Counted from the stretch's first letter, positions 1 through 64,000 are shown. The stretch is 64,000 bases of DNA from Halosegnis rubeus (GCF_009184545.1 NZ_QJOW01000001.1:186001-250000), one strand, 5' to 3'. Made by a program: numbers and translations. The notes: a model not told the origin generated them from the sequence alone.

Positions 1-225
1 GAGTGGAAACTCATTCGAGGCTCAGACGGAACCCGCCGACTATACCGAACAGAAGGTGAAGAAACTGATGACAAATCAGAACTATATCCAGATATAGCTG
101 AGCATCTTGAAAACCAACTTGATGAGTGGCTTAACTCGTTTGAACACGCTGATGTGACTGATGATGCTGTTCGAATAAGTAAGGACACAAGAAACCGACT
201 TGAGGAACTTGGCTATCTACAGTAA
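1..225 (+). CDS. C-terminal end of a sulfatase-like protein (partial)
   Basis: The reading frame is open from the first base to a TAA stop and encodes the last 74 residues of a protein whose start lies outside the window. It begins WKLIRGSDG, continues through an acidic linker with LYPDIAEHL, and ends RLEELGYLQ. This layout is typical of the end of haloarchaeal arylsulfatase-type hydrolases, where a short strand (WKLI) is followed by helices and a terminal L-x-x-LGYL. Such enzymes belong to the alkaline phosphatase superfamily and are common in surface-polysaccharide loci, which fits the neighbours. The active site is not visible, so substrate and activity cannot be judged. Confidence 0.6.
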   Translation, partial: EWKLIRGSDGTRRLYRTEGEETDDKSELYPDIAEHLENQLDEWLNSFEHADVTDDAVRISKDTRNRLEELGYLQ

Positions 226-400
226 ATATAAAATAGTCAGTGCCGCTCCCAATTGAATCCCAGAAAAATTTTATCAGATTGTGCGAAAGCTGAAATCAGA
301 AAACCCAAGTGTGTTGTTTCCACAGCTATTGTGTTGGCCATACGACATTCTCACATCTTACATCTAGAATAATAAACTTCTACTTAATAATGTGTATCTT

Positions 401-408
401 CTTCAGCT
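401..408. repeat. Target-site duplication, left copy
   Basis: The 8-mer CTTCAGCT directly abuts the left end of the insertion sequence and is repeated exactly at 1103-1110 at the right end. Eight-base direct repeats are the usual target duplication of IS6-family transposition. Confidence 0.9.
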
Positions 409-1102
409 GGTAGTGTTCAGATACGCTGATTCCATGCGAAGGCGAACGCTTGAAGCCAATTTTCGACGGTGTCTGCTTCGGCGTGACTGAAACAGTTTGA
501 GAACTGGTTTGTTCGGCGTTTTAGTTCCTGAAAGACACGTTCGAGGCATTCCGATTACCGTGTTTTTCATATCTGTAATCGAGACCGTGTCGATGGAGTG
601 CTGCTTGCAGCCACGGTGCAGAATCGACGAGGAAGAGCGCATCATCGACGAGATGTTTCTCGCGGAGTTCCGCAAGGAACATCTCGGTTATCGCTTGATT
701 TCTCGTCGGAGAGAGCTTCACATGTAGCAAGCGGTTTGTCTCGGAATCGACTGCAGCGTACAGCCAGAATCGTTCATCGTTGAGCTGGATCATGGTTTCG
801 TCGACTGCAACGTGATCCGGGTCGGCACCATCTGTTGGCTGTAGATCGGCTTTCTGTACCCAGTTGTGGACGGTGGATCGACAACGCTCGACACCCAAAC
901 TATCAAGAATCGAGATGATATTCGAAAGTGATAGTCCAGCCAAATGGAGTCGAATACGAACTTCATCGCTGGTTCGGGTGTCGCCTCTCGCTCCACAAAT
1001 TCTAACTCGAAGCGGTCGCTATCGCCGTTGAGGCGGGCGGTTTCGAGCATAGCCACTCAACAATCGTACCGCCTCATCCTTGATCCTTATCTGAACACCG
1101 CC
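409..1102. mobile_element. IS6-family insertion sequence, 694 bp
   Basis: The element is bounded by imperfect terminal inverted repeats: GGTAGTGTTCAGATA at the left, and the reverse complement of GGCGGTGTTCAGATA at the right (13 of 15 matching). Exact 8-bp direct repeats flank both ends. It carries one transposase gene on the minus strand, disrupted by two frameshifts. It is inserted near the 3' end of the glycosyltransferase gene that begins at 2207. Removing the element and one target copy restores a reading frame that ends at 384-386, only five sense codons beyond the insertion point. The clean target duplication implies a simple insertion with no later deletion at the ends. Confidence 0.88.
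417..1056 (-). pseudogene. IS6-type DDE transposase, frameshifted
   Basis: Three minus-strand frames together spell one haloarchaeal IS6 transposase. The N-terminus starts at 1056 (MAMLETARLNG), the central part has VAVDETMIQL and LVDSAPWLQ, and the end (ELKRRTNQF to AWNQRI) stops at 417. The first frameshift lies near 930-945. The second, near 535-545, breaks the frame exactly at the SERVFQELK segment that should carry the catalytic glutamate of the DDE triad. Total length is close to the roughly 210 residues usual for the family. The copy is almost certainly inactive on its own, though it could be mobilised by a related transposase elsewhere. Confidence 0.85.
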
Positions 1103-2207
1103 CTTCAGCTTCTTCCACAACTCTATATAAATGCGATGTCGTCAGTTCAACTGTAGAGTCCCAATTATAATGCCCCTCAATTGCTGATCGTGGAGAGGAT
1201 GGTGTCTCGACAAGTACTTGTTTAATCGAAGTACTATAGCCGCTGATATTCCCTACTGTCACTGTCTCTCCCACATCATCAACGAGCGGTGCGACGTGTT
1301 CAAGGTCGCTCACGACGGCCGGGACCCCTGAAGCGAGGGCTTCCAACACCGTTCGTGGAAGACCCTCCGCTCTGGATGGTAGTATAAGCGCGTCTGCGCC
1401 ACGATACACTGCCGGCATCTCGTCGTACGCGACATGACCGAGGAAGGTAACTGCTTCTCCCATCCCACGGGCCGCTACCAGATCTTCCAGTCCCTCCTGC
1501 AGTGGGCCATCGCCACATACCACGAGATGGGCATCCGGCATATCCGCTCGGAGTTGGTCAACTGCGGCAACAGCGTCGCGTGGACGTTTCCCTTCAACGA
1601 GCCGTCCGACAAACAGTATCACCGGTCCGTCGCCGGTTGGTAGACGCTCGCTCACCGGACCATCTGGGGTAAATCGTGTTGTATCGATACCATTGTGGAC
1701 AACCTCGATTGGGGCTGTGACGCCAATCCCCCGCAGGCGGTCTCGGTCGGCTTCGGTATAGCAAAACGCTACCGACGCTCGATTAAACGTCCAGCGTCCA
1801 AGCGTCCGAAGGTAGGCGTCGAAGACCACCTTTGGAGCGGTTTGTGAGTAGAGTCCGTGGTTGGTCACGGCCAGTGGTACGTCGGAAAATCGGGTGGCTA
1901 GTGCCGCGAGATTCGTCGAGAAGTATAGGTGTGAGTGGGCGTGGACAACATCGTACTGCCCCGAGCTGACGGCATCAACTAGGAAGCGCCCGACACCGGT
2001 CGAAAGCTCGTTTCCGAGTGGCGACGCTGATGCCGGCCGCCGAACGACACGGTACCCATCGCGAGTTTCCTCGCTGTGGGGTCCCACAGTCAACACCGTC
2101 ACGTCATGTCCCATCGCCGCTTGGTCGCGGCTCATCGCGTGAACATGATAAGGACCGCCACCAGTCACGTCAGGGTAGAGCTTCTGTGCGACGCGAAGAA
2201 TACGCAT
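1074..2207 (-). CDS. GT4-type glycosyltransferase with IS-altered C-terminus
   Basis: The protein has the two-domain GT-B fold pattern. The N-terminal acceptor half opens MRILRVAQKLYPDVTGG, and the C-terminal donor half contains VVCGDGPLQ and the E-x7-E type signature within PSRAEGLPRTVLEALASG. It would move a nucleotide-activated sugar onto a growing glycan at the cytoplasmic face of the membrane. The last eight residues (RCSDKDQG) are encoded by the inserted IS6 element. Before insertion the protein would have ended EEDTHY with a stop at 384-386. Only a handful of terminal residues change, so activity may be retained. Donor and acceptor cannot be read from sequence. Confidence 0.85.
   Translation of the reverse strand: MRILRVAQKLYPDVTGGGPYHVHAMSRDQAAMGHDVTVLTVGPHSEETRDGYRVVRRPASASPLGNELSTGVGRFLVDAVSSGQYDVVHAHSHLYFSTNLAALATRFSDVPLAVTNHGLYSQTAPKVVFDAYLRTLGRWTFNRASVAFCYTEADRDRLRGIGVTAPIEVVHNGIDTTRFTPDGPVSERLPTGDGPVILFVGRLVEGKRPRDAVAAVDQLRADMPDAHLVVCGDGPLQEGLEDLVAARGMGEAVTFLGHVAYDEMPAVYRGADALILPSRAEGLPRTVLEALASGVPAVVSDLEHVAPLVDDVGETVTVGNISGYSTSIKQVLVETPSSPRSAIEGHYNWDSTVELTTSHLYRVVEEAEGRCSDKDQG
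1103..1110. repeat. Target-site duplication, right copy
   Basis: CTTCAGCT at the right border of the IS6 element is identical to 401-408. It falls inside codons of the interrupted glycosyltransferase gene. Confidence 0.9.
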
Positions 2208-2310
2208 TCACAGAGGTATGGCGTCGCCGACGGTATCAACGCCCCGGTTTTCCTTACACGACACACAGGTCAGACTACCAGACTATTTTGACAACATCGC
2301 CCGCAACATC

Positions 2311-2833
2311 TCACAGCTGTCGCACAACGAGCTTCAGGTCGAACCAGAACGACTGTCGTCGGATATGCTCCACACCGTACCGAAGCTTCACGTCGGTGTC
2401 AAGACTCGATGTACCATTCACTTGTGCGAGGCCTGTCAATCCCGGCTTGACGAACCACCGCTTTCGCCAGTCGGTGGTGTCCGACTCGATGTGCGACTCC
2501 TCGTCGGTCCAGACCGCCCGCGGTCCGACGACGCTCACCTCGCCTCGGAAGATGCCAACAGCTGTGGGAGTTCGTCCAGGTGCGTCTGTCGGATGAATTC
2601 TCCCCCGCGATTGATCCGGTCGTTCGAGTTATCACTCTTGGCCTGCTGTCGTCACTCGTCGTCGGTCGCATTGACCGGAACTTGTACACGTCGAAGGTGT
2701 CCCCCAACGCTGCCGTCCGCTCCTGTGTATGGAACATACTTCCGTAATCCTCCAGTTTCATTGCGACAGTAATCACGAGCATAACCGGCGACAAGACGAG
2801 TAGTCCGCCCCCAGCGAACACAGCACACGGCAT
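2311..2833 (-). pseudogene. Sugar-phosphate transferase relic (WcaJ-like)
   Basis: Two overlapping minus-strand frames carry consecutive parts of a bacterial-type sugar transferase (PF02397 family), which starts lipid-linked glycan synthesis by moving a sugar-1-phosphate onto a polyprenyl phosphate. The upstream frame has a hydrophobic segment followed by DVYKFRSMRP. The downstream frame has MSVVGPRAVW, FVKPGLTGLAQVNG and LRYGVEHIRRQSFWFD. The frames join only if frameshifts between about 2540 and 2640 are assumed, and the normal N-terminal membrane region is missing. It lies just upstream of the GT4 gene in the same direction, so it was probably once part of that operon. Confidence 0.8.
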
Positions 2834-2967
2834 GACGCCCAGAGCCGAATGGCACCGGATTTACACACAAGTCGGACTTACTGTGGTTGACAGACTCGGT
2901 ATACTGAAGTAGGGATAACATAAGATAGCGATATGAGTAGTTCGGTGAATGTGTTCGGACTAAGAGA

Positions 2968-4479
2968 ATGAGTTTGTTAAGAGATCCTTCGGACTATCTG
3001 CCAATCGTTCCAGGGCTCGTCTTTGCAGTGTTGGTTTTTACCATATATACAATCACACATAGTTACCCGACTACGCACGCTGGACTATACTTCACTATCG
3101 CGGAAGAAATATCAAATAACGGATACTTGCTCCCAGAGACGATTCCGTATTACACCGCCGATGGCGTCCCGTTTGCGTATCCGCCGTTAATGTTCTACGT
3201 TATAGCCTTGCTAACGGATATCGGACTTAGTCAAATCTTTTTGATGCAATTTGTACCAGGTCTGGTCATGGTACTTTGTGTTGTGCCATTTTATCTAATC
3301 GCTAGCGAACTACTGCAGTCAAAAATTCATGCTGGTTTTGCCGCATCACTTTACGCGCTAGCATCACATACTTTTGTCACGTATCTTGGCTCGGGCGGAA
3401 TCGTTCGTGGTCCAGCTGTGTTATTTTTCTTATGTGGAACCTACGCTGCAATCCAAGTGTTCATGAATGATGACCGGCGATGGCTTGTTCCGGCAGGTAT
3501 TATATTCGGAGCGACGTTACTTACACATCCGAGCCACGCGGTCCGTCTTGGTCTAACATATGTACTACTGTTTGCCGTTTTTGAACAGTCAATTGATGGT
3601 TTTGTTGAGGGGATAAGCACCGCTGTAATCGGCTTTGGAATTGCCGCCCCTTGGCTAGTTGCGGTCATCTCAATGCATGGTTGGAGTCCGTTTATTGCTG
3701 CCTTTGGCACATTCCAAGAGTTCAGCAGCCAAGCAGGGTTAGGTGCCTTCATCAATAACGTAGCAGCCTATCAGGGTGCGTTCGGGCAACCAACTACCAG
3801 CGCACCCACTGGCCAGATAATTTGGTACGTAACAATACTTGGAAGCGTTCATCTTGTCGCCAAGCGCCGATTATTTCTCCCACTTTGGTTCCTGTTAACC
3901 GGCGTGGTCGGAGCTGCAGTGAATCTGGCGCTCTATGCACAGACGATGATTGCTGCAGTATTCTTCCTTGACGCATTCAGTAGTATCCCTGAATTTCTCC
4001 AATCCAGAAAGGTATCATATGAGTCAATCATTCTGGTACTATTCGTATGTTCGATTATTGTTCCGACGGCGGCTTTCAGTATGAATACAGCAGTCGATAT
4101 GCGTGAGACTCTCTCCGATGACTCAATGGAGGCTATGGAGTGGGTAAGTGAAAATACAGAGTCCGACGCGACATTCATAGTTACTGGAGGTACCGGTGAA
4201 TGGTTCCCGCTATTCACTGGACGTACCATTCTGATCTCAAGATGGGGCGCGGAGTGGGACGGCCCTGACGAATACCGAAATCAAAATCAGATGTGGTCAA
4301 GAGTAAATTCCTGCCAGACAGCAGATTGCCTGCAAGAACTGATGCAATCTAATAACCTACAACCAGATTATATCGTAGTCAGTGAAGAAAGTTTACGAGA
4401 GTCGTTGTCAGAAAGTGAGCAATTCAACCAGAGGTATACAACCTCAGAGATAGTTGTTTATAAAACAGTCGGGTTATAG
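2968..4479 (+). CDS. Polytopic membrane protein, GT-C-like
   Basis: A 503-residue protein with roughly ten hydrophobic segments in its first 370 residues and a soluble C-terminal domain of about 130 residues. After the first membrane segment there is an acidic extracytoplasmic loop (YYTADGVPFAYPP), the position where polyprenyl-phosphate-sugar-dependent GT-C enzymes keep catalytic acids. This suggests, but does not prove, a glycosyltransferase or related sugar-handling role. Codon and base composition are clearly more AT-rich than the bulk of the window, as in the flanking relics, pointing to acquired DNA. It starts at an ATG following TAAGAGA and looks intact, with no frameshift. Confidence 0.6.
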   Translation: MSLLRDPSDYLPIVPGLVFAVLVFTIYTITHSYPTTHAGLYFTIAEEISNNGYLLPETIPYYTADGVPFAYPPLMFYVIALLTDIGLSQIFLMQFVPGLVMVLCVVPFYLIASELLQSKIHAGFAASLYALASHTFVTYLGSGGIVRGPAVLFFLCGTYAAIQVFMNDDRRWLVPAGIIFGATLLTHPSHAVRLGLTYVLLFAVFEQSIDGFVEGISTAVIGFGIAAPWLVAVISMHGWSPFIAAFGTFQEFSSQAGLGAFINNVAAYQGAFGQPTTSAPTGQIIWYVTILGSVHLVAKRRLFLPLWFLLTGVVGAAVNLALYAQTMIAAVFFLDAFSSIPEFLQSRKVSYESIILVLFVCSIIVPTAAFSMNTAVDMRETLSDDSMEAMEWVSENTESDATFIVTGGTGEWFPLFTGRTILISRWGAEWDGPDEYRNQNQMWSRVNSCQTADCLQELMQSNNLQPDYIVVSEESLRESLSESEQFNQRYTTSEIVVYKTVGL

Positions 4480-4504
4480 AAGCATACTGGGGGGCTTATG
4501 TGTT

Positions 4505-4520
4505 ATTATATCGATATAAT
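4505..4520. repeat. Perfect 16-bp AT-rich palindrome
   Basis: ATTATATC is followed immediately by its reverse complement GATATAAT. It lies 26 bp after the stop of the plus-strand membrane-protein gene and before the end of the converging deacetylase relic. It may act as a transcript-end hairpin or a protein-binding site. There is no following T-run that would make it a clear terminator. Confidence 0.5.
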
Positions 4521-4630
4521 CCGATATGACACAAGGGGGTACGAAGACCGTGGCACTCTGATCCGAGTAAGATGGAGTTTCCATTGTCTCGACAGCGTGA
4601 AGTAGAGTAGCGGCTGCGTGTATTTTGGCA

Positions 4631-5419
4631 TTACACGAAGTCCTGTTCGAGCCAGGCGACAATCGACGCTGATTCAAAATCCCTCATCTTGTAGTAATGC
4701 TGATCGGGCACGGTTGTCTTTAGTGTGGACACCTTGTCATTAGTGGACAGATCCTTGGTTTGGTCTACTGTGGTCTCCCTAGAGGCTGTTTCAGAGATAT
4801 AGATATGCGAATTTATCGCCGAGCCAGTCGCTCCAATCCGAACTGGACTTTCTTTGGACCGCCTGATGTGTTCTGATAGAACGTATTGTAATTTCTTGAG
4901 GCAGTGACATCTGAAACAGCAGAGATGGATGTCCTCCCACCACCGCTAGCTGTTGACTGTCCGATCTCGAAGTACCTCAAAGTCGCCAGCTCTGATATAA
5001 TTCCCGAACGATCTGAGCGAGTCTCGAAGTGCTGTAATCCGAATACCACGGCTTTTGATATCCTGAATCAAGTACCGAACGCGGGTCGTATCGCCTGGCT
5101 CGTGGCTGAACACGATTCCCAACCCCGTATTGCTGGCAATCGTATCAAGCCACGACTGAAGATTCGTTCGGAAAACCTGGTCACTCTCGAAATTCTGTCC
5201 GGAAAGCCCAAGTTCTGTGATTGGCGTCGTATTCAAATTGTCAGAACCACCAACCCGAGCAGCATTATACCACTGACTCACCCAATGACGGCCCCGCTGA
5301 TTGGGCCCGTCCTGACCATTGGGATAGATGTAGTTTGAGACTGTGACGCCGTACTTAGTCAGGTCCTTTTGCATTTCTGTAGCTCTTTCCGGGCGCCGCG
5401 CTCTGATAGCATGAATGTC
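4631..5419 (-). pseudogene. Polysaccharide-deacetylase-like relic
   Basis: Three minus-strand frames continue one another. The first runs from about 5419 with YGVTVSNYIYPNGQ, a Tyr/Arg/Gly-rich stretch, LGIVFSHEPGD and IKSRGIRITALRDSL. The second continues from about 4950 with GRTSISAVSDVTASRNY. The third, from about 4830, ends in SIVAWLEQDFV with a stop at 4631-4633. The segment order resembles the C-terminal half of haloarchaeal NodB-type deacetylases, where a late strand ends in H and is followed by a segment resembling IRSKGVRVITPSEAL. The NodB motifs and the start are absent and an in-frame stop lies just upstream. The family call is moderate; that the gene is broken is clear. Confidence 0.55.
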
Positions 5420-5500
5420 GCACTAATCAAGTAGCTATTCGATACCGCCATCCTCCGGTCATTGTTGACCCTCGGTTACTATCCCCAATAAGTGCAACCC

Positions 5501-6487
5501 CTACGACGCCCGAACAAGCGGCTCGTACCACTCGCGGTTGGCACGGTACCAGTCGATGAACTGTGCGACGCCCTCGCGGATGTCGTACGTCGGTTCGTAG
5601 TCCAGCCGGTCACGCGCTCGGTCGACGGATGCGTGGGTGTGTTCTGCATCCGCCGCGTGGCGGTCGTCGAACTCGAACTCTAGTTCGGGGTCAACCTCGT
5701 CACGAATTGCTCCTGCCAACTCGCGAATCTCGATGTTGTCGGTAGAGCCGATGTTCACGGCTTCACCGTCTGCGACATCCGTCTCCAACAGTGCGAGGTT
5801 CGCTGAGACCACATCATCAATGTAGGTGAAGTCGCGAGTCTGTGTTCCGTCGCCGTAGATAACCGGCGATTCTCCGTTCATACATCGAGAGACGAAGTTC
5901 GTGATAGCCATGTTCGGCCGCATTCGTGGGCCGTACACGGTGAAATAGCGAAGTGCGACGAACGAGAGGTCGTACACCTCGGAGTACGAACAACCGTATC
6001 GCTCAGCGGCAAGCTTTGAGGCACCGTACGGTGAGACTGGCGTCGTCGGGTGCTGTTCGTCGTAGGGAAGATACTCCGGCTTCCCGTACACCGACGACGA
6101 CGAGGCATAGACAATACGCTTCACGTCATTCTCACGGGCTGTATCAAGGATATTCAACGTTCCTTCGACGTTCACCTCGTCGTAGACACGTGGCTCAGCG
6201 ACGCTGTCGCGAACGCCAGCCCGCCCGGCCTGATGATAAATGAACTCCGCCTCCCCGACGAGTGTCTCGACGGTCGCCTCGTCGCGAACGTCTCCCTCGA
6301 CGAACTCATAGCTACCGTCGGAGCCAGTGGCTGTCTCACGACAGGCCTCGATGGTGTGCCGTTTAATCGAGAGGTCGTAGTAGGGATGCATCATGTCAAC
6401 GACAGTCACGTCGTGTCCCTGTGCCACAAGTTGCTGGCTGATGTTTCCACCGATGAACCCCGCGCCGCCGGTGACGAGTATCTGCAT
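5501..6487 (-). CDS. NAD-dependent epimerase/dehydratase (extended SDR)
   Basis: A 328-residue extended short-chain dehydrogenase acting on a nucleotide sugar, probably as a UDP-hexose 4-epimerase or related enzyme. It has the N-terminal nucleotide-binding motif TGGAGFIGG, a catalytic YGASK at about residues 150-154 preceded by SSSSVYG, and the sugar-binding signature TRDFTYIDDV. The ATG at 6487 was chosen because it puts the Rossmann strand MQILVTGG at the N-terminus. It overlaps the stop of the upstream nucleotidyltransferase gene by one base (TGATG), indicating translational coupling. With that gene it likely supplies an activated sugar for glycan assembly. Confidence 0.88.
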   Translation of the reverse strand: MQILVTGGAGFIGGNISQQLVAQGHDVTVVDMMHPYYDLSIKRHTIEACRETATGSDGSYEFVEGDVRDEATVETLVGEAEFIYHQAGRAGVRDSVAEPRVYDEVNVEGTLNILDTARENDVKRIVYASSSSVYGKPEYLPYDEQHPTTPVSPYGASKLAAERYGCSYSEVYDLSFVALRYFTVYGPRMRPNMAITNFVSRCMNGESPVIYGDGTQTRDFTYIDDVVSANLALLETDVADGEAVNIGSTDNIEIRELAGAIRDEVDPELEFEFDDRHAADAEHTHASVDRARDRLDYEPTYDIREGVAQFIDWYRANREWYEPLVRAS

Positions 6488-7233
6488 CAGCTCTCGGCCT
6501 CTGTCGATTCGGCTGCACCATCTGCATCTTGTAATCGTTCCTCGGCTCGGTCGCGGTCTTCCGGATACCCGATATCCATCCGCCAGCCGTCCAGCTGAAC
6601 CGCGTCGATCGTCCGCCCGGAGTGAATCAGCAGATCGATCGCGTCCGAAATCTCGTACTCCCCGCGGTCGGACGGCTGCACCAGATGACACGCATGAAAA
6701 ATTGCCGGCGAGAAGGTGTAGAAGCCGGTCATCACGAGATTCGACGGCGGGTCGTCGGGCTTCTCCACGACCGCCGTAATCTCGCCGTAGTCGTTCGTGT
6801 CACACACCCCGTACCGCGAGGCTTCCTCCCACGGCACCTCCTCGACCAGAAACGCCGCATCGGCGCGGTCCTCCTGCTGGCGGTCGACGACGTCCTGCAG
6901 ATTCGCCTGGAAGATGTTGTCCCCGAGCATGAGCATGAAGTCGTCGTCGATGTGCTCCTCGACTGTCAGCAGTGCGTGTGCAATCCCTAGTGCTTCCCGC
7001 TGGTGACAGTACGTAATTGGGATGCCCTCGTACGCATCCCCATAGCGAGTAATAATCTGCTCTTTCTTGTAGCCGACGACGATGTAGAGCTCAGATGCAC
7101 CCAGCTCCACCAACTCGTCGAGACAGTACTCCAAAATCGGCTGCCCGTTCACCTCGACGAGGGGCTTCGGTTTGTCGTCGGTGAGGGGCCGCAACCGCGT
7201 TCCCTTCCCGGCTGCGATGACGACTGCTTGCAT
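6487..7233 (-). CDS. aglF: Sugar-1-phosphate nucleotidyltransferase, AglF-like
   Basis: The protein begins MQAVVIAAGKGTRLRPLT, the nucleotide-binding signature of NTP:sugar-1-phosphate transferases. It continues with MLMLGDNIF (metal-binding Asp) and VVEKPDDPPSNL. It closely resembles Haloferax AglF, which activates glucose-1-phosphate in the N-glycosylation pathway. A GTG twelve bases upstream (7245) is in frame, but the ATG at 7233 matches the usual family start. A short acidic, Ala/Glu-rich tail follows the catalytic domain. It is coupled to the downstream epimerase gene, and the STT3-like gene lies upstream on the same strand, as in other haloarchaeal N-glycosylation clusters. Confidence 0.85.
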   Translation of the reverse strand: MQAVVIAAGKGTRLRPLTDDKPKPLVEVNGQPILEYCLDELVELGASELYIVVGYKKEQIITRYGDAYEGIPITYCHQREALGIAHALLTVEEHIDDDFMLMLGDNIFQANLQDVVDRQQEDRADAAFLVEEVPWEEASRYGVCDTNDYGEITAVVEKPDDPPSNLVMTGFYTFSPAIFHACHLVQPSDRGEYEISDAIDLLIHSGRTIDAVQLDGWRMDIGYPEDRDRAEERLQDADGAAESTEAES

Positions 7234-7292
7234 ACTCGTGCTCACCGAGCCACCAGTAAAGGGTTTGCCGACTCACCGTCCGTCGCCAGACG

Positions 7293-9548
7293 CTACGCCC
7301 GAATCGTCTCGCCGGCCTGCACCGCAGCCTCGGACACGTCCACGGTCTCACCGCCGATGGTGTACGTGCCCGGATACGGGACCGTCACGCTGTATGCGCC
7401 CGTCGCGTTCGTCTGAACTGTCCGTTCGTACGTCGCCTCGAACCCTTCCCCGGAGATGGGAACCGAGAGCTCAATCGTCTCGTTCGCGCCGGCGCTCCCG
7501 GTCAGCGTCGCCCCGGAAACGAGCGTGAAGACGCGATATCTGTCGCCCGAGGATTCATACACCGCGCGGAAATGCGCGAGTCCGTCACCGCCGTCAGTCT
7601 GGCTTCCGTAGGAACCGAGGCGTGCGCCAATCGACTCCGACGGTGCCCCCGCCGCGTCGCTGGGCGAGAAGACGACGAAGCCGGCCCGCTCGGAGAGGCG
7701 GTCGTACCAATCCCCACTACTGTTGCTCGCGAGGAACGGGCCGTAGTTCGACCGCGCGTAGCCGTACGACAGCGAATCCCCGTTCACGAAGTAGTTGTAG
7801 ACGCGGTTGTAGCTCCACGCGCTGAACACGTACTCCGGTCGCTCCTCCCACTCGGGCTGGGCGGCCTGCTCGGCCATCCAGTCGGCGGTCTCATAGCGTT
7901 CGGGCGGCGTCGTCAGTTGATTTGTCTTTATCGGCACCTGCAGCATGCCGAGCCCGCCCACCAGCAGAAACACAGCAACGATTGCACCGGCCTGCTGGCG
8001 GTTCGGGAGTGCGATGGAGTCGCGAATGTCCGGCACAGGCGGGCGAACGGCGTCCACGCGCTCGACGATGAAGACGAACGCCAGTCCGGCGAAGATTGCG
8101 GCGAAGGTGGCGAACTCGCCGACGAACCGCACCTGAATCAGCGCGAGGATGAGGAAGCTCCACCCGTAGACGACGGGAACGAGCCAGCGTTCCTCCTCGC
8201 GCGCTCGCACTGTCGCCCACACCAGCGCCGGCAGCGCGAGAAAGAGCGCGAAGCCGAGCAGCAGGAGCCACCCCTGTGCGTCCGAAAACAGCCCCGCAGT
8301 CTCGGCAATCGAATCACTCCGGAACAGCGACCCGCTCGCCCGCGCCCGAAGCGTCTGCCAGATATCCGGGAACAGGACCACTGCGCCGACGAGCCCCGTG
8401 ATACCACTCGCGAGTACGGCTCCGACGGCGAGCCGCGGGTCCGGTCGAACACGAGCGACGGCCTCGGTTACGACGAACACGCCCGCGACACCTGCAAACA
8501 GCAGCGCGGGTGCCGTCGCCACGACGGTCGTATGCCAGCCGAGCGTCGTGTGGCCGAGCCAGACCAGCCCCGCCCCACCGAGCAGCCCTGCGAGAATCGG
8601 TCCACCAGCGACGAGCGGCGAGGTCCCCTCGCGGACCCAGACGACGGCAAGTCCCACGGCGATGCCCCCGATGGGGACAATCAGGAGTGGGCCAGCGCTC
8701 CACGCGAGCACCTGGCCGCCAACGCCAAGAGCCAGCCCCACGACGCCGAGCGCGGTCGCCCGCGAGCGCACGTCATTCGTGACGAGCGTGACCAACGAGA
8801 GGGCCGTCACGCCGAGCCACGGATAATCGAAGGCGTGGTGGTCGGCGAAGCCGAGACTCGTCCGCATCGCGTGGCCTGGCAGGACGGCAAGAAAGACGAC
8901 GGCCGCGAGCGCAACCCGGGTGTCGTCGGTCACACGCTTCGTGAGCAGATACACGAGCAGGCCCGACAGCACCGCCGAGACAATCGGATACCACGCGAGT
9001 ATCTGTCCGGTCGCCCCTGCACCACCACCCATCAGCGAGGCGAGCAGCCACATCGTCGCGACGTAGAGTGGCTCACCCAGCGAGACCGTCCGCGGGAGCG
9101 TCGACAGCGTCAGGTCGGGCGTCGCGAGCAGCTGCTCGACCCAGTAGCGGTAGTAGTAGGGGTCGTTCGCAGACAACACGACCGCGCCCTCCTGAAACAC
9201 CGGACCGAACGCGAAGACGATACGAAAGAGCGCGACGAGCGCGAGCGCCCCAGCGAGTGCACCCGCGACGCGTCGATTTGGGCGCGGCAGCGACCACTCG
9301 CGGTCGCTCTCTGTTTCCTGCTCAACTTCACCGGCCAATCCGGCCTGCACCGCCTCGCGGTCGGCGACGCGATAGCCGTCGTCGACTTCCTCGACGATGC
9401 CCGCCCCGACGATTTCGCCGAACGCTCCCGAGTCAATGGCGAGGTCGTCGAACGTGAACGGTTCCTCCGCGTCGAGCGTCGTCTGAATCGCCGATTCGAG
9501 CGCCGGGCGGTCGGCGACGAGGTCGGCGACGCGGCGAGCCGTTACCAT
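7293..9548 (-). CDS. STT3-like oligosaccharyltransferase with atypical catalytic motif
   Basis: A 751-residue membrane protein of the STT3/AglB superfamily, whose members move lipid-linked glycans onto asparagines of exported proteins. It has an extracytoplasmic loop with NDPYYYRYW (the metal-binding Asp near residue 129), a second acidic motif SLGFADHHAF near 236, about a dozen membrane segments, and a soluble C-terminal domain ending in a beta-sandwich-like segment. Where STT3 proteins have WWDYG, this one reads SAWSYNRVYNYF (about residues 570-580). Residues 1-80 form a soluble extension with a winged-helix-like pattern. The ATG at 9548 is preceded by GGAG. It is likely a divergent paralogue rather than the canonical AglB. 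Confidence 0.78.
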   Translation of the reverse strand: MVTARRVADLVADRPALESAIQTTLDAEEPFTFDDLAIDSGAFGEIVGAGIVEEVDDGYRVADREAVQAGLAGEVEQETESDREWSLPRPNRRVAGALAGALALVALFRIVFAFGPVFQEGAVVLSANDPYYYRYWVEQLLATPDLTLSTLPRTVSLGEPLYVATMWLLASLMGGGAGATGQILAWYPIVSAVLSGLLVYLLTKRVTDDTRVALAAVVFLAVLPGHAMRTSLGFADHHAFDYPWLGVTALSLVTLVTNDVRSRATALGVVGLALGVGGQVLAWSAGPLLIVPIGGIAVGLAVVWVREGTSPLVAGGPILAGLLGGAGLVWLGHTTLGWHTTVVATAPALLFAGVAGVFVVTEAVARVRPDPRLAVGAVLASGITGLVGAVVLFPDIWQTLRARASGSLFRSDSIAETAGLFSDAQGWLLLLGFALFLALPALVWATVRAREEERWLVPVVYGWSFLILALIQVRFVGEFATFAAIFAGLAFVFIVERVDAVRPPVPDIRDSIALPNRQQAGAIVAVFLLVGGLGMLQVPIKTNQLTTPPERYETADWMAEQAAQPEWEERPEYVFSAWSYNRVYNYFVNGDSLSYGYARSNYGPFLASNSSGDWYDRLSERAGFVVFSPSDAAGAPSESIGARLGSYGSQTDGGDGLAHFRAVYESSGDRYRVFTLVSGATLTGSAGANETIELSVPISGEGFEATYERTVQTNATGAYSVTVPYPGTYTIGGETVDVSEAAVQAGETIRA

Positions 9549-9626
9549 ACCGTCTCCAACGCAGACGGGCGAATAAATCCAACCACTCTCCGCCGGTCCC
9601 AACGCGGTTTTGTGTCTTCGTCTGCC

Positions 9627-10520
9627 ATGACCGATGTGTCCGCCACTACCCCGCGTCGTCTCGTCGCGACCCTCGCCGTCGTCGCCCTCCTCGTGCTCGC
9701 CGGCTGTAGCGGGCTCACAGGCTCGTCCGCGACGGCCACACCAAGCCCGTCACCGACCCCGACGGCGACAGGTACACCAACAGCCACGCCGACGTCGACC
9801 CCAACCGCGACACCGACAGCCACGCCTGACCCGGCCGACGCTGAACAACTTGCCCCGGGAATCACGACCGCCGGAGTGGTGAACGCCTCCGCGGCCGCGG
9901 CCGCCCACGAGGCCCGCGTCGCCGCGACACCCGGCGTGAGTGTGCTCGCGACCAACATGTCGCTTGACGGTGAGCAAGTCACGACCCGCGAGCGAGCCGT
10001 CGCAACTGCGAATCTCTCGCGTGTCAACTTTGTGGCCAGCTACACCACCATCGAGGGGACCGACACGACGGAGTTCGTGAGCGCGAACGCGACCACCGTC
10101 CGCAACTACGTCGTGGCGAACGAGACGGTCCAACTCGACAGCTATCAAAATCGCACGGAGACCTTCGACAGGGTGATCCGCTCACTCGCTACCGACTCTC
10201 GGGTTATCGAACGACTGCTCACCACCGGGGACTTCACCGCTGAATCGGTCACCGTCGACGGCGAGTCGATGGTTCGCCTGACGACCGAGACGTACGCCGG
10301 GAGCCAGTACGACCCCGACACCGTCGAGTCATACGAGGCCCGCCTTCTCGTCGGGTCGGACGGGCTTGTCCACTCGGCACGCGAACACCTCGTGGTGACC
10401 GACGCAGTCCCACTAGAAACCCGCCAGCGAGCCTACCAGTTCACCGCCGAATCTGTCGACCTGCCGGCGACACTTCGGCTGCCTTCCGAACTCAAGAGTG
10501 ACACCAACACGACTGGCTGA
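9627..10520 (+). CDS. Secreted lipoprotein, function unknown
   Basis: A 297-residue protein with an N-terminal export signal: twin arginines (TPRRLVATL), a hydrophobic core and the lipobox LAGC, so it is probably exported by Tat and lipid-anchored through Cys. A low-complexity Pro/Ser/Thr linker of about 40 residues follows, as in many haloarchaeal cell-surface lipoproteins. The remaining 220 residues are acidic and rich in Thr and Val with several N-x-S/T sequons, and match no family recognised here. It is divergent from the STT3-like gene, with starts 78 bp apart. The linker DNA is repetitive but is coding. Confidence 0.8.
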   Translation: MTDVSATTPRRLVATLAVVALLVLAGCSGLTGSSATATPSPSPTPTATGTPTATPTSTPTATPTATPDPADAEQLAPGITTAGVVNASAAAAAHEARVAATPGVSVLATNMSLDGEQVTTRERAVATANLSRVNFVASYTTIEGTDTTEFVSANATTVRNYVVANETVQLDSYQNRTETFDRVIRSLATDSRVIERLLTTGDFTAESVTVDGESMVRLTTETYAGSQYDPDTVESYEARLLVGSDGLVHSAREHLVVTDAVPLETRQRAYQFTAESVDLPATLRLPSELKSDTNTTG

Positions 10521-10607
10521 CGGTCTCAGCACCTAAGCGGCGTAAAAAGAACCACACCGGGCTATCATAAACGGCTTTTAGCCACCTTGTCGACGTTCGA
10601 CGGTTCT

Positions 10608-10615
10608 TTTATATA
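10608..10615 (+). promoter_or_regulatory. TATA box for tbp
   Basis: TTTATATA lies about 27 bp upstream of the GTG start of the TATA-binding-protein gene. At archaeal spacing, transcription would begin at or next to the start codon, giving a leaderless mRNA. No Shine-Dalgarno sequence precedes the GTG, which agrees. Confidence 0.6.
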
Positions 10616-10638
10616 CCCGGGCGGTCCTTTTACTTATA

Positions 10639-11199
10639 GTGACTAATCCAGCCGACACCATCGAGATACAGAACGTGGTCGCCTCGACAGGCATCGGACA
10701 GGAACTTGACCTGGACACGCTCGCTGCCGACCTGACTGGGTCGAGCTACGACCCGGAGAACTTCCCCGGCGTCGTCTACCGACTCCAGGAGCCGAAGGCA
10801 GCGATGCTCATCTTCCGCTCGGGGAAGATGGTCTGTACCGGCGCGAACAGCATCGACGCCGTGCACGAGGCGCTGTCCATCGCCTTCGACCGCCTGCGCG
10901 AACTGAATATCCCCGTGGACGAGGACCCGGAGATTACGGTCCAGAACATCGTCTCCACGGCCGACCTCGGCGCGACGTTGAACCTCAACGCCATCGCCAT
11001 CGGCTTCGGGCTCGAGAACATCGAGTATGAGCCGGAGCAGTTCCCGGGCCTCGTCTACCGCATGGACGACCCGGACGTGGTCGTTCTGCTGTTCGGGTCG
11101 GGCAAGCTCGTCATCACGGGCGGGAAAACGACGGACGACGCCTCCGAGGCCGCCGCGGCCGTCACCGAAGAGCTCGAATCGCTCGGACTCTTAGGCTAA
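10639..11199 (+). CDS. tbp: TATA-box-binding protein
   Basis: A 186-residue TBP made of two direct repeats of about 90 residues (roughly 7-92 and 98-183). Each opens with I-x-NVV or I-x-NIV, contains FPGVVYRL or FPGLVYRM, and has a SGK-V-TG strand. TBP binds the TATA element with TFB to start transcription. Translation probably starts at GTG 10639, directly downstream of a good TATA box, on a leaderless message. Its final codons overlap the convergent VanZ-like gene by four bases. Haloarchaea often encode several TBPs; whether this is the main copy cannot be told. Confidence 0.95.
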   Translation: MTNPADTIEIQNVVASTGIGQELDLDTLAADLTGSSYDPENFPGVVYRLQEPKAAMLIFRSGKMVCTGANSIDAVHEALSIAFDRLRELNIPVDEDPEITVQNIVSTADLGATLNLNAIAIGFGLENIEYEPEQFPGLVYRMDDPDVVVLLFGSGKLVITGGKTTDDASEAAAAVTEELESLGLLG

Positions 11200-11585
11200 A
11201 CGGAGACGTACCGAATTCTCCGTTCGATGAGCAGCCACGTCAGCGACAGCGCCGCGCCCAACACGTTCGCGGTCATATCGCCGATGCTGAAGTAGCGAGA
11301 CGGGAGCACGCCCTGTGTCAGTTCGATGGCGACGCCGTACAGTCCCGCCATTGCAAGCACGAGCACCACACGCTCCGCAAGCGGACGGTTGAGCGTCGCG
11401 TACGCGATGGTCGCTCCCAAGCCGGCGTAGGCGACGAAGTGGAGATACTTGTCCCACAGCGGGCCACCAGACCGCGCTCCCGGCGGCGTGCCGGTCAGCG
11501 AGTAGTACGCGATGAACACAGCCACGGCGAGGACGCCGGCGTACCGGACTCGCCGCGAGAGCGCAGGCACTGGGAGTCGATGCAT
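11196..11585 (-). CDS. VanZ-family membrane protein
   Basis: A 129-residue protein with four predicted membrane helices. It has the VanZ-like motifs DKYLHFVAYAGLG after helix 1, EL-x-Q (IELTQGVLP) and a final SIGDMTANVLGAALSL helix. VanZ-family proteins are of unclear function; the name comes from a teicoplanin-resistance accessory protein that is not relevant in archaea. It overlaps tbp tail-to-tail. A second, similar protein lies at 47208-47576. Confidence 0.8.
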   Translation of the reverse strand: MHRLPVPALSRRVRYAGVLAVAVFIAYYSLTGTPPGARSGGPLWDKYLHFVAYAGLGATIAYATLNRPLAERVVLVLAMAGLYGVAIELTQGVLPSRYFSIGDMTANVLGAALSLTWLLIERRIRYVSV

Positions 11586-11632
11586 CTCAGTAGCCGGTAG
11601 TACGGTTCCTGCATTTAGCTTGGGGAATGGAC

Positions 11633-12100
11633 TCAGCTTCCAAGGAAGCTGTTCAGTTCGCGAAACTCCGTGGGTGAAAGGATAATCTCGGTGTCGAATG
11701 CATCAAATCGGTCGAAATCATCGTCAATCGTTAGCACAGTATTCACTCCCTCGTCTATCGCTACCTGGGCATAGTATCCGTCCCACCCACCAACGTTTGC
11801 ATCCCTCGCCTGAGACAACCCGCCCCGCACCACAGCTTCAGGCATTTCATCGTACCAATGGATTCGATTTGCGTCCATGAAATTCTCGAGCAGCCGAGAT
11901 GCGTCTGCATTCGAACGCCCATAGTACGTCGTCAGAATGGTGTGGGCGCCGAACACTGCAGGATACGGGACAACTGCATCGATATCGCCAGCGATGGCCT
12001 CCCGAACGTACGAGAGTGCAGACTCACGAACCGGGGCGTCTGTGTGTGCGAGGGCTATGACGCCAACATCGAACAGATACGGTTCTGCCGCGTCACTCAT
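11633..12100 (-). CDS. PIN-domain ribonuclease toxin (VapC-like)
   Basis: A 155-residue protein with PIN-domain features: an N-terminal FDVGVIALAH strand with the first acidic residue, a central Glu/Asp region, and a C-terminal VLTIDDDFDRFDAF that supplies the last acidic metal ligands. PIN toxins cleave RNA and stop translation. The ATG at 12100 was chosen because it overlaps the last eight bases of the upstream AbrB-type gene; the longer open frame merely reads through that gene. The overlap and order (antitoxin first) mark a type II toxin-antitoxin pair under the operator at 12379-12397. Confidence 0.82.
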   Translation of the reverse strand: MSDAAEPYLFDVGVIALAHTDAPVRESALSYVREAIAGDIDAVVPYPAVFGAHTILTTYYGRSNADASRLLENFMDANRIHWYDEMPEAVVRGGLSQARDANVGGWDGYYAQVAIDEGVNTVLTIDDDFDRFDAFDTEIILSPTEFRELNSFLGS

Positions 12101-12377
12101 TGTTGGAATCTTCTGCCCCTCGCCGAATCGCGTCCCTGTGCTTTTGCGCAACGGGGTCAGGTTCTTCCTCAAGCGACATTGTGTCTCCTCGCTCAGGTGA
12201 TGTTTCCGTAATGATTCGCTCCATACGTTCGATAATCTGTTCGGGATTGTCTTCTGGCTCGACCACTGCTTTGCCGTCTTCTTCGTGGACGTCGACCTCT
12301 GTTCCAGGGGTGATACTGAGACGCTCCCGCACCTCTTTCGGAAGGACGATTCGTCCTTTTGAATCTACCTTGGCCAT
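12093..12377 (-). CDS. AbrB/SpoVT-type antitoxin and autoregulator
   Basis: A 94-residue protein that begins MAKVDSKGRIVLPKEVRERL, a classic swapped-hairpin AbrB DNA-binding domain (KGRI-LPKEVRE, then PG-EV-V). The C-terminal half is acidic and probably helical, the likely toxin-binding tail (ERIITETSPERGD to RRGAEDSNNE). The ATG at 12377 gives a protein starting right at the domain. A perfect inverted repeat lies two bases upstream, where an AbrB dimer could bind and repress its own operon. The stop overlaps the toxin start by eight bases. Confidence 0.85.
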   Translation of the reverse strand: MAKVDSKGRIVLPKEVRERLSITPGTEVDVHEEDGKAVVEPEDNPEQIIERMERIITETSPERGDTMSLEEEPDPVAQKHRDAIRRGAEDSNNE

Positions 12378-12378
12378 A

Positions 12379-12397
12379 TTCCCACTTTGTGTGGGAA
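12379..12397. promoter_or_regulatory. Probable operator of the AbrB/PIN toxin-antitoxin operon
   Basis: TTCCCAC and GTGGGAA form a perfect 7-bp inverted repeat around a 5-bp spacer, ending two bases from the antitoxin ATG. A weak TATA-like sequence (TTATCA on the minus strand, about 12403-12408) sits just upstream, so a bound protein would block initiation. Confidence 0.6.
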
Positions 12398-12650
12398 GTT
12401 GATAATCGTTCTGCTCAGGATATCGGTTCCAGCGCTTTCTGGGGAAAGAATTCCACCGCATCGGCCACTCGCGAGACACGTCGCCGCGACTGGGCCGGAC
12501 TCCGAGCCACGCCCGAACGCGGGATCGACCAGTGTCGTCACCAAATCGCCGTCAGTACGAGTCAAGCGTCCGGGTGTATTCGGCGTCGACACCTGCCGTG
12601 CACCAAATTCTTGTCACCAGCAATCCATGAATCACGACGACGCCCTGAAC

Positions 12651-13394
12651 ATGGATTCAATTACCGCACAGCAGCTCACGAAACGCTACGACGAGACGCT
12701 CGCGCTCGATACGCTCGACCTCTCGATTCCAGACGGGAGCGTCTACGGATTCTTAGGTCCCAACGGCGCGGGCAAATCCACGACGATGCGACTGCTCACC
12801 GGGCTCACGATGCCGACTTCCGGCGAGGCGACCGTCGCGGGCGTCCCGACGACCGACCGCGGACAGCTCATCGACCATATCGGGCTGCTCCCCGAGGAGC
12901 CGCCCATCCACGACGAGCTCACCGCCCGCGAACAGCTCACCTACGCCGCGGGGCTACGCGAGCTGTCGGAGTCGCAGTCGCGCATCCAACGCCTGCTCGA
13001 ACGCGTGGCGCTGGCCGAGGACGCCGACACCCGCATCGACACCTACTCGACGGGAATGCGCCAGAAGACCGCGTTCCTCCAGGCCGTCCTCCACGAGCCG
13101 GACGTGTTGTTCTTGGACGAACCGACCGCCGGACTCGACCCGCGGGCGGCCCGCACCATCCGGGAGTTCATCGACGAACTCTCTGACGGTGGGACGACCA
13201 TCTTCCTCTCGACGCATATCCTCCCGGTCGTGGACGAACACGCCGACACGGTGGGCGTGCTCTCGGACGGGCAGCTGGTCGCCGAGGGAAGTCCCGGCGA
13301 CCTGAAACGCCGCGTCGACGCCGACACCGGCGACAAGACGCTCGAAGACGTGTTCCTCGACGTGACCGAGACCGCCCCCGACGAGGAGATCTGA
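12651..13394 (+). CDS. ABC transporter ATP-binding protein (export type)
   Basis: A full nucleotide-binding domain: Walker A GPNGAGKST, Q-loop region LLPEEPPIHDELT, signature YSTGMRQK (a variant of LSGGQ), Walker B VLFLDEPTAGLDP and switch histidine STHILP. The C-terminal DVFLDVT is typical of ABC-2/NatA-type exporters. Translation may start at 12651 (MDSITAQQLTKRY) or at the in-frame ATG 12627, eight codons earlier; the later one matches the usual family start. The stop shares its A with the ATG of the permease gene (TGATG), so the two are a coupled transporter. Substrate unknown. Confidence 0.88.
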   Translation: MDSITAQQLTKRYDETLALDTLDLSIPDGSVYGFLGPNGAGKSTTMRLLTGLTMPTSGEATVAGVPTTDRGQLIDHIGLLPEEPPIHDELTAREQLTYAAGLRELSESQSRIQRLLERVALAEDADTRIDTYSTGMRQKTAFLQAVLHEPDVLFLDEPTAGLDPRAARTIREFIDELSDGGTTIFLSTHILPVVDEHADTVGVLSDGQLVAEGSPGDLKRRVDADTGDKTLEDVFLDVTETAPDEEI

Positions 13395-15118
13395 TGGTCG
13401 TCGGCCACCTCACGGGCGGGCTCACAATCGCCAGGACGGAGCTTCGCCGCAGCGTCCGGAAGGCCACCAGCCGGCTCTCGCAGATCCTCGGACTCGGGGT
13501 CGGGCTGTTCATCTTCAGCGCCGGCGCACTCGCCGTCTCGTATCTGCTCGTCACGCAGTCGCCCGATCTCTCCGGATTCACCATCGGTGCAGGCGTCCGG
13601 AGCGCCATCACCTTCCAGTGGCTGTTCGTCGTCGCCATCATCGCCCAGCGGGTCGTGACGGTGAACCCGCGCCCCGACGCCGGCGACCACCTCCTCACGA
13701 CGGTCCGGCCGACGACGGCTGTCGTCGGGCTGATTCTCGCGGAACTCGGCCGCATCGCCGCGTACGTCGGGCTCCCGGTGCTCGTCGTGACGCTCGCGCT
13801 CGCGTACACGACCGGCTCCGTCGCGACCGTCCCGCTCGTCGCGCTCGCGGTCGCCCTTCTGTTCACAAGCGGGGTCGTCCTTGCACACGTGCTCGGACTG
13901 GGTATCAAGCTCGCAGTCGCTCGGATTCCAGTGCTCGCCCGCCACCGTACCGTGCTCGGCACGCTCGCCGCCGTCCTCCTCTTTGGCGGCTACACCGTCA
14001 TCCAGTCGACCGGTGGCGGGACGAACGGGTTCGGCGTCGTCCCCGTCGGCTGGATTGCCGACCTCGCGGCGCTCGCGCTTCCCGTCGGCACCTCGCCCGC
14101 ACACGCGCTCGGCGGCCTGGCCGCGACCGGAGCCGTCGCCGCTGTCGGCGTCCCGCTGGCGAGTCGCGTCGCCACGGCCTTCTGGTTCGGCGACTCCGTC
14201 ACGCCCGAAATCGAAACGGAGGAGGCGACCGTCGACCGTGTCGGCACCGACCCGCTCGCGAGTGGGCTCGGACTGCTCGGTCGACTTCCCCTCGGCTCGG
14301 GTCAGTCGGGCCACGTCGCCCGCCGGACGGTTCTGCTCGCGCGACGCGCCCCCGCGAAGCTCTCGTATCTCATCCTCCCGTTCATCGTCGCCGGCTCCTT
14401 TCTGCTCCAGGCGGCGTTCGGCGACCTCACGATTCCGACGGCCGCGTTCGCCCCCGGACTCGCGGTCGCGATTCCTTGGGTCGCCGGGGCGGCCTTCACG
14501 CTCAACCCTCTCGGCGACGAGGGGAGTGTCCTCCCGCTGACGCTCACCTCGCCAATCGCCGGCCGGACGTATTTCCGTGGACTCGTTCGCCCCGGCGTCG
14601 TCATCGGGTGGCTCGCGCTGCCGGCCGTCCCGATACTCGCGCTCGCGACCGACTACGCGCCTGCCGACGCGGCGCTTATGCTCGGCGTTGCGGCCTTCGG
14701 GATTCCCGCCGTCACGGCTGTCGCCGCCGGCATCGGCATGCTGTTCCCGCGCACGGACGCAGTGCGTGTCGCCCGTGGTCGGGAGGCCACGCCGCCGACG
14801 CTCACCGCCATGGTACTTTACTCGGCGTGTGTCGGGCTGGCTGTCGGACTCCCCGTCGCTGCCGGACTCGCGCCCGCCGCCGTACGTGCGGTCGCGGCCG
14901 CGCTCGTCGGTGGCCTGCTCGCCTTCCCGTTCGCCTACGTCGGCGGTCCGCTGACGGGCGTCGCGGAGGCGCTCGGCTCGCTCGGGCAGTCTATCGCCGG
15001 ACTCGACACCGCCGTCGTCCAGTGGGGCGGACTCCTCGTGCCGGTCGCACTCGGCGTCGTGTTCGCGCTCGTCTCGGTCCGATTTGCGGCCCGCTACGTC
15101 GAGCGCTACACCCTCTAA
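13394..15118 (+). CDS. ABC transporter permease, multi-helix
   Basis: A 574-residue protein with about twelve hydrophobic segments, separated by loops rich in Arg/Asp on the cytoplasmic side. It directly follows and overlaps the ATP-binding gene, so it is taken as the membrane partner of that exporter. The protein resembles the long haloarchaeal ABC-2-like permeases, in which two six-helix halves are fused. No signal peptide or binding-protein motif is seen. The opposite strand contains long open frames, but they are composition artefacts. Confidence 0.8.
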   Translation: MVVGHLTGGLTIARTELRRSVRKATSRLSQILGLGVGLFIFSAGALAVSYLLVTQSPDLSGFTIGAGVRSAITFQWLFVVAIIAQRVVTVNPRPDAGDHLLTTVRPTTAVVGLILAELGRIAAYVGLPVLVVTLALAYTTGSVATVPLVALAVALLFTSGVVLAHVLGLGIKLAVARIPVLARHRTVLGTLAAVLLFGGYTVIQSTGGGTNGFGVVPVGWIADLAALALPVGTSPAHALGGLAATGAVAAVGVPLASRVATAFWFGDSVTPEIETEEATVDRVGTDPLASGLGLLGRLPLGSGQSGHVARRTVLLARRAPAKLSYLILPFIVAGSFLLQAAFGDLTIPTAAFAPGLAVAIPWVAGAAFTLNPLGDEGSVLPLTLTSPIAGRTYFRGLVRPGVVIGWLALPAVPILALATDYAPADAALMLGVAAFGIPAVTAVAAGIGMLFPRTDAVRVARGREATPPTLTAMVLYSACVGLAVGLPVAAGLAPAAVRAVAAALVGGLLAFPFAYVGGPLTGVAEALGSLGQSIAGLDTAVVQWGGLLVPVALGVVFALVSVRFAARYVERYTL

Positions 15119-15167
15119 TCGCACCGAGTCGCAACCGTTAAGCGCGACTGCCCACACGTCAGAGTGC

Positions 15168-15240
15168 GGGCCGGTGGGGTAGCTTGGTATCCTTCGAGGA
15201 TCGGGTCCTCGGTACCTCGGTTCAAATCCGGGCCGGCCCA
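15168..15240 (+). tRNA. tRNA-Pro (anticodon CGG)
   Basis: A 73-nt cloverleaf: acceptor stem GGGCCGG pairs with CCGGCCC, discriminator A. The anticodon stem CGAGG/CCTCG holds the loop ATCGGGT, giving anticodon CGG. The T arm CTCGG/CCGGG encloses TTCAAAT. The 3' CCA is not encoded. The D arm contains the conserved A14 and GG. No intron is seen. The four-base variable region is slightly short, which leaves small uncertainty about exact numbering. Confidence 0.93.
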
Positions 15241-15335
15241 TGTTCGTTCTCTCGTCGCCCAACGGTGAGCCACGACCTCGCTCATTTTCGCCGCGAACAG
15301 GAGGATTCATGATAGATGCTCGCACATTTTCAATC

Positions 15336-16475
15336 ATGACGGACAACACACCGGTCGTGGTGAGTGCGAAACGGACCGCCCAAGGCAAAGAAGACGGCGC
15401 GCTCGCCGACATCCGGAGCGAGGACCTTTCGATTCCGCTCGTGAACACCATGCTCTCGGAGTCGGGCGTCAACCCCGACGACGTGGACGACGTGATGTGG
15501 GGCTGTGCCCAACAGCGCGACGAGCAGTCGGGCAACATCGCCCGCCAGATTGCCATCTTCTCGGAGCTGGGCGAGTCGGTGCCCGGCACCACGATCGACC
15601 GCCAGTGTGCCTCCTCTGCACAGGCCATCATCAGCGCCTCCGACGCCATCGCGGCCGGCCGGCGTGACGTGATGTTCGCCGGCGGCGTTGAGTCGATGTC
15701 CCGCGTCAAGATGGGCGGTGGCAGCGGGACGATGTATCCCGACCTCGACGAGCGCTACGGGATGGAGAACCTCTCGATGGGGATGACCGCAGAGAAGGTC
15801 GCCGAGGAGTACGGCGTCTCCCGCCAGGAACAGGACGAGTACGGGCTTCGCAGTCAGGAGCGCGCCCGCAAGGCAACCGAGTCGGGTCGCTTCGACGACG
15901 AGATCGTCCCGCTCGAAACCGAAGAGGGCACCTTCGACACGGACGAGAGCATCCGTAATACGGACATGGAGACGCTCGGCTCGCTGCCGACCGTATTCAA
16001 AGAAGACGGGTCGGTCACGCCGGGCAACGCCTCCGGCATCGCCGACGGCGCGGCCGGCGTCCTGCTCACGAGCCGCGACTACGCCGACGAACACGACCTC
16101 GACGTGCTGGCCGAGGTCGGCACGAACTTCGTCGCCGGCGTCGACCCCACCGAGATGGGCGTCGGGCCGATTCCCGCGACCGAGGGCCTGCTCGAACGCT
16201 CCGACCGCGACATCGACGAGTACGGGCTCGTCGAGATCAACGAAGCGTTCGCCTCCCAGTGCCTCTACTCGGCCGAGCAGCTCGGTATCGATATGGACCG
16301 GCTCAACGTGAACGGCGGCGCAATCTCGCTGGGTCACCCGCTTGGCGCATCGGGCGCACGGCTCCCGGTCACGCTCGTCCACGAGATGAACAAGCAGGGT
16401 GTCGAGCACGGTATCGCCACCGAGTGTGTCGGCTTCGGACAGGGCGCAGCTATCGAGTTCTCGCTGCCGAACTGA
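15336..16475 (+). CDS. Thiolase family acetyl-CoA acyltransferase
   Basis: A 379-residue thiolase. It has the nucleophilic cysteine in DRQCASSAQ (Cys91), the histidine motif SLGHPLGASGAR near 333 and the second cysteine in TECVGFGQGA near 363, where most thiolases have CVGGGQG. The enzyme either condenses two acetyl-CoA or cleaves 3-ketoacyl-CoA in beta-oxidation. No other lipid gene is beside it, so the direction cannot be inferred. The ATG at 15336 gives the family-typical N-terminus; an ATG nine codons upstream is possible. It lies about 95 bp after tRNA-Pro and has no operon partner. Confidence 0.92.
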   Translation: MTDNTPVVVSAKRTAQGKEDGALADIRSEDLSIPLVNTMLSESGVNPDDVDDVMWGCAQQRDEQSGNIARQIAIFSELGESVPGTTIDRQCASSAQAIISASDAIAAGRRDVMFAGGVESMSRVKMGGGSGTMYPDLDERYGMENLSMGMTAEKVAEEYGVSRQEQDEYGLRSQERARKATESGRFDDEIVPLETEEGTFDTDESIRNTDMETLGSLPTVFKEDGSVTPGNASGIADGAAGVLLTSRDYADEHDLDVLAEVGTNFVAGVDPTEMGVGPIPATEGLLERSDRDIDEYGLVEINEAFASQCLYSAEQLGIDMDRLNVNGGAISLGHPLGASGARLPVTLVHEMNKQGVEHGIATECVGFGQGAAIEFSLPN

Positions 16476-16562
16476 GCCACCTCGTCGGCCTCGATTTTAC
16501 CGAGTACACTCGGTCTCGACCGAACGCTCACCGACTGCTCTCCGCCCGAAGTGTTTAGAAGT

Positions 16563-16580
16563 ATGAATACAATATGAATA
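16563..16580. promoter_or_regulatory. Tandem ATGAATA repeats before the mazEF-like operon
   Basis: Two copies of ATGAATA, 11 bp apart (one helical turn), end three bases before the antitoxin ATG. The first copy sits in GTATGAATAC, itself a gapped inverted repeat. The placement suggests binding sites for the AbrB-type antitoxin on one face of the DNA. Confidence 0.45.
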
Positions 16581-16583
16581 TGC

Positions 16584-16850
16584 ATGGCCGAGAGTGAACG
16601 CCGGACGGTCGGACAGCGAGGTCAGGTAACGATTCCCAAGGCACTCCGAGAGCAGTTCGGAATCGAGGGTGGGGATGATGTCGTAATTCGTGAAGAAGCG
16701 GGAAGGCTCGTCATTGAGCGACCGATGAACCGCGAGGAAGTTGCCGAGGGGTACCGCCAGCGTGGCGAACAGACTCGCGAACTTGCTTCCGAGCTGGAGG
16801 GTGTTTCGACTGAGGCTGATGAACACCTCGGCGACGCCCCAGAGTGGTAA
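16584..16850 (+). CDS. AbrB-type antitoxin (MazE-like)
   Basis: An 88-residue protein with an N-terminal AbrB domain (TVGQRGQVTIPKALREQFGI, then VVIREEAGRLVIE) and an acidic C-terminal tail that would mask the toxin. The stop TAA shares its last A with the ATG of the downstream toxin (TAATG), so synthesis is coupled. Tandem repeats lie just before the start and may be its own operator. Confidence 0.85.
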   Translation: MAESERRTVGQRGQVTIPKALREQFGIEGGDDVVIREEAGRLVIERPMNREEVAEGYRQRGEQTRELASELEGVSTEADEHLGDAPEW

Positions 16851-17209
16851 TGGCGGTCTCTGTCCGTCGCGGAGATATCGTTATCGTCGAACTCAACCCA
16901 ACGCAAGGCTCCGAACAGCGAGGAACTCGCCCATGTCTCGTTGTACAGAACGACGTTGGGAACGCGAACGCTCCAACGACGGTTGTTGTTCCATTCACTA
17001 CGTCCTTCGGTGAACAACGTTACCCGTTCGAAGTGTTCGTTCCAGCTGAGGAATGTGCGCTTCGAGACGACTCGGTTGCCCTCTGTAGCCAGATTCGGAC
17101 AGTTTCGGTTGAGCACCGTATCACCGAGAATCTGGGCTCGATTCCTAATGAACGGATGGATGACGTCGACAGTGCACTCGAATATAGTCTCGGGCTCACC
17201 GAGACGTAA
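16850..17209 (+). CDS. MazF/PemK-type endoribonuclease toxin
   Basis: A 119-residue protein of the MazF/PemK fold. It opens RRGDIVIVELNPTQGSEQRG, whose GDI and G-EQ-GTRP segments are hallmarks. It continues RPCLVVQND, VVPFTTS and the active-site-like ALCSQIRTVS. MazF enzymes cut single-stranded mRNA. An in-frame GTG two codons earlier exists, but the ATG overlapping the antitoxin stop is preferred. The toxin stop lies about 60 bp before the end of the convergent gene. Confidence 0.88.
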   Translation: MAVSVRRGDIVIVELNPTQGSEQRGTRPCLVVQNDVGNANAPTTVVVPFTTSFGEQRYPFEVFVPAEECALRDDSVALCSQIRTVSVEHRITENLGSIPNERMDDVDSALEYSLGLTET

Positions 17210-17270
17210 CCGAGACGGCTCCCGGCTCACACACAGGTGTACGCCGACGACTGCTCTCTGGCGAAGTGCG

Positions 17271-17795
17271 TCAGACCTGCCACCCGACGAACTCCTCTTC
17301 GGGTTCGATACCCATCGCGTCCAGCACGCGCGCCGTCGCGACGTAGTGGGCCGCCAACATCGCCACCCCGACGACGATCTCGTCGTCGTACTCTTCGCGC
17401 AGCTGGTCGTGGTCGCCGTCCCGCACGTCGCCAAGCGCGACCGCCCGCGCATACGTGAGTAGCGCGGCATCCTGCGCGTCGAACGGCTCGCCTCGTCCCT
17501 CGCTGATGGCCGTGATTTCCTCGTCGGATACCCCCGCTTCCCGCCCGAGTCGGACGTGTTGGTGCCACTCGTACGGGTGTTCGAGGGCACGCGCCGCGGC
17601 CAGAATCACGAGTTCGCGCTCGCGGGCGGGCAGAATCTCCCACAGCCGACTGGAGTAACGCATGTACCACTGGAACTGCGTCGGCGCGTTCGCCATCCCG
17701 CGGAAGATGTCTGCGGTCCCCACGTCGTTCTGGTCGAACAGATAGCGATACTCCTCTGGCAGGTCCTCGGCGTCGAGTAAGGGTACGCGTGCCAT
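17271..17795 (-). CDS. Carboxymuconolactone-decarboxylase-family protein
   Basis: A 174-residue all-helical protein of the CMD/AhpD superfamily: LPARERELVILAAARALEHPYEWHQHV carries the conserved Glu and His, followed by FDAQDAALLTYARAV and VVGVAMLAAHYVATARVLDAMGI. Members range from decarboxylases to peroxidase-like proteins. The redox CxxC of AhpD is absent, so an AhpD-type peroxidase role is unlikely. The start at 17795 gives MARVPLLDAEDLP. It lies 25 bp downstream of the FAD-dependent oxidoreductase gene on the same strand and probably belongs to its operon. Confidence 0.75.
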   Translation of the reverse strand: MARVPLLDAEDLPEEYRYLFDQNDVGTADIFRGMANAPTQFQWYMRYSSRLWEILPARERELVILAAARALEHPYEWHQHVRLGREAGVSDEEITAISEGRGEPFDAQDAALLTYARAVALGDVRDGDHDQLREEYDDEIVVGVAMLAAHYVATARVLDAMGIEPEEEFVGWQV

Positions 17796-17819
17796 ACCCA
17801 CACGTTGGGCGGCGGGAGG

Positions 17820-19184
17820 TTAGGTTTCCCCCTGTGCGGTGAGCCAGTTCGGCGCGAGCACCCGCGCGAGCACGCCCGGGGCGAGCAGCTTCGTCGGGTC
17901 CTGCTGGAGCCGGATGACGCGTTTCAGCTCCTCGGCGACGTAGTCGTTGTCGTGGGCCGTTGGAATCAGCCGGTCCATGTACCGATTGAACAGGTCCGTC
18001 CCCGGGGGCTTCGGCCCGGTCGTCGCGTCGTGAGCAAAATCCGACCCGACGGTGAGTTGCCACACCGGCTCGATAACATCGGCCGTCCGGTCGAAGAAGC
18101 GCGCAGCGAGGTCGTCGGTCCCCGCGGCGAGCGCGGCGTGGAGCTGGAGCGCGTCCAGCGCCGACACGGACATCCCCTGTCCGTAGACGGGATTGAAGCT
18201 CGCGAGCGCGTCCCCGGTCACGAGCAGGCCGTCGGGGAACGCATCGAGCTGGTCGTATCGCCGGCGCGTGCTCGACGGGAACCGGAAGGGATGAATCTCC
18301 GCCACGCGGTCGTTCGCGGCGAGGATGTCCGCGACGTGGGAAACGGGAAGCAATTCGGCACACGTCATGAACCCGTCGGGGTCAGTCGGCGGGTACTCGC
18401 CGTGTAGCCCCGACAGCGTCACCATCCACTGGTCGTCCTCGATTGGGATGACGGCCCCGCCCTGCGTGGTCGGCGGCGACGTGCCGACGAGCATCGTCGT
18501 CGTCTCCGCGGGCGGGCGTTCGATGCGCGTCGTCGCGTAGCCCACGTCGACGGAGACGGTGTCAGTCTCGGGTTTGGCGTAGCCGTGGTTCTCTAGCCAC
18601 GCCGGCACGGGTGAGTTTCGGCCCCGTGCATCCACCACGAGATCGGCCGACAGCGTCGCCTCGGAACCATCCTCACGATACTGGACGCCCGTCACACGCT
18701 CCGCGCCCTCGTCGCTCACCAGCCCCGTCACGTGCGTCTCGGGCCGGAGCGTCACGTTCGCCGTCTCGCTCGCGTGTCGTCGGGTCAGCTGTTCGAACAG
18801 CGGGCGGCTCGCACAGTACATCGGCACGGAGTCCAAGCCATCAGCCACGAAGCCGCCGTCGTGGTGGTACTCCAGCTCCCGGGCGGTGTCGATGGTGATG
18901 CCACCGGCGTCGGTCAGGTCGTCCAGATACCCCGGAAACAGCGTCTCCAGCATCGCCCGCGCCGGTTCGAGCATCACGTGGGCGTGGGTCGCCTGCGGAA
19001 CGCCGCGCCGCGCCACCGGCTCGTCCGGCAGCGGGTCGCGGTCGAGAATCGTCACGCGGTCGTAGCCGTCCGCAAGCACCCGCCCTGCAAGGAGTCCGGC
19101 CATGCTCGCTCCGACGACGACGGCGTGGTCGCCAACGGTGTCGACGGCCGTCGCATCGTACGACGGAAGCGACCCGAGCGTCAT
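17820..19184 (-). CDS. FAD-dependent oxidoreductase/monooxygenase
   Basis: A 454-residue flavoprotein. The ADP-binding motif VVGASMAGLLAGRVL lies at about residues 22-36. A middle motif VVDARGRNSPVP matches the aromatic-hydroxylase/geranylgeranyl-reductase group, and the second FAD motif LLVTGDALASFNPVYGQGMS lies near 317-336. Such proteins oxidise or reduce lipid-like or aromatic substrates; none can be named here. The CMD-like gene follows in the same direction. An AT-rich promoter region with TTTATG lies just upstream. Confidence 0.85.
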   Translation of the reverse strand: MTLGSLPSYDATAVDTVGDHAVVVGASMAGLLAGRVLADGYDRVTILDRDPLPDEPVARRGVPQATHAHVMLEPARAMLETLFPGYLDDLTDAGGITIDTARELEYHHDGGFVADGLDSVPMYCASRPLFEQLTRRHASETANVTLRPETHVTGLVSDEGAERVTGVQYREDGSEATLSADLVVDARGRNSPVPAWLENHGYAKPETDTVSVDVGYATTRIERPPAETTTMLVGTSPPTTQGGAVIPIEDDQWMVTLSGLHGEYPPTDPDGFMTCAELLPVSHVADILAANDRVAEIHPFRFPSSTRRRYDQLDAFPDGLLVTGDALASFNPVYGQGMSVSALDALQLHAALAAGTDDLAARFFDRTADVIEPVWQLTVGSDFAHDATTGPKPPGTDLFNRYMDRLIPTAHDNDYVAEELKRVIRLQQDPTKLLAPGVLARVLAPNWLTAQGET

Positions 19185-19353
19185 GTGTCACCTCTCGGAC
19201 TCCACGAATTTATGTTTCTCGCTGGGTTGTCAAATTTTTCTTACGTTGGGTCGTCGGCCCGTGATTGGCGGAGCAGCGTATCATCGACCTGCAGTGGTTG
19301 GCAGGTCGGACTCCTACCGACGCCGATATACGACCACACACCCGAGGACGGCT

Positions 19354-20073
19354 ATGTCCGACCGACTCGATATCGCCGCCGACCCCGACGCCGTCGCCGC
19401 GGAACGCGACGCGGTCGTTTCCCGTATCCGCGACCACGCCGGCGAAATCGCCTACGCCATCGCCCGCATTGAGGGGGGTGACTACGGCCGCCGCAGCTTC
19501 AAGACGGACGACGGCGAGTGGACCGTCAAACATGAACAGGGGGACATCGAGTTCCTATTGTTCGAACCCCGAAGCGGACAAGAAACGTATGTCGTCTCCA
19601 CCCAACAGCCCCCGGAACCCGCGGCGCTCGCCGAGGCACTCGCCGACTACGACGCCTTCGTCGCAGCCTTCGACGACTACGTCCGGTCACTTGACGGGCT
19701 GCTCGATGACGTGCCGACGGAGTTCCCGACGCCCGCCTCCGCGGCCGATGTCGTCGCGGAGCGCGACCGTATTGTCGCCCGACTTCGGGAGGTGTGCAAT
19801 CAGATGGCCGGTGAGCTGTATCGGTATGAAATGGACGACTACGGCACCTTCACCGCCCGCGTGAACGGGACGCGGTGGGAACTCAAGCGCGAGGAGTCGA
19901 GCACGTCGTATCTCCGCGCCGGCGGCTCCGGGGGGACGTATCTCCTCTCGCAGTACGGCCCGCCGTCGGCCGAAGCGGTCCGCGAGTTCGCTCCCGATGC
20001 TCCCGACTTCGTCGCGGCGTACAACGACCACGTCGCCGAGTTGGAACTCGACCTCGAACAGATTGACCTCTAA
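19354..20073 (+). CDS. Uncharacterised protein with two repeated domains
   Basis: A 239-residue acidic, soluble protein built from two copies of one domain. Each copy opens V-AERD-IV-R-R (AERDAVVSRIRDHAGEI and AERDRIVARLREVCNQM), continues DYG-x6-DG/NG-x-W-x-K (GEWTVKHEQ and TRWELKREE), then a Tyr-containing strand (TYVVSTQQPP and TYLLSQYGPP) and a helix (DAFVAAFDDYV and PDFVAAYNDHV). No signal peptide or membrane segment is seen. The repeat implies a pseudo-dimeric fold. Family unknown to me. The last codon overlaps the convergent PIN gene. Confidence 0.75.
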   Translation: MSDRLDIAADPDAVAAERDAVVSRIRDHAGEIAYAIARIEGGDYGRRSFKTDDGEWTVKHEQGDIEFLLFEPRSGQETYVVSTQQPPEPAALAEALADYDAFVAAFDDYVRSLDGLLDDVPTEFPTPASAADVVAERDRIVARLREVCNQMAGELYRYEMDDYGTFTARVNGTRWELKREESSTSYLRAGGSGGTYLLSQYGPPSAEAVREFAPDAPDFVAAYNDHVAELELDLEQIDL

Positions 20074-20582
20074 TCGTCGAGCCGCGCAAGCGCCGTCGTG
20101 AGCTTCGCGTACAAATTCGGTGCACAGTACCAGCCTGCATCGAGCAACGCATCCAGCAGCGTGGTTGCTTCATCGGCTGACAGCTCGCCACGCTCGACAC
20201 ACGACAGCAGTAGATATGCTGTCCCGTGTACCTCGATGTCCTCTACGTCGGCCACCGACCGTCCTGCCCGCTCATCCATCACAGCGATACCGTCAGTCTC
20301 AGCGGCATGGATGAGAACGGACACGTCGGCATCGCTCAGTGCAGACATTGATTGAAGCCGCTCAAACAGCGGTGTCTTCGCTACTGATTCGACGTGTAGG
20401 GATGCCTCGGCGAACCGTTCGAGCCGTCGGGCATCCACGTGGCCAGCAGCGAGTCCATCAGTGACCACTTCCTCGTACACGCGCTCCGTCGTCACTGGCT
20501 GCGGGCTGGACGCAACGACATCCAGCCGGTCGACTGTCGCCAAGTAAATCAGCGGCGTCGCGTCGAACACCCACTCACGCAT
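20070..20582 (-). CDS. PIN-like nuclease toxin
   Basis: A 170-residue protein starting MREWVFDATPLIYLATVDRLD, a PIN-type first strand with the catalytic Asp. It continues SALSDADVSVLIHAAE (second acidic cluster) and GIAVMDERAGRSVADVEDI (third). This is the layout of PIN proteins paired with UPF0175 antitoxins. It would cleave RNA when free. The ATG at 20582 overlaps the antitoxin stop by eight bases; further upstream the frame only runs through the antitoxin gene. It overlaps the convergent duplicated-domain gene by four bases. Confidence 0.8.
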   Translation of the reverse strand: MREWVFDATPLIYLATVDRLDVVASSPQPVTTERVYEEVVTDGLAAGHVDARRLERFAEASLHVESVAKTPLFERLQSMSALSDADVSVLIHAAETDGIAVMDERAGRSVADVEDIEVHGTAYLLLSCVERGELSADEATTLLDALLDAGWYCAPNLYAKLTTALARLDD

Positions 20583-20871
20583 CGAACGACCCGATATCCG
20601 CCTCGATACCCTCACTGTCGACCCACGACTGCTCTCGGTCTCGCACGAGTGCCGCGAGCGTCCACACGTCCACGCCAGCCATCTCGGCAGCCGCAGACAG
20701 CGTTATCTCCCCGCGGATTACCTGCTCTACTGCCCGCTCCTCCCGCCATGTAGACAGTTGTTCGGCCAGTAGCTGCCGAACTGCAGTGCTCCGATCGACG
20801 CCTTCAGCGTCCAGATACGATTCGAGTTCTGCCTCCATATCCTCAGACAATCGTGTTGATACCGTTCCCAT
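20575..20871 (-). CDS. UPF0175-type antitoxin
   Basis: A 98-residue protein with an N-terminal ribbon-helix-helix-like segment (TVSTRLSEDMEAELESYL) and a C-terminal UPF0175-like helix-turn-helix (IRGEITLSAAAEMAGVDVWTLAALV). UPF0175 proteins neutralise PIN-type nucleases encoded just downstream. The ATG at 20871 was chosen over upstream options because it starts 18-24 bp downstream of a TATA-like palindrome. The stop overlaps the nuclease start by eight bases. Confidence 0.8.
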   Translation of the reverse strand: MGTVSTRLSEDMEAELESYLDAEGVDRSTAVRQLLAEQLSTWREERAVEQVIRGEITLSAAAEMAGVDVWTLAALVRDREQSWVDSEGIEADIGSFDA

Positions 20872-20872
20872 G

Positions 20873-20898
20873 CGTATACATCGTTTGCTGTGTATACA
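20873..20898. promoter_or_regulatory. Paired GTATAC palindromes, promoter/operator of the UPF0175-PIN operon
   Basis: TGTATACA (20891-20898) and CGTATACA (20873-20880) are 18 bp apart. The outer one lies at the distance from the ATG (20871) expected for a TATA box driving a leaderless mRNA. The inner one covers the start site, so a regulator recognising GTATAC would both occupy the TATA box and block initiation. Confidence 0.5.
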
Positions 20899-20938
20899 AG
20901 CGTTGTGGCGACCGACGACTCCGACGGCACGTTCGGTC

Positions 20939-21112
20939 TCACCGCGTTGCGGTCGCTTCGTACCCCACCTGCAACACAGCGGCGACGAGCACGCCGACGG
21001 CGACACGCACCACGAACGTCGACTCGGGCATCCCGTCGCCCAACAGCAAAACGACGGCGACGACGTTCAGGAGGCCGCTCGCCAGCCGGAAGGGCGTTCG
21101 CACGGTGACCAT
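20939..21112 (-). CDS. Small two-helix membrane protein
   Basis: A 57-residue product with two hydrophobic segments (LASGLLNVVAVVLLLGDG and VVRVAVGVLVAAVLQVG) separated by a short polar turn. It starts at the ATG 21112 (MVTVRTPFR) and ends TATR. No family is recognised. It follows the disrupted DUF3604-like gene on the same strand by about 55 bp. Its composition is normal for the window, and expression is unproven. Confidence 0.5.
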   Translation of the reverse strand: MVTVRTPFRLASGLLNVVAVVLLLGDGMPESTFVVRVAVGVLVAAVLQVGYEATATR

Positions 21113-21167
21113 ACCGGTCTCGTGGCTCGTTGGCGGTACAAGCCTTGCGCCGGCCCTACGGCTCGAC

Positions 21168-21965
21168 CTAGACGGGACCGAGCCACGCGGCTCCGCCGGG
21201 GACGTAGGCTGCATCCCGCCGCGTCGCCTGCTGTGCACGCAGATAGTAGTAGTCGGCGTCGCCGCCGCGACCGTCCGCGTAGGTCGGCCCGGTCACCGGG
21301 GCGTCGTCCGTCAGGGTCCCCGACTGTGAAAACGTCGACAGCGGCGCGTCGTAGTCGGTTGTCCCCGTCGCGACGTGGAACGGGTCGCCGTTCTTAACGA
21401 CGGTGACCGACTCCACGGGTGCGGTCCCGTGCACTTCGAAGCGAATCGTTCGCTCGCCGTCCGCGGTGACGGTGCTGTCTGCCTCTCCGACACGGGTTCC
21501 GTCAACCGATAGCTCCGCGAGGATGCGGTCCGGTTGGGTCGTCGCGTACACCGACCGCGACCGGAGCGCATCGAAGACGGCCTCGCGCGACCGCTCCGTG
21601 GCGCGAAAGGCGGTCAGTCCGTCGGGGTAGGATTGCTCGTTCCACACCCGCTAGATGTGGCCCCAGCCGACGCCGTCGCGCCGCCACTCCGCCAGCGACG
21701 GGAGATGCGGCTTCGCGTGCATCAGCGAGTGGCCCGGGTACGGGCCGTGGTAATCCGAACTGCCGAGCATCCCGACCCGGTGGTCGAGTGCGAGCGCGTC
21801 CTGCACGTACGTTCCGGGGCTGTCGGTCTCGCCGTGGCCCATCTGAATCGGTCGTCGATTCCCCTCCCGGCCGGGGCGTTCACTCGACCTCCACTGCGAA
21901 TACACCTCCACCAGCGACGGGCGGGAGGCGGCGAAGACGCGAATCGATTCGTGTGGGCCAGCCAT
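21168..21965 (-). pseudogene. DUF3604/PHP-like protein, truncated with in-frame amber stop
   Basis: One continuous minus-strand frame is cut by a TAG at 21651-21653. The part before it reads VYSQWRSSERPGREGNRRP, VGMLGSSDYHGPYPGHSL and LAEWRRDGVGWGHI. The part after reads RVWNEQSYPDGLTAFRATERSREAVFDALRSRSVYATTQPDRI and ends in a beta-rich segment with VESVTVVKNGDPF. Together they match the C-terminal half of haloarchaeal DUF3604 proteins, which are metal-dependent PHP-type hydrolases. The N-terminal half, with the first metal ligands, is missing. The first Met is at 21965. Both the truncation and the stop argue for a dead gene. Confidence 0.75.
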
Positions 21966-22044
21966 ACGACCGCTCGCGCGGGCAGAGATATAAACGCCGG
22001 TCACGTCCCGGGGGAGTCTTTGTCCCACCGGCCCACCTCCATGT

Positions 22045-22587
22045 ATGGACGACGACCTCGCGTGGGAGACGACCGACTCCCGTATCGACTATGACTGCCC
22101 CGGCTTCGCGGTCCGGGAAGATGCAGTCACCTTTCCCGACGGCACGACCGGAGAGTATCACAGCGTCACCAAACCCGACGCCGTCGTAATCCTGCCCTTC
22201 ACGCCCGACGGCGACGTGGTCGCTATCGAGGAGTGGCGGCAGGCCGTCGGCCGGGTGAACCTCGGACTGCCGGCCGGTGGTCTCGAAGCGGACGACGACG
22301 ATATCGTTGCTGGCGCCCGCCGCGAACTCCGCGAGGAGACCGGCTACGAGGCCGGCCGCCTCGAATCGGTCGCGACGGTCGAACCGGCGAACGGCCTGCT
22401 CGATGCGACCCACCACCACTTCGTCGCCTACGACTGCGAGCCGACGGCCGACCAGTCGCTCGACGAGAACGAGTCCATCCGCGTCACCGAACGCGACTTC
22501 GAGACGCTGCACGACCGGGCCGTCGCCGGCGAGTTGCGCGACGGACGCGCGGCTGTCGGTGTGTTGCGGTACGCGGCCGCTGAGTAA
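22045..22587 (+). CDS. NUDIX hydrolase (ADP-ribose pyrophosphatase-like)
   Basis: A 180-residue NUDIX protein. The NUDIX box spans residues 79-101 (G-x5-E-x7-RELREETGY), preceded by the strand VVAIEEWRQAVGR and LPAGG, a combination typical of ADP-ribose or nucleoside-diphosphate-sugar pyrophosphatases (PAGG before the box). Such enzymes clear free ADP-ribose or activated sugars. It stands alone, divergent from the DUF3604-like relic, about 50 bp before the next gene on the same strand. Confidence 0.9.
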   Translation: MDDDLAWETTDSRIDYDCPGFAVREDAVTFPDGTTGEYHSVTKPDAVVILPFTPDGDVVAIEEWRQAVGRVNLGLPAGGLEADDDDIVAGARRELREETGYEAGRLESVATVEPANGLLDATHHHFVAYDCEPTADQSLDENESIRVTERDFETLHDRAVAGELRDGRAAVGVLRYAAAE

Positions 22588-22638
22588 GTCCACCCGTGTG
22601 ACCGTCAGCTACTTCACCCTCGCTGGGGACGGTTCGGC

Positions 22639-23151
22639 GTGGATATCGCACGCGCCGCCCCGCTCGCCGTCGTCGCCGTTATCGCCCTGACGGCGCTCGT
22701 CTCCGGGCCGGCGACCCCGCTCGATTTGACGCCCGATACGAATCCGTGTGACAGCGACGTGCGCACCCAGGTCGGGAACGCGACCGTCGAGGTTCGCTCA
22801 CTGCCCGAGCGTGCAACGCTCACGCAGGCCGGCTACGGCGCACGCGTCTGGTCGCTGTCCGTCCCACAGGCCGTGCTCAACGTCTCCGACGTGGACGGTC
22901 GGCCCGCGCTCTCCTACCGCATCTTCATCCCCGACCTCGGTCGGCAGGTCGGCAGCCGCACCGTCGTGAGCCGGTGTACTACCGGCCAACTCTCGCTCGC
23001 CGTCGGCGGCTCCACCTTCGACCCCGACGCGGTGCGGCCGGGCGCGTACAACGCAACTGTCTCCGTCGTCTATCGCGGCACCGACGCCGGCGGGCAGGTC
23101 GAACGCACGCTCGCTGAGCGAACCATCACCGTCGTCGTCGAGGAGTCGTGA
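22639..23151 (+). CDS. Secreted or membrane-anchored protein, unknown
   Basis: A 170-residue protein with an N-terminal hydrophobic segment (AAPLAVVAVIALTALVSG) fitting a signal peptide or anchor, followed by a Thr/Val-rich extracytoplasmic domain with several N-x-S/T sequons and two cysteines. Its start is GTG 22639; no nearby ATG gives the signal. The stop overlaps the GTG of the next gene by four bases (GTGA), so the two are coupled and may act together at the cell surface. Family unknown. Confidence 0.65.
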   Translation: MDIARAAPLAVVAVIALTALVSGPATPLDLTPDTNPCDSDVRTQVGNATVEVRSLPERATLTQAGYGARVWSLSVPQAVLNVSDVDGRPALSYRIFIPDLGRQVGSRTVVSRCTTGQLSLAVGGSTFDPDAVRPGAYNATVSVVYRGTDAGGQVERTLAERTITVVVEES

Positions 23152-25010
23152 GCCGCGCGCGCTGGCGGGTCGTCTTCGGCGACCGCCGCGGGCTGTTCGT
23201 CTGCCTGCTCGCCGCTCTCGCCGCGACCGTCGGCTGGCGCACCGTCGTCACGATTACGGACAACTACACCGTGCTCAACGGTCTCGTCGCGCTCTCTGAG
23301 GGCCACGTCGTCGTCCGCGAGGCGGTGTTCGGCCCCTCGCTCCAGACGCCGGGGATGGTCAGCGGACGGGGTGGTCCCGTCGCCCGCAACTACGCCCACA
23401 TCGTGCTCTCGCTGCCGGCGCTGTGGCTGTTACAAGCCGTCGCCACCGTCGCCGACCTCACCGTCGCTCTCGCCGGTATCTGGTCGCTCCTCCTGCTCGC
23501 GACGGTCGTCGTCGCCGGCGACATCCTCGAGCACGGCCGTCTCGCCCGCCTCGCCGGCTCCGGTCTCGCGCTCGTCGCCTTCGTCGTCGGTGTCGCGCTC
23601 GCGACCCCAATCGACCAGCCACATCTCGCCCTGCTCGCGATGCAAACCACGACGGTCGCCGTCGCTGGTCTCTCCGCAACCCTCCTCTACCGACTCGTCG
23701 CGCTCTTGCACGACGACCGGACGGGCTTTGCGGCCGGTGTCGCCCTCGCAATCGCCTCGCCGGGGGTGCTGTGGGCGACGATACCGAAACGCCACGTCCT
23801 GACCGCGGCGTTCGCGCTGGCGACCTGTTACTGGCTCGTACGGAGTCGCGCGACCGGTCGGTCCGCCCGCCGGTTTCACGCCCTCGCGTACGTTCCCGTC
23901 GGCCTGGCCGCGTGGCTCAACGCCTCCGAAGGGTTGGTCTTACTCGCCGCGCTCGTCGTCGTGGACCTCGCGACGCTTCCGCGAGTTGATGCTCGCCGGC
24001 TCGCCGTCGTTGCCGGCGCGTTCATCTGCTCGCTTCTCCCGCTCGTCGTGACGAATTTGCTCGTCGCCGGCGACCTACTCACCACGCCCCGGATGCTCCC
24101 GCCGTACGGTCCGGGCGGTGGCGGCGATATCCGGTTCGGTGGCGGTAGTGTTGGTGGGGGTGGTGGGAGTGGTGCAGGTGGCGGTGCTGGTGGAGGCGGT
24201 GGAAGTGGTGCCGGTGGCGCAGGCGGTGGCGGCGGAGTCTCGCTTGCCCCTCTCTTCGGTCTGTTCGCCGAATCGCTCTCACGGCTCAGCGTCTTCACCG
24301 GCTTCCTCACCGACGGGGTCCGCGCAGTCGTCGCGACGCCGGCGAAGCTGTATCACGCCTTCCTCCGGAGCGGCTACGTCGCCACCCAGGCCACCGGTGC
24401 GACCGGACTCGCCATCAACCTCGCCTTCCTCGAGGCGCTTCCCATCGCTGGTACGCTCATCGCGCTCCCGGTGCTCGCGGTTCGCCGCGCTCGAACGGTT
24501 GAACTGGCCGAATTTCGTGCCTCGCTCGCGACGCCGGCCCGGACAGCCGACGCCTTCGCGCTCGGCTATGCCATCCTCATCACGCTCGTCTACATCCCGC
24601 GGCTGCCCCTCCACGCGATGTTGACCGTCCGGTACGTCTACCCGCTGTTCCCGCTCGCGCTGTACGCCGTCGCTCGGCTCCCGGCGGCGCGGGCGGTTGT
24701 CAACGAACGGTCGTTCCTGCTCGCGTTCACCTACGCCGGCGGCGTCGCTATCGGTGGCCAACTCACTGTCATCGTCGTCGTGCTCGCCGACTACGGCGCG
24801 AGCGAGACGCTACAGGCGTACGCCCTGCTCGCGCTCGGACTCGCCGCGCTACTCGCCGGCTGGTCGGTCGCCGCCGCGCTCGGTCGCCGCGCCACCCGCA
24901 CCGGGGCCGTTCTGTTCGGACTGGCCGGCGCGTGCGCGAGTAACGTCGTCGGCGTCTTCCTGTTTCAGTTCTTCGCCGAATCGTTCCTCCTCCCGTTCGT
25001 GCCGCTGTAG
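23148..25010 (+). CDS. Large polytopic membrane protein with glycine-rich loop
   Basis: A 620-residue protein with about twelve membrane helices. Features include a first extracytoplasmic loop with Asn and Tyr residues ([10 protein letters not shown]), [16 protein letters not shown], an internal helix pair with [22 protein letters not shown], and [16 protein letters not shown] near the C-terminus. This resembles PMT/GT39-like membrane glycosyltransferases in outline, but no catalytic motif is certain. Residues about 320-363 are almost pure Gly/Ser/Ala, placed between two membrane halves and probably outside the cell. GTG start, overlapping the upstream secreted-protein gene. Confidence 0.65.
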
Positions 25011-25048
25011 TTCGACGCCGCTTTGCTCGCTCGGTGCGAGCGACGGCT

Positions 25049-25636
25049 ATGCGCCAGTTCGTCGTCGTCGGCCACGACGCACCCACGACACCTGATTTCC
25101 CGCTCGATGACCTCCCGTCGGCCGCCGGCAGACTCGACGTGCTCTGTCGGTGTGTCAACAGCGCCCTCTTTCTTTCACACGGAATTCGTGATTCCCGCGT
25201 CCATCTCGTCCTCGCCGACGAGTACACCGTCACCTTCGACGGGGCGACCGCCCGCCACCTCCATCCGGACGAGCGCACCACGGCCGCCCGCATCCGCACC
25301 GCGCTCGACTCACGCGAGGACGCCATCGGTCACATGCCCGCAGAGCCGTCGCCGGGCGTCGAACTCCGGCGGCTGGGGTTCGAAGAGACCCTCGACCGCG
25401 TCGGCGGCACACTCGTCTCCCTCCACGAGGACGGCGACCCACTTCCCGAGTCGGAACCGCCCGCGGACCCGACGTTCGTACTCTCTGACCACAACGACTT
25501 CACCGCCGCCGAGCGCGACCTGCTCGCGGCGCGTGCCGACAGCAGGGTCCGGGTCGGTCCCGAACGGCTCCACGCCGACCACACCATCACCGTCGCGCAC
25601 AACTGGCTCGACACCGACGGGTACACGGAGTATTGA
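25049..25636 (+). CDS. trmY: tRNA pseudouridine-54 N1-methyltransferase
   Basis: A 195-residue SPOUT methyltransferase beginning [23 protein letters not shown], characteristic of TrmY. It continues [36 protein letters not shown] and [13 protein letters not shown], and ends with VFVLSDH-type residues ([14 protein letters not shown]) near the trefoil knot. TrmY methylates pseudouridine at position 54 of the T loop of archaeal tRNAs, using S-adenosylmethionine. The ATG at 25049 was preferred over a GTG five codons earlier because it matches the family start. It stands between unrelated genes. Confidence 0.93.
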
Positions 25637-25685
25637 ATCGCCGCCCGACCGAACCGCCTTTTTCCGTCGCTGTGCGACTTCCGAC

Positions 25686-26627
25686 GTGAGCGACCCCGCC
25701 GTCAGCGTCGTGATTCCCGTCTACGACCGCGCCGACAGGGTCGGCGACGCAATCGAGAGTGTCCGCGACCAGACGCTCGACGACTGGGAACTCGTCCTCG
25801 TGAACGACGGCTCGACCGACGGCTCGGGCGAGGTCATCGACGAGTACGCCGCCACAGACCCGCGGATTCACACCCGCCATCACGACGAGAACCGCGGAAT
25901 CAGCGCGGCCCGCAACACCGGCATCGACGCCGCGACGGGCGAGTTCGTCTGCCCGCTCGACAGCGACGACCGCTTCCGGCCGGAGAAGCTCGCCCGCCAG
26001 CTCTCCTACGTCCGCTCGCTTCCCGAGGACTACTGTGGCTGTTACACCGCGGGCGTCAGCTACGACGCCGCCGGGCGACGTATCGAAACCATCCGGACAG
26101 GTGCGTCGGGTGATCTCTGGCCCGAGGTGCTCGTCCGCCACGACTTCCGGCCACACTCCTCGCACATGGTTCGGCGGTCGTGTCTCGACGCAGTCGGCGG
26201 CTACGACACCGACCTCGCGCGCGGCGTCGACTGGGATATCGCTATCCGGCTCGCGCGCCGGTTCCGTGTCGGCTTCATCGACGAAATCCTCGTCGAGCGC
26301 CGCTTCGCCGACGACAACGTCTCCGGCGACCCGACCGCCGGCAATCCGACGTATCAGGTCACTATCCGCGAATACCTCCGGGAGAAGTACGCCGACGCGC
26401 TCGCCGCCAATCCCCGAACCGGTCGGCAGTTCGACGCCCGCCTCGCCCGCCACCGCGGGCTGGCGGCGCTCGAAGCGAGCGACCGCTGGCGTGCGCTCCG
26501 GGAGTTCGCCCGTGCGACCCGACTCGAACCGACGCTCGGACACGCGCTGCTCGTTCCGCTGTCGGTCGGTGGGTGGTCGGCGTATCGTCGTGCGTCACGG
26601 CTGGTCGACCGGAACACACCAGTTTAG
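25686..26627 (+). CDS. Family 2 glycosyltransferase
   Basis: A 313-residue GT2 enzyme. The N-terminal GT-A fold shows VSVVIPVYDRADRV, VLVNDGSTDGS and the DxD-like LDSDDRF metal site, followed by GGYDTDLARGVDWDIAIRLA. The C-terminal 80 residues are helical (RHRGLAALEASDRWRALREF to WSAYRRASRL), a tail shared with the other GT2 proteins at 29592 and 35439. Translation starts at GTG 25686. It would add one sugar on the cytoplasmic side. It is the first gene of a large glycan cluster, close upstream of the formyltransferase gene. Confidence 0.88.
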   Translation: MSDPAVSVVIPVYDRADRVGDAIESVRDQTLDDWELVLVNDGSTDGSGEVIDEYAATDPRIHTRHHDENRGISAARNTGIDAATGEFVCPLDSDDRFRPEKLARQLSYVRSLPEDYCGCYTAGVSYDAAGRRIETIRTGASGDLWPEVLVRHDFRPHSSHMVRRSCLDAVGGYDTDLARGVDWDIAIRLARRFRVGFIDEILVERRFADDNVSGDPTAGNPTYQVTIREYLREKYADALAANPRTGRQFDARLARHRGLAALEASDRWRALREFARATRLEPTLGHALLVPLSVGGWSAYRRASRLVDRNTPV

Positions 26628-26650
26628 GGACCGGCTTCCGATGGAGGGGT

Positions 26651-27433
26651 ATGCCGACGCTCGCACTCCTCGCCAGCCACCCGCTGGGCGTTCGCTGTCT
26701 CGACCGCCTCCACGACCACCCCGACATCGAGGTGACGACCGTCGTTACCTACGCCCCCGACGCCGAAACGTGGTGGGAGGGGTCGGTGCGCGACCGCGCG
26801 ACGGAACTCGGATACGACGTGCTCGCACGCGAAGATGTCGACCGACTCACCGACACGCCCGTCGACTACCTGCTTTCCGTCTACTTCCCCGACATCCTTG
26901 GGGAGACGCTACTGGACCACCCGAACGAACTCCCCCTGAATCTCCATCAGGCCGAACTCCCCCGCTACCGTGGCAGTAACGTCTTCTCCCACTCCATCCT
27001 CAACGCCCGCGACGACGACTACTGGCAACACGGCACCACGCTGCACGTCATGGAGCCGTCGGTCGATTCGGGCGCCGTCATCGACCGTCGCTTCGCCGAG
27101 ATCCGCCAGTCGGACACGGCGCGGTCGCTGTACGAACGCGTCAGGGAGCAGTCGGTCGAGTTATTCGAGGCGTGGCTGCCGGCCATCGCCGACCGCACCG
27201 TCGTCGACCACCAGACCCCACAGTCCGAGTTCGACGGCCCGCGCTACTTCTACGCGAAGGACAGCCTCGACGACCTGAAATCCATCCCGCCCGAGCGACT
27301 CGCCGACCCAGACACGGAACTCTACGACCGCATCCGGGCGCTGGATTTCCCGCCCCACGAGCCGGCGTGGACCACCGTCGCCGGCGAGCGTATCTACCTC
27401 ACTCGCGACGGCTACCGACGCTACCAACGGTAA
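26651..27433 (+). CDS. Formyltransferase, probably of a nucleotide amino-sugar
   Basis: A 260-residue protein of the methionyl-tRNA formyltransferase fold. The catalytic triad is visible: Asn97 and His99 in PLNLHQAELPRYRG and Asp139 in PSVDSGAVI. The C-terminal RNA-binding domain of true Fmt is missing or replaced by a short segment, and archaea do not formylate initiator tRNA. The context (aminotransferase and oxidoreductase next door, glycosyltransferases on both sides) points to N-formylation of an amino-sugar nucleotide, as for VioF/WbkC-type enzymes using N10-formyl-THF. Formate donor availability in haloarchaea is plausible but not shown here. Its end overlaps the convergent oxidoreductase gene by 35 bases. 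Confidence 0.82.
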   Translation: MPTLALLASHPLGVRCLDRLHDHPDIEVTTVVTYAPDAETWWEGSVRDRATELGYDVLAREDVDRLTDTPVDYLLSVYFPDILGETLLDHPNELPLNLHQAELPRYRGSNVFSHSILNARDDDYWQHGTTLHVMEPSVDSGAVIDRRFAEIRQSDTARSLYERVREQSVELFEAWLPAIADRTVVDHQTPQSEFDGPRYFYAKDSLDDLKSIPPERLADPDTELYDRIRALDFPPHEPAWTTVAGERIYLTRDGYRRYQR

Positions 27434-28400
27434 CCGTCTCGCCCCGCTCGTCGGCCTGCTCGGCGTACGAAAGCAGTTCGACCGCGCGCGCACCGACTCG
27501 CCCCGAGGCGTCGAACGACCCGTCCCCGCGTGCGGCCGCGATGAACGACTCCACCTCCATCCGGAGCGGCTCGTAGCCGTCCACCTCGTAGGTGGTCTTC
27601 CCCTCGTCGCGTGCCCGGAGCTGGCCACCCTCCTCGACGACCGTCGCGTCGAACAGCGCCAGCTCCGTATCGGCCAGATAATCGATGGACGCCGCACGCT
27701 CCGTCCCGACGGCGACCAGTTCCCGGCGCTTCCCGAACGTCGGCACCTGCCACGAACTGTTGATGACGCCCGTCGCGTCCGCGTACTCGAGCACGACCGT
27801 CGCGGTCTCGTCGGTGTCCGGGCGGAGATGGCGGTCGAGTTGACAGTACACCGTCTCGGGGCGCTCGCCCACGAGCCACCCGTAGATATCAACGTCGTGG
27901 ACGGCGAGCGAGTGGAGCGTGCCGGCCGTCGCTCGCGGCGCGCGGAAGGCGTACCGGTCCGTCGAGAGATACTTCAGCCGGCCGAGTTCCCCGCGGTCGA
28001 CGCGGCGCTTGAGTTCGCGCAACGCCGGATGATATCGGAAGATGTGCCCGACGCCGAGCGTCGCGTCGGCAGCCTCGGCAGCGTCGACGATAGCCCACGC
28101 GTCGGCCGCCGTCAGCGCGAGCGGCTTCTCGACCAGACAGTCCGTCCCCGACGCGAGCAGGTCCGTCGCGATTTCGCGGTGGGTCGGTGAGGGTGTCGCC
28201 ACGACCGCAGTGTCGACATCAAGGTCGGCGTGGTCGGTAACGTACTCGACCCCGTAGTCGTTGGCTGCCGACGCCGCCCGGTCGCGGTCGGCGTCACAGA
28301 CGACGAGTTCGTCGATGACGCCCGCTTCCGCCAGCTCAGCGCCGACGCGGACGTGGTTGCTCCCCCAGTAACCGGTGCCGACGACGGCGTGGGTACTCAT
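27399..28400 (-). CDS. Gfo/Idh/MocA-family sugar oxidoreductase
   Basis: A 333-residue NAD(P)-dependent oxidoreductase. The Rossmann motif VVGTGYWGSNH is at the N-terminus, the conserved EKPLAL lies at residues 91-96, and the His-containing SLAVHDVDIYGWL lies near the active site. Proteins of this type oxidise C3 of UDP-GlcNAc(A)-like sugars (WbpB/WlbA) to give the ketone that an aminotransferase then aminates. The ATG overlaps the stop of the upstream aminotransferase gene (ATGA), supporting a joint pathway. Confidence 0.88.
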   Translation of the reverse strand: MSTHAVVGTGYWGSNHVRVGAELAEAGVIDELVVCDADRDRAASAANDYGVEYVTDHADLDVDTAVVATPSPTHREIATDLLASGTDCLVEKPLALTAADAWAIVDAAEAADATLGVGHIFRYHPALRELKRRVDRGELGRLKYLSTDRYAFRAPRATAGTLHSLAVHDVDIYGWLVGERPETVYCQLDRHLRPDTDETATVVLEYADATGVINSSWQVPTFGKRRELVAVGTERAASIDYLADTELALFDATVVEEGGQLRARDEGKTTYEVDGYEPLRMEVESFIAAARGDGSFDASGRVGARAVELLSYAEQADERGETVTVGSVGSRRE

Positions 28401-29509
28401 CGCTCCCCCTCGGCGAACGCCTCGACGGCGTCACACACCGTCGCGATGTCGTCGTCGCTCAGTCGCGGATGCATCGGGAGCGACACGGTTCGAGCGCAGT
28501 ACTCCGCCGCCACCGGGGTCTCGCTCGCGTCGACGCGCTCGCGCACCGCCGGCTGTGCCTGCACGGTGCGGTCGTAGTGGACGCCCGTCGAGACGCCCCG
28601 CTCGTCGAGGAACGCTCTGAACGCCTCGCGCTCGCCCGCTGGCACCTGCACCGGATAGTGGTGATAGACGTGCGTCGCCCCCTCGACGGTCGCCGGCGTC
28701 ACGACCGCCGAACAGGCGTTGAGCCGGTCGTCGTACGCCGCGGCGGCCTCGCGGCGGCCATCAATCCACGAGGGAAGCCGGGCCAGCTGCTCGTCGCCGA
28801 CCGCGGCGTTCGTCTCGTCGAGCCGGTAGTTCAGCCCGAGCGAGACGTGCTCGCCCGATTCGTCGCGCCCGTGATTCCGGAGCGCGCGGATGTGGTCTGC
28901 GAGCGTCTCGTCGTCGGTCGTCACCATCCCGCCGTCGCCGCCGACGGTCATGTTCTTGGTCGGGTAAAAAGAGAAACAGCCGATGTCGCCGAGGCTCCCG
29001 ACCGGTCGGCCGTCGACCGTCGCGAGGTGCGCCTGTGCGGCGTCCTCGATGACGCGCAAGTCGTGTCGGTCGGCGATAGCGAGGAGTTCGTCCATCGCCG
29101 CCGGCTGGCCGTGCATGTGGGTCACGGCGATCGCGGCCGGCGACTCGCTGGCTGCGGCCGCGTCCCGAAGCGCGTCCGGGTCCATCGTGTACCGCTCGGG
29201 GTCGATGTCGACGAATCTCGGCGTCGCGCCGAGTTCGAGTATCGGCGACACGGTCGCGAAGTAGGTGTGGGCGGGGACGAACACCTCGTCGCCCGGGCCG
29301 ATGTCGAGCACCTTCATCGCGAGCAAGAGCGCGGCCGTCCCGTTCGAGACGCCGACTGCGTGGTCGGTCTCACAGGCCGCAGCGAAGTTCGCTTCGAACG
29401 TCTCACACTCCGGTCCCTTGACGTGGCGACCGGACCGCAACACCGCCTCGACTCGTTCCACCATCGCGTCGTCCATCGCGATATCCGTGAACGGCACCGA
29501 CTCTGACAT
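28397..29509 (-). CDS. DegT/DnrJ/EryC1-family sugar aminotransferase
   Basis: A 370-residue PLP-dependent aminotransferase that would convert a keto-sugar nucleotide to the amino-sugar. The PLP lysine is Lys185 in FYPTKNMTVGGDGG, with Asp156 in VIEDAAQAH and the sugar-binding pattern GLNYRLDETNAA. The ATG at 29509 was preferred over an upstream GTG at 29521. The stop overlaps the start of the oxidoreductase gene. The pair most resembles WbpE/WlbC with WbpB/WlbA, which make 3-amino uronates. Its start lies about 80 bp from the divergent GT2 gene. Confidence 0.9.
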   Translation of the reverse strand: MSESVPFTDIAMDDAMVERVEAVLRSGRHVKGPECETFEANFAAACETDHAVGVSNGTAALLLAMKVLDIGPGDEVFVPAHTYFATVSPILELGATPRFVDIDPERYTMDPDALRDAAAASESPAAIAVTHMHGQPAAMDELLAIADRHDLRVIEDAAQAHLATVDGRPVGSLGDIGCFSFYPTKNMTVGGDGGMVTTDDETLADHIRALRNHGRDESGEHVSLGLNYRLDETNAAVGDEQLARLPSWIDGRREAAAAYDDRLNACSAVVTPATVEGATHVYHHYPVQVPAGEREAFRAFLDERGVSTGVHYDRTVQAQPAVRERVDASETPVAAEYCARTVSLPMHPRLSDDDIATVCDAVEAFAEGER

Positions 29510-29591
29510 ATCTTCGCTCACGCAGCCACGACCGTAGCTCTACCGACCCCGCTCCGGAAGGCTTTCGCCCCGGGCCATCCCACTGCGTGGC

Positions 29592-30530
29592 ATGCCGCTC
29601 GTCTCCGCCCTGATACCGACGTACAACCGCGCGGACCGCGTCGGCGGCGCGATAGACAGCGCCCTCGCACAGACCCACGACGAGCTGGAGGTCGTCGTGG
29701 TGAACGACGGCTCCACCGACGACACCCGCGCGGTGCTCGCGGAGTACGCCGACGACGACCGCGTCCGCGTCCGCCACAACGAGGAAAACCGCGGCATCGC
29801 GGCCACCTTCGACCGCGCCGCCGAGGTCGCGAACGGCGAGTATCTCGGTATCTTAGGCGACGACGACCGCTGGCGACCCGAGAAGACGGCCCGCCAGCTC
29901 GACCGCTTTGCCCAACTCAACGACGACTACGGCATCGTCTACGCCGGTGGCGTCCGCGTCGACGACGACGGGCAAACGCTCACCGAAGTGCACCCGACCG
30001 TCCACGGGAACTGCTACCCCGAGATTCTCACCGAATTCCCCCTTGCGCCCCACTCCAGTCATCTCCTCCGAGCCTCGTGTCTTGAGGCCGTCGGCGGCTT
30101 CGACACCAACTTTCCCGAGGCCGTCGACTGGGAGGTGAACATCCGGCTCGCCCGGGAGTTCCGCGTCGCATACGTGGACGAGATTCTGGTCGAGCGCCAG
30201 TTCCACGGCGGCAACGTCTCCGGCGGTGCCCTCACCGGCGATCCCGCGTATCAGGTCGCCGCCCGCGACCGCATCTGGCGGAAGTTCCGCGAGGAACTGC
30301 GCGCCCACCCCGAGACGGAACGCCGGTTCGCCGCGACCCACGAGAAACACCGCGGCCGGGTCGCCGTCGGAGACCGCGACCGCCGGCGCGCGACGGCTCA
30401 CTTCCTCGCCGCCTCGTGGCTCGACCCCTCCGTCGAACATCTCGGCTCGCTCGCGGCCGCGACGATTCACCCCCGGCTATACGACGCGCTCGCCGGCCGC
30501 GAAACGTCGCCGGCGGAGGTGCTCGGATGA
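29592..30530 (+). CDS. Family 2 glycosyltransferase
   Basis: A 312-residue GT2 with LVSALIPTYNRADRV, VVVNDGSTDDT, the acidic metal site ILGDDDRWRP and GGFDTNFPEAVDWEVNIRLA. It is a clear paralogue of the protein at 25686, including the phrase HSSH before the acceptor region and a helical tail. Its ATGA overlaps the next gene, a UDP-sugar dehydrogenase, so both are translated together. Donor is unknown, but the coupling suggests a uronic-acid-type donor made by that dehydrogenase. Confidence 0.88.
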   Translation: MPLVSALIPTYNRADRVGGAIDSALAQTHDELEVVVVNDGSTDDTRAVLAEYADDDRVRVRHNEENRGIAATFDRAAEVANGEYLGILGDDDRWRPEKTARQLDRFAQLNDDYGIVYAGGVRVDDDGQTLTEVHPTVHGNCYPEILTEFPLAPHSSHLLRASCLEAVGGFDTNFPEAVDWEVNIRLAREFRVAYVDEILVERQFHGGNVSGGALTGDPAYQVAARDRIWRKFREELRAHPETERRFAATHEKHRGRVAVGDRDRRRATAHFLAASWLDPSVEHLGSLAAATIHPRLYDALAGRETSPAEVLG

Positions 30531-31756
30531 AGGTCGCCGTCGTCGGACTCGGTCACATCGGGCTGCCGACCGCGCTCCTGCTGGCCCGGCGACACGAGGT
30601 GGTCGGCGTCGACGTGGACGAGTCGCTGGTCGCCACCCTCAACGACGGGGAGCTACCCCTCGACGAACCGGGACTCGATTCGCTCCACGACGAGGTAGCA
30701 GAGCGGTTCACCGCGGCGACGGAGCCGGAGCCGGCAGACGCCTACGTCATCACCGTGCCCACGCCGCTCGACCAGCGCGAGAACGTCGCCGACCTCGGCT
30801 TCGTCCGCGCGGCCGTCGAATCCGTCGCCGAGGTGGTCTCCGCGGGCGAACTCGTGGTGCTCGAATCGACCGTCCCGCCCGGCACCTCCGAGCGACTCGT
30901 TCAGCCGATTCTCGCCGACGCCGCCGACGACGTGCGGTACGCCCACTGTCCCGAACGGGCTATCCCTGAGCGCACGCTCGAAGAGATGACAGCAAACGAC
31001 CGCGTCGTCGGCACCGACGAGCGCGCGACCGAGACGATTCGGGACCTCTACGCGTTCACCGACGGCGAACTCCATCTGACGGACCCGACTACGGCCGAGT
31101 TCGTCAAGCTGGCCGAGAACACCTCTCGCGACGTGGGTATCGCGCTCGCAAACGAGTTCGCGACGCTCGCCGAGGGTATCGGCGTCGACGCCCACGAGGC
31201 AATCGACATCGCGAACGAACACCCCCGCGTCGACATCCTGAATCCCGGCCCGGGCGTCGGCGGCCACTGTATCACGACGGACCCGTGGTTCCTCACCGGG
31301 GCCGACGCGCAGGCCCGACTCGTCCCCCTCGCTCGCGATATCAACGACGGGATGCCGGACCACGTGCTCGGACTCGTGCGCGAGCAGGTGGCACACGTTC
31401 GCCGGCCGCGGGTCGCCGTGCTCGGCGTCGCCTACAAGCGGAACGTCAGCGACACGCGCGAGACGCCGGCCGGCCGGTTCATCCGCCGGGCCGAGAACGA
31501 CGGCTACGACGTGCGCGTCCACGACCCACACGTCGAGGCCTACGACGAACCGCTGGTCGACCGCGAGACCGCACTCGAGGGCGCAGACTGTGCGGTCGTC
31601 ATCACCGACCACGACGCCTTCCGTGAGCTCGCGCCCGCCGACTTCGACGGGATGCGAACCCGGACCGTCGTCGACTCGCGGAACATCCTCGCACACGATA
31701 CGCTTCGGGAGGCAGGTATCTCGGTGTCCGTGCTCGGCGACGGGACGCAAGGCTAG
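30527..31756 (+). CDS. wecC: UDP-N-acetylmannosamine-type dehydrogenase (WecC-like)
   Basis: A 409-residue NAD-dependent nucleotide-sugar dehydrogenase. It opens MKVAVVGLGHIGLPTALLLA, has VPTPLDQ and LESTVPPGTSE, a conserved KLAENTSRD, and the catalytic cysteine in GPGVGGHCI, followed by LGVAYKRNVSDTRETPA. The GxGHIGLP and VGGHCI patterns match the WecC/WbpA branch rather than UDP-glucose dehydrogenase. It would oxidise UDP-HexNAc at C6 to a uronic acid. The epimerase for UDP-ManNAc is encoded at 41253-42347. Confidence 0.85.
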   Translation: MKVAVVGLGHIGLPTALLLARRHEVVGVDVDESLVATLNDGELPLDEPGLDSLHDEVAERFTAATEPEPADAYVITVPTPLDQRENVADLGFVRAAVESVAEVVSAGELVVLESTVPPGTSERLVQPILADAADDVRYAHCPERAIPERTLEEMTANDRVVGTDERATETIRDLYAFTDGELHLTDPTTAEFVKLAENTSRDVGIALANEFATLAEGIGVDAHEAIDIANEHPRVDILNPGPGVGGHCITTDPWFLTGADAQARLVPLARDINDGMPDHVLGLVREQVAHVRRPRVAVLGVAYKRNVSDTRETPAGRFIRRAENDGYDVRVHDPHVEAYDEPLVDRETALEGADCAVVITDHDAFRELAPADFDGMRTRTVVDSRNILAHDTLREAGISVSVLGDGTQG

Positions 31757-31782
31757 TTAGGGTCGGGGTCGCAGACGGGGGT

Positions 31783-32793
31783 ATGAGCGACGACGCCGAC
31801 CCACTCCACCGGATCATCGCCCGCAAGGTGCGTGCCAACGGGCTAAATCCACGCTGGTGGGTGACGAACGCATATCCGTGGCTCCGCCGTCGACTCCGTG
31901 ACGCTGCGTTCCGCGGGCTGATGGATATCCGGCGTCGCGACGCCTTCGACCACTACGAGGCCGAGTGGGACAATCTCGTCATCCTCGACGCCTGCCGGTA
32001 TGACCTCTTTGCGTCCACGCATGACCTACCGGGCGAACTCGAACAGCGCCACTCCAAGGGATCTGCGACCGCCGAGTGGCTCAGCCGTCACTTCGCCAAC
32101 CGCGACGCCCACGACACCGTCTACGTGACGGCGAATCCGATGTATCGCGCGACCGAGTGGGTCGGCGCGGACCTCTCGGAGACGTTCCACGACGTTATCG
32201 ACCTGACCGAGGGTGCGTTCGTCGAGGACGGCACCACGATGCCGTACACTGTCGCCGCCGCAGCCGCGTGGGCCGCAGACGAATATCCCGACAAGCGGCT
32301 GCTCGTCCACTTCATGCAGCCACACCACCCGTTTGTTAGCCGATTCGCCCGCGAACGCGGGCTGCTTGACCCCGAGATGCGCCTCCGACAGTTCGTCACC
32401 GACGGCGAGACCAAGACGGAGGTCCGGGCGTGGCGCGCGTGGGGCCGGCAGGTTGAGGAGGGGGAACTTCCCGTCGAGACGCTGTGGCGGGCCTACCGCG
32501 AGAACCTCAAACTCGCGCTCCCTGCTGTCCACGGCCTGCTTGATGCGCTTGACGGCCGAACCGTCGTGACCAGTGACCACGGCAACATGCTCGGTGAGCG
32601 CGCGACCCCGTTCGCCGAAACCGTCTGGGGCCACCCGCAGGAGTACCAGACGCCCGAACTGGTCGACGTGCCGTGGCTGGTCACCAATCCCGACGCGCCG
32701 AGACGGGAGACGACGGCCGACCCACCAATCGACCGCACCGCCCGCGACAATAATGAACTCTCCGACCGACTCTCCGCGCTCGGGTATGCCTGA
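31783..32793 (+). CDS. Alkaline-phosphatase-superfamily (sulfatase-like) protein
   Basis: A 336-residue soluble protein with metal-site segments of the phosphatase/sulfatase superfamily: DNLVILDACRYDLF (N-terminal Asp with a Cys where sulfatases carry the formylglycine precursor), HFMQPHHPF, and VTSDHGNMLGE (late Asp-His). It ends LSDRLSALGYA, like the sulfatase tail at position 1-225. It might remove or transfer a phosphate or sulfate on surface glycans. In the haloarchaeal group the usual C-x-P-S/C-R sequence is here CRYD, so true sulfatase activity is uncertain. It overlaps the flippase gene by eight bases. Confidence 0.75.
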   Translation: MSDDADPLHRIIARKVRANGLNPRWWVTNAYPWLRRRLRDAAFRGLMDIRRRDAFDHYEAEWDNLVILDACRYDLFASTHDLPGELEQRHSKGSATAEWLSRHFANRDAHDTVYVTANPMYRATEWVGADLSETFHDVIDLTEGAFVEDGTTMPYTVAAAAAWAADEYPDKRLLVHFMQPHHPFVSRFARERGLLDPEMRLRQFVTDGETKTEVRAWRAWGRQVEEGELPVETLWRAYRENLKLALPAVHGLLDALDGRTVVTSDHGNMLGERATPFAETVWGHPQEYQTPELVDVPWLVTNPDAPRRETTADPPIDRTARDNNELSDRLSALGYA

Positions 32794-34231
32794 CCTCGAA
32801 GGGCGGGCCGCCCGCGGCGGGCTGTGGGCGGCCGGCGAGACCGCGCTCGTCCGCGGGCTCGAACTGGTCCGGTACGTCGCCATCGCCCGCCTGCTCGTCC
32901 CGAGCCAAATCGGGCTGTTCACGTTCGGTATCATCACCCTCTCGGTCGTCAAGCAGTTCTCAAATCTGGGTATCGACGCCGCCATCATCGCACAGGACGG
33001 CGACATCGACCGCCAACTCGACGCCGCCTTCAGCCTCCAAATCGTTCGCTCGCTCGTCCTTGCCAGCCTCCTCTACGTTGCCGCGCCGATCCCGGCCGCC
33101 GTCTTCGGTGACGAGTCGGTCGTCCGACTCGTCCGGCTCATCGCCATCATCCCGCTCATCGACACGGTGGAGAACCCCGCGACCGTCGTCTTCGAGAAGG
33201 AGCTGAACTTCCGGCGGCGCTCGCTGTTTCGAGTCTCCGGCGTGCTCGCGAACGCGGCCGTCTCGATTGGACTTGCCTACCGATTCCGGTCCGTCGACGC
33301 ACTCGTGGCCGGAGTCATCGCCGGCGCGGCGGTTCATACCGTCGTCTCGCATCTCCTCACCGACCACAGCCCGTTTCCCTCGTTCGATATCGAACAGATG
33401 CGCACGCTGTTCGACTACGGCAAGTGGCTCACCGGCAGTTCCATCGTCTCGTGGATTTACCGCGAGGGAGACGACGCACTCGTCGGGGCCGTCGTCGGGA
33501 GCGCCGGGCTCGCCTACTACCGGAGCGCGTTCCAGTTCGGACAGGCTCCCCAGTCGGAACTCACGGGCGTCGTCAGCGAGGTGGCGTTCCCGACCTACGC
33601 ACAGGTGAAGGACGACGCCCACGCCCTGCTGGTCGGCTACCGGCGGACCCTCGGGGTCGCCGTGACAGCCGTCTTCCCTGCCGCCGCCGGCACCGCACTT
33701 GTCGCGCCGGTGTTCGTCCCGGTCGTGCTCGGGCCGGGGTGGGAGCCGACGATTCGCCCGCTCCAGATTATCGCGCTCGCGGCCGTCGGCCACGCCGTCG
33801 CGGCCACCGCTGGCTCGCTCTGGCAGGCGCTCGACCGCCCGGACCTCTCGACGAAGACACAGACGCTCTCGATGGTCGTCCTCGCCGTGACCGCCGTACC
33901 CGCCACCCTCGAATACGGCGTCGTCGGCACCGCGGCCGCCGTCACCGTCACCGCCTTCGTCGTCGCGCCGGTCCGCATCCTGCTCGTCGCGCGGCTGCTC
34001 GATACCTCGATTGTCTCGCTCCTAACGCCGGTCGCCGGACCGGCACTCGCGACGCTGTTGATGGCTGCCGCTGTCGCGCCGACGGTCACAGCCCTCCCGA
34101 CGACGCTGCTCGGACTGCTCGGGAGTATCGGGGTCGGCGTCGTCGTCTACGGCGTGGCCATCCTCGTACTCGACGTGACCCGGCTCGACACCCTCGACCC
34201 GGTTCGGGAACTGCTCGACGCGCTCACCTGA
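32786..34231 (+). CDS. Polysaccharide flippase (MOP superfamily)
   Basis: A 481-residue membrane protein with about fourteen helices. The N-terminus RAARGGLWAAGETALVRGLELVRYVAIARLL is typical of Wzx/RfbX-like flippases, followed by PSQIGLFTFGI and an internal EKELNFRRRSLFRVSG. Such proteins move lipid-linked oligosaccharides from the inner to the outer face of the membrane. The ATG at 32786 lies inside the end of the phosphatase-like gene. It ends convergently with the next gene, overlapping by eight bases. Confidence 0.88.
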   Translation: MPDLEGRAARGGLWAAGETALVRGLELVRYVAIARLLVPSQIGLFTFGIITLSVVKQFSNLGIDAAIIAQDGDIDRQLDAAFSLQIVRSLVLASLLYVAAPIPAAVFGDESVVRLVRLIAIIPLIDTVENPATVVFEKELNFRRRSLFRVSGVLANAAVSIGLAYRFRSVDALVAGVIAGAAVHTVVSHLLTDHSPFPSFDIEQMRTLFDYGKWLTGSSIVSWIYREGDDALVGAVVGSAGLAYYRSAFQFGQAPQSELTGVVSEVAFPTYAQVKDDAHALLVGYRRTLGVAVTAVFPAAAGTALVAPVFVPVVLGPGWEPTIRPLQIIALAAVGHAVAATAGSLWQALDRPDLSTKTQTLSMVVLAVTAVPATLEYGVVGTAAAVTVTAFVVAPVRILLVARLLDTSIVSLLTPVAGPALATLLMAAAVAPTVTALPTTLLGLLGSIGVGVVVYGVAILVLDVTRLDTLDPVRELLDALT

Positions 34232-35387
34232 GCAGCCCCTGCTCCGTGAGCCGGCGCTCCTTCTCCTGACAGAAATCGGTCCACGTCGGGACAACATCCC
34301 GGTTCGGCGTCTCGTCGCTGTCGAGTCGCGCGGCGACAGCGTCGGCCCACGATCCGGGGTCGGGGTCAGCGACCGAGACGGCCGGCTCCGCGGCGAGTAG
34401 TTCCTTCGCGTAGGTGTCCGTCGCGAGCACGACGGGCGTCCCGACGCCGTACGCCTCCAGCGGCGACAGCCCGTAGGACATCCACGCCGAGCAGCCAAAC
34501 ACGTCCGCGCCGGCGTAGTAGCCCGGCAGGTCGGCGTCGTCGACGTAGCCGGCGAACGTCACCCGACGCTCGATGCCGGCGTCGGCGACCGCCTCGCGCA
34601 GGCGTTCCTCGTCCGGGCCGGTGCCACAGACGGTGAGTCCCGCGTCGTAGCCACGCTCCGTGAGCTGAGCGACGGCGCGAATCTGGGTCTCGATGCGCTT
34701 GCGCGGGTCGAGTCTGCTCACCGACAGCAGGTCGTGCTCGTGATTGGAGAGCGCTCGGGGGTCGTGACCATCCAGCCACGCCGCGTCGATACCCGGCCGG
34801 ACGACGGTGCTGTCGGCGTCGTACAGCCCGTCGAGTTCGCGGGCGACACGCTGTGAACCGGTGAAGACGGCCGCCGCCTTCCGGAGCCCGCGCCCGCGAA
34901 CGCGCTCGCCAATCGTCGCCCACAGTCGTTGTCGCGCCGAGAGGTCCGGCGGGTCGTGGAACGTCCGGTGGCCCGGCACCTCCGAAACGAGCCGTTCGTA
35001 GACCGGCGTGTCGACGTGTGGGACGAGCCGCGGGTCGTCGGCAAACCACAGCACGGAGCCGTGGACGTGAGGTGCATACGGCGTCCCGTCGAGACCACAA
35101 CAGACGCTCACTTCCTCGGTGGCGTAGTGGGAGAGAACGAGGTCGGGGTCGCGCTCGGAAAGCAGGGGACGAAGCCGGCGAACGCCGCGCCATCCCTTGT
35201 GCGGGCGGCCGTATTCGACCGTCTCAACCGAGTCGGGCAGCGTCTCCGCCACGTAGCCGGCGTCGTACTCCGGGGCGAACACCGTCACATCGTGGTCGCC
35301 GGCGAAGTGGGTCGCTTCCTCGATACAGAGCCGTTCCGCGCCGCCGGGGGGTACGAGCGTGAGACCGAAGACGACGCAGACGTGCAT
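34224..35387 (-). CDS. GT4-type glycosyltransferase
   Basis: A 387-residue GT-B enzyme. The N-terminus reads VVFGLTLVPPGGAERLCIEEA (the PGGAER loop of GT4 proteins), the donor half has SVSRLDPRKRIETQI and VCGTGPDEERL, and the E-x7-E region appears as SYGLSPLEAYGVGTPVV, where only the second Glu is clear. It would extend the glycan from a nucleotide-sugar donor. It starts next to the GT2 gene at 35439 (same strand, about 50 bp apart). Confidence 0.88.
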   Translation of the reverse strand: MHVCVVFGLTLVPPGGAERLCIEEATHFAGDHDVTVFAPEYDAGYVAETLPDSVETVEYGRPHKGWRGVRRLRPLLSERDPDLVLSHYATEEVSVCCGLDGTPYAPHVHGSVLWFADDPRLVPHVDTPVYERLVSEVPGHRTFHDPPDLSARQRLWATIGERVRGRGLRKAAAVFTGSQRVARELDGLYDADSTVVRPGIDAAWLDGHDPRALSNHEHDLLSVSRLDPRKRIETQIRAVAQLTERGYDAGLTVCGTGPDEERLREAVADAGIERRVTFAGYVDDADLPGYYAGADVFGCSAWMSYGLSPLEAYGVGTPVVLATDTYAKELLAAEPAVSVADPDPGSWADAVAARLDSDETPNRDVVPTWTDFCQEKERRLTEQGLLR

Positions 35388-35438
35388 ATCCGGCGAACGC
35401 GGCGACAGGAAAAGTCAGTTGTGCTCGGTGCCGTTCGG

Positions 35439-36331
35439 CTACGGCAGGCGAACGGACAGGTGCTTACTCGCGCGATAGCTCCGCCACCCGCCGAGCGCCG
35501 ACGCGAGCGGGACGGCCCGCGCGGGCGTCGGCCGGGTTCGAAAGGCGCGCCAGAACTCACCGATGGCGGCACGGCGTTCGCCCGCTTGAAGAAACTGCTC
35601 ACCGGCCTTGCGCGCTGTGTCCGCGACCGCCCGTTTGCGCGCCGCCGGATACTCCTCGTAGAGGGCGGCGTACTCGTCGATGATGTCGCGCCGGCCCCGA
35701 ATGACACCAGGTGACCGGCTCCGAGCATCTGTCTCAACGGCCCGCTCCACTAACGGTTCATTGACGCAGTAAAACGAGTCCGACACGCAAGTTCTATCAT
35801 TAATCCAAGATCATCTCCCCCTGGTCGATCAGCGAGTGGAGTGACGTTATCTAACACCGTCGAACTCATCAGCATCGTTGAGGTGACGCACGGTGCTATA
35901 TCGAACGCTAACGCTCTATCAAGGACCACCCCCGTCCGACCCGGTCGCGGACACAGCGTTCTACCGTTCTCGAACACTCGGCCACAGTAGCTCACCCCTA
36001 CGTCCGCCTCTTGGAGTTGTGCGACACCTCTCTCCAGTCGAGTCTCGTGAAACCAATCGTCGTCGTCAAGCAGGGCAACGAACGCTCCGTTCGCTCGTTC
36101 GATTCCAGCGTTCCGTGCCATATTACCTCCTCGATTCTCCGACAATGAAATGTACGTCAGCTCGTTTGTAGCGTAGCTGTCAACGACTGGGCGTGCGTGT
36201 GACTCACCGGAGTCATCGACGACGATCAATTCGACCTCCTCGTGTGTCTGGTCGAGTACGCTGTCGATAGCGGTTTCCAATCTGTCGTTCCGGTAGTGTG
36301 TCGGAACGACGACAGAGACGAGCGGCGACAC
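35439..36331 (-). pseudogene. Family 2 glycosyltransferase broken by one-base frameshift
   Basis: Frame one (from GTG 36331) encodes the GT-A half: LVSVVVPTHYRNDRL, VVDDSGE, LLDDDDWF and GGDDLGLMIELACRTRF, and then stops. Frame two picks up at FYCVNEPLVERA and gives the helical tail that ends YRASKHLSVRLP at 35439. One extra T in the minus-strand T4 run (35771-35774 on the plus strand) rejoins them into a 297-residue protein like its paralogues. The rest of the gene is intact, so this could be a recent mutation, a phase-variable run or a sequencing error. Start is 26 bp from the divergent gene at 36358. Confidence 0.85.
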
Positions 36332-36357
36332 GGTCGCTTTGGTCGCTCTGAGCGTGA

Positions 36358-38049
36358 ATGTCTTTCGGGTGGGACCAGTACACTGAGGTGGTGTCAGCGG
36401 CTCAGTCTGGTATGTCTATCCCAACAGTCGAACTTCACGGCCCGTTCGCGCGCGACGGGGAGACGCTCGCTGCAGGGTACGGTTTCGTTGACGGCGAGGG
36501 GTACGCCGACGCGGCACTCGCCAGTTGTCTCCCCGATGATGGGGGAGAACTATCCGAGACACTAGCGGACGTTGGCGGGTTCTGGGCTGTCATCCACGAG
36601 GGAGAACCGACCGTCGTCACCGTTGACCGACTACGGAGCCACCCGCTCTACTACGTTGCTAACCCTACGTCTGCAGAGGGTCCCCTCGTGACCGACGACG
36701 TGGATACCGCTTGCCATTCGGTCGCCGGCGACCCCGGAGATGACCCTCTCGCGGCCGGTGAGTACCTGCTGACTGGGCGGGTCTCTAGAGACGAAACTCT
36801 TGTTCCCGACATCGTCGCTATCCCTCCGGGAACACAACTTGTCATCGAAGGTGACGATACGCGCTACGTTGAACACGTCAAGTACACACACGAGAACACC
36901 AGCAGCGACAACCTCACAGCCCGGTACGAACAGGCGATAGAGACTGCATTCAACCGACTCATCGAATACGCCGATGGACGACCAATCGCAGTGTCGTTAT
37001 CCGGTGGACACGACTCACGGCTCGTCGCAACTGAGCTCGCTCGCCGCGAATACGACCCCGTCGTCGCATTCACTTACGGTGGGGCACACACCGAGCGCGA
37101 GGTAGCCGAACGTGTCGCCGCCGATCTCGAACTGCCCTGGTCGTTCGTCGATTTCGATCACGAGACGTTCCGGGCGTGGTATCGCTCTCTCGCCAGACCG
37201 GCGTTTGACTGTGCTTCGGGGTGGATTGCTTCGGTACCCAACCCATCGTTGGCGTTCGCGATGGAACTGCTTCGAAGACGCGGAGATATCCCACGGGAGA
37301 CGGTTGTCGTCACTGGAGACGGCCCACAGACGACTGGCGAACACCTCCCAACGTCGTTTCGTGGAAGCGTCTCGCGGTCGCAGTTCGTTGATGAACTCCT
37401 TGCCCACAACTACGGCACGTGGGTGTGGAATCGTGACCGATATCAAGCCTCGCTCGGTGAGCGCGTGCTGGCGACCGTTCCAGACGCGCCGTTCGAGGAC
37501 GGCACGGAGCGTGTCCCAGTAGAAGTAGCTGCGAGTGCGTACGAACGGTGGGACTGGCGGGAGCGACAGGCAAAGCGCATCCGTTCGACCCCGGCGTATG
37601 AGCACGCTGGATTCGACTGGTGGTTTCCGTTGTGGGATACCAGTATCATGGAATTCTGGCAGTCGGTCCCGCTCGAACATCGACGGAACAAGCGTTTCCA
37701 CGACCGATACACCGAACGATACTACACGAGAACGTCCTCGCTGTCTGCCCCCGAGGAGACGTTCTCGTCAGGAAAGAGTCGAATGCGGACACATCTCGAA
37801 CAGGTGATTGGAACGACGCCGGTCGTCGGTCAACTTGCGCGTGCGATTCGTGACCGACTCGCGTCACCGGGTCGGTCCTACTACTCGGACCCGACGCTCG
37901 GAATGGTCGATAGCAAAACGTTCGACGATGTCGTTGACCGCCTCTCAGACCGTAGCGTGCCGCCATCAGTGTATTTTCACGCACTCCTGTTGTTGGACCG
38001 AATCGAAGCTGACCGCGTTCCTCCGTCACTGTCGATTTTCCCTGAGTGA
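36358..38049 (+). CDS. Asparagine-synthase-like protein lacking the catalytic cysteine
   Basis: A 563-residue protein with an N-terminal domain similar to class II glutamine amidotransferases (GGFWAVIHEGE, then RLRSHPLYYVAN) and a C-terminal PP-loop ATP pyrophosphatase domain whose ATP site is SLSGGHDSR (residues 212-220) followed by FTYGGAHTERE. Glutaminase-active asparagine synthases have Cys directly after the initiator Met; here the N-terminus is MSFGWDQ, so ammonia or another donor would be needed. Family members in glycan clusters amidate uronic-acid sugars or related acids. GC is slightly lower than neighbours. Confidence 0.78.
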   Translation: MSFGWDQYTEVVSAAQSGMSIPTVELHGPFARDGETLAAGYGFVDGEGYADAALASCLPDDGGELSETLADVGGFWAVIHEGEPTVVTVDRLRSHPLYYVANPTSAEGPLVTDDVDTACHSVAGDPGDDPLAAGEYLLTGRVSRDETLVPDIVAIPPGTQLVIEGDDTRYVEHVKYTHENTSSDNLTARYEQAIETAFNRLIEYADGRPIAVSLSGGHDSRLVATELARREYDPVVAFTYGGAHTEREVAERVAADLELPWSFVDFDHETFRAWYRSLARPAFDCASGWIASVPNPSLAFAMELLRRRGDIPRETVVVTGDGPQTTGEHLPTSFRGSVSRSQFVDELLAHNYGTWVWNRDRYQASLGERVLATVPDAPFEDGTERVPVEVAASAYERWDWRERQAKRIRSTPAYEHAGFDWWFPLWDTSIMEFWQSVPLEHRRNKRFHDRYTERYYTRTSSLSAPEETFSSGKSRMRTHLEQVIGTTPVVGQLARAIRDRLASPGRSYYSDPTLGMVDSKTFDDVVDRLSDRSVPPSVYFHALLLLDRIEADRVPPSLSIFPE

Positions 38050-38135
38050 ACGGCGTGCGTGAAAAGTATCGAATACACGACATTGCAGTACTCTTGCGCT
38101 GGAAACAAAACGATCAGCTCCGATGGCTATCTGTT

Positions 38136-38243
38136 CTATCTCTCCATATTATCGTCTCGAAGTGCCCGAACGCTCTCGATGGCGTCGGCGAGTCGCCCGT
38201 TGCGGTAGTGTGTCGGGATGACGACGGAGACGAGCGGAGCCAT
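38136..38243 (-). pseudogene. N-terminal fragment of a GT2 glycosyltransferase
   Basis: A 35-codon frame starting at ATG 38243 reads MAPLVSVVIPTHYRNGRL and ADAIESVRAL, then diverges and stops at 38136. It is a near copy of the N-terminus of the GT2 gene that begins at 36331 (LVSVVVPTHYRNDRL), in the same orientation. Everything after the first strand and helix is missing, so it cannot be functional. Confidence 0.7.
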
Positions 38244-38324
38244 ACTCGGGGTTCACCCTCCGTCGGCGAATGGCTTTCGACCGCCAGCCGGAAGGCTGAT
38301 TGTGCGACTCCCGGTGAAACGGGT

Positions 38325-40067
38325 ATGGACGACCGGACGCGCCTGCTCTCCGAGTGGGTGGCCCAACCCCCCGCCGGCCCGCTCGTGCAGTATCTCCGCG
38401 ACGCCGAGCGACGCGCCGCCCTCGATGCCCTCGGTTCGCCGACCCACGTCCTCGACATCGCCTCCGAGACCGGGGTCACTCGCGCGCTCCCCGACGACGC
38501 GACCGTCACCCGCCTCGATTTCTCGCCCGAAGCCAGCGCCCGCGCGCGAGACGCCCTCAATGGGATCGAGAACTTCGCGTCGACGACGCCCGAGTCACCG
38601 ACGCTCCCGTTCGGGCGGGCGCGGTTCGACGCCGCGGTTTGTGTCGGCCCGCTCGATTGGCGGTTCCTCGACGCCGACGCTCTCGCCCGCGAGGTGAGCC
38701 GCGTCCTCACGCGCGCGGGGACCTTCGCCGTCACCGCTCCGACGCCCGAATCTCCATATCACGCCGGCGGTCGCTACGAACTCACCTACCGGACCCCCGA
38801 CGAGTTCGAGAGCGTGTTGGCCCCGCATTTCCACCCTGACGACCAGACGTACATCTACCAGCCGCCCGAGAAGGTGCAGTGGCTCGCGGGCAACCTCCCG
38901 ACTGGCCTCGAACAGCGGGTCGCCGACTACGCGCAACGCCGCACGGAGACCTGCTCCCGTGACCGCGCCAGCTACGTCGTCACCGGGGCGACCGCCCCCG
39001 GCTACCGCGCACGACTGGATGACGCGCTCGACTGCCTGCTCCGCCCGGTCGACGACCACGGCTTCTTCGACCCCGAGACCGACCGCTTTCACGGCCGACT
39101 CGACTACTCGCTGACGGACACGAGCGCGATGCGCTGGCGCGCCGGCGAGGGGTCGCGGCGCCGCTACGGCCCGCTCGCCCTGCTCGGGGTGGCGCGCTGG
39201 CGACAGTCGCCGCTCGGCGACGACCGCTACGACGACCGAATCTCCCGGCTCGCCGACGGCTACGAGACGCTCGTCGAGACCGAGGGGGACGAGCTTCCGA
39301 GCTACGCGCTCGGTCCCCTGACCGGGGCGTTTGCGCTCCTCTCGATGGCCGGTTTCGACACGCTCTCGATCGCAGAGGACGCGTTCGCCCGGTCGCGCGA
39401 CCGCTTCGCGTTCGACCACAGCGAGGACGGTCTCCTGCTTCACGGCTGGAGCTATCTTCACGACGCGACCGAGGACCCAATCGAGGTGACCACCGCCCTC
39501 CGCGAGGGCGCACAGGCCGTCGCCGCCCGACAGGACCCCGAGACGGGACTGTTCGCGTTCGACAACCCGACGACCGACCGCCACCAGAACCAGATGTACG
39601 TGCTCTGGGGGCTGTGTCGCGCTATCGAGGTAGCCGCCGGCGACGGCTATCTGGAGAACGCCACGGCCGTTCTCGACTACACGCTCGACACGCGGCTCCG
39701 TGATGACGGCGCGCTCCTGTGGCTCGAACCCGGGCGCATCGAAGAGCTGAGCGTCGCCCTCGGGCGCGGTGAGTACCCCCAGTGGAAGCTGCTGTTCGCC
39801 TGTCATCAGTCCTTCTTCGCCATCGCGGCGGCCCACTACCGACGGGCTGGCGGTGACCGTAACCTCGACCGACCGGTCGAGCGCGCGATGGCGTGGCTCC
39901 ACGGGACCAACGACCTTGGGCGGGACCTGACCGACCTGACGGGACTCGGCGTGCCGGCCCGCCATCTCACCACCGACGGCCGGCTCGATGCCCCCCGCGA
40001 GCAGTTCAAGGGGGCCTACGAAATCGGCGCGTATCTGTTCGCGCTCACCGAACTCACCGCGTGGTGA
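38325..40067 (+). CDS. Methyltransferase fused to an alpha-helical toroid-like domain
   Basis: A 580-residue two-part protein. Residues about 30-190 look like a class I SAM methyltransferase: THVLDIASETGVTRAL (motif I), ATVTRLDFSPEASARARD (motif II), FDAAVCVGPLDWRFLDAD (motif IV). Residues about 220-580 are helical with repeated patterns such as YGPLALLGVARWR, LGPLTGAFALLSMAG, GLLLHGWSYLHDA and NQMYVLWGLCRAIE, resembling (alpha/alpha) barrel enzymes or prenyltransferase-like toroids acting on glycans or lipids. The ATG at 38325 gives the shortest complete domain; the frame extends upstream through the GT2 fragment region. Confidence 0.7.
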   Translation: MDDRTRLLSEWVAQPPAGPLVQYLRDAERRAALDALGSPTHVLDIASETGVTRALPDDATVTRLDFSPEASARARDALNGIENFASTTPESPTLPFGRARFDAAVCVGPLDWRFLDADALAREVSRVLTRAGTFAVTAPTPESPYHAGGRYELTYRTPDEFESVLAPHFHPDDQTYIYQPPEKVQWLAGNLPTGLEQRVADYAQRRTETCSRDRASYVVTGATAPGYRARLDDALDCLLRPVDDHGFFDPETDRFHGRLDYSLTDTSAMRWRAGEGSRRRYGPLALLGVARWRQSPLGDDRYDDRISRLADGYETLVETEGDELPSYALGPLTGAFALLSMAGFDTLSIAEDAFARSRDRFAFDHSEDGLLLHGWSYLHDATEDPIEVTTALREGAQAVAARQDPETGLFAFDNPTTDRHQNQMYVLWGLCRAIEVAAGDGYLENATAVLDYTLDTRLRDDGALLWLEPGRIEELSVALGRGEYPQWKLLFACHQSFFAIAAAHYRRAGGDRNLDRPVERAMAWLHGTNDLGRDLTDLTGLGVPARHLTTDGRLDAPREQFKGAYEIGAYLFALTELTAW

Positions 40068-41256
40068 GGTCGTCGTACACCCGGCGCAGTCGCTCGGCGT
40101 CGCGCGCCCAACCGTACTCCCCCTCGACGGCGCGGCGACCCGACTCGCCGTAGTGGGTGAGGTCTTCTCCGACCAACTCCGAGATTCGCGCGGCGGTCGC
40201 GGTCGGATTCTCCGGCGGAACCACGACCCCCGACTCCGTCTCGCGGACGATACGCCCGAGCGGGCCGACGTCCGTGACGAGCACCGGCGTTTCGAGCGCC
40301 ATGTACTGAAACAGCTTGTGCGGCACCGTCGTCGCGGTGTGGCCGGTCTCGCGGTGTGGCACCGTCGCGAGGTCGCTCGCCGCGATGTAGCGGGGCACGT
40401 CTGCGAAGTCGACCCACCCGGTGAACGTGACCCGGTCAGCCACACCCTCCGACTCGGCCAACTCCCGAAGGCGACGGTCCGACTCCGCGCTTCCGGAACC
40501 GACGAGCAGGAGCGACACCTCCGGCGGCGTATCCGAGAGCGCCCGAATCAGCGTCTCCAGCCCGCGGTGTGGCCCGAACGCGCCGACGTAGGAGACGACG
40601 AAGCCGTCGGGAACGTCATCGGGACCCGGCGTGTGGTCCATCGTATCGATGCGGTCGAGGTCGACCGTGTTCGAGACGACGTGGACGCGGTCGGGGTCGC
40701 CGTCGCAGTCTGTGATGTAGTGGTCGCGCGCCTCCTCGACGACCGTCACGAGCGCGTCCGCCTGCCCGACGGCCTCGCGCTCGGCGCGCTCGATGCGCGA
40801 AATCGGCCGGAGGAGTCGACCCTGCAGTCGCTCGAGCAGCGACCGCTCGGAGCGGTACTGTGCCATCGCCGCCGGATAGTTCTCGTGGAGGTCGGCGACG
40901 ACGGACACGTCACCGAGCGAGCGGGCGACCCGCAGCCCTGTCCGGACCAGCGGGAGGTCGTGGACGTGGAGCACGTCGATATCGTGGACCGACGCAAACC
41001 GTCGCGCGCGCCGGAACCAGATGGCGTCGAACGAGCCGAACAGGTAGCTCGCGCGGTTCACCGCGCGGGTCGCCACGCTGTAGCCGTCCCAGTCGATGCG
41101 CTCGATTGCGACGCCGTCGACGGCCGCCGGCTCGGTCCCCTCGCCTGCGAGACAGAGCAGATACACCTCGTGGCCGGCTTCCCGGAGTGCTGCCGCCTCC
41201 TTCCGGACGCGGATATCCTCCGGGTAGCTCCCTCGCAGGAGCATCCCGACCTTCAT
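40054..41256 (-). CDS. GT4-type glycosyltransferase
   Basis: A 400-residue GT-B enzyme beginning MKVGMLLRGSYPEDIRVRKEAAALREAGHEVYLL, the acceptor-binding half, with HVHDLPLVRTGL in the middle and a donor half with VSYVGAFGPHRGLETLI, LLVGSG and KLFQYMALETPVLVTD. This end pattern fits GT4 proteins that use UDP- or GDP-sugars. Its ATG overlaps the stop of the UDP-GlcNAc 2-epimerase gene (ATGA), suggesting it uses the sugar derived from that pathway. It meets the methyltransferase fusion gene tail to tail, overlapping by 14 bases. Confidence 0.88.
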   Translation of the reverse strand: MKVGMLLRGSYPEDIRVRKEAAALREAGHEVYLLCLAGEGTEPAAVDGVAIERIDWDGYSVATRAVNRASYLFGSFDAIWFRRARRFASVHDIDVLHVHDLPLVRTGLRVARSLGDVSVVADLHENYPAAMAQYRSERSLLERLQGRLLRPISRIERAEREAVGQADALVTVVEEARDHYITDCDGDPDRVHVVSNTVDLDRIDTMDHTPGPDDVPDGFVVSYVGAFGPHRGLETLIRALSDTPPEVSLLLVGSGSAESDRRLRELAESEGVADRVTFTGWVDFADVPRYIAASDLATVPHRETGHTATTVPHKLFQYMALETPVLVTDVGPLGRIVRETESGVVVPPENPTATAARISELVGEDLTHYGESGRRAVEGEYGWARDAERLRRVYDDLTTR

Positions 41257-42347
41257 CCGTCCACCTCCAGCGTCTCGACCAACGCGTCGACGATACGCTC
41301 GCCCGCCTGTCCGTCGCCGTAGAGGTCCGGATGGCCGGTCATCGCGGCCCGCGCGTCGGCGTCGGTCGCCAGCGCCCGGAGTCGCGTTGCGAGATTCGAC
41401 GGCTCGACCAGTTCGTTCACGCCGGCCTCGACCGTCTCCGGGCGCTCGGTGTTCGGCCGTACCGTGAGACACGGGGTTTCGAGGACGGACGCCTCCTCCT
41501 GTACCCCGCCGGAGTCGGTGACGACGACATGTGCCCCGTCGAGTAAGGCGAGGAAGTCGAGATACCCCTGCGGCTCCGCGAGCCGGAGCGAGCCGTCCGG
41601 CTCGACTCCGAGCGCCTCGATTGTGGTCTCCGTGCGCGGGTGGGCGGGGAGGACGACCGGTATCGGCGCGCCGTCGAGTGCGCCGAGAATCGCCCGCAGC
41701 CGGTCGGGAGCCTCGGTGTTGTGCGGCCGATGTATCGTCGCGAGCGCGTACCCGTCCGACTCGACGCCGAACCGCGAGCGCGCGTCGGACTGCTCGCGCG
41801 CGACGGGCGCGTGGTCGAGACACGCGTCCACGACCGTGTTTCCGGTCTGCGTGACGCCCACCTCGATGCCCTCGCCGGCGAGGTTGGCGACGGCGCTCTC
41901 GGTCGGGGCAAACAGCAGCTCCGAGAGGTGGTCGGCGACGACGCGGTTCACTTCTTCGGGCATGGTTCGGTCGTAGCTTCGCAGGCCGGCCTCGATGTGG
42001 CCGACGAGCGTGTCGCGTTTCGCCCCGGCCAGCGTCGCCGCGAGGACGGCGTTCGTGTCCCCGAGCGTGAGCACGGCTGCCGGCTCCCGTTGGGCGATAT
42101 CGGCGTCGATACCGACGAGCCCGTCGGCGGTCTGTTGTGCGCCGCCGGTGCTGCCAACGTCGAGATTCACCGCCGGTTCGGGCAGCCCGAGCACGTCGAA
42201 GAACTCGCCGCTGAGCTCCGCGTCGTAGTGTTGGCCGGTGTGGAGCAGTCGCGGCTCCGTCGCCGGCTGTGAATCGAGCGCGCGGAGCACGGGAGCCATC
42301 TTCACGAGTTCGGGTCGCGTCCCGACGACGGCGAGCACCGTCACCAC
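41253..42347 (-). CDS. wecB: UDP-N-acetylglucosamine 2-epimerase
   Basis: A 364-residue non-hydrolysing epimerase. It opens VLAVVGTRPELVKMAPVL, has HTGQHYDAELSGEFF, VGHIEAGLRSYDRTMPEEVNR and VVTDSGGVQEEASVLETPCLTVR near the C-terminus, all strong family motifs. It interconverts UDP-GlcNAc and UDP-ManNAc, the substrate of WecC-like dehydrogenases. Two consecutive GTG codons (42347 and 42344) could start translation. It overlaps the UDP-glucose-dehydrogenase-like gene upstream and the GT4 gene downstream, forming a three-gene unit. Confidence 0.93.
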   Translation of the reverse strand: MVTVLAVVGTRPELVKMAPVLRALDSQPATEPRLLHTGQHYDAELSGEFFDVLGLPEPAVNLDVGSTGGAQQTADGLVGIDADIAQREPAAVLTLGDTNAVLAATLAGAKRDTLVGHIEAGLRSYDRTMPEEVNRVVADHLSELLFAPTESAVANLAGEGIEVGVTQTGNTVVDACLDHAPVAREQSDARSRFGVESDGYALATIHRPHNTEAPDRLRAILGALDGAPIPVVLPAHPRTETTIEALGVEPDGSLRLAEPQGYLDFLALLDGAHVVVTDSGGVQEEASVLETPCLTVRPNTERPETVEAGVNELVEPSNLATRLRALATDADARAAMTGHPDLYGDGQAGERIVDALVETLEVDG

Positions 42348-43624
42348 GTCAATCCCTCGTAGGTCATCCCCTCGCGGGCCTCGATGATGCGCCGACCGTC
42401 CACGACGACCTGTCGCGCCATCGCGTCGAACTCGCCATCGAGGGCACCGAACGCGGGCCAGTCGGTGACGACGAGCGCGCCGACGGCTCCCGAAAGTGCG
42501 TCGCTCGCGCTGTCGGTGTACTCAACGTCTGGGTACGCACGCGCCATCGTCTCGCTCGCGTCCGAGGGGTCGTACGCCGCCACCTCGGCCCCTCGTTCCT
42601 GTAGCCCGGCGATGACCGGCTTCGCGCGCGAGCCGCGGATGTCGTCGGTGTCGGGCTTGAACGCGAGTCCGAGCACGGCGACGCGTTCGCCGGCCACGTC
42701 GACGTGCCGGTCGAGGAGTTCGAGCAGGCGACGCGGTTGCGTCTCGTTGACTCCGACGACCGCGTCGAGCAGTTCGGGTTCGTAGTCGCGGTCCCGGGCG
42801 GCGGCCCGGAGCGCGTCGGTGTCCTTGGGAAAGCAGCTACCCCCCCATCCCACCCCCGACCGGAGGAACTGCGCCCCGATGCGGTCGTCCAGTCCCATCG
42901 CCTCGGCCACCTCGTAGGAGTCGACGCCGTACTCCTTGCAGATGTTGCCGAGTTCGTTGATGAGCGAGACTTTCGCGGCGAGAAAGACGTTGTTGGCGTA
43001 CTTCATCATCGCGGCCTCTCGGCGACCCGTCTCCACGACCGGCGGCTCGTCCGGGAGGGGTGCATACACCGCCCGGAGGGCGTCGAGCGCGCGGTCGTCG
43101 TCGGTGCCGATGACGACCTTGTCGGGGTGCATGAAGTCGTCCACGGCGCTGCCCTGTGCCTGAAACTCGGGGTTGACCGCCGTCGCGAAGGTCTCGCCTT
43201 CCGGACCCGCGGCCTGCTCGATGCGCGGGACGACCTCCTCTTCGACCATCCCAGGGATGGCGGTGGATTTGACGGCGACGGTGTGGAACGTCTCCTTCTG
43301 TGCGAGTGCCTCGCCGAGCGATTCGGCAGCGGCGAGGACGACCGACGGGTCGATGCTGCCGTCCTCGCGGGCGGGGGTCTGGACGGTGATGAACGAGCAG
43401 TCCGTCTCGCGGACGGCGGCGTAGTCGGTGGTCGCGGAAATCCGGTCGGCGTTCTCATCGTACAGCTCACCGAGCCTGGGTTCGGCCATCGGTGGCTCGC
43501 CGGCTTCGATGCTCGCGACGACCGATTCGTCGATATCGATGGCCGTCACTTCGTGGCCGAGCGCGGCCAGACAGCCGGTGAGAGTCGCGCCGACGTAGCC
43601 GGAGCCGATGACGCTGACGTGCAT
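42341..43624 (-). CDS. aglM: UDP-glucose 6-dehydrogenase
   Basis: A 427-residue nucleotide-sugar dehydrogenase opening MHVSVIGSGYVGATLTGCLAALGHEV. It has VQTPAREDGSID, KSTAIPGMVEE and EFQAQGSAVDDFMHPDKVVIG, and the catalytic cysteine in GVGWGGSCFPKDT. The GWGGSCFPKD motif is characteristic of UDP-glucose dehydrogenases, which make UDP-glucuronic acid. It resembles Haloferax AglM, which works in N-glycosylation. It is the first gene of the unit with wecB and a GT4 gene. The window therefore holds two different C6 dehydrogenases. Confidence 0.88.
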   Translation of the reverse strand: MHVSVIGSGYVGATLTGCLAALGHEVTAIDIDESVVASIEAGEPPMAEPRLGELYDENADRISATTDYAAVRETDCSFITVQTPAREDGSIDPSVVLAAAESLGEALAQKETFHTVAVKSTAIPGMVEEEVVPRIEQAAGPEGETFATAVNPEFQAQGSAVDDFMHPDKVVIGTDDDRALDALRAVYAPLPDEPPVVETGRREAAMMKYANNVFLAAKVSLINELGNICKEYGVDSYEVAEAMGLDDRIGAQFLRSGVGWGGSCFPKDTDALRAAARDRDYEPELLDAVVGVNETQPRRLLELLDRHVDVAGERVAVLGLAFKPDTDDIRGSRAKPVIAGLQERGAEVAAYDPSDASETMARAYPDVEYTDSASDALSGAVGALVVTDWPAFGALDGEFDAMARQVVVDGRRIIEAREGMTYEGLTW

Positions 43625-43660
43625 ACGTGCGCTTTGCTACCCCCGGACTTCAGCGGTTCG

Positions 43661-44119
43661 CTACTCGTCCTCGCCGTGACTGTGCCCGTGACTGTGTCCG
43701 TCCAAGGCTCCGTCGAAGTCGTCGACCGGGATGACGGAGTAATCGACCGAGAGGGTGTCTTTCGTCGCGCGAATCTTCCCGACGAACGTGGAGATCTCGT
43801 CCAGCCGCCCCTCGACGATGAACAGCTCCATGCAGTAGTGGTCGCCGACGTGGTTGTGGACGTTCGAGGTGACCAGCCCCTCGTGTTCGTGGCGCAACTG
43901 CATCATGCGCTGTTCGGCCGCCGAGGTTTCGTAGTTGAACAGCACGGTGATGACGCCGATGAGCCGGCGGTCCTCCAGCCGTTTGTCCTCGAACTCGCCG
44001 AGCAGATTCCGCGAGGCCTCCCGGACGACCTCGCTCCGGCCCGTGTAGCCGTGCTCGTCGGCGAACTCGTCCAAGCGGTTCAACAGCGACTCCGGCATCG
44101 ACACGCTGACGACTGTCAT
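43661..44119 (-). CDS. nikR: Nickel-responsive regulator NikR
   Basis: A 152-residue protein with an N-terminal ribbon-helix-helix ([17 protein letters not shown], then [13 protein letters not shown]) and a C-terminal ACT-like nickel domain. The nickel ligands match NikR: His77 or His79, His88 and His90 in HNHVGD, and Cys96 in YCMELFI. The tail is His-rich ([11 protein letters not shown]), which may store metal or raise affinity. NikR represses nickel-uptake genes when nickel is plentiful. No nickel transporter or hydrogenase/urease gene is in the window. It is divergent from threonine synthase, with starts 87 bp apart. Confidence 0.88.
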
Positions 44120-44206
44120 GTTGTGAACTTACGGACGGTCAGCTGTTAATGATTGCTACTCTCAACGCAGGGACAAGAATTTCCTCCCGGCTCGCGTTCC
44201 ACCGGT

Positions 44207-45397
44207 ATGTCCGCCGAACGCGTGCGCGCCGCGACGCGGGTGTGTTACGCCTGTGGCGCGGCAACAACCGCCCCCGCCGTCCGCTGTGACTGTGGCGAAC
44301 CGCTGTGGCTCCCCGAGGTCACCGACCCAACCGAAACCGACGCGCCGGGCATGTGGCGACATGCCGGCCTACTGCCGGTCGATTCACCCGGCGGCGTGGC
44401 CGACGCCGTCGGTGACACACCTCTCGTCGCCTCCGACGCCGTGGCCGACTTCGCCGGCGTCGACGTGTCGCTCAAGCTGGAAGGCCACGCGCCGACCGGG
44501 TCGTTCAAAGACCGGGGGAGCGCGCTCGCCGTCGCTGCCGTTGAGGCCGGCTACGCGGGCGACGTTCGCGCGGTCGGCACCGTCTCACACGGCAACATGG
44601 CGATGAGCACCGCCGCCTTCGCCGCGAGCGCGGACCTCCCGTGTGTCGTGCTCGTTCCCGACGACATTCCCGAATCGCGACTCGGCGTCATCGCGCAGTA
44701 CGACCCGACAGTCGTCCGCGTGGACGGCGATTACGGGCGGCTGTATGAGCGCTCGCTCGAACTCGGCCGCGAACACGACATCGCCTTCCTCAACTCCGAC
44801 GTACCGCTGCGCGTCGAGGGTCAAAAGACCACGGCCGTCGAGGTGTGTCTCGACGCGGCCCCCGACGCCATCGTCATGCCGGTCTCAAGCGGGGGTCACG
44901 CCAGCGGCGCGTGGAAGGCAGTCCGTAAACTCCACGCCGCCGGCCGCATCGACCAGATTCCTGACCTCCACTTCGTGCAGGCGAGCGCCTGTGCACCAAT
45001 CGACGAGGCGTTCGCCCGCGGGGATGATACCGTCGCGTCCGTTGATGGCGGGGAGACAATCGCCTACTCGATTGCCAACGCCGACCCACCGAGTGGAGAT
45101 CGCGTGCTCACCGCGGCTCGCGACACCGGCGGAACAGTCACCAGCGTCGACGACGACGCGACCCGCGCGGCCCTCGACACTCTCGCACGGGCCGGTATCA
45201 GCGTCGAAGCCTCGTGTGCCGTCGCGCTCGCCGGCACGCGTGAGTTGGTCCAATCGGGGCGACTCGACTCCGACGCTGAGGTCGCAGCAATCATGACCGG
45301 TACAGGACTGAAGGAGGCGAGCGGTTCGGCCGACACCGCCCGCGCCACCGTCGACAGCCTCGATACTGTGCTCGGCGGGGTCGGAGTCGAGCGGTGA
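44207..45397 (+). CDS. thrC: Threonine synthase
   Basis: A 396-residue PLP enzyme. It has a Cys-rich N-terminal zinc-ribbon-like segment (CYACGAA, CDCGEP), TPLVAS, the PLP lysine in APTGSFKDRGS, the phosphate-binding loop VSSGGHASG and a late GLKEAS. The enzyme converts O-phosphohomoserine to threonine. The ATG at 44207 starts the protein just before the ribbon. Its GTGA end overlaps the next small gene. Other PLP beta-family enzymes look similar, but the N-terminal ribbon and the length support threonine synthase. Confidence 0.88.
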   Translation: MSAERVRAATRVCYACGAATTAPAVRCDCGEPLWLPEVTDPTETDAPGMWRHAGLLPVDSPGGVADAVGDTPLVASDAVADFAGVDVSLKLEGHAPTGSFKDRGSALAVAAVEAGYAGDVRAVGTVSHGNMAMSTAAFAASADLPCVVLVPDDIPESRLGVIAQYDPTVVRVDGDYGRLYERSLELGREHDIAFLNSDVPLRVEGQKTTAVEVCLDAAPDAIVMPVSSGGHASGAWKAVRKLHAAGRIDQIPDLHFVQASACAPIDEAFARGDDTVASVDGGETIAYSIANADPPSGDRVLTAARDTGGTVTSVDDDATRAALDTLARAGISVEASCAVALAGTRELVQSGRLDSDAEVAAIMTGTGLKEASGSADTARATVDSLDTVLGGVGVER

Positions 45398-45570
45398 GCC
45401 GTCGTCGGACCGTCGCAACCGGGGGCGCGTTCGTCGTCGGATTTCTCGTCGTCGGTATCGCGACGACGGCACTGCTCGACCCGTACGTGTGGCCGTCGCT
45501 CGTGGTCGGAATCCCGGCAGGAATCGTCGCTGGGGTCGTCGCTGCCCTCGCCGTCCGGCTCAGTTCGTGA
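45394..45570 (+). CDS. Small two-helix membrane protein
   Basis: A 58-residue product starting at GTG 45394, which overlaps the threonine synthase stop (GTGA). Two hydrophobic helices (GGAFVVGFLVVGIATTALL and SLVVGIPAGIVAGVVAALAV) are joined by a short DPYVWP turn, and the basic N-terminus (SRRRTVA) suggests the N-terminus faces the cytoplasm. It ends inside the convergent RaSEA gene (11-base overlap). Family unknown. Confidence 0.6.
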   Translation: MSRRRTVATGGAFVVGFLVVGIATTALLDPYVWPSLVVGIPAGIVAGVVAALAVRLSS

Positions 45571-46636
45571 GCGGCGCGCCGAAGCTCTTCTCGCGGGCGA
45601 GCACCGTCTCGTGGGTCAACTCACACTCACAGGACACCTGCTCGAACACCGAGGGGTCCTGTCGCAGGTCGAAATCTTTGATGGCCGTCTGGACCCGGTC
45701 GTCACACTCCCCGCAGTTGTGGGGGCCGCGGTCGGAGCCGTGGCCGACGGGGTCGGAGACGACGATGGCGTCGGCGTCGGCGGTCGCTTCGAGCACCTCG
45801 CAAATCGACCACAGCCACGGCGGTCGGTAGCCGCCGTCGTGATACAGCTCCTCGACCATCGTGTACCGCTGAACGTTGGTCGGGTTCATCGAGACGGTGT
45901 GACACCCCTCCACGTCGGCACACCGACGCACCGAGGACTTCATGTCCGCGACCGCCTCGCGCTCCGTGAGGAACGGCGGCTTCAGGAGGAGATACGCCTT
46001 GATGCCGGCGTCGACGGCCCGCGCCTCGGCGCAGGCTGTCTCGAAGTCGGCGAAGTCGAAGTACTTGTTCACGCAGTCGTGGCGCACCCGGTCAGTCGCG
46101 GTTTCGAGCCCGACCGCGACGTCCGTCTCCAGCCCTCGGTCGGTGAAGTCGGTCAGCTTCTCGCGCTCCACGAAGTCGGGCAGCGACTCGACGACGATGC
46201 GCTCGCGGTTGCTGAACGTTTCGCCGATGGCAGCACGCGTCTCGGCCGGTACCTCGCGCTCGTCGAGGAAGGAACCGGAGGTGTAGATTTTGATGAGTTC
46301 CGCGGGGTCGTCTGCATTCTCGCTCTCGTGGTCGAGACAGTGGTCGATCTGGGTCATCAGGTTCTCGTGGCCGACGCTGCCGCCGTCGACGGACTCGGCG
46401 ACGTAGCCACACATCGTACAGCCGCCGGCGCGTGCCCACCGACAGCCGCCGGTGTTGAGAATGATGGTGAGCGACTGTTTCACGCCGTTCGGAGTGTTGT
46501 CCTCGTCGAGCCAGACGCGGGTCGGCTCGGTCGGGTCGTACGTCTGGTCGTTTCGCGCCCGAATCTCCCGCATCGCCGCGTTGTGGGCGTCCATTCCCCG
46601 GTTCGACTCGTAGACCTCGGGGCTCGGCTTACTCAT
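45560..46636 (-). CDS. Archaeosine biosynthesis radical SAM protein (RaSEA)
   Basis: A 358-residue radical SAM enzyme. The cluster-binding cysteines are in GGCRWARAGGCTMCGY, spaced C-x7-C-x2-C, as in the Elp3/RaSEA group. It continues IYTSGSFLDEREV, VVESLPDFV, VGLETATD and GIKAYLLLKPPFL. In archaea RaSEA works with ArcS: ArcS attaches lysine to preQ0 in tRNA and RaSEA cleaves it to give archaeosine at position 15. The ATG at 46636 was preferred to an upstream one because it begins at the conserved region. tgtA and arcS lie about 3.4 kb away on the other strand, which supports this role. Confidence 0.88.
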   Translation of the reverse strand: MSKPSPEVYESNRGMDAHNAAMREIRARNDQTYDPTEPTRVWLDEDNTPNGVKQSLTIILNTGGCRWARAGGCTMCGYVAESVDGGSVGHENLMTQIDHCLDHESENADDPAELIKIYTSGSFLDEREVPAETRAAIGETFSNRERIVVESLPDFVEREKLTDFTDRGLETDVAVGLETATDRVRHDCVNKYFDFADFETACAEARAVDAGIKAYLLLKPPFLTEREAVADMKSSVRRCADVEGCHTVSMNPTNVQRYTMVEELYHDGGYRPPWLWSICEVLEATADADAIVVSDPVGHGSDRGPHNCGECDDRVQTAIKDFDLRQDPSVFEQVSCECELTHETVLAREKSFGAPLTN

Positions 46637-46723
46637 TATCCCGGATAGCGGGCGGTCGCTGAAAGCCGTGTCGGGTGCCGGTCGCCCTGTCACTCTACAT
46701 TCGATGGCTCCGTACGACCACGT

Positions 46724-47236
46724 ATGGCGAGTGAGGATGCGAACCAGGACGCCACGACCGTCTCCGTGACCGTCGAGCGACGGCTGGACGCTCCCCCCGA
46801 GGTCGTGTGGGACTCCATCGGCGACATCAGCGTGACCCGGGCGATGCTCCCGGGGTGTGAGAAACTCGACTTCGGTGTCGACCGCGATTACGTCGAGGCT
46901 GGTGACGAGGGCACCGCGACCATCGCTATCGGTATCGGTCCCATCTCACCGTCGTTCGAGACCGATGTCGAGGTGCTCCGGCGCGACTACCCGGAGATGG
47001 CCATCACCGCCAGCGGGAGCGCCGCCGGCTCCACCTTCGACACGACGGCCGACCTCAGCCTCGCCGCGACCGACGGCGGCGAGCAGACCGACGTGACGTG
47101 GGACGCGACCGCCGCCGTCACCGGCCGCGTCGAGACCTTCTCGGGCGCGCTCAAGCCCGTCGTCGCCGAGGTCGCACAGCGCTTCTTCGAGCAGCTCGAC
47201 GACCACGTCACCGGCCGAACCGAGCAAAGCGACTGA
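46724..47236 (+). CDS. SRPBCC (CoxG-like) protein
   Basis: A 170-residue START/SRPBCC-fold protein: SVTVERRLDAPPEVVWDSIGDI, MLPGCEKLDF and the terminal helix PVVAEVAQRFFEQLDDHV. It resembles CoxG (subunit G of aerobic CO dehydrogenase), a membrane-recruitment factor, but many haloarchaeal homologues stand alone. There is no CO dehydrogenase gene here, so a generic lipid- or cofactor-binding role is equally possible. It converges on the VanZ-like gene with a 29-base overlap. Confidence 0.8.
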   Translation: MASEDANQDATTVSVTVERRLDAPPEVVWDSIGDISVTRAMLPGCEKLDFGVDRDYVEAGDEGTATIAIGIGPISPSFETDVEVLRRDYPEMAITASGSAAGSTFDTTADLSLAATDGGEQTDVTWDATAAVTGRVETFSGALKPVVAEVAQRFFEQLDDHVTGRTEQSD

Positions 47237-47576
47237 CGACGGCTGTGCCGACTGCCGCACCGAGAGCGTCGGCGAGCATGTCTCCGACCGAGAACGCACG
47301 TGTCGCGAGCGGTAACTGCAGACACTCGATGAGGACGCCGTAGCCGACCGTCACCGTGAATGCCAGGACCAGCCCCTCGACTCGCGGCCGGTCGCCAGCA
47401 CGTAGCGCGTAGCCGAGCGCGACCGCGAGCACGGCGTACCCGCCCAGATGTTGCCACTTGTCGAGACCGACACCCAGCAGCGTCGGTGTCGGTCCACCGC
47501 CGGCAGGCAGGAGACTCGCGACCAGAATCACCCCGGCGACGAGCGCGACGAGGAGCCAGCGACGCCGCGGGGTCAC
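47208..47576 (-). CDS. VanZ-family membrane protein
   Basis: A 122-residue protein with four hydrophobic helices and the family patterns LDKWQHLGGYAVLAVALGYAL, IECLQLPL and SVGDMLADALGAAVG. It starts at GTG 47576, which overlaps the stop of the pncC-like gene (GTGA), so the two are translationally coupled. It is similar in layout to the protein at 11196-11585. Function unknown. Confidence 0.78.
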   Translation of the reverse strand: MTPRRRWLLVALVAGVILVASLLPAGGGPTPTLLGVGLDKWQHLGGYAVLAVALGYALRAGDRPRVEGLVLAFTVTVGYGVLIECLQLPLATRAFSVGDMLADALGAAVGTAVVSRFARFGR

Positions 47577-48097
47577 TGGCCGCGTTTCCCTTGCACCGCG
47601 GTCAGCAGGTCCTCGAGCGCCTGCCGGGCGATCTGCTCTTTCACCTCCGCCCGCGTGCCGTCGAACTCGTAGCGGCGAACCCGCGCGAAGGAGTCCTGCG
47701 TGCCCCACTCCCCGCGGTAGGCGACGCCGACAAACACCGTCCCGACGGGCGTCTCCTCGCTTCCGCCGTCGGGGCCGGCGATACCGGTCGTCGAAAGTCC
47801 CCACGTCGTGCCGGCCGTGTCGCGCACACCGCGGGCCATCTGGCGAGCGACCGGCTCCGAGACCGCGCCGTGTTCATCGAGCGTCTCGCGAGACACCCCG
47901 ACGAGGTCCATCTTCGAGTCGTAGCTGTAGGTAGCGAGCGTCCGGTCGAAGTAGTCGGAGGAGCCGGGCACGTCGGTCAGATACGAGCCGATGAGTCCCC
48001 CCGTACAGGATTCGGCGGTGGCGACGGTGGCGTCCGTCGCGCACAGCGGCTCGGCGATGCGTTCCTCGATTGGTGGCTCGGCGGCGAACTCGCGCAT
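47573..48097 (-). CDS. pncC: CinA-family nicotinamide-nucleotide amidase
   Basis: A 174-residue stand-alone CinA C-terminal domain: ATAESCTGGLIGSYLTDVPG carries the catalytic Ser, and STTGIAGPDGGSEETPVGTVFVG completes the family signature. The enzyme deamidates nicotinamide mononucleotide to nicotinate mononucleotide, part of NAD recycling. The N-terminal molybdopterin-like domain of full CinA is absent, as in PncC. Its stop overlaps the VanZ-like gene start. Confidence 0.9.
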   Translation of the reverse strand: MREFAAEPPIEERIAEPLCATDATVATAESCTGGLIGSYLTDVPGSSDYFDRTLATYSYDSKMDLVGVSRETLDEHGAVSEPVARQMARGVRDTAGTTWGLSTTGIAGPDGGSEETPVGTVFVGVAYRGEWGTQDSFARVRRYEFDGTRAEVKEQIARQALEDLLTAVQGKRGQ

Positions 48098-48127
48098 ACC
48101 CGGGGTTCGTCTGCCGGACGCTTCAAA

Positions 48128-48484
48128 CTACACCGCGCCGGTGTCCGTGTAGGTCCACCGCTCGGTCACCAGTCCGTCGTCGTCGAACCGGTGGTGGTCG
48201 GCGAAGCCGAACGCGACCGTCTCGCCGCCCTGTTTCCCCTCGAAGCGCCCGCGCACGGCGACGGTGTCGTCGCCGACGGTGAGCGACTCGACGGTGTGTT
48301 CACCCTCCGAGAGCGGACGGTCCTCGCGGTAGAACCGCTCGAACTCTGCCATCCCGTCGAGCGAAGGTTGGCCGGGTCGGTGGTAGGTCACGTCGTCGGC
48401 GAACAGCTCGAACACCGACTCGAGGTCGCCGGCGTCGATGTGCTCGTAGTAGTTTCGGATGCGTTGTGCGTCAACGTCGGTCAT
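48128..48484 (-). CDS. SnoaL/NTF2-like protein
   Basis: A 118-residue protein with the NTF2-like cone fold pattern: IRNYYEHIDAGDLESVFELFADDVTYHRPG at the N-terminus, then strands VESLTVGDDTVAVRGRFEG and ERWTYTDTGAV. SnoaL-like members act as isomerases, cyclases or simple binding proteins. The ATG at 48484 is the first in the frame that begins at the fold. It is upstream of pncC on the same strand, about 30 bp apart, and divergent from the aminotransferase gene. Confidence 0.8.
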   Translation of the reverse strand: MTDVDAQRIRNYYEHIDAGDLESVFELFADDVTYHRPGQPSLDGMAEFERFYREDRPLSEGEHTVESLTVGDDTVAVRGRFEGKQGGETVAFGFADHHRFDDDGLVTERWTYTDTGAV

Positions 48485-48564
48485 ACGCGAGGGTGTGCGG
48501 TCGCGAGCAAAAGCGTTCGGCTCGCAGACAAAAGCGCCAAAGCCGACGGGGGCCAACGCCGGCC

Positions 48565-49665
48565 ATGGACGATGACAGGCCACTGTTCTTCCACGTCATG
48601 GCCTACGCCGACGACGCCGACCGCGACGTCATCGACATGGTGAGTGGCGATCCCGACTGGGAGCCGCCGACCGCACTCCGCGAGGGGATTCGCGAGTTCG
48701 CCGACGCGCCGGTCGCCGACTACCAGTACCCGCCCAGCGAGGGACGCGGTGACCTCCGTGACCTGCTGGCCGACCGCCACGACGTACCTGTCGAGCGCCT
48801 CGTCGTCACGAACGGCGGGGGCGAGGCGAACCACCTCGCGATGGCCTGCGGACTGGCGGCCCACTCGGGCAACGAGGTCATCCTCACGGACCCGGTGTAC
48901 CCCTACTACGCCGACCGCGCCGAGCTACTGGGTGCCGACGTGACTTACGTCCCAGTCGCCGCCGACGGAACCCTCGACCCGGCTGACGTGCGAGCGGTCG
49001 CGAGCGAGGAGACCGCCCTCATCGTCGCCTGCTCGCCGAACAACCCGACCGGCGCGGTGTACGGCGAGTCGGTCAAGCGCGAGCTGACCGACATCGCCGA
49101 GTCGAACGACGCACTGTACGTCAGCGACGAGGTGTACGAGGAGTTCGACTTCTCCGGCCGATTCCACTCCGCGCTCGCGTTCGACTCCGATAACGTCGCC
49201 GTCACCAACTCCGTCTCGAAGGCGATGGCGACGACGGGACTCCGGGTCGGCTACGCCATCCTCCCCGACCACCTCGTCGACCCGGTTCGCACCCGGCATA
49301 TGCTCACCAACGTCGCCGTCACTGCACCCGGCCAACACGCCGCGCTGAAGGCGCTCCGGGAGACGCCCGACGAGTACTACGCCGAGACGCGGGCCATGCT
49401 CGAATCCCGCATCGAGCACTTCTGTGGTGCGCTCGATGCGGCCGGCGCGGAGTACATCCAGCCACAGGGTGCCTTCTACGTGCTCGCGCGGTTCGACGGC
49501 TTCCCGGGAACGCTCGACAACACCAAACGGCTCATCGACGAGGCGGGCGTCGCGGGGATGCCCGGCGACGCCTTCGGCAGCGCCCGCGAGGAGTGGCTCC
49601 GGTTCGCGCTCGTCTCCCCGCGCGCCACCGAGGCCGCCGACCGGCTCGCCGAGTATTTCGCCTGA
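48565..49665 (+). CDS. Class I/II PLP-dependent aminotransferase
   Basis: A 366-residue aminotransferase: IDMVSGDPDWEPPTALREG near the N-terminus, GGGEANHLAM, the PLP-phosphate region CSPNNPTGAVYG, SDEVYEEFDF, the PLP lysine in TNSVSKAMATTGLRVGYA and a late ARFDGFPG. It resembles aspartate/aromatic aminotransferases, but substrate is not evident. Start ATG at 48565. It precedes a small uncharacterised gene in the same direction by about 40 bp. Confidence 0.9.
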   Translation: MDDDRPLFFHVMAYADDADRDVIDMVSGDPDWEPPTALREGIREFADAPVADYQYPPSEGRGDLRDLLADRHDVPVERLVVTNGGGEANHLAMACGLAAHSGNEVILTDPVYPYYADRAELLGADVTYVPVAADGTLDPADVRAVASEETALIVACSPNNPTGAVYGESVKRELTDIAESNDALYVSDEVYEEFDFSGRFHSALAFDSDNVAVTNSVSKAMATTGLRVGYAILPDHLVDPVRTRHMLTNVAVTAPGQHAALKALRETPDEYYAETRAMLESRIEHFCGALDAAGAEYIQPQGAFYVLARFDGFPGTLDNTKRLIDEAGVAGMPGDAFGSAREEWLRFALVSPRATEAADRLAEYFA

Positions 49666-49703
49666 GCAGCGAACTCTTCCGTCTCGACCTCCTTCCACCG
49701 GCT

Positions 49704-50036
49704 ATGAGTGAAGACCAAGACGCGACCATCGTGTACGAACGCGGTGCGGAAGTGGTAGAAGAGACCGTCCCGAACAAACACCTCGTCTACTTCCAGGACC
49801 ACTGGGTGCTCCACGCCGGCGAAGACGACGACGGCGTCCGCGTCCGGCGGATTCCCCGCGAGCGCGTCCAGTACGTCGAGCGGTCGGTCGGCGAGTTCGG
49901 CGACGAGGTGTCGACGCTGAAAAATCGCGCCCAGACGCTGGCCGACGACCTCCGCGACCGCCTGCTCGGCGAGGGAGAGACCCACGAGTCCCACGAGGGG
50001 GAGGAGCCGACCCACATCAACGTCGCGGACAAGTAG
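49704..50036 (+). CDS. Small acidic uncharacterised protein
   Basis: A 110-residue protein with a compact beta-rich N-terminal half (ATIVYERGAEVVEETVP, HLVYFQDHWVLHAGED, VRVRRIPRERVQYVERS) and a helical tail (TLKNRAQTLADDLRDRLLGEG) ending in an acidic His/Glu-rich stretch. No membrane segment. It sits between an aminotransferase and tgtA, all in one direction, with gaps of about 40 bp. I do not recognise the family. Confidence 0.7.
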   Translation: MSEDQDATIVYERGAEVVEETVPNKHLVYFQDHWVLHAGEDDDGVRVRRIPRERVQYVERSVGEFGDEVSTLKNRAQTLADDLRDRLLGEGETHESHEGEEPTHINVADK

Positions 50037-50075
50037 AAACGACACGCTTACCGGCGGCTCCGGCCGAACGACGGT

Positions 50076-51554
50076 ATGCGCGACTGCTTCGAGGTCCGGG
50101 ACTACGACGCCGCCGGCCGCATCGGCGAACTCACCGTCCCGCGGGCGGGAGTCACCGTCGAGACGCCCGCACTCCTCCCCGTCATCAATCCGCATCTCCA
50201 GACCATCGCGCCGAGTGAACTCGAACGCGAGTTCGGCGCGGAGATGCTCATCACGAACGGCTACATCTTCTACGGCTCCGACGACTACCGCGAGCGCGCC
50301 CTTGACGAGGGGCTGCACGACCTGCTGGATTTCTCGGGAGCCATCATGACCGACTCCGGCTCCTTCCAGCTCGCCGAGTACGGCGACATCGACGTGGACA
50401 CTCCCGAGATTCTCCAGTTCCAACACGACATCGGGAGCGACATCGGGACGCCCGTCGACATCCCGACGCCGCCGGACGCGAGCCGCGAACAGGCGACCGA
50501 GGAACTCGCCGAAACCGAGACCGCTCTCGAAATCGCGGAAGGGGTCGACGTGGGCGAGATGCTCGTCAACGCCCCGATTCAGGGGTCGACGCATCTCGAC
50601 CTCCGGGAAGCGGCGGCGGCTCACGCCTACACGACCGACCTCGACGTGTTCCCCGTGGGTGCGGTCGTCCCCCTGTTGAACGATTACCGCTACGACGACA
50701 TGGTCGATGTCGTCGCCGCGGCCAAGCGCGGACTCGGTGCCGATGCGCCCGTCCACCTGTTCGGTGCGGGCCACCCGATGATGTTCGCGCTCGCCGTCGC
50801 CGTGGGGTGTGACCTGTTCGATTCGGCAGCCTACGCGCTGTACGCGCGCGACGACCGCTATCTCACCGTCCGCGGCACGAAGCAGTTGCCAGACATGGAC
50901 TACTTCCCCTGCTCGTGTCCCGTCTGCACGAGCCACGAGCCGAGCGACGTGCGCGAGCGTGCCGACGACGAGCGCGAGACCCTGCTCGCGCGCCACAATC
51001 TCCACGTCACCTACGCGGAACTTCGCCGCGTCAAGCAGGCGATTCGTGAGGGGACGCTGCTGGATCTGGTGGACGAGCGCGCTCGCTCGCACCCGACGAT
51101 GCTCGACGGCTACCGCGCCATGCTGGAGTACGTCGACCAGCTAGAGGAGACGGACCCCGTCCGCAAGGACAGCTTCTTCCACACGTCCGCCGAGAGTGCG
51201 CGCCGCCCCGAGGTGTTGCGCCACCACGAACGGCTCGACCGTCTTCCCGTCGACGGCGAGGAGATTCTGCTCTCGGAAGGAGCGAAGAACCGCGGCTTCG
51301 ACGCGACCTGGCGGCTCAAGCCGCCCTTCGGACCGTTCCCGCGACACCTCTCGAAGACGTATCCGCTCACCGCGCAGGTCCCCGACCGGCTCTCCCGGGA
51401 GGCGTACGAGGCCGCCGCCGACGGCATCGCACGGCTGGTCGACGCGAACCCCGGGACGGCGTTCACGGTCGCGCACTTCGACTGGCCCGAGAGCGCGCTC
51501 GCCCGGCTGCCGGAGCTTCCGCTCGTCGACCTGACCGAGGAGGACGCGAACTGA
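50076..51554 (+). CDS. tgtA: tRNA-guanine(15) transglycosylase
   Basis: A 492-residue archaeal TGT. The catalytic domain has [17 protein letters not shown] (nucleophile region), [29 protein letters not shown] and the zinc site CSCPVCTSH. The enzyme swaps guanine at D-loop position 15 for preQ0, the first tRNA step of archaeosine synthesis. The C-terminal PUA domain normal for long TgtA proteins is not obvious here; it may be carried by the partner ArcS. It is followed 33 bp later by arcS. Confidence 0.93.
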
Positions 51555-51587
51555 AAGCGAATTAAAGACGCGTCTCCTCTCGCGTGT

Positions 51588-53342
51588 ATGACCGACTACT
51601 TCGAGGTTCACGACCGGGACGGCCCGGCCCGGCTCGGTGAACTCAGACTCACCGACCCGGTTCGGACGCCCACGCTCGTGGACGAGGTGCTCCACGACGC
51701 CGGGAGCCTCTGGCGCGAGGAGCAGCCGACGCCCGAGGGCGACGAGAGCGAACTGACTGTCCTCCCCCACCGCGCGTTCCCGGCGGGGACGGACGAGGGC
51801 GTGAAAGAGGCGTTTCAGGTCGCCTACGACGATGTAGACTTCCCGAGCGCGGCGGTCGTCTCACCGGAAACGGCCCGCGACTTCGGAGCCGACGCCTACG
51901 TGCTCTCGGGTGGCCCGGGCCTTTCGGGCTACGCCGAGGGGTTCGTCGACGCGCTGCTCGAGACGAAGACGCAGATTCCGGCCGACACCGGGCTGTACGT
52001 CTCGGGCGTCGCAACCCCTGCAAACGTCGCCACGCTCGCGTACGCGGGCGTCGACCTCTTCGACAGCGACTACGCCTACACCCGCGGTACGGAGGGATTT
52101 TATCTCCACACCGACGGCGAGTCGTTCCTCGAGGACCTCGATGAACTCCCGTGTGCCTGTCCGGCCTGCCAACAGCCGCGCGGCGAGTTCGACCACCGCG
52201 ACTGCGCCGAGCACAACGTGTACGCCCTGCGCGCTGAACTGTCCCGCGTCCGTCAGCGCATCCGCCGGGGGCGACTCCGCGACTACATCGAGGGGCAGGC
52301 GCGCCACGAAGCGTGGACGACGGCCCTCTTTCGGCGACTCGACGGGGAGTACGCCTATCTGGAAGAGCGAACCCCGCTCTTGCGCAGACAGGACATCCTC
52401 GCGGCCAGCGAAGACACCCTGAACCGCGTCGAAATCCAGCGGTACGCCGACCGCGTCACCTCTCGATACGTCCCCCGACTCGACGACCGGCCGCTCGTCA
52501 TCGTCCCGTGTTCGGCCCGGAAACCCTACAGCGACTCACAGAGCCACGAGCAGTTCGCCCGCGCCATCTCGTATCGGGGCCACGTCGTCTCGATGACCTC
52601 GCCAATCGGCGTCGTGCCGAACGAACTCGAACTCACCTACCCCGCCCAACACTACGACTCGGTCGTCACCGGGGACTGGACCGAAGGCGAGTACGCATTC
52701 GTCGCGGCCGTCCTCGAACGGTACCTCGAGCGGAACCGCGACGCCTACACCGACCTCATCGCGCACGTGCCTGAGGAGTACCGACCCATCTGCGAGCGCG
52801 TCGAGGCGTCGCTCGGCGTCTCCTTCGAGTACACCGTCACCGACCACCCGACGACCGACGAATCGCTGGCCGCGCTTTCGGACGCGCTCGACGGCTACGA
52901 CAGCTTCCGGATGCAGGAACGAGAACACGCGACCGTCCGCGCAATCGCCGACTACCTCATCGGCCACGGGGCCGGCGACGAACTGTTCAACGACATCGAG
53001 ACGGGCGGTCGCTACCCGAAACTCCGGGTCCACAAGGAGGGCGAGCAGCTGGCGACTCTCGTCGCGCAGTACGGTACCCTCTCGTTTACCCTCGCCGGCG
53101 CACGCGAGTGGGTCGCGTCGGACGTACCGACGAAGACGGTCGAAATCGACGCGTTCGTCCCGCAGGGGAGCGTGCTTGCGCCGGGCATCGTGGACGCGCG
53201 CGACGAGATTCGCGTCGGCGACGAGGTCGTTATCGAGGGACCGAAGGCCTTCGCCGTCGGCCGCGCCGAGATGTCCGGCCCGGAGATGACGGATTCGACG
53301 CGCGGGCTGGCCGTCGAGGTTCGTCACTGCGAGGAGCGATAA
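51588..53342 (+). CDS. arcS: Archaeosine synthase ArcS
   Basis: A 584-residue TGT paralogue. The N-terminal part resembles a degenerate TGT domain (LSGGPGLSGYAEGFVDALL), with a zinc-like CACPACQQP site, then the ArcS core motif VIVPCSARKPYSDS (PCS-x-x-KPY), and a C-terminal PUA domain (KTVEIDAFVPQGSVLAPGIVDARDEIRVGDEVVI). ArcS links lysine to preQ0-15 in tRNA, and RaSEA then releases archaeosine. The catalytic Asp and nucleophile of true TGT are replaced, as expected. Directly downstream of tgtA on the same strand. Confidence 0.93.
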   Translation: MTDYFEVHDRDGPARLGELRLTDPVRTPTLVDEVLHDAGSLWREEQPTPEGDESELTVLPHRAFPAGTDEGVKEAFQVAYDDVDFPSAAVVSPETARDFGADAYVLSGGPGLSGYAEGFVDALLETKTQIPADTGLYVSGVATPANVATLAYAGVDLFDSDYAYTRGTEGFYLHTDGESFLEDLDELPCACPACQQPRGEFDHRDCAEHNVYALRAELSRVRQRIRRGRLRDYIEGQARHEAWTTALFRRLDGEYAYLEERTPLLRRQDILAASEDTLNRVEIQRYADRVTSRYVPRLDDRPLVIVPCSARKPYSDSQSHEQFARAISYRGHVVSMTSPIGVVPNELELTYPAQHYDSVVTGDWTEGEYAFVAAVLERYLERNRDAYTDLIAHVPEEYRPICERVEASLGVSFEYTVTDHPTTDESLAALSDALDGYDSFRMQEREHATVRAIADYLIGHGAGDELFNDIETGGRYPKLRVHKEGEQLATLVAQYGTLSFTLAGAREWVASDVPTKTVEIDAFVPQGSVLAPGIVDARDEIRVGDEVVIEGPKAFAVGRAEMSGPEMTDSTRGLAVEVRHCEER

Positions 53343-53388
53343 CCCCACATCCACAAGCCGACTGATTACGAAGAAGCAAGGAGAAAGC

Positions 53389-53408
53389 CTCGCGCTTGAG
53401 CGCGGGGA
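53389..53408. repeat. Left IS200/IS605-type hairpin
   Basis: CCTCGCGCT and AGCGCGGGG pair with one G-T wobble around the loop TG. It differs from the right hairpin at one base in the loop. It follows GAAAG and precedes GATGAATCCGAC. Confidence 0.6.
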
Positions 53409-53540
53409 TGAATCCGACAGTCTTGTACATCAACCACGACCACCGGCCCGGTCGGATATTTTAAGTAATTTATATTCGTACTACCAGGTAGCCGAGGCGG
53501 CCTGCCGCCCTGCTAATCGGACAATATCGGGATTCCCCAA

Positions 53541-53584
53541 TTCCACACAGAAAGCACCCCTTTTTGCTGTGGAACTCGGGGTGC
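53541..53584 (+). ncRNA. Candidate structured RNA with interleaved complementary segments
   Basis: Four 7-base segments alternate: TTCCACA (53541-53547), GCACCCC (53554-53560), TGTGGAA (53568-53574) and GGGGTGC (53578-53584). The first pairs with the third and the second with the fourth, the order that forms an H-type pseudoknot. An alternative plain hairpin would pair upstream CCCC with the last GGGG. A TATA-like box about 70 bp upstream could drive a transcript. Transcription is not shown. Confidence 0.4.
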
Positions 53585-53714
53585 AGTCAGTAAGAAGTAC
53601 CTCCGAATCCCACGACGGGATAGGAGTAACGGCTGGTTGGCACAGCCAGTAGCCGCCATCATGGCGACTACAAACCGTAAATATCCCAACCCAGCGGTAC
53701 AGTGCCGTGGGAAT

Positions 53715-53734
53715 CCTCGCGCTTCAGCGCGGGG
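53715..53734. repeat. Right IS200/IS605-type hairpin
   Basis: CCTCGCGCT and AGCGCGGGG around the loop TC, followed by AGGATGTCAA. The ATG inside this end sequence is the start codon of the next gene. The stem can be extended by ATCCTC/GAGGAT across a bulge. Confidence 0.6.
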
Positions 53735-53737
53735 AGG

Positions 53738-54094
53738 ATGTCAATCACCACCCTACAGACGTTCCTCGGCGACGACCTCCACGCCTTCGCGGCCTATGAT
53801 GGGGAAGAAATCGGCAACTACTACGTTCACGACGACCTCGAAGAACTCCTCTCTGAGGAGGACATCGATGCAATCCAACAGAACACGATTTTCGAGTCAA
53901 TCGGCTCGCGGGGGCTCGAATCAATCTACCCCGAGGCCGGCACGCTGCGTGCCACTATCCACGAGTTCGAGGAGATGATCGTCATCAACGTGCTCGTCGC
54001 CGACACCGAGGGCGTCCTCCTGAGCGTCGACGCCGACACCGACGTTCAGGTCCGTGCTATCGTCGACCGCTGTCGTACCCACTTCACCGAGTAG
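53738..54094 (+). CDS. Uncharacterised haloarchaeal protein
   Basis: A 118-residue acidic protein with HDDLEELLSEEDIDAIQQ, a beta-rich core (TLRATIHEFEEMIVINVLVADTEGVLLSVDADTDV) and a final helix (VRAIVDRCRTHF). It resembles small conserved haloarchaeal proteins of unknown role. No signal or membrane segment. The start ATG lies within the right end of the IS200/IS605-like element (GGGGAGGATG), with the purine-rich stretch directly against the start. It overlaps the convergent ABC ATPase gene by 11 bases. Confidence 0.7.
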   Translation: MSITTLQTFLGDDLHAFAAYDGEEIGNYYVHDDLEELLSEEDIDAIQQNTIFESIGSRGLESIYPEAGTLRATIHEFEEMIVINVLVADTEGVLLSVDADTDVQVRAIVDRCRTHFTE

Positions 54095-55304
54095 CGTGTA
54101 GGTGACAGGCCGCGACCCGTCCATCGTCGTCGGCCGTCGGCTCCGGATTCTCGCGTTCACACACCGTGGTGAACGTCTCGGCCAGCCGGTCGGCGGCCGA
54201 CGCCGCGTGCCCGTCGAGCAGTTCCTCGAGCGCCGCGTCGAGTTCCGCTTCCGCCTCGTCGTCGGTCAGGGTCGCGGGCACGTCGTACGCGTCCCGCACC
54301 GCCGGCTTCCCGTCGAACGCCTCGGGGTCGACAGAACCCTCTTCAACGGCGAGCCGGAGGTCGAGCACCGACCGGAACACGCCCTCTTCGAACTCGTACC
54401 CCTCGGTCGAGACGACCGCCGGACACCGCGGGTGGAACGAACAGCCGGACGGCGGGTCAGCGGGGTCGGGCACGTCGCCGGTGAGGTCGGCGCGCTCGCT
54501 TGCTGCCGTCGGGTCGGGGTCGGGAATCGACCCGAGCAGCGCCTTCGTGTACGGGTGCTGTGGGTTCTCGAACAGCTCTTCGACGGGCGCGTTCTCCACC
54601 ACCTCGCCCAGATACATGACGACGACGCGGTCACACACCTCGCGCACGACGCCGAGGTCGTGGCTGATGAAAAGCACGGAGAGCCCCAACCCCGCCGAGA
54701 GCTCCCCTAGCAGCTGGAGGATGTCCGCCTGCACGCTCACGTCGAGGGCCGACACCGGCTCGTCGGCCACCAGCAGGTCCGGATTCAACACGAGCGCCCG
54801 CGCCAACGCGATGCGCTGTTTCTGCCCGCCGGAAAAGGAGTCGGGGTAGCGGTCGAGCGCGCCCGCGCCGAGCCCGACGCCCTCCAGCAGTTCGGCGACG
54901 ATGTTGCGCCGCCGGCTCGCGTCGTCGATGCCGTGGATTTCCAGCGGCTCGGCAACCGACTCGGCGACCGTCATCCGGGGGTCGAAAGCGGTGTTCGGGT
55001 CCTGGAAGACGACGCCCGTCCGCCGACGGAACCGCTCGCGCGCCTCGCTGTCGTGGTCGGCTACCGGCTCGCCGTCGAACCGGACGGTGCCGCCGGTCGG
55101 CTCGTCCAGTCGGAGAATCGCCTCGGCGGCCGTCGACTTCCCACAGCCGGATTCGCCCACGAGTCCGACCGTCTCGCCTTCCCCGACCTCGAAGCTGATG
55201 CCGTCGACCGCCTTCACTTGGCCCGTCGTTCGCCGGAGCAAGCCCTCCCGAATCGGGTAGTACTTCTCGAGGTTCTCGACCGCGAGCAGCGGGTCGTCAC
55301 TCAT
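54084..55304 (-). CDS. Oligopeptide-type ABC transporter ATP-binding protein (DppF/OppF-like)
   Basis: A 406-residue ATPase: Walker A GESGCGKST, signature FSGGQKQR, Walker B LLVADEPVSALD and switch His SHDLGVV. The C-terminal oligopeptide-transporter extension contains HPYTKALLGSIP and a cysteine-rich CSFHPRCP iron-sulfur-like motif. An unusually long acidic tail of about 100 residues follows, with a further Cys and His at its end. It powers import of peptides or other small solutes. Its start overlaps the upstream DppD-like gene by eight bases. Confidence 0.9.
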   Translation of the reverse strand: MSDDPLLAVENLEKYYPIREGLLRRTTGQVKAVDGISFEVGEGETVGLVGESGCGKSTAAEAILRLDEPTGGTVRFDGEPVADHDSEARERFRRRTGVVFQDPNTAFDPRMTVAESVAEPLEIHGIDDASRRRNIVAELLEGVGLGAGALDRYPDSFSGGQKQRIALARALVLNPDLLVADEPVSALDVSVQADILQLLGELSAGLGLSVLFISHDLGVVREVCDRVVVMYLGEVVENAPVEELFENPQHPYTKALLGSIPDPDPTAASERADLTGDVPDPADPPSGCSFHPRCPAVVSTEGYEFEEGVFRSVLDLRLAVEEGSVDPEAFDGKPAVRDAYDVPATLTDDEAEAELDAALEELLDGHAASAADRLAETFTTVCERENPEPTADDDGRVAACHLHATR

Positions 55305-56289
55305 CCGTCTCACCCAACGTCGCTGGCAGTTCGTAGGGGTCCTCGTGGAGGATGCAGGCGGCCTCGTGGTCGCCGTCGACGGTCGCGAACGGCGGGGAGT
55401 CACCCCGCTCGCAGGCCGGCACGGCGTGTGGACACCGCGGGTGGAACCGACAGCCCGTCGGCGGTGCCTTCGGGTCGGGAAGCGACCCGTCGATGGTCGC
55501 CGACGCGCCACGGCCGGGGAGACAGTCGAGCAACGCCTTCGTGTACGGGTGTGAGGGGCGTGTGAACACCTGCTCGACACTCCCCCTTTCCATCACCTGC
55601 CCGGCGTACAGCACGACGACGCGGTCTGCAATCTCGGCGACGACCCCGAGGTCGTGAGTGACGAACAAGATCCCCATCCCGCGTTCGGCCTGCAGGTCCA
55701 CGAGCAGGTCGAGCACCTGCGCTTGGATGGTCACGTCGAGGGCCGTCGTCGGCTCGTCGGCGATGAGTAAGTCGGGATCACACGCCAGCGCGATCGCGAT
55801 GACGACCCGCTGGGTCATCCCGCCGGAGAACTGGTGTGGGTAGTCGTGGAACCGCTCGTCGGCGTTGCCGATGCCGACGCGGTCCAGCAGGTCGATTGCC
55901 CGGGACTTCGCTTCGGCCTTCGAGTCGTCGCGGTGGAGCCGAATCGCCTCTACCACCTGACTGCCGACGGTGTAAACGGGGTCGAGTGCGTCCTGTGGGT
56001 TCTGGAAGATGTGGCCGACGCGACCGCCGCGGTACTCCCGGAGCGCGCGCTCGGACTTGCTCGTTAGCTCCTCGCCGTCGAAGGTGACTGTCCCGTCGAT
56101 GCTCCCCGGCGGGGTCGGGAGCAGTTGGGTGACCGACTCGCAGGCGACGGTCTTGCCGGAGCCGGACTCGCCAACTAAACAGACCGTCTCGCCCCGCTCG
56201 ATGGTGAAGTCGATGCCGCTGACCGCGTGGACGGTGCCGGTCTCGGCGTCGAAGGTGACCGACAGGTCCTCGACCGAGAGTAGCGTCAC
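55297..56289 (-). CDS. Oligopeptide-type ABC transporter ATP-binding protein (DppD/OppD-like)
   Basis: A 330-residue ATPase with Walker A GESGSGKT, FQNPQDALDP, signature FSGGMTQR, Walker B LLIADEPTTALDV, switch THDLGVV, and the family C-terminal HPYTKALLDCLP with CRFHPRCP. It pairs with the DppF-like protein as a heterodimer. GTG start at 56289, overlapping the stop of the DppC-like gene (GTGA). The three minus-strand genes thus form a tightly coupled unit. Confidence 0.9.
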   Translation of the reverse strand: MTLLSVEDLSVTFDAETGTVHAVSGIDFTIERGETVCLVGESGSGKTVACESVTQLLPTPPGSIDGTVTFDGEELTSKSERALREYRGGRVGHIFQNPQDALDPVYTVGSQVVEAIRLHRDDSKAEAKSRAIDLLDRVGIGNADERFHDYPHQFSGGMTQRVVIAIALACDPDLLIADEPTTALDVTIQAQVLDLLVDLQAERGMGILFVTHDLGVVAEIADRVVVLYAGQVMERGSVEQVFTRPSHPYTKALLDCLPGRGASATIDGSLPDPKAPPTGCRFHPRCPHAVPACERGDSPPFATVDGDHEAACILHEDPYELPATLGETDE

Positions 56290-57500
56290 CGGCTCACCCC
56301 CTTCGGGTCGAGCACGTCACGCAGTTCGTCGCCGAGCAGACTGTACGCGAGGACGAACACGACCGTGAACAGGATTGGAATCGCGGTCAGCCACCAGAGG
56401 TCGGTCCACGCGAGCGCGCCCGACGGGTCGGTGAACGACGAGCGGAGCGTCTCGCCGAGCGAGCCGCCGCCGGTCGCGGAGTTTAACGCGAGATACGCCA
56501 GCGCGATTTGGATGAGCACGAGTAGGGGAATTCGACGGGTGAGCGCCGTCACCAGCGTCGGCATCGCGTTCGGGACGACGTGGCGACGGAGCACGTGGCG
56601 GTCGGTCGCGCCGACGGCCTTCGCCGCGCGGATGTAGCCGGCCGACCGGCGCGTCAGCACGTCACTCCGGACGACACGCGCGATTCCCCCCCAGTCGAGC
56701 AGCCCGAAGACGAGCGCGAGCGAGAACAGCTTCCCGTCCTCGACGCCGCCGATGTTTCCTAAAAACAGGGTCGCGACGACGAGATAGATGACGAGTGCCG
56801 GAATCGTCTGCTGGATGTCGACGTAGCTCATCAGGACCGTGTCCGTGAGGCCGCCGGCGTAGCCCGCGACCGTGCCGACCACCATCGCGACGACGCCCAT
56901 CACGATGGCCGTTGAGACGGCGAGCTTCACGGCGACGATGTTCCCCTCGAACAGCCGCTGAACGACGCTCCCGCCGTAGCGGTTGGTCCCCAGGGGGTAC
57001 TGCCACGTTCCGTGACAGTAGCCGTTCGCGAGTTCGCCGACGCAGTTGTAGGCGTACACGTCCTCGACGCGGAGCCGCGTGAACACCGGGGGCTGGTGAG
57101 CGTGTGCGAGTTTGGCGTAGTCCCAGCTGATGAACTCGGGCCCCACGAGCGCGAACAGCAGCGACAGGACGACGAAGCCGGCAGACAGCGCGCCGACGGG
57201 CCGAGAGAACAGCCGCTTGAGTGCGGGGAGGGTCCGGTCGCGGTCGCGGACCATCGGGTACAGTCCGTATCGGAGTCCCAACAGCCCGGCCAGCAGTAAC
57301 AGCCACGCGATACGCGGCGGTTCCCAGCCGATGAAGCCGAAGGGGGTACCGCCGACACGGAGCTTGTGGACGGCGGCCGCGGCGAGTCCGACGAGTCCGG
57401 CGAGCAGGCCGACGGTCGGCCAGTGAACGCTGTGACCGCCGGCTTCTTCGTCCCAGTCGATGTTCGCGAACGCGGCGTCGTCCAGCCGTTTGGAGGGCAT
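56286..57500 (-). CDS. Oligopeptide-type ABC transporter permease (DppC-like)
   Basis: A 404-residue membrane protein. The permease core has the EAA-loop region (AAKAVGATDRHVLRRHVVPNAMP), LLVLIQIALAYLALN and a C-terminal VLDPKG, as in DppC. Unlike typical DppC, the first 110 residues form an added soluble stretch with two membrane helices (WPTVGLLAGLVGLAAAAVHKL, IAWLLLLAGLLGLRYGLYP). The ATG at 57500 follows GGAG-like sequence. It is divergent from its probable partner DppB-like gene, with starts 91 bp apart. Confidence 0.88.
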   Translation of the reverse strand: MPSKRLDDAAFANIDWDEEAGGHSVHWPTVGLLAGLVGLAAAAVHKLRVGGTPFGFIGWEPPRIAWLLLLAGLLGLRYGLYPMVRDRDRTLPALKRLFSRPVGALSAGFVVLSLLFALVGPEFISWDYAKLAHAHQPPVFTRLRVEDVYAYNCVGELANGYCHGTWQYPLGTNRYGGSVVQRLFEGNIVAVKLAVSTAIVMGVVAMVVGTVAGYAGGLTDTVLMSYVDIQQTIPALVIYLVVATLFLGNIGGVEDGKLFSLALVFGLLDWGGIARVVRSDVLTRRSAGYIRAAKAVGATDRHVLRRHVVPNAMPTLVTALTRRIPLLVLIQIALAYLALNSATGGGSLGETLRSSFTDPSGALAWTDLWWLTAIPILFTVVFVLAYSLLGDELRDVLDPKGVSR

Positions 57501-57591
57501 CTGAACGAACGTTCTGTACCGGCACGCCCGGATAAAGACACCGAATCCCCGACAGTTATACTCGCTGGTAGCTTCCAGTGGCGTGTCCCCC
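57501..57591. promoter_or_regulatory. Divergent promoter region of the split dpp-like genes
   Basis: Two TATA-like elements face outwards: TTTATCC on the minus strand (about 57530-57537) and GTTATACT on the plus strand (about 57555-57562), each 30-35 bp from its start codon. A small GAACGTTC palindrome lies at 57507-57514 near the minus-strand start. A common regulator could control both sides. Confidence 0.5.
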
Positions 57592-58509
57592 ATGAGCTAT
57601 CTCCGCTATCTCGCCCGTCGGTTCGGGTTCGCGGTGTTTTCCCTCTACGCCGTGGTGTCACTGGCCTTCCTGCTGGGCTCGGCGATGATACAGAAGAACC
57701 TCTCTGGCATCCTCGCGTCGGCCAGATACAACGGCGCGAGCCCCGAACGGATTGCCGAAATCCGCGCGGCGTTCCGGGCCGAACGCGGGCTGGACGTGCC
57801 CCTCCACGAACGCTACGTCTCGTGGCTCGTCGACGTGACGACACTCCAGTGGGGCCAGTCGGTCTCCTACGACGCGAGCGTCATCGCCGTGCTCGACGGC
57901 CGGGTCCAGACCACCCTCGCGTACGTCCTGCCCGGCGTGGCCGTCGGCGTCCTCGCCGGCGTCCTGCTCGGCGTCCTCGCTGCGCTCACCCACGACCGGC
58001 TTCCCGACTGGCTCTCGCGGTTCGGCGCGTACGTCGCCTTCGGCGTGCCGTCGTTCGCGGTCGCCCTCGTCGCGATTCGCATCTACCCCGGTCTGCTCAC
58101 GCCACAGTACATCGCGGTCGGGGCCGTCGCGCTGTCTGTCGTCGCCGGACAGCTCCGCTTTGCCCGCACCGCCGCGCTCGAACGCAGCGGCGAGCCGTTC
58201 GTCACCTTCCTCAAAGCGAAAGGGACCGGCGGGGTGCGACTGGCGCGCCACGTGTTGCGCAACGCCGCGCTCCCCATCATCTCGCTGTCGGTCACCGAAC
58301 TCGTCGGCGTCCTCGTGTTACAGATTTACGTCCTCGAGCTGGTGCTCGGCATCGACGGAATCGCGCAGGTGAGTCTGACGGCGATTCGTGAATCCGACGT
58401 GGCGCTCGTCATCTGGACGACGATGGTCGTCGTGGTCGTCGGCATCACCGGCAACTTCCTGAAGGACGCACTCTACGGTCTCCTCGACCCCCGCGTCACC
58501 ACTCAGTAG
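57592..58509 (+). CDS. Oligopeptide-type ABC transporter permease (DppB-like)
   Basis: A 305-residue permease with the DppB pattern: YLARRFGFAVFSLYAVVSLAFLL, GLDVPLHERYVSWLVDV, WGQSV, and the EAA-like TFLKAKGTGGVRLARHVLRNAALPI loop, ending LLDPRV. It would pair with the DppC-like protein as the membrane channel. Unusually it lies on the opposite strand from the other three subunits, with a shared 91-bp intergenic promoter region. No substrate-binding protein gene is in the window. Confidence 0.88.
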   Translation: MSYLRYLARRFGFAVFSLYAVVSLAFLLGSAMIQKNLSGILASARYNGASPERIAEIRAAFRAERGLDVPLHERYVSWLVDVTTLQWGQSVSYDASVIAVLDGRVQTTLAYVLPGVAVGVLAGVLLGVLAALTHDRLPDWLSRFGAYVAFGVPSFAVALVAIRIYPGLLTPQYIAVGAVALSVVAGQLRFARTAALERSGEPFVTFLKAKGTGGVRLARHVLRNAALPIISLSVTELVGVLVLQIYVLELVLGIDGIAQVSLTAIRESDVALVIWTTMVVVVVGITGNFLKDALYGLLDPRVTTQ

Positions 58510-58542
58510 TCGGGAGCCGCGGACGACCGTCGTCCGGACTGC

Positions 58543-59343
58543 TCACAACAGGTCCGGAAGCGCTGCCACCTGCCCCGGGTCGTGGCCGTAGACGACGAGT
58601 GCACCCCGCCGTGCTTCGATATCTCGCACCCGCCGACAGCTCGCCTCCCAGTCGGGCCGCGAGTGGAGCAAGTCACGCCCCATCGGATGGCCGTCCTCGT
58701 AGTTGGCCGCCGAGTACGCCAAGTCCCCCGCAATGATTAGGTCGCGCCCGTCGGCCGCACCACCCTCCACGACCAGGCCGACGAGTCCGGGCGTGTGGCC
58801 CGGGAGGTGCACCCAGTCGACGCCGTCGGCGAGGTAGCCGCCGTCGCCGTACAGCGGCTCCCACGCGAGGTCGTGGTCGAAGTCGCCGCGCACGTACGCG
58901 GACGTGTCGCTGGTCACTGCCTCGAAGTAGGCGTGTTTCAGCTCCGCGTCGTGGACGTAGACGGGCACGTCCGTGCCGGCGAAGTTGTGGAGCCCGCCCG
59001 CGTGGTCGAGATGCAGGTGCGACTGGACGACGGCGTCGATATCCGCGAGCTCGAAGCCAGCCTCGGCGAGCGCGTCGGGCAGGGGGTGTTCGTCCGCGTC
59101 GTGGTGTGTGAACTCGTCGTAGAGCGCGGGCGGCCAGTGGCCGTCGCCCGCCTCGGGGTGTGAGCCGGTGTCCCACAGCAGGGTCTGCTCGTCGGTTTCG
59201 ATGACGAGGTTGAACACGGGACCGTCGGCGCGGACGGCGTCGGGGTTCGGGTTCGAGGCCGTCGCCGTCACCGCGCCCTCGAGCGGATAGTTCACGTCGA
59301 TCTCCATCGTGCCGCGGTCGATGAGGTGGACTGTCGGAGCCAT
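58543..59343 (-). CDS. Metallo-beta-lactamase-fold hydrolase (lactonase-like)
   Basis: A 266-residue MBL-fold enzyme with the zinc motif SHLHLDHAGG (His109, His111, Asp113, His114), VHLPGHTPGLVG, IIAGDLAYSA and a final VYGHDP. The layout matches the AiiA-type N-acyl-homoserine-lactonase group, which opens lactone rings, but many members hydrolyse other esters. ATG at 59343. It is convergent with the dppB-like gene and shares no operon. Confidence 0.85.
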   Translation of the reverse strand: MAPTVHLIDRGTMEIDVNYPLEGAVTATASNPNPDAVRADGPVFNLVIETDEQTLLWDTGSHPEAGDGHWPPALYDEFTHHDADEHPLPDALAEAGFELADIDAVVQSHLHLDHAGGLHNFAGTDVPVYVHDAELKHAYFEAVTSDTSAYVRGDFDHDLAWEPLYGDGGYLADGVDWVHLPGHTPGLVGLVVEGGAADGRDLIIAGDLAYSAANYEDGHPMGRDLLHSRPDWEASCRRVRDIEARRGALVVYGHDPGQVAALPDLL

Positions 59344-59416
59344 ACCGTTCCGGCGGGGGGCGCGAGCAAAAGTGTCGGGGCGGTAGCGTTTTCTCTCCGC
59401 CCTCCTCCCACGCCGT

Positions 59417-60202
59417 ATGGACACCGGCGACGGCCCGACGTATCGACTCGCGTGGGCGGTGTATCTGACTGTCCTCGTCGGAGCGGTCGCACTCGCCACG
59501 TTCCTCACGCGAAATCCAACTGGCGACGCGGTCGCGATGGCAGTTATCTTCGGCGGTTCCGGGCTGCTCGCGCTCGCCGGCACCGCGCTCGGACTCCGTG
59601 GCGTTGCGCGCCCGCTGACCCCGCGTCCGCTGTACGCGGGCCGGATTCGACTGCTGCCGATGGCAGTCGGCGTCGTGCTCGCGAGTCTCGGACTGTTGCT
59701 CACCGAAATCGGACCCATTCCGCCGGCGTCACTCCTCGCGCTCTTGTTCGGTGGATTACTGCTCGCGGCCGCGGGTGGCGTCGTCGCGCTGTTGGCGACG
59801 AACGCCGAGGCGCGCGCCCGACTTGACGGCGTTGAGCCGACCGAGTGGCGTGCACGCCCCGACCGCCGGCGACGGCGGGCGTGGTACGGTGTGACCGTCG
59901 CGATGGCCGTCGCGCTAGTCGCGCTCGCCGCGGTAACGGGGGACTTCTTCCACATCTCGCTGCTCGGCTATCCCGTCGTCGCGTGGGCCCAAGCCGAGAA
60001 CGAACGCGACTACTGGCTCACCGACGAGGGACTCGTCTTCGGGAACACGACCGCCTACCGCATCCTCGACCGGAGTGAGATTACGCGCGTGCGCCACACG
60101 GGCGACAGTCTCCGCATCGAGCGTCGTGGCTGGCGACCGGCGCTCACCTGCGATACGGGGGGCATCGACGACCCCGAGGGTATCGCGGACGCGCTACGGT
60201 AG
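59417..60202 (+). CDS. Membrane protein with C-terminal PH-like segment
   Basis: A 261-residue protein with about five hydrophobic helices (WAVYLTVLVGAVALATFL, VAMAVIFGGSGLLALAGTALGL, LPMAVGVVLASLGLLL, LLALLFGGLLLAAAGGVVALL, VAMAVALVALAAVTG) and a soluble end (YWLTDEGLVFGNTTAYRILDRSEITRVR) that looks like a PH-like strand array. No known family is recognised. It ends convergently with the epoxide-hydrolase-like gene (9-base overlap). Confidence 0.65.
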   Translation: MDTGDGPTYRLAWAVYLTVLVGAVALATFLTRNPTGDAVAMAVIFGGSGLLALAGTALGLRGVARPLTPRPLYAGRIRLLPMAVGVVLASLGLLLTEIGPIPPASLLALLFGGLLLAAAGGVVALLATNAEARARLDGVEPTEWRARPDRRRRRAWYGVTVAMAVALVALAAVTGDFFHISLLGYPVVAWAQAENERDYWLTDEGLVFGNTTAYRILDRSEITRVRHTGDSLRIERRGWRPALTCDTGGIDDPEGIADALR

Positions 60203-61081
60203 GAACGCCCGCACATCCTCGCGGAATCGGTCCGGTTCGTCGGCGTGGACCCAGTGGCTCGCGCCCTCGTAGCGCTCGACGGTCGGGTCGTCGATGCCGC
60301 GCGCGAGGCGGTCGAGCACCGACGGTCGCAGAGCAACGTCGTCGGTGCCCCACAGCAGCTTCGTCGGGACGACGACGCGGGCCGGAGAGCCGAGAGGATG
60401 TTTGAGCGTCTGGCGACCGAGCGCGCGGTAGTAGTTGACGCTCGCCGTGAGTCTCCCTTTGCGCCGCCACGCGCCGAGATACCGCTCGATGTCCGTCTCG
60501 TCGTGGCCGGAGAGGTCACGGAACAGGTCACACAGTGCGCGGTAGTCGCGCGCGCCGAGGACGCGCTCGGGGAGCCACGGCAGTTGGAAGAACCCGGAGT
60601 ACCACGATCGGAGGAGCTGCCGACCGCGAAGCTGTGCGGCGAGCCGTTCGGGGTCGAGCGTGTTCGCGACGACCAATCTGTCGACGTGTGCGGGGTGGTG
60701 GCGGGCAAACGAGAGCGCGAGCGAGCCACCCCAGTCGTGACCGACGACGCTCGCCGTCCCGTAGCCGAGCTGCTGGATGAGTTCGTACACGTCGGTCCGG
60801 AGGCGGTCGAGTCGGTACGAGGAAACGCCGCGCGGGCGCGCCGACCGATTGTACCCCCGGAGGTCGGGCGCGACGACGCGGTACTCCGCGGCGAGCGGGG
60901 CGATGTGGTCGCGCCACGTGTACCAGAAGTCGGGGAAGCCGTGGAGCAAGAGCACGAGCGGCGCGGTTTCAGGACCCGCGGCGACGTAGTGGATGGGACC
61001 GACCGAACAGTCCGCGAAGTCCACCTCGAATCCTTCATCGGCGGCCCACTGCTCTGCTGGACCGGGGTCCGGCCGTGTCAT
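60194..61081 (-). CDS. Alpha/beta hydrolase (epoxide-hydrolase-like)
   Basis: A 295-residue alpha/beta hydrolase. The oxyanion motif LLLHGFPDFWYTW is at residues 44-56, the nucleophile elbow is SVVGHDWGGS with Asp116, a late WGTDD supplies the acid, and GASHWVHADEPD carries the histidine. An Asp nucleophile with HGFPDFWYTW matches epoxide hydrolases and haloalkane dehalogenases. Its start overlaps the stop of the upstream CBS-domain gene (ATGA). Confidence 0.87.
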   Translation of the reverse strand: MTRPDPGPAEQWAADEGFEVDFADCSVGPIHYVAAGPETAPLVLLLHGFPDFWYTWRDHIAPLAAEYRVVAPDLRGYNRSARPRGVSSYRLDRLRTDVYELIQQLGYGTASVVGHDWGGSLALSFARHHPAHVDRLVVANTLDPERLAAQLRGRQLLRSWYSGFFQLPWLPERVLGARDYRALCDLFRDLSGHDETDIERYLGAWRRKGRLTASVNYYRALGRQTLKHPLGSPARVVVPTKLLWGTDDVALRPSVLDRLARGIDDPTVERYEGASHWVHADEPDRFREDVRAFLP

Positions 61082-62136
61082 CGGTCGCTCGCCTCGATAT
61101 CGTACGGGTCCTCGATTTCCCCCATCACAGTTTCGAGTGCGTCCGTCGCCGTAAGTAGCCCCACCACCTCGCCGTCGCCCATCACGAGCGCGAGCTCCTG
61201 GTGTTGAGTCTGGAACTGGTCGTATGCGTCAGTGACGGAGGTGTCGGGCGAGAAGACGAGCGGCTCTGTCGCGATGGCCGTGAAGTCGGTCTCGCCCGAC
61301 TCGAGGGCGTCGAGGTGGTCCACGACCGAAGGCACGTAGACGACGCCTTCGAACGCTTCGAGGTCGCCGTCGACGAGCGGGTAGCGGGTGAATCGGCCCG
61401 TCGAGAGCGTGTCGAGGTTCCGGTTGCGCTCGCCGACGCAGAGCGCGACGATGTCCTCCCGGGGCACCATCACCGAAGAGACGGGCGTCTCGCCGGCGGT
61501 AAGCGCGCTCAACACCTCGGCTCTGCGCTCCTGCGAGAGGTCGCCCTCGTCGAGGGTGGTGGAGAGCCGGTTCCGGAGGTCGGCGCGCGACTCGATTGCG
61601 TCTTCTTCGGTCTCGCGCCACGCGCCCGTCATCTCGATGCCGAACAGTCCGAGGGTCCACTTCGCGACCGTGTCGCCGACCGCGATGAACGGGCTGACCA
61701 GTTTCGTGAAGTAGTACAGCGGGGTCGCGCCGTAGCGACAGACGAACTTCGTGCGCTCGACGCCCAGATACGTCGGGGTCTGCTCGCCGTGCGTGAGGTG
61801 GACGAGGTTGATGACCAGGAAGGCGAAGGCGGTTCCCAGCCCGTAGGTGGCGAGTGTCGTCCCCTGAATTGCCGGCTCGACGAGCGCGGCGACGGCCGGC
61901 TCTGCGACGATACCGAGCGCGATACTCGTGGCCGTAATGCCGACCTGACAGCTCGTCAGGTAGATTTCGAGGTCGTCGGTCATCTCCCACGCGCGCCGAA
62001 GCCCCGGCTTGTCGAACTCGGCTTTCGAGTACTGGCGGGTCCGGGTCAGCCCGAACTCGATGGCGACGAAGAAACCGTTTCCGAGAATCAGGGTGATACC
62101 GCCCAGTAGTCGCAACCCTGTTTCGAGCGAGACCAT
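61078..62136 (-). CDS. CNNM/CBS-domain membrane protein (CorC/HlyC family)
   Basis: A 352-residue protein with an N-terminal CNNM (DUF21) domain of three to four helices (GITLILGNGFFVAIEFGLTRTR, TSCQVGITATSIALGI, VINLVHLTHGEQTPTYLG) and a pair of CBS domains (SSVMVPREDIVALCVGE, TRYPLVDGDLEAFEGVVYV, LALVMGDGEVVGLLTATD). Related proteins take part in Mg/Co transport or Na/Mg exchange. The ATG at 62136 was preferred over the GTG at 62145. It is coupled to the downstream hydrolase gene. Confidence 0.88.
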   Translation of the reverse strand: MVSLETGLRLLGGITLILGNGFFVAIEFGLTRTRQYSKAEFDKPGLRRAWEMTDDLEIYLTSCQVGITATSIALGIVAEPAVAALVEPAIQGTTLATYGLGTAFAFLVINLVHLTHGEQTPTYLGVERTKFVCRYGATPLYYFTKLVSPFIAVGDTVAKWTLGLFGIEMTGAWRETEEDAIESRADLRNRLSTTLDEGDLSQERRAEVLSALTAGETPVSSVMVPREDIVALCVGERNRNLDTLSTGRFTRYPLVDGDLEAFEGVVYVPSVVDHLDALESGETDFTAIATEPLVFSPDTSVTDAYDQFQTQHQELALVMGDGEVVGLLTATDALETVMGEIEDPYDIEASDR

Positions 62137-62145
62137 TTGTGTCAC

Positions 62146-62597
62146 CTACATCCGGGGGTGGACTAAAGCCGGGCGATGGCCCCCCGAAAACAAACAGATG
62201 CGGTGGCGTGGTCCGAGCGCGCCTCGTGCGCGCGAGTCAGCGCGAGGTCGTCGCGAGGGCACCGAGCGACGGCTTGTCAGCGCGTGCTCTGACAGTGGAT
62301 GAGCGACTGAAAGGAGCGAATCGGCTGGGGAGGCGTGTGGGCGGTTTGGGTGGGACTGAAAGGGGTCCTGAAGTCTGCCATGGCAGACTTCAGGGTCAGC
62401 AAGACGCGCAGCGTCTTGCAGAGACGGGCGTGTCGCGCGTGTTCGGTCGGCTCCGTGACCACTATCGGGAGCGAACGCAGTGAGCGACCGATATGTCACG
62501 GGGAGACCGCGACACGCCCGGGGATTTCAAGCTGGTCACAACAAGAGAGCCAAATTCAGACAAGTAGGCTTGTTACCCCTCCCGCCGACGACCGGAT
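62146..62597. other. 450-bp gene-free region rich in inverted repeats
   Basis: No credible gene is visible. The left half has repeated short words (GTCAGCGCG twice; GACTGAAAGG and GGACTGAAAGG). The right half, from 62367 to 62520, is a dense block of nested inverted repeats described separately. The final 75 bp hold the promoter of the YdjM-like gene. Confidence 0.6.
62367..62520. repeat. Nested inverted-repeat block
   Basis: Three structures lie in a row. First, a perfect 28-bp palindrome (62367-62394) centred on TGCCATGGCA. Second, a hairpin CAAGACGC/GCGTCTTG with a 3-nt loop (62400-62418). Third, a long nested stem: CGGGCGTGTCGCG (62425-62437) pairs with 62508-62520, inside it CCGTGAC (62453-62459) pairs with GTCACGG (62495-62501), and CGGTCG (62444-62449) with CGACCG (62485-62490); the last two are interleaved. 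It may be a small non-autonomous element or a structured transcript. Confidence 0.55.
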
Positions 62598-63110
62598 ATG
62601 AACAAGAAGGGCCACGTCCTGAACGGCATCCTCCTCGCCATCGGGCTCGGCTACATCCTCGAACCCGCGGGCGACGTGGAGACGTTCCGGACCATCGCCG
62701 CGACGCTCGTTCCGGTGACGCTGGGTGCACTCCTCCCCGACGTGGACACCGCGTTCGGGAAACACCGGAAGACGCTGCACAACATCCCGCTGCTCCTCGT
62801 GGTCGCGGCGTATCCAATCTACTTCGGAAACCTCCAGTACGTCTGGATTGGTGTCGTTACCCACTACGTCCTCGACATCGTGGGGTCGCGCCGGGGCATC
62901 GCGCTCTTTTACCCGCTGTCGAGCACGGAGTACGGCTTCCCGACCGGCGTGACGACCTCCTCGAAGTACGCCGACGCGGCGACGGTCGTCGTGACGATTA
63001 TCGAACTCGCGATTATCGCCGTCTTCGTCCACGTCGTGCCGGGAGTCCTCGACACGGCAATCGAGTCGCTGCCGTACACCGTCGAGAACGCGACGAACGT
63101 GCTTCAGTAG
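62598..63110 (+). CDS. YdjM-like membrane-bound metal-dependent hydrolase
   Basis: A 170-residue protein with the YdjM/DUF457 layout: MNKKGHVLNGILLAIGLGYIL, TLGALLPDVDTAFGKHRKTLHN (acidic and His metal site) and THYVLDIVGSRRG, interspersed with four hydrophobic segments. Family members are predicted inner-membrane metal-dependent hydrolases; the best known ones are controlled by LexA in bacteria, which does not apply here. It ends convergently with the PHP gene (7-base overlap). Confidence 0.82.
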   Translation: MNKKGHVLNGILLAIGLGYILEPAGDVETFRTIAATLVPVTLGALLPDVDTAFGKHRKTLHNIPLLLVVAAYPIYFGNLQYVWIGVVTHYVLDIVGSRRGIALFYPLSSTEYGFPTGVTTSSKYADAATVVVTIIELAIIAVFVHVVPGVLDTAIESLPYTVENATNVLQ

Positions 63111-63853
63111 ACGCTCACGTCGTCGAACCGGCCGCCGTAGGCGACGTTCTTCGGGTGGGTCGGCTCCGTCCCCGACAAGAATAGGCGGTCGATTTTCTTC
63201 CACGTGTTCTCGTAGCCGAGGTGGGCGTATTCGAGGTGGCGACGGAGCGCGTGACCGTAGCCGTCGCGGTGGAAGACGCGGCGCGGCTCCTCGTTGCGGA
63301 ACGCTTCGACGACCGATTCGGGGCCGTCGAGACCTCCTTCGAACTCCGTCCACACCTCGCCCACGGTGCCGTGGAGGTGGGCGTACGAGGAGCCGAAGCC
63401 GGGAAGCTCGGTCTCGCGAGCAATGTGCTGGGCGCGCTCGTTCTGGTACTCCCGGTGTTTGGGGTTGTACACCTCGGCCGCGTGGAGGGTGTCGCGGTAC
63501 TGGCGAATCTCCTCGGGACCGAGACTGACGGTCGCAAACTCCGGGTGGGGGACGAGCCCGACGCCGTCCTGTCGGTCGAGTTCGGCCATCGCACCCTCGA
63601 GGGTTATGAAGTCGGGCACCGGGTCCGAAAGCCCGAGCATGAGGACGTGTTTGCGCGTGCGCCAGTTGCCGGTGAACACCTCGCGACCGGGAACAACGGC
63701 GAGGTCATCGTCGGCAAAGCGGCGAGCGCGGGCGCGAATCTCGTCGAGGCGGACGAAGTGGGGGGCGTAGACGATGGCGTCCAGTCCGCGCTGTTTCGCC
63801 CGGCGAACGACGTGTTCGTCGAGAATCTTCACGTGGGGGTCGACCCGGAACAC
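63104..63853 (-). CDS. PHP-domain metal-dependent phosphoesterase
   Basis: A 249-residue protein of the PHP group: FRVDPHVKILDEHVVRRAKQRGLDAIVYAPHF, PGREVFTG, HVLMLGLSDPVPDF, GLVPHPEFAT and late GSSYAHLHGTVG provide the metal ligands. PHP proteins hydrolyse phosphoesters, but the exact substrate is not known. The frame begins at GTG 63853 and no ATG lies upstream. Compared with typical PHP proteins the opening DLHVHT is DPHVKI, so the first metal site looks altered. Confidence 0.78.
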   Translation of the reverse strand: MFRVDPHVKILDEHVVRRAKQRGLDAIVYAPHFVRLDEIRARARRFADDDLAVVPGREVFTGNWRTRKHVLMLGLSDPVPDFITLEGAMAELDRQDGVGLVPHPEFATVSLGPEEIRQYRDTLHAAEVYNPKHREYQNERAQHIARETELPGFGSSYAHLHGTVGEVWTEFEGGLDGPESVVEAFRNEEPRRVFHRDGYGHALRRHLEYAHLGYENTWKKIDRLFLSGTEPTHPKNVAYGGRFDDVSVY

Positions 63854-63909
63854 ATCCGATACTGTGGCGAGGACGGCTTAGCGGTTTCCGTCGGCGACGC
63901 ATCCCGAAC

Positions 63910-63917
63910 GTATATAC
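63910..63917 (+). promoter_or_regulatory. TATA box of the final, partial gene
   Basis: GTATATAC lies 24-31 bp before the ATG at 63941. At archaeal spacing transcription would start at or next to the ATG, so the message is probably leaderless. It is also close to the opposite-strand start at 63853. Confidence 0.55.
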
Positions 63918-63940
63918 CCGATGCGTGGACACGTTGTGGT

Positions 63941-64000
63941 ATGTGGTCGTGTGCAATCGCCGGCTGTGACACGGAAACCGAGCGCGTCGAGGACCTCATC
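63941..64000 (+). CDS. N-terminal start of an uncharacterised protein (partial)
   Basis: The frame opens at ATG 63941 (MWSCAIAGCDTETERVEDLI) and runs off the window end. Two cysteines five apart near the N-terminus could belong to a zinc ribbon. A well-placed TATA box precedes it. Nothing more can be said. Confidence 0.5.
   Translation, partial: MWSCAIAGCDTETERVEDLI

Follow-up and report, generated by a model that had tools for sequence, protein, structure and literature searches.

Sugar N-formyltransferases such as ArnA, WbkC, FdtF, QdtF, WlaRD and VioF have in common their fold, an Asn-His-Asp site and a small C-terminal part, and their acceptors are 4-amino or 3-amino-6-deoxy sugars carried by UDP, GDP or dTDP. 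In the WbpA/B/E/D/I and WlbABC systems, which lead to UDP-ManNAc3NAcA, C3 oxidation is followed by amination and N-acylation. GnnA and GnnB, together with the NF040723 family, also pair a C3-oxidase of the Gfo family with a DegT-type aminotransferase, and GnnA/B feed lipid A and not an N-formyl sugar. In haloarchaea, a 5-N-formylated legionaminic acid is on record for Halorubrum sp. PV6 (PMC6137143), a putative 4-N-formyltransferase for a plasmid (PMC11431627) and 2,3-diacetamido-glucuronic acid for the polysaccharide of Haloferax denitrificans (PMC3191746). The remark in the original prediction that its sugar was not known to be described in haloarchaea must therefore be narrowed: N-formyl sugars are already recorded there, and what stands is that no 3-formamido sugar of archaea was found in the literature searched, a body of work that lies mostly outside subscription journals.

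The locus described here belongs to a 64,000-nucleotide stretch of the Halosegnis rubeus genome (GCF_009184545.1, NZ_QJOW01000001.1:186001-250000), hereafter the window, and its genes are collected in Table 1. Halorubrum sp. PV6 offers a parallel, with an N-formylated sugar in its surface glycan and a candidate formyltransferase in its N-glycosylation cluster, but that sugar is a nonulosonic acid from the Leg pathway and does not arise by C3 oxidation and transamination. With the Wbp and Wlb systems, the haloarchaeal gene sets have in common the order C3 oxidation, amination and N-acylation. This scheme is complete in the operons of certain relatives, which we call type-2, whereas in the window a formyltransferase (FT) replaces the WbpD/WlbB acetyltransferase and a WbpI-type epimerase is lacking.

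Table 1. Genes of the cluster, with positions counted from the first nucleotide of the window
Feature	Position	Strand	Basis
FT, sugar N-formyltransferase, N97/H99/D139	26651..27433	+	Pfam PF00551, ArnA relatives, alignment
Gfo1, Gfo/Idh/MocA dehydrogenase, predicted nucleotide-sugar C3 dehydrogenase (GnnA/WlbA-like)	27399..28400	-	Pfam, NCBIfam, solved relatives, model
AT1, PLP-dependent C3-type sugar aminotransferase (DegT/DnrJ/EryC1/StrS)	28397..29509	-	Pfam, NCBIfam, solved relatives
GT2b, family 2 glycosyltransferase	29592..30530	+	Pfam, locus comparison
WecC-like UDP-ManNAc 6-dehydrogenase	30527..31756	+	NCBIfam, PDB matches, linkage
Sulfatase/phosphatase-like protein	31783..32793	+	By eye; no Pfam or NCBIfam match
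Flippase-like polytopic membrane protein	32753..34231	+	By eye
GT4-like glycosyltransferase	34224..35387	-	By eye
Asparagine-synthase-like protein, where the cluster has a low-GC patch	36358..38049	+	Pfam
Two-part protein with N-terminal methyltransferase domain, recurs with FT-type trio	38325..40067	+	Pfam, locus comparison
GT4b glycosyltransferase, recurs with FT-type trio	40054..41256 (start not fixed)	-	Locus comparison
WecB-like UDP-sugar 2-epimerase, Met/Leu/Arg at diagnostic positions	41253..42347	-	TIGR00236, residues
AglM, UDP-glucose 6-dehydrogenase	42341..43624	-	NF041297

FT is a protein of 260 residues, with coordinates that rest on the predicted gene start. In a Pfam profile search it matches Formyl_trans_N (PF00551) with 58.4 bits for a cut-off of 26.1, and against the C-terminal dimerisation domain of N-formyltransferases (PF18216) it scores 22.1 bits, below the cut-off of 25.8. 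The Asn97/His99/Asp139 site that had been proposed is borne out by the alignment of 28 homologues, in which N97, H99 and G141 are invariant and D139 is retained in 27; the exception carries a Glu at this position and comes from a locus (L057) without a Gfo1-AT1 pair nearby. Both the sequence and the predicted fold point to ArnA formyltransferase domains as the nearest solved relatives, and for the FT model (pLDDT 87) the top match is ArnA, which formylates a UDP-sugar (Z 24.3, rmsd 3.1 over 243). FT shares the fold, the Asn-His-Asp site and the small C-terminal part with the enzymes listed above and departs from them in its predicted acceptor, a 3-amino UDP-hexosamine, and by an identity to them of about 24% at best.

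The FT and Gfo1 genes stand tail to tail with an overlap of 35 nt, and Gfo1 and AT1, given their 4-nt overlap, look like one transcript. Residues K92 and H168 of Gfo1 are invariant across 29 homologues. The best family for this protein is NF040723, the UDP-GlcNAc 3-dehydrogenases, at 181.8 bits for an equivalog cut-off of 450, and by sequence it is closer to GnnA (7bvj, 71 bits) than to WlbA/WbpB (3q2i, 48 bits), scores which make it only a distant kin of GnnA. The oxidoreductase/aminotransferase pair of the original prediction is thus present beside FT, but its dehydrogenase is nearer to archaeal and GnnA-type UDP-GlcNAc 3-dehydrogenases than to the WbpB to which it had been likened. The Gfo1 model superimposes on GnnA over its whole length (rmsd 2.2, 296 aligned), although this fold does not separate substrates of the GnnA kind from those of the WlbA kind, as the Z scores are nearly tied (36.3 and 35.1) and dehydrogenases of differing sugars fit about equally well. 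Since, in addition, the type-2 homologue Gfo2 is nearer to GnnA while belonging to an apparent uronic pathway, the likeness of Gfo1 does not fix whether C3 or C6 would be oxidised first. Among the solved proteins closest to AT1 are DesV, QdtB and WbpE, all of which aminate C3.

The association of these genes extends well beyond the window. In 391 haloarchaeal genomes, FT is present in 28 (with an identity of at least 50%) and Gfo1 in 32 (at E<=1e-60), and the two coincide in 24, against an expectation of 2.3 (hypergeometric P=1.5e-27, a value overstated because kin genomes are not independent). The matches cover many genera and five family codes. This co-occurrence, along with the conserved position described next, rules out that FT lies near Gfo1-AT1 by chance. 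At four loci (L039, L041, L047 and L055) FT is found 2.7-5.8 kb away from Gfo1, a point against the reading proposed below.

The strongest indication of what FT does comes from the slot next to Gfo1. Among 34 Gfo1 loci, this slot holds FT in 22 and a hexapeptide sugar-N-acetyltransferase in 10, the remaining 2 having neither gene intact (decayed or incomplete), and at none of the 34 are both intact. The gene in the slot is convergent with Gfo1 for 20 of the 22 FT and for all 10 acetyltransferases, the latter lying 20-112 bp from Gfo1 in genomes that have Gfo1-AT1 and no close FT. One genome (G138) holds both kinds of locus: on its contig C1 an acetyltransferase occupies the slot with an FT interrupted by five in-frame stops behind it, and on its contig C4 the locus is of the FT type. 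On a tree of Gfo1 and AT1, the FT/acetyltransferase label changes five times, at least four of which are forced by well-supported branches (counts that do not separate gain from loss), as compared with a mean of 8.7 changes for shuffled labels; the nearest kin outside the genus of the window (L063, L081 and L076) have the acetyltransferase. At the level of whole genomes the exchange is not strict, as G215 and G326 carry a lone intact FT while their Gfo1 locus has an acetyltransferase.

The best solved relatives of the slot acetyltransferase are sugar N-acetyltransferases, namely the WxcM-like 4mzu, 7s43, the lipopolysaccharide acetyltransferase 3mqg, which we take to be WlbB, and QdtC (3fs8). 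Enzymes of the WlbB and QdtC types are 3-N-acetyltransferases, and these relatives, taken with those of AT1, make C3 the likely position of the amine. Given that each repeatedly replaces the other at a single step, FT and the acetyltransferase most probably serve one function and differ in their acyl donor. Their exchange is the main support for the view that FT very probably formylates the amine made by AT1, and the proposal that it caps the amine in the stead of an acetyltransferase gains from it accordingly.

The original prediction had also seen no capping acetyltransferase, and this holds for the cluster, where none of the expected kind is present, and for the genome, searched for hexapeptide-type enzymes with PF00132 and with a direct homologue. 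The hexapeptide proteins retrieved with PF00132 are, by eye, two GlmU-like proteins, a nucleotidyltransferase, DapD, a gamma-carbonic anhydrase, CysE, a maltose-O-acetyltransferase-like and a WcaF-like protein. The sugar-N-acetyltransferase of the relatives brings up just two of these, the CysE-like protein at 51.5 bits and the WcaF-like one at 39.4 bits, when true homologues of the slot enzyme in other genomes score 220-295 bits.

Based on these comparisons, we propose that Gfo1 would oxidise C3 of a UDP-sugar, with UDP-GlcNAc as the somewhat favoured starting sugar, that AT1 would convert the 3-keto group into a 3-amine and that FT would move a formyl group from N10-formyl-tetrahydrofolate onto this amine, at the step served in other haloarchaea by the hexapeptide acetyltransferase. 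Folate use in this genome, judged by eye from a PurN/PurH-type fusion and PurU-like proteins, which are its other PF00551 members, counts in favour of formyl transfer. The product of the Gfo1-AT1-FT trio would be the neutral UDP-2-acetamido-3-formamido-2,3-dideoxy-D-glucose (UDP-GlcNAc3NFo), an assignment of substrates, regiochemistry and product that leans on relatives and that we prefer by a modest degree. Glycosyltransferases of the cluster would then use it for a surface glycan, its presumed destination; GT2b, which recurs with the FT-type trio and not with acetyltransferase-type loci, is a candidate for this role. WecB and WecC would make UDP-ManNAcA, and AglM UDP-GlcA, as separate sugars.

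The WecB-like epimerase and the two C6 dehydrogenases reported for the cluster are confirmed by family scores (316 bits for TIGR00236, cut-off 210; 691 bits for the AglM equivalog NF041297, cut-off 670), and the question is whether they act on the product of the trio. The original prediction assumed so, and a single pathway in which WecC or AglM oxidises C6 of the 3-formamido sugar and WecB perhaps epimerises it, to give UDP-GlcNAc3NFoA or UDP-ManNAc3NFoA, has several points in its favour: all genes lie within 17 kb, GT2b alone separates WecC from AT1, the epimerase is the sole PF02350 protein of the genome, the type-2 operons of Halobacterium salinarum DSM 3754 and Halorussus halobius show that FT can form part of a uronic pathway, and a 2,3-diacetamido-uronic acid is known from Haloferax (PMC3191746). 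Against it stand the residues of the epimerase. The UDP-GlcNAc3NAcA 2-epimerase of Thermus thermophilus has Ala18, Tyr96 and Trp307, and the corresponding residues of UDP-GlcNAc enzymes are Leu/Met, His/Gln and Arg (PMC10622841). This Ala/Tyr/Trp set is present at L058, L059/L110, L076 and L108 and absent from the window, whose epimerase has Met, Leu and Arg, so that two of three residues are of the UDP-GlcNAc type and the Leu fits neither class; its specificity residues would thus be mostly those of a UDP-GlcNAc enzyme, with Met and Arg in place of the Ala and Trp of 3-acylamino-uronic epimerases. Furthermore, in a set of 27 genomes (G131, G015, G018 and the 24 that carry both FT and Gfo1), WecB and WecC homologues lie 30-160 bp apart in 7, mostly far from the trio; in the window the two genes are 9.5 kb apart. 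Three genomes (G012, G058 and G086) carry the trio but yield no WecC homologue at E<=1e-70, and WecC finds its best PDB matches in Cap5O and in a UDP-ManNAc dehydrogenase of archaeal origin.

Given the epimerase residues and the pairing of WecB with WecC away from the trio, the simplest reading is that WecC probably belongs to a distinct UDP-ManNAcA route. C6 oxidation of the formamido sugar by WecC or AglM is possible, since WecC adjoins the trio together with GT2b in the genus of the window and a homologue (56-63%) is found near the trio at L036, L054 and L056. On balance, we lean towards the absence of such oxidation in this genome and regard the single uronic pathway as unlikely. What finds support of the predicted 3-formamido-uronic product in the window is its N-formyl capping, and not the uronic form with WecB.

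A less probable alternative is that Gfo1, AT1 and FT act on another sugar, for instance UDP-GlcA or a hexose, and yield a 3-formamido-3-deoxy sugar without the 2-acetamido group. Gfo1 is indeed diverged from all models (182 of 450 bits for NF040723), its fold matches dehydrogenases of several sugars, AglM would supply UDP-GlcA within the same cluster, and a genome with sets of type-1 and type-2 alike would have to make a different product with each. Nevertheless, UDP-GlcNAc 3-dehydrogenase is the best match of Gfo1 among both families and solved sequences, and the slot acetyltransferase resembles the WlbB and QdtC types, which makes this alternative improbable. Lastly, it is highly improbable that FT came to lie in a glycan cluster by chance, as a formyltransferase for tRNA, purines or amino acids or as a non-functional remnant: PF00551 is a wide superfamily and Fmt is close by fold (Z 22.3), but the PurU-like and PurN/PurH-type proteins already provide candidates for purine and folate roles, the catalytic residues are retained in 27 of 28 homologues, and both the association with Gfo1 and the exchange with a sugar acetyltransferase speak against it.

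The preferred reading, a neutral 3-formamido sugar made by the trio, would have a uronic counterpart in other strains, the predicted class being a 2-acetamido-3-formamido hexose for haloarchaeal surface glycans. Halobacterium salinarum DSM 3754 (L059/L110) and Halorussus halobius (L108) have same-strand operons of overlapping or closely spaced genes in the order FT, AT2, Gfo2, C6 dehydrogenase and WbpI-type epimerase, and the diagnostic residues of the epimerase are Ala, Tyr and Trp. No homologue of the acetyltransferase scores above 49 bits in the DSM 3754 genome. These genes soundly predict UDP-ManNAc3NFoA (2-acetamido-3-formamido-mannuronic acid), the N-formyl analogue of a known bacterial sugar, in type-2 strains; the exact type of product proposed for the window finds support in these operons rather than in the window itself. 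As DSM 3754 is a growable type strain with the five-gene formyl uronic set, this prediction is directly testable by mass spectrometry. The same two upstream enzymes combined with a formyl- or an acetyltransferase, swapped at least four times, form an unusually clean natural experiment. We tentatively suggest, as a speculation that may well prove wrong, that the N-acyl group of the 3-amino sugar could be an exchangeable trait of haloarchaeal surfaces, formyl and acetyl units repeatedly swapping in two pathways side by side, one to a neutral 2,3-diamino sugar and the other to a 2,3-diamino uronic acid, and altering, for example, virus receptors or mating recognition. An acetyl version of the type-2 set is found at L076, with an acetyltransferase in front of AT2.

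Three genes of the window cluster, encoding a family 2 glycosyltransferase (GT2b), a two-part methyltransferase-like protein and a GT4-type glycosyltransferase (GT4b), are found in part at the haloarchaeal loci L036-L039, L047, L053, L054 and L056, where the predicted sugar N-formyltransferase (FT) accompanies the genes of a predicted C3 dehydrogenase and an aminotransferase (Gfo1-AT1). Close homologues of these three do not recur at loci with a hexapeptide acetyltransferase in place of FT. The three possibly constitute a single glycan-assembly module.

Genes of the window cluster (window positions)
Product	Position	Remark
GT2b	29592-30530	recurs with FT-type loci
Sulfatase/phosphatase-like protein	31783-32793	assigned by eye
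Asparagine-synthase-like protein	36358-38049	
Two-part methyltransferase-like protein	38325-40067	recurs with FT-type loci
GT4b	40054-41256	recurs with FT-type loci

FT also occurs away from Gfo1-AT1. Lone intact copies adjoin a UppP-like gene (assigned by eye) in L040 (8302-9069) and L046 (9992-10759), and in both source genomes it is the acetyltransferase, not FT, that accompanies Gfo1-AT1. The copy in L057 (10001-10777), near which Gfo1-AT1 was not found, has Glu in place of the catalytic Asp139 and a changed C-terminal stretch, and is probably decaying. Another haloarchaeal formyltransferase group (L061, L062 and L065; 31-35% identity to FT) has a nearby aminotransferase of another type and likely serves a formyl sugar of a different kind.

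Within the cluster, the sulfatase/phosphatase-like protein has no match in Pfam or NCBIfam, and the asparagine-synthase-like gene, lying in a patch of reduced GC (0.596), may be a recent import. Separately, GC is 0.50-0.52 at the window start (1-6000), against ~0.68 across most of the window.
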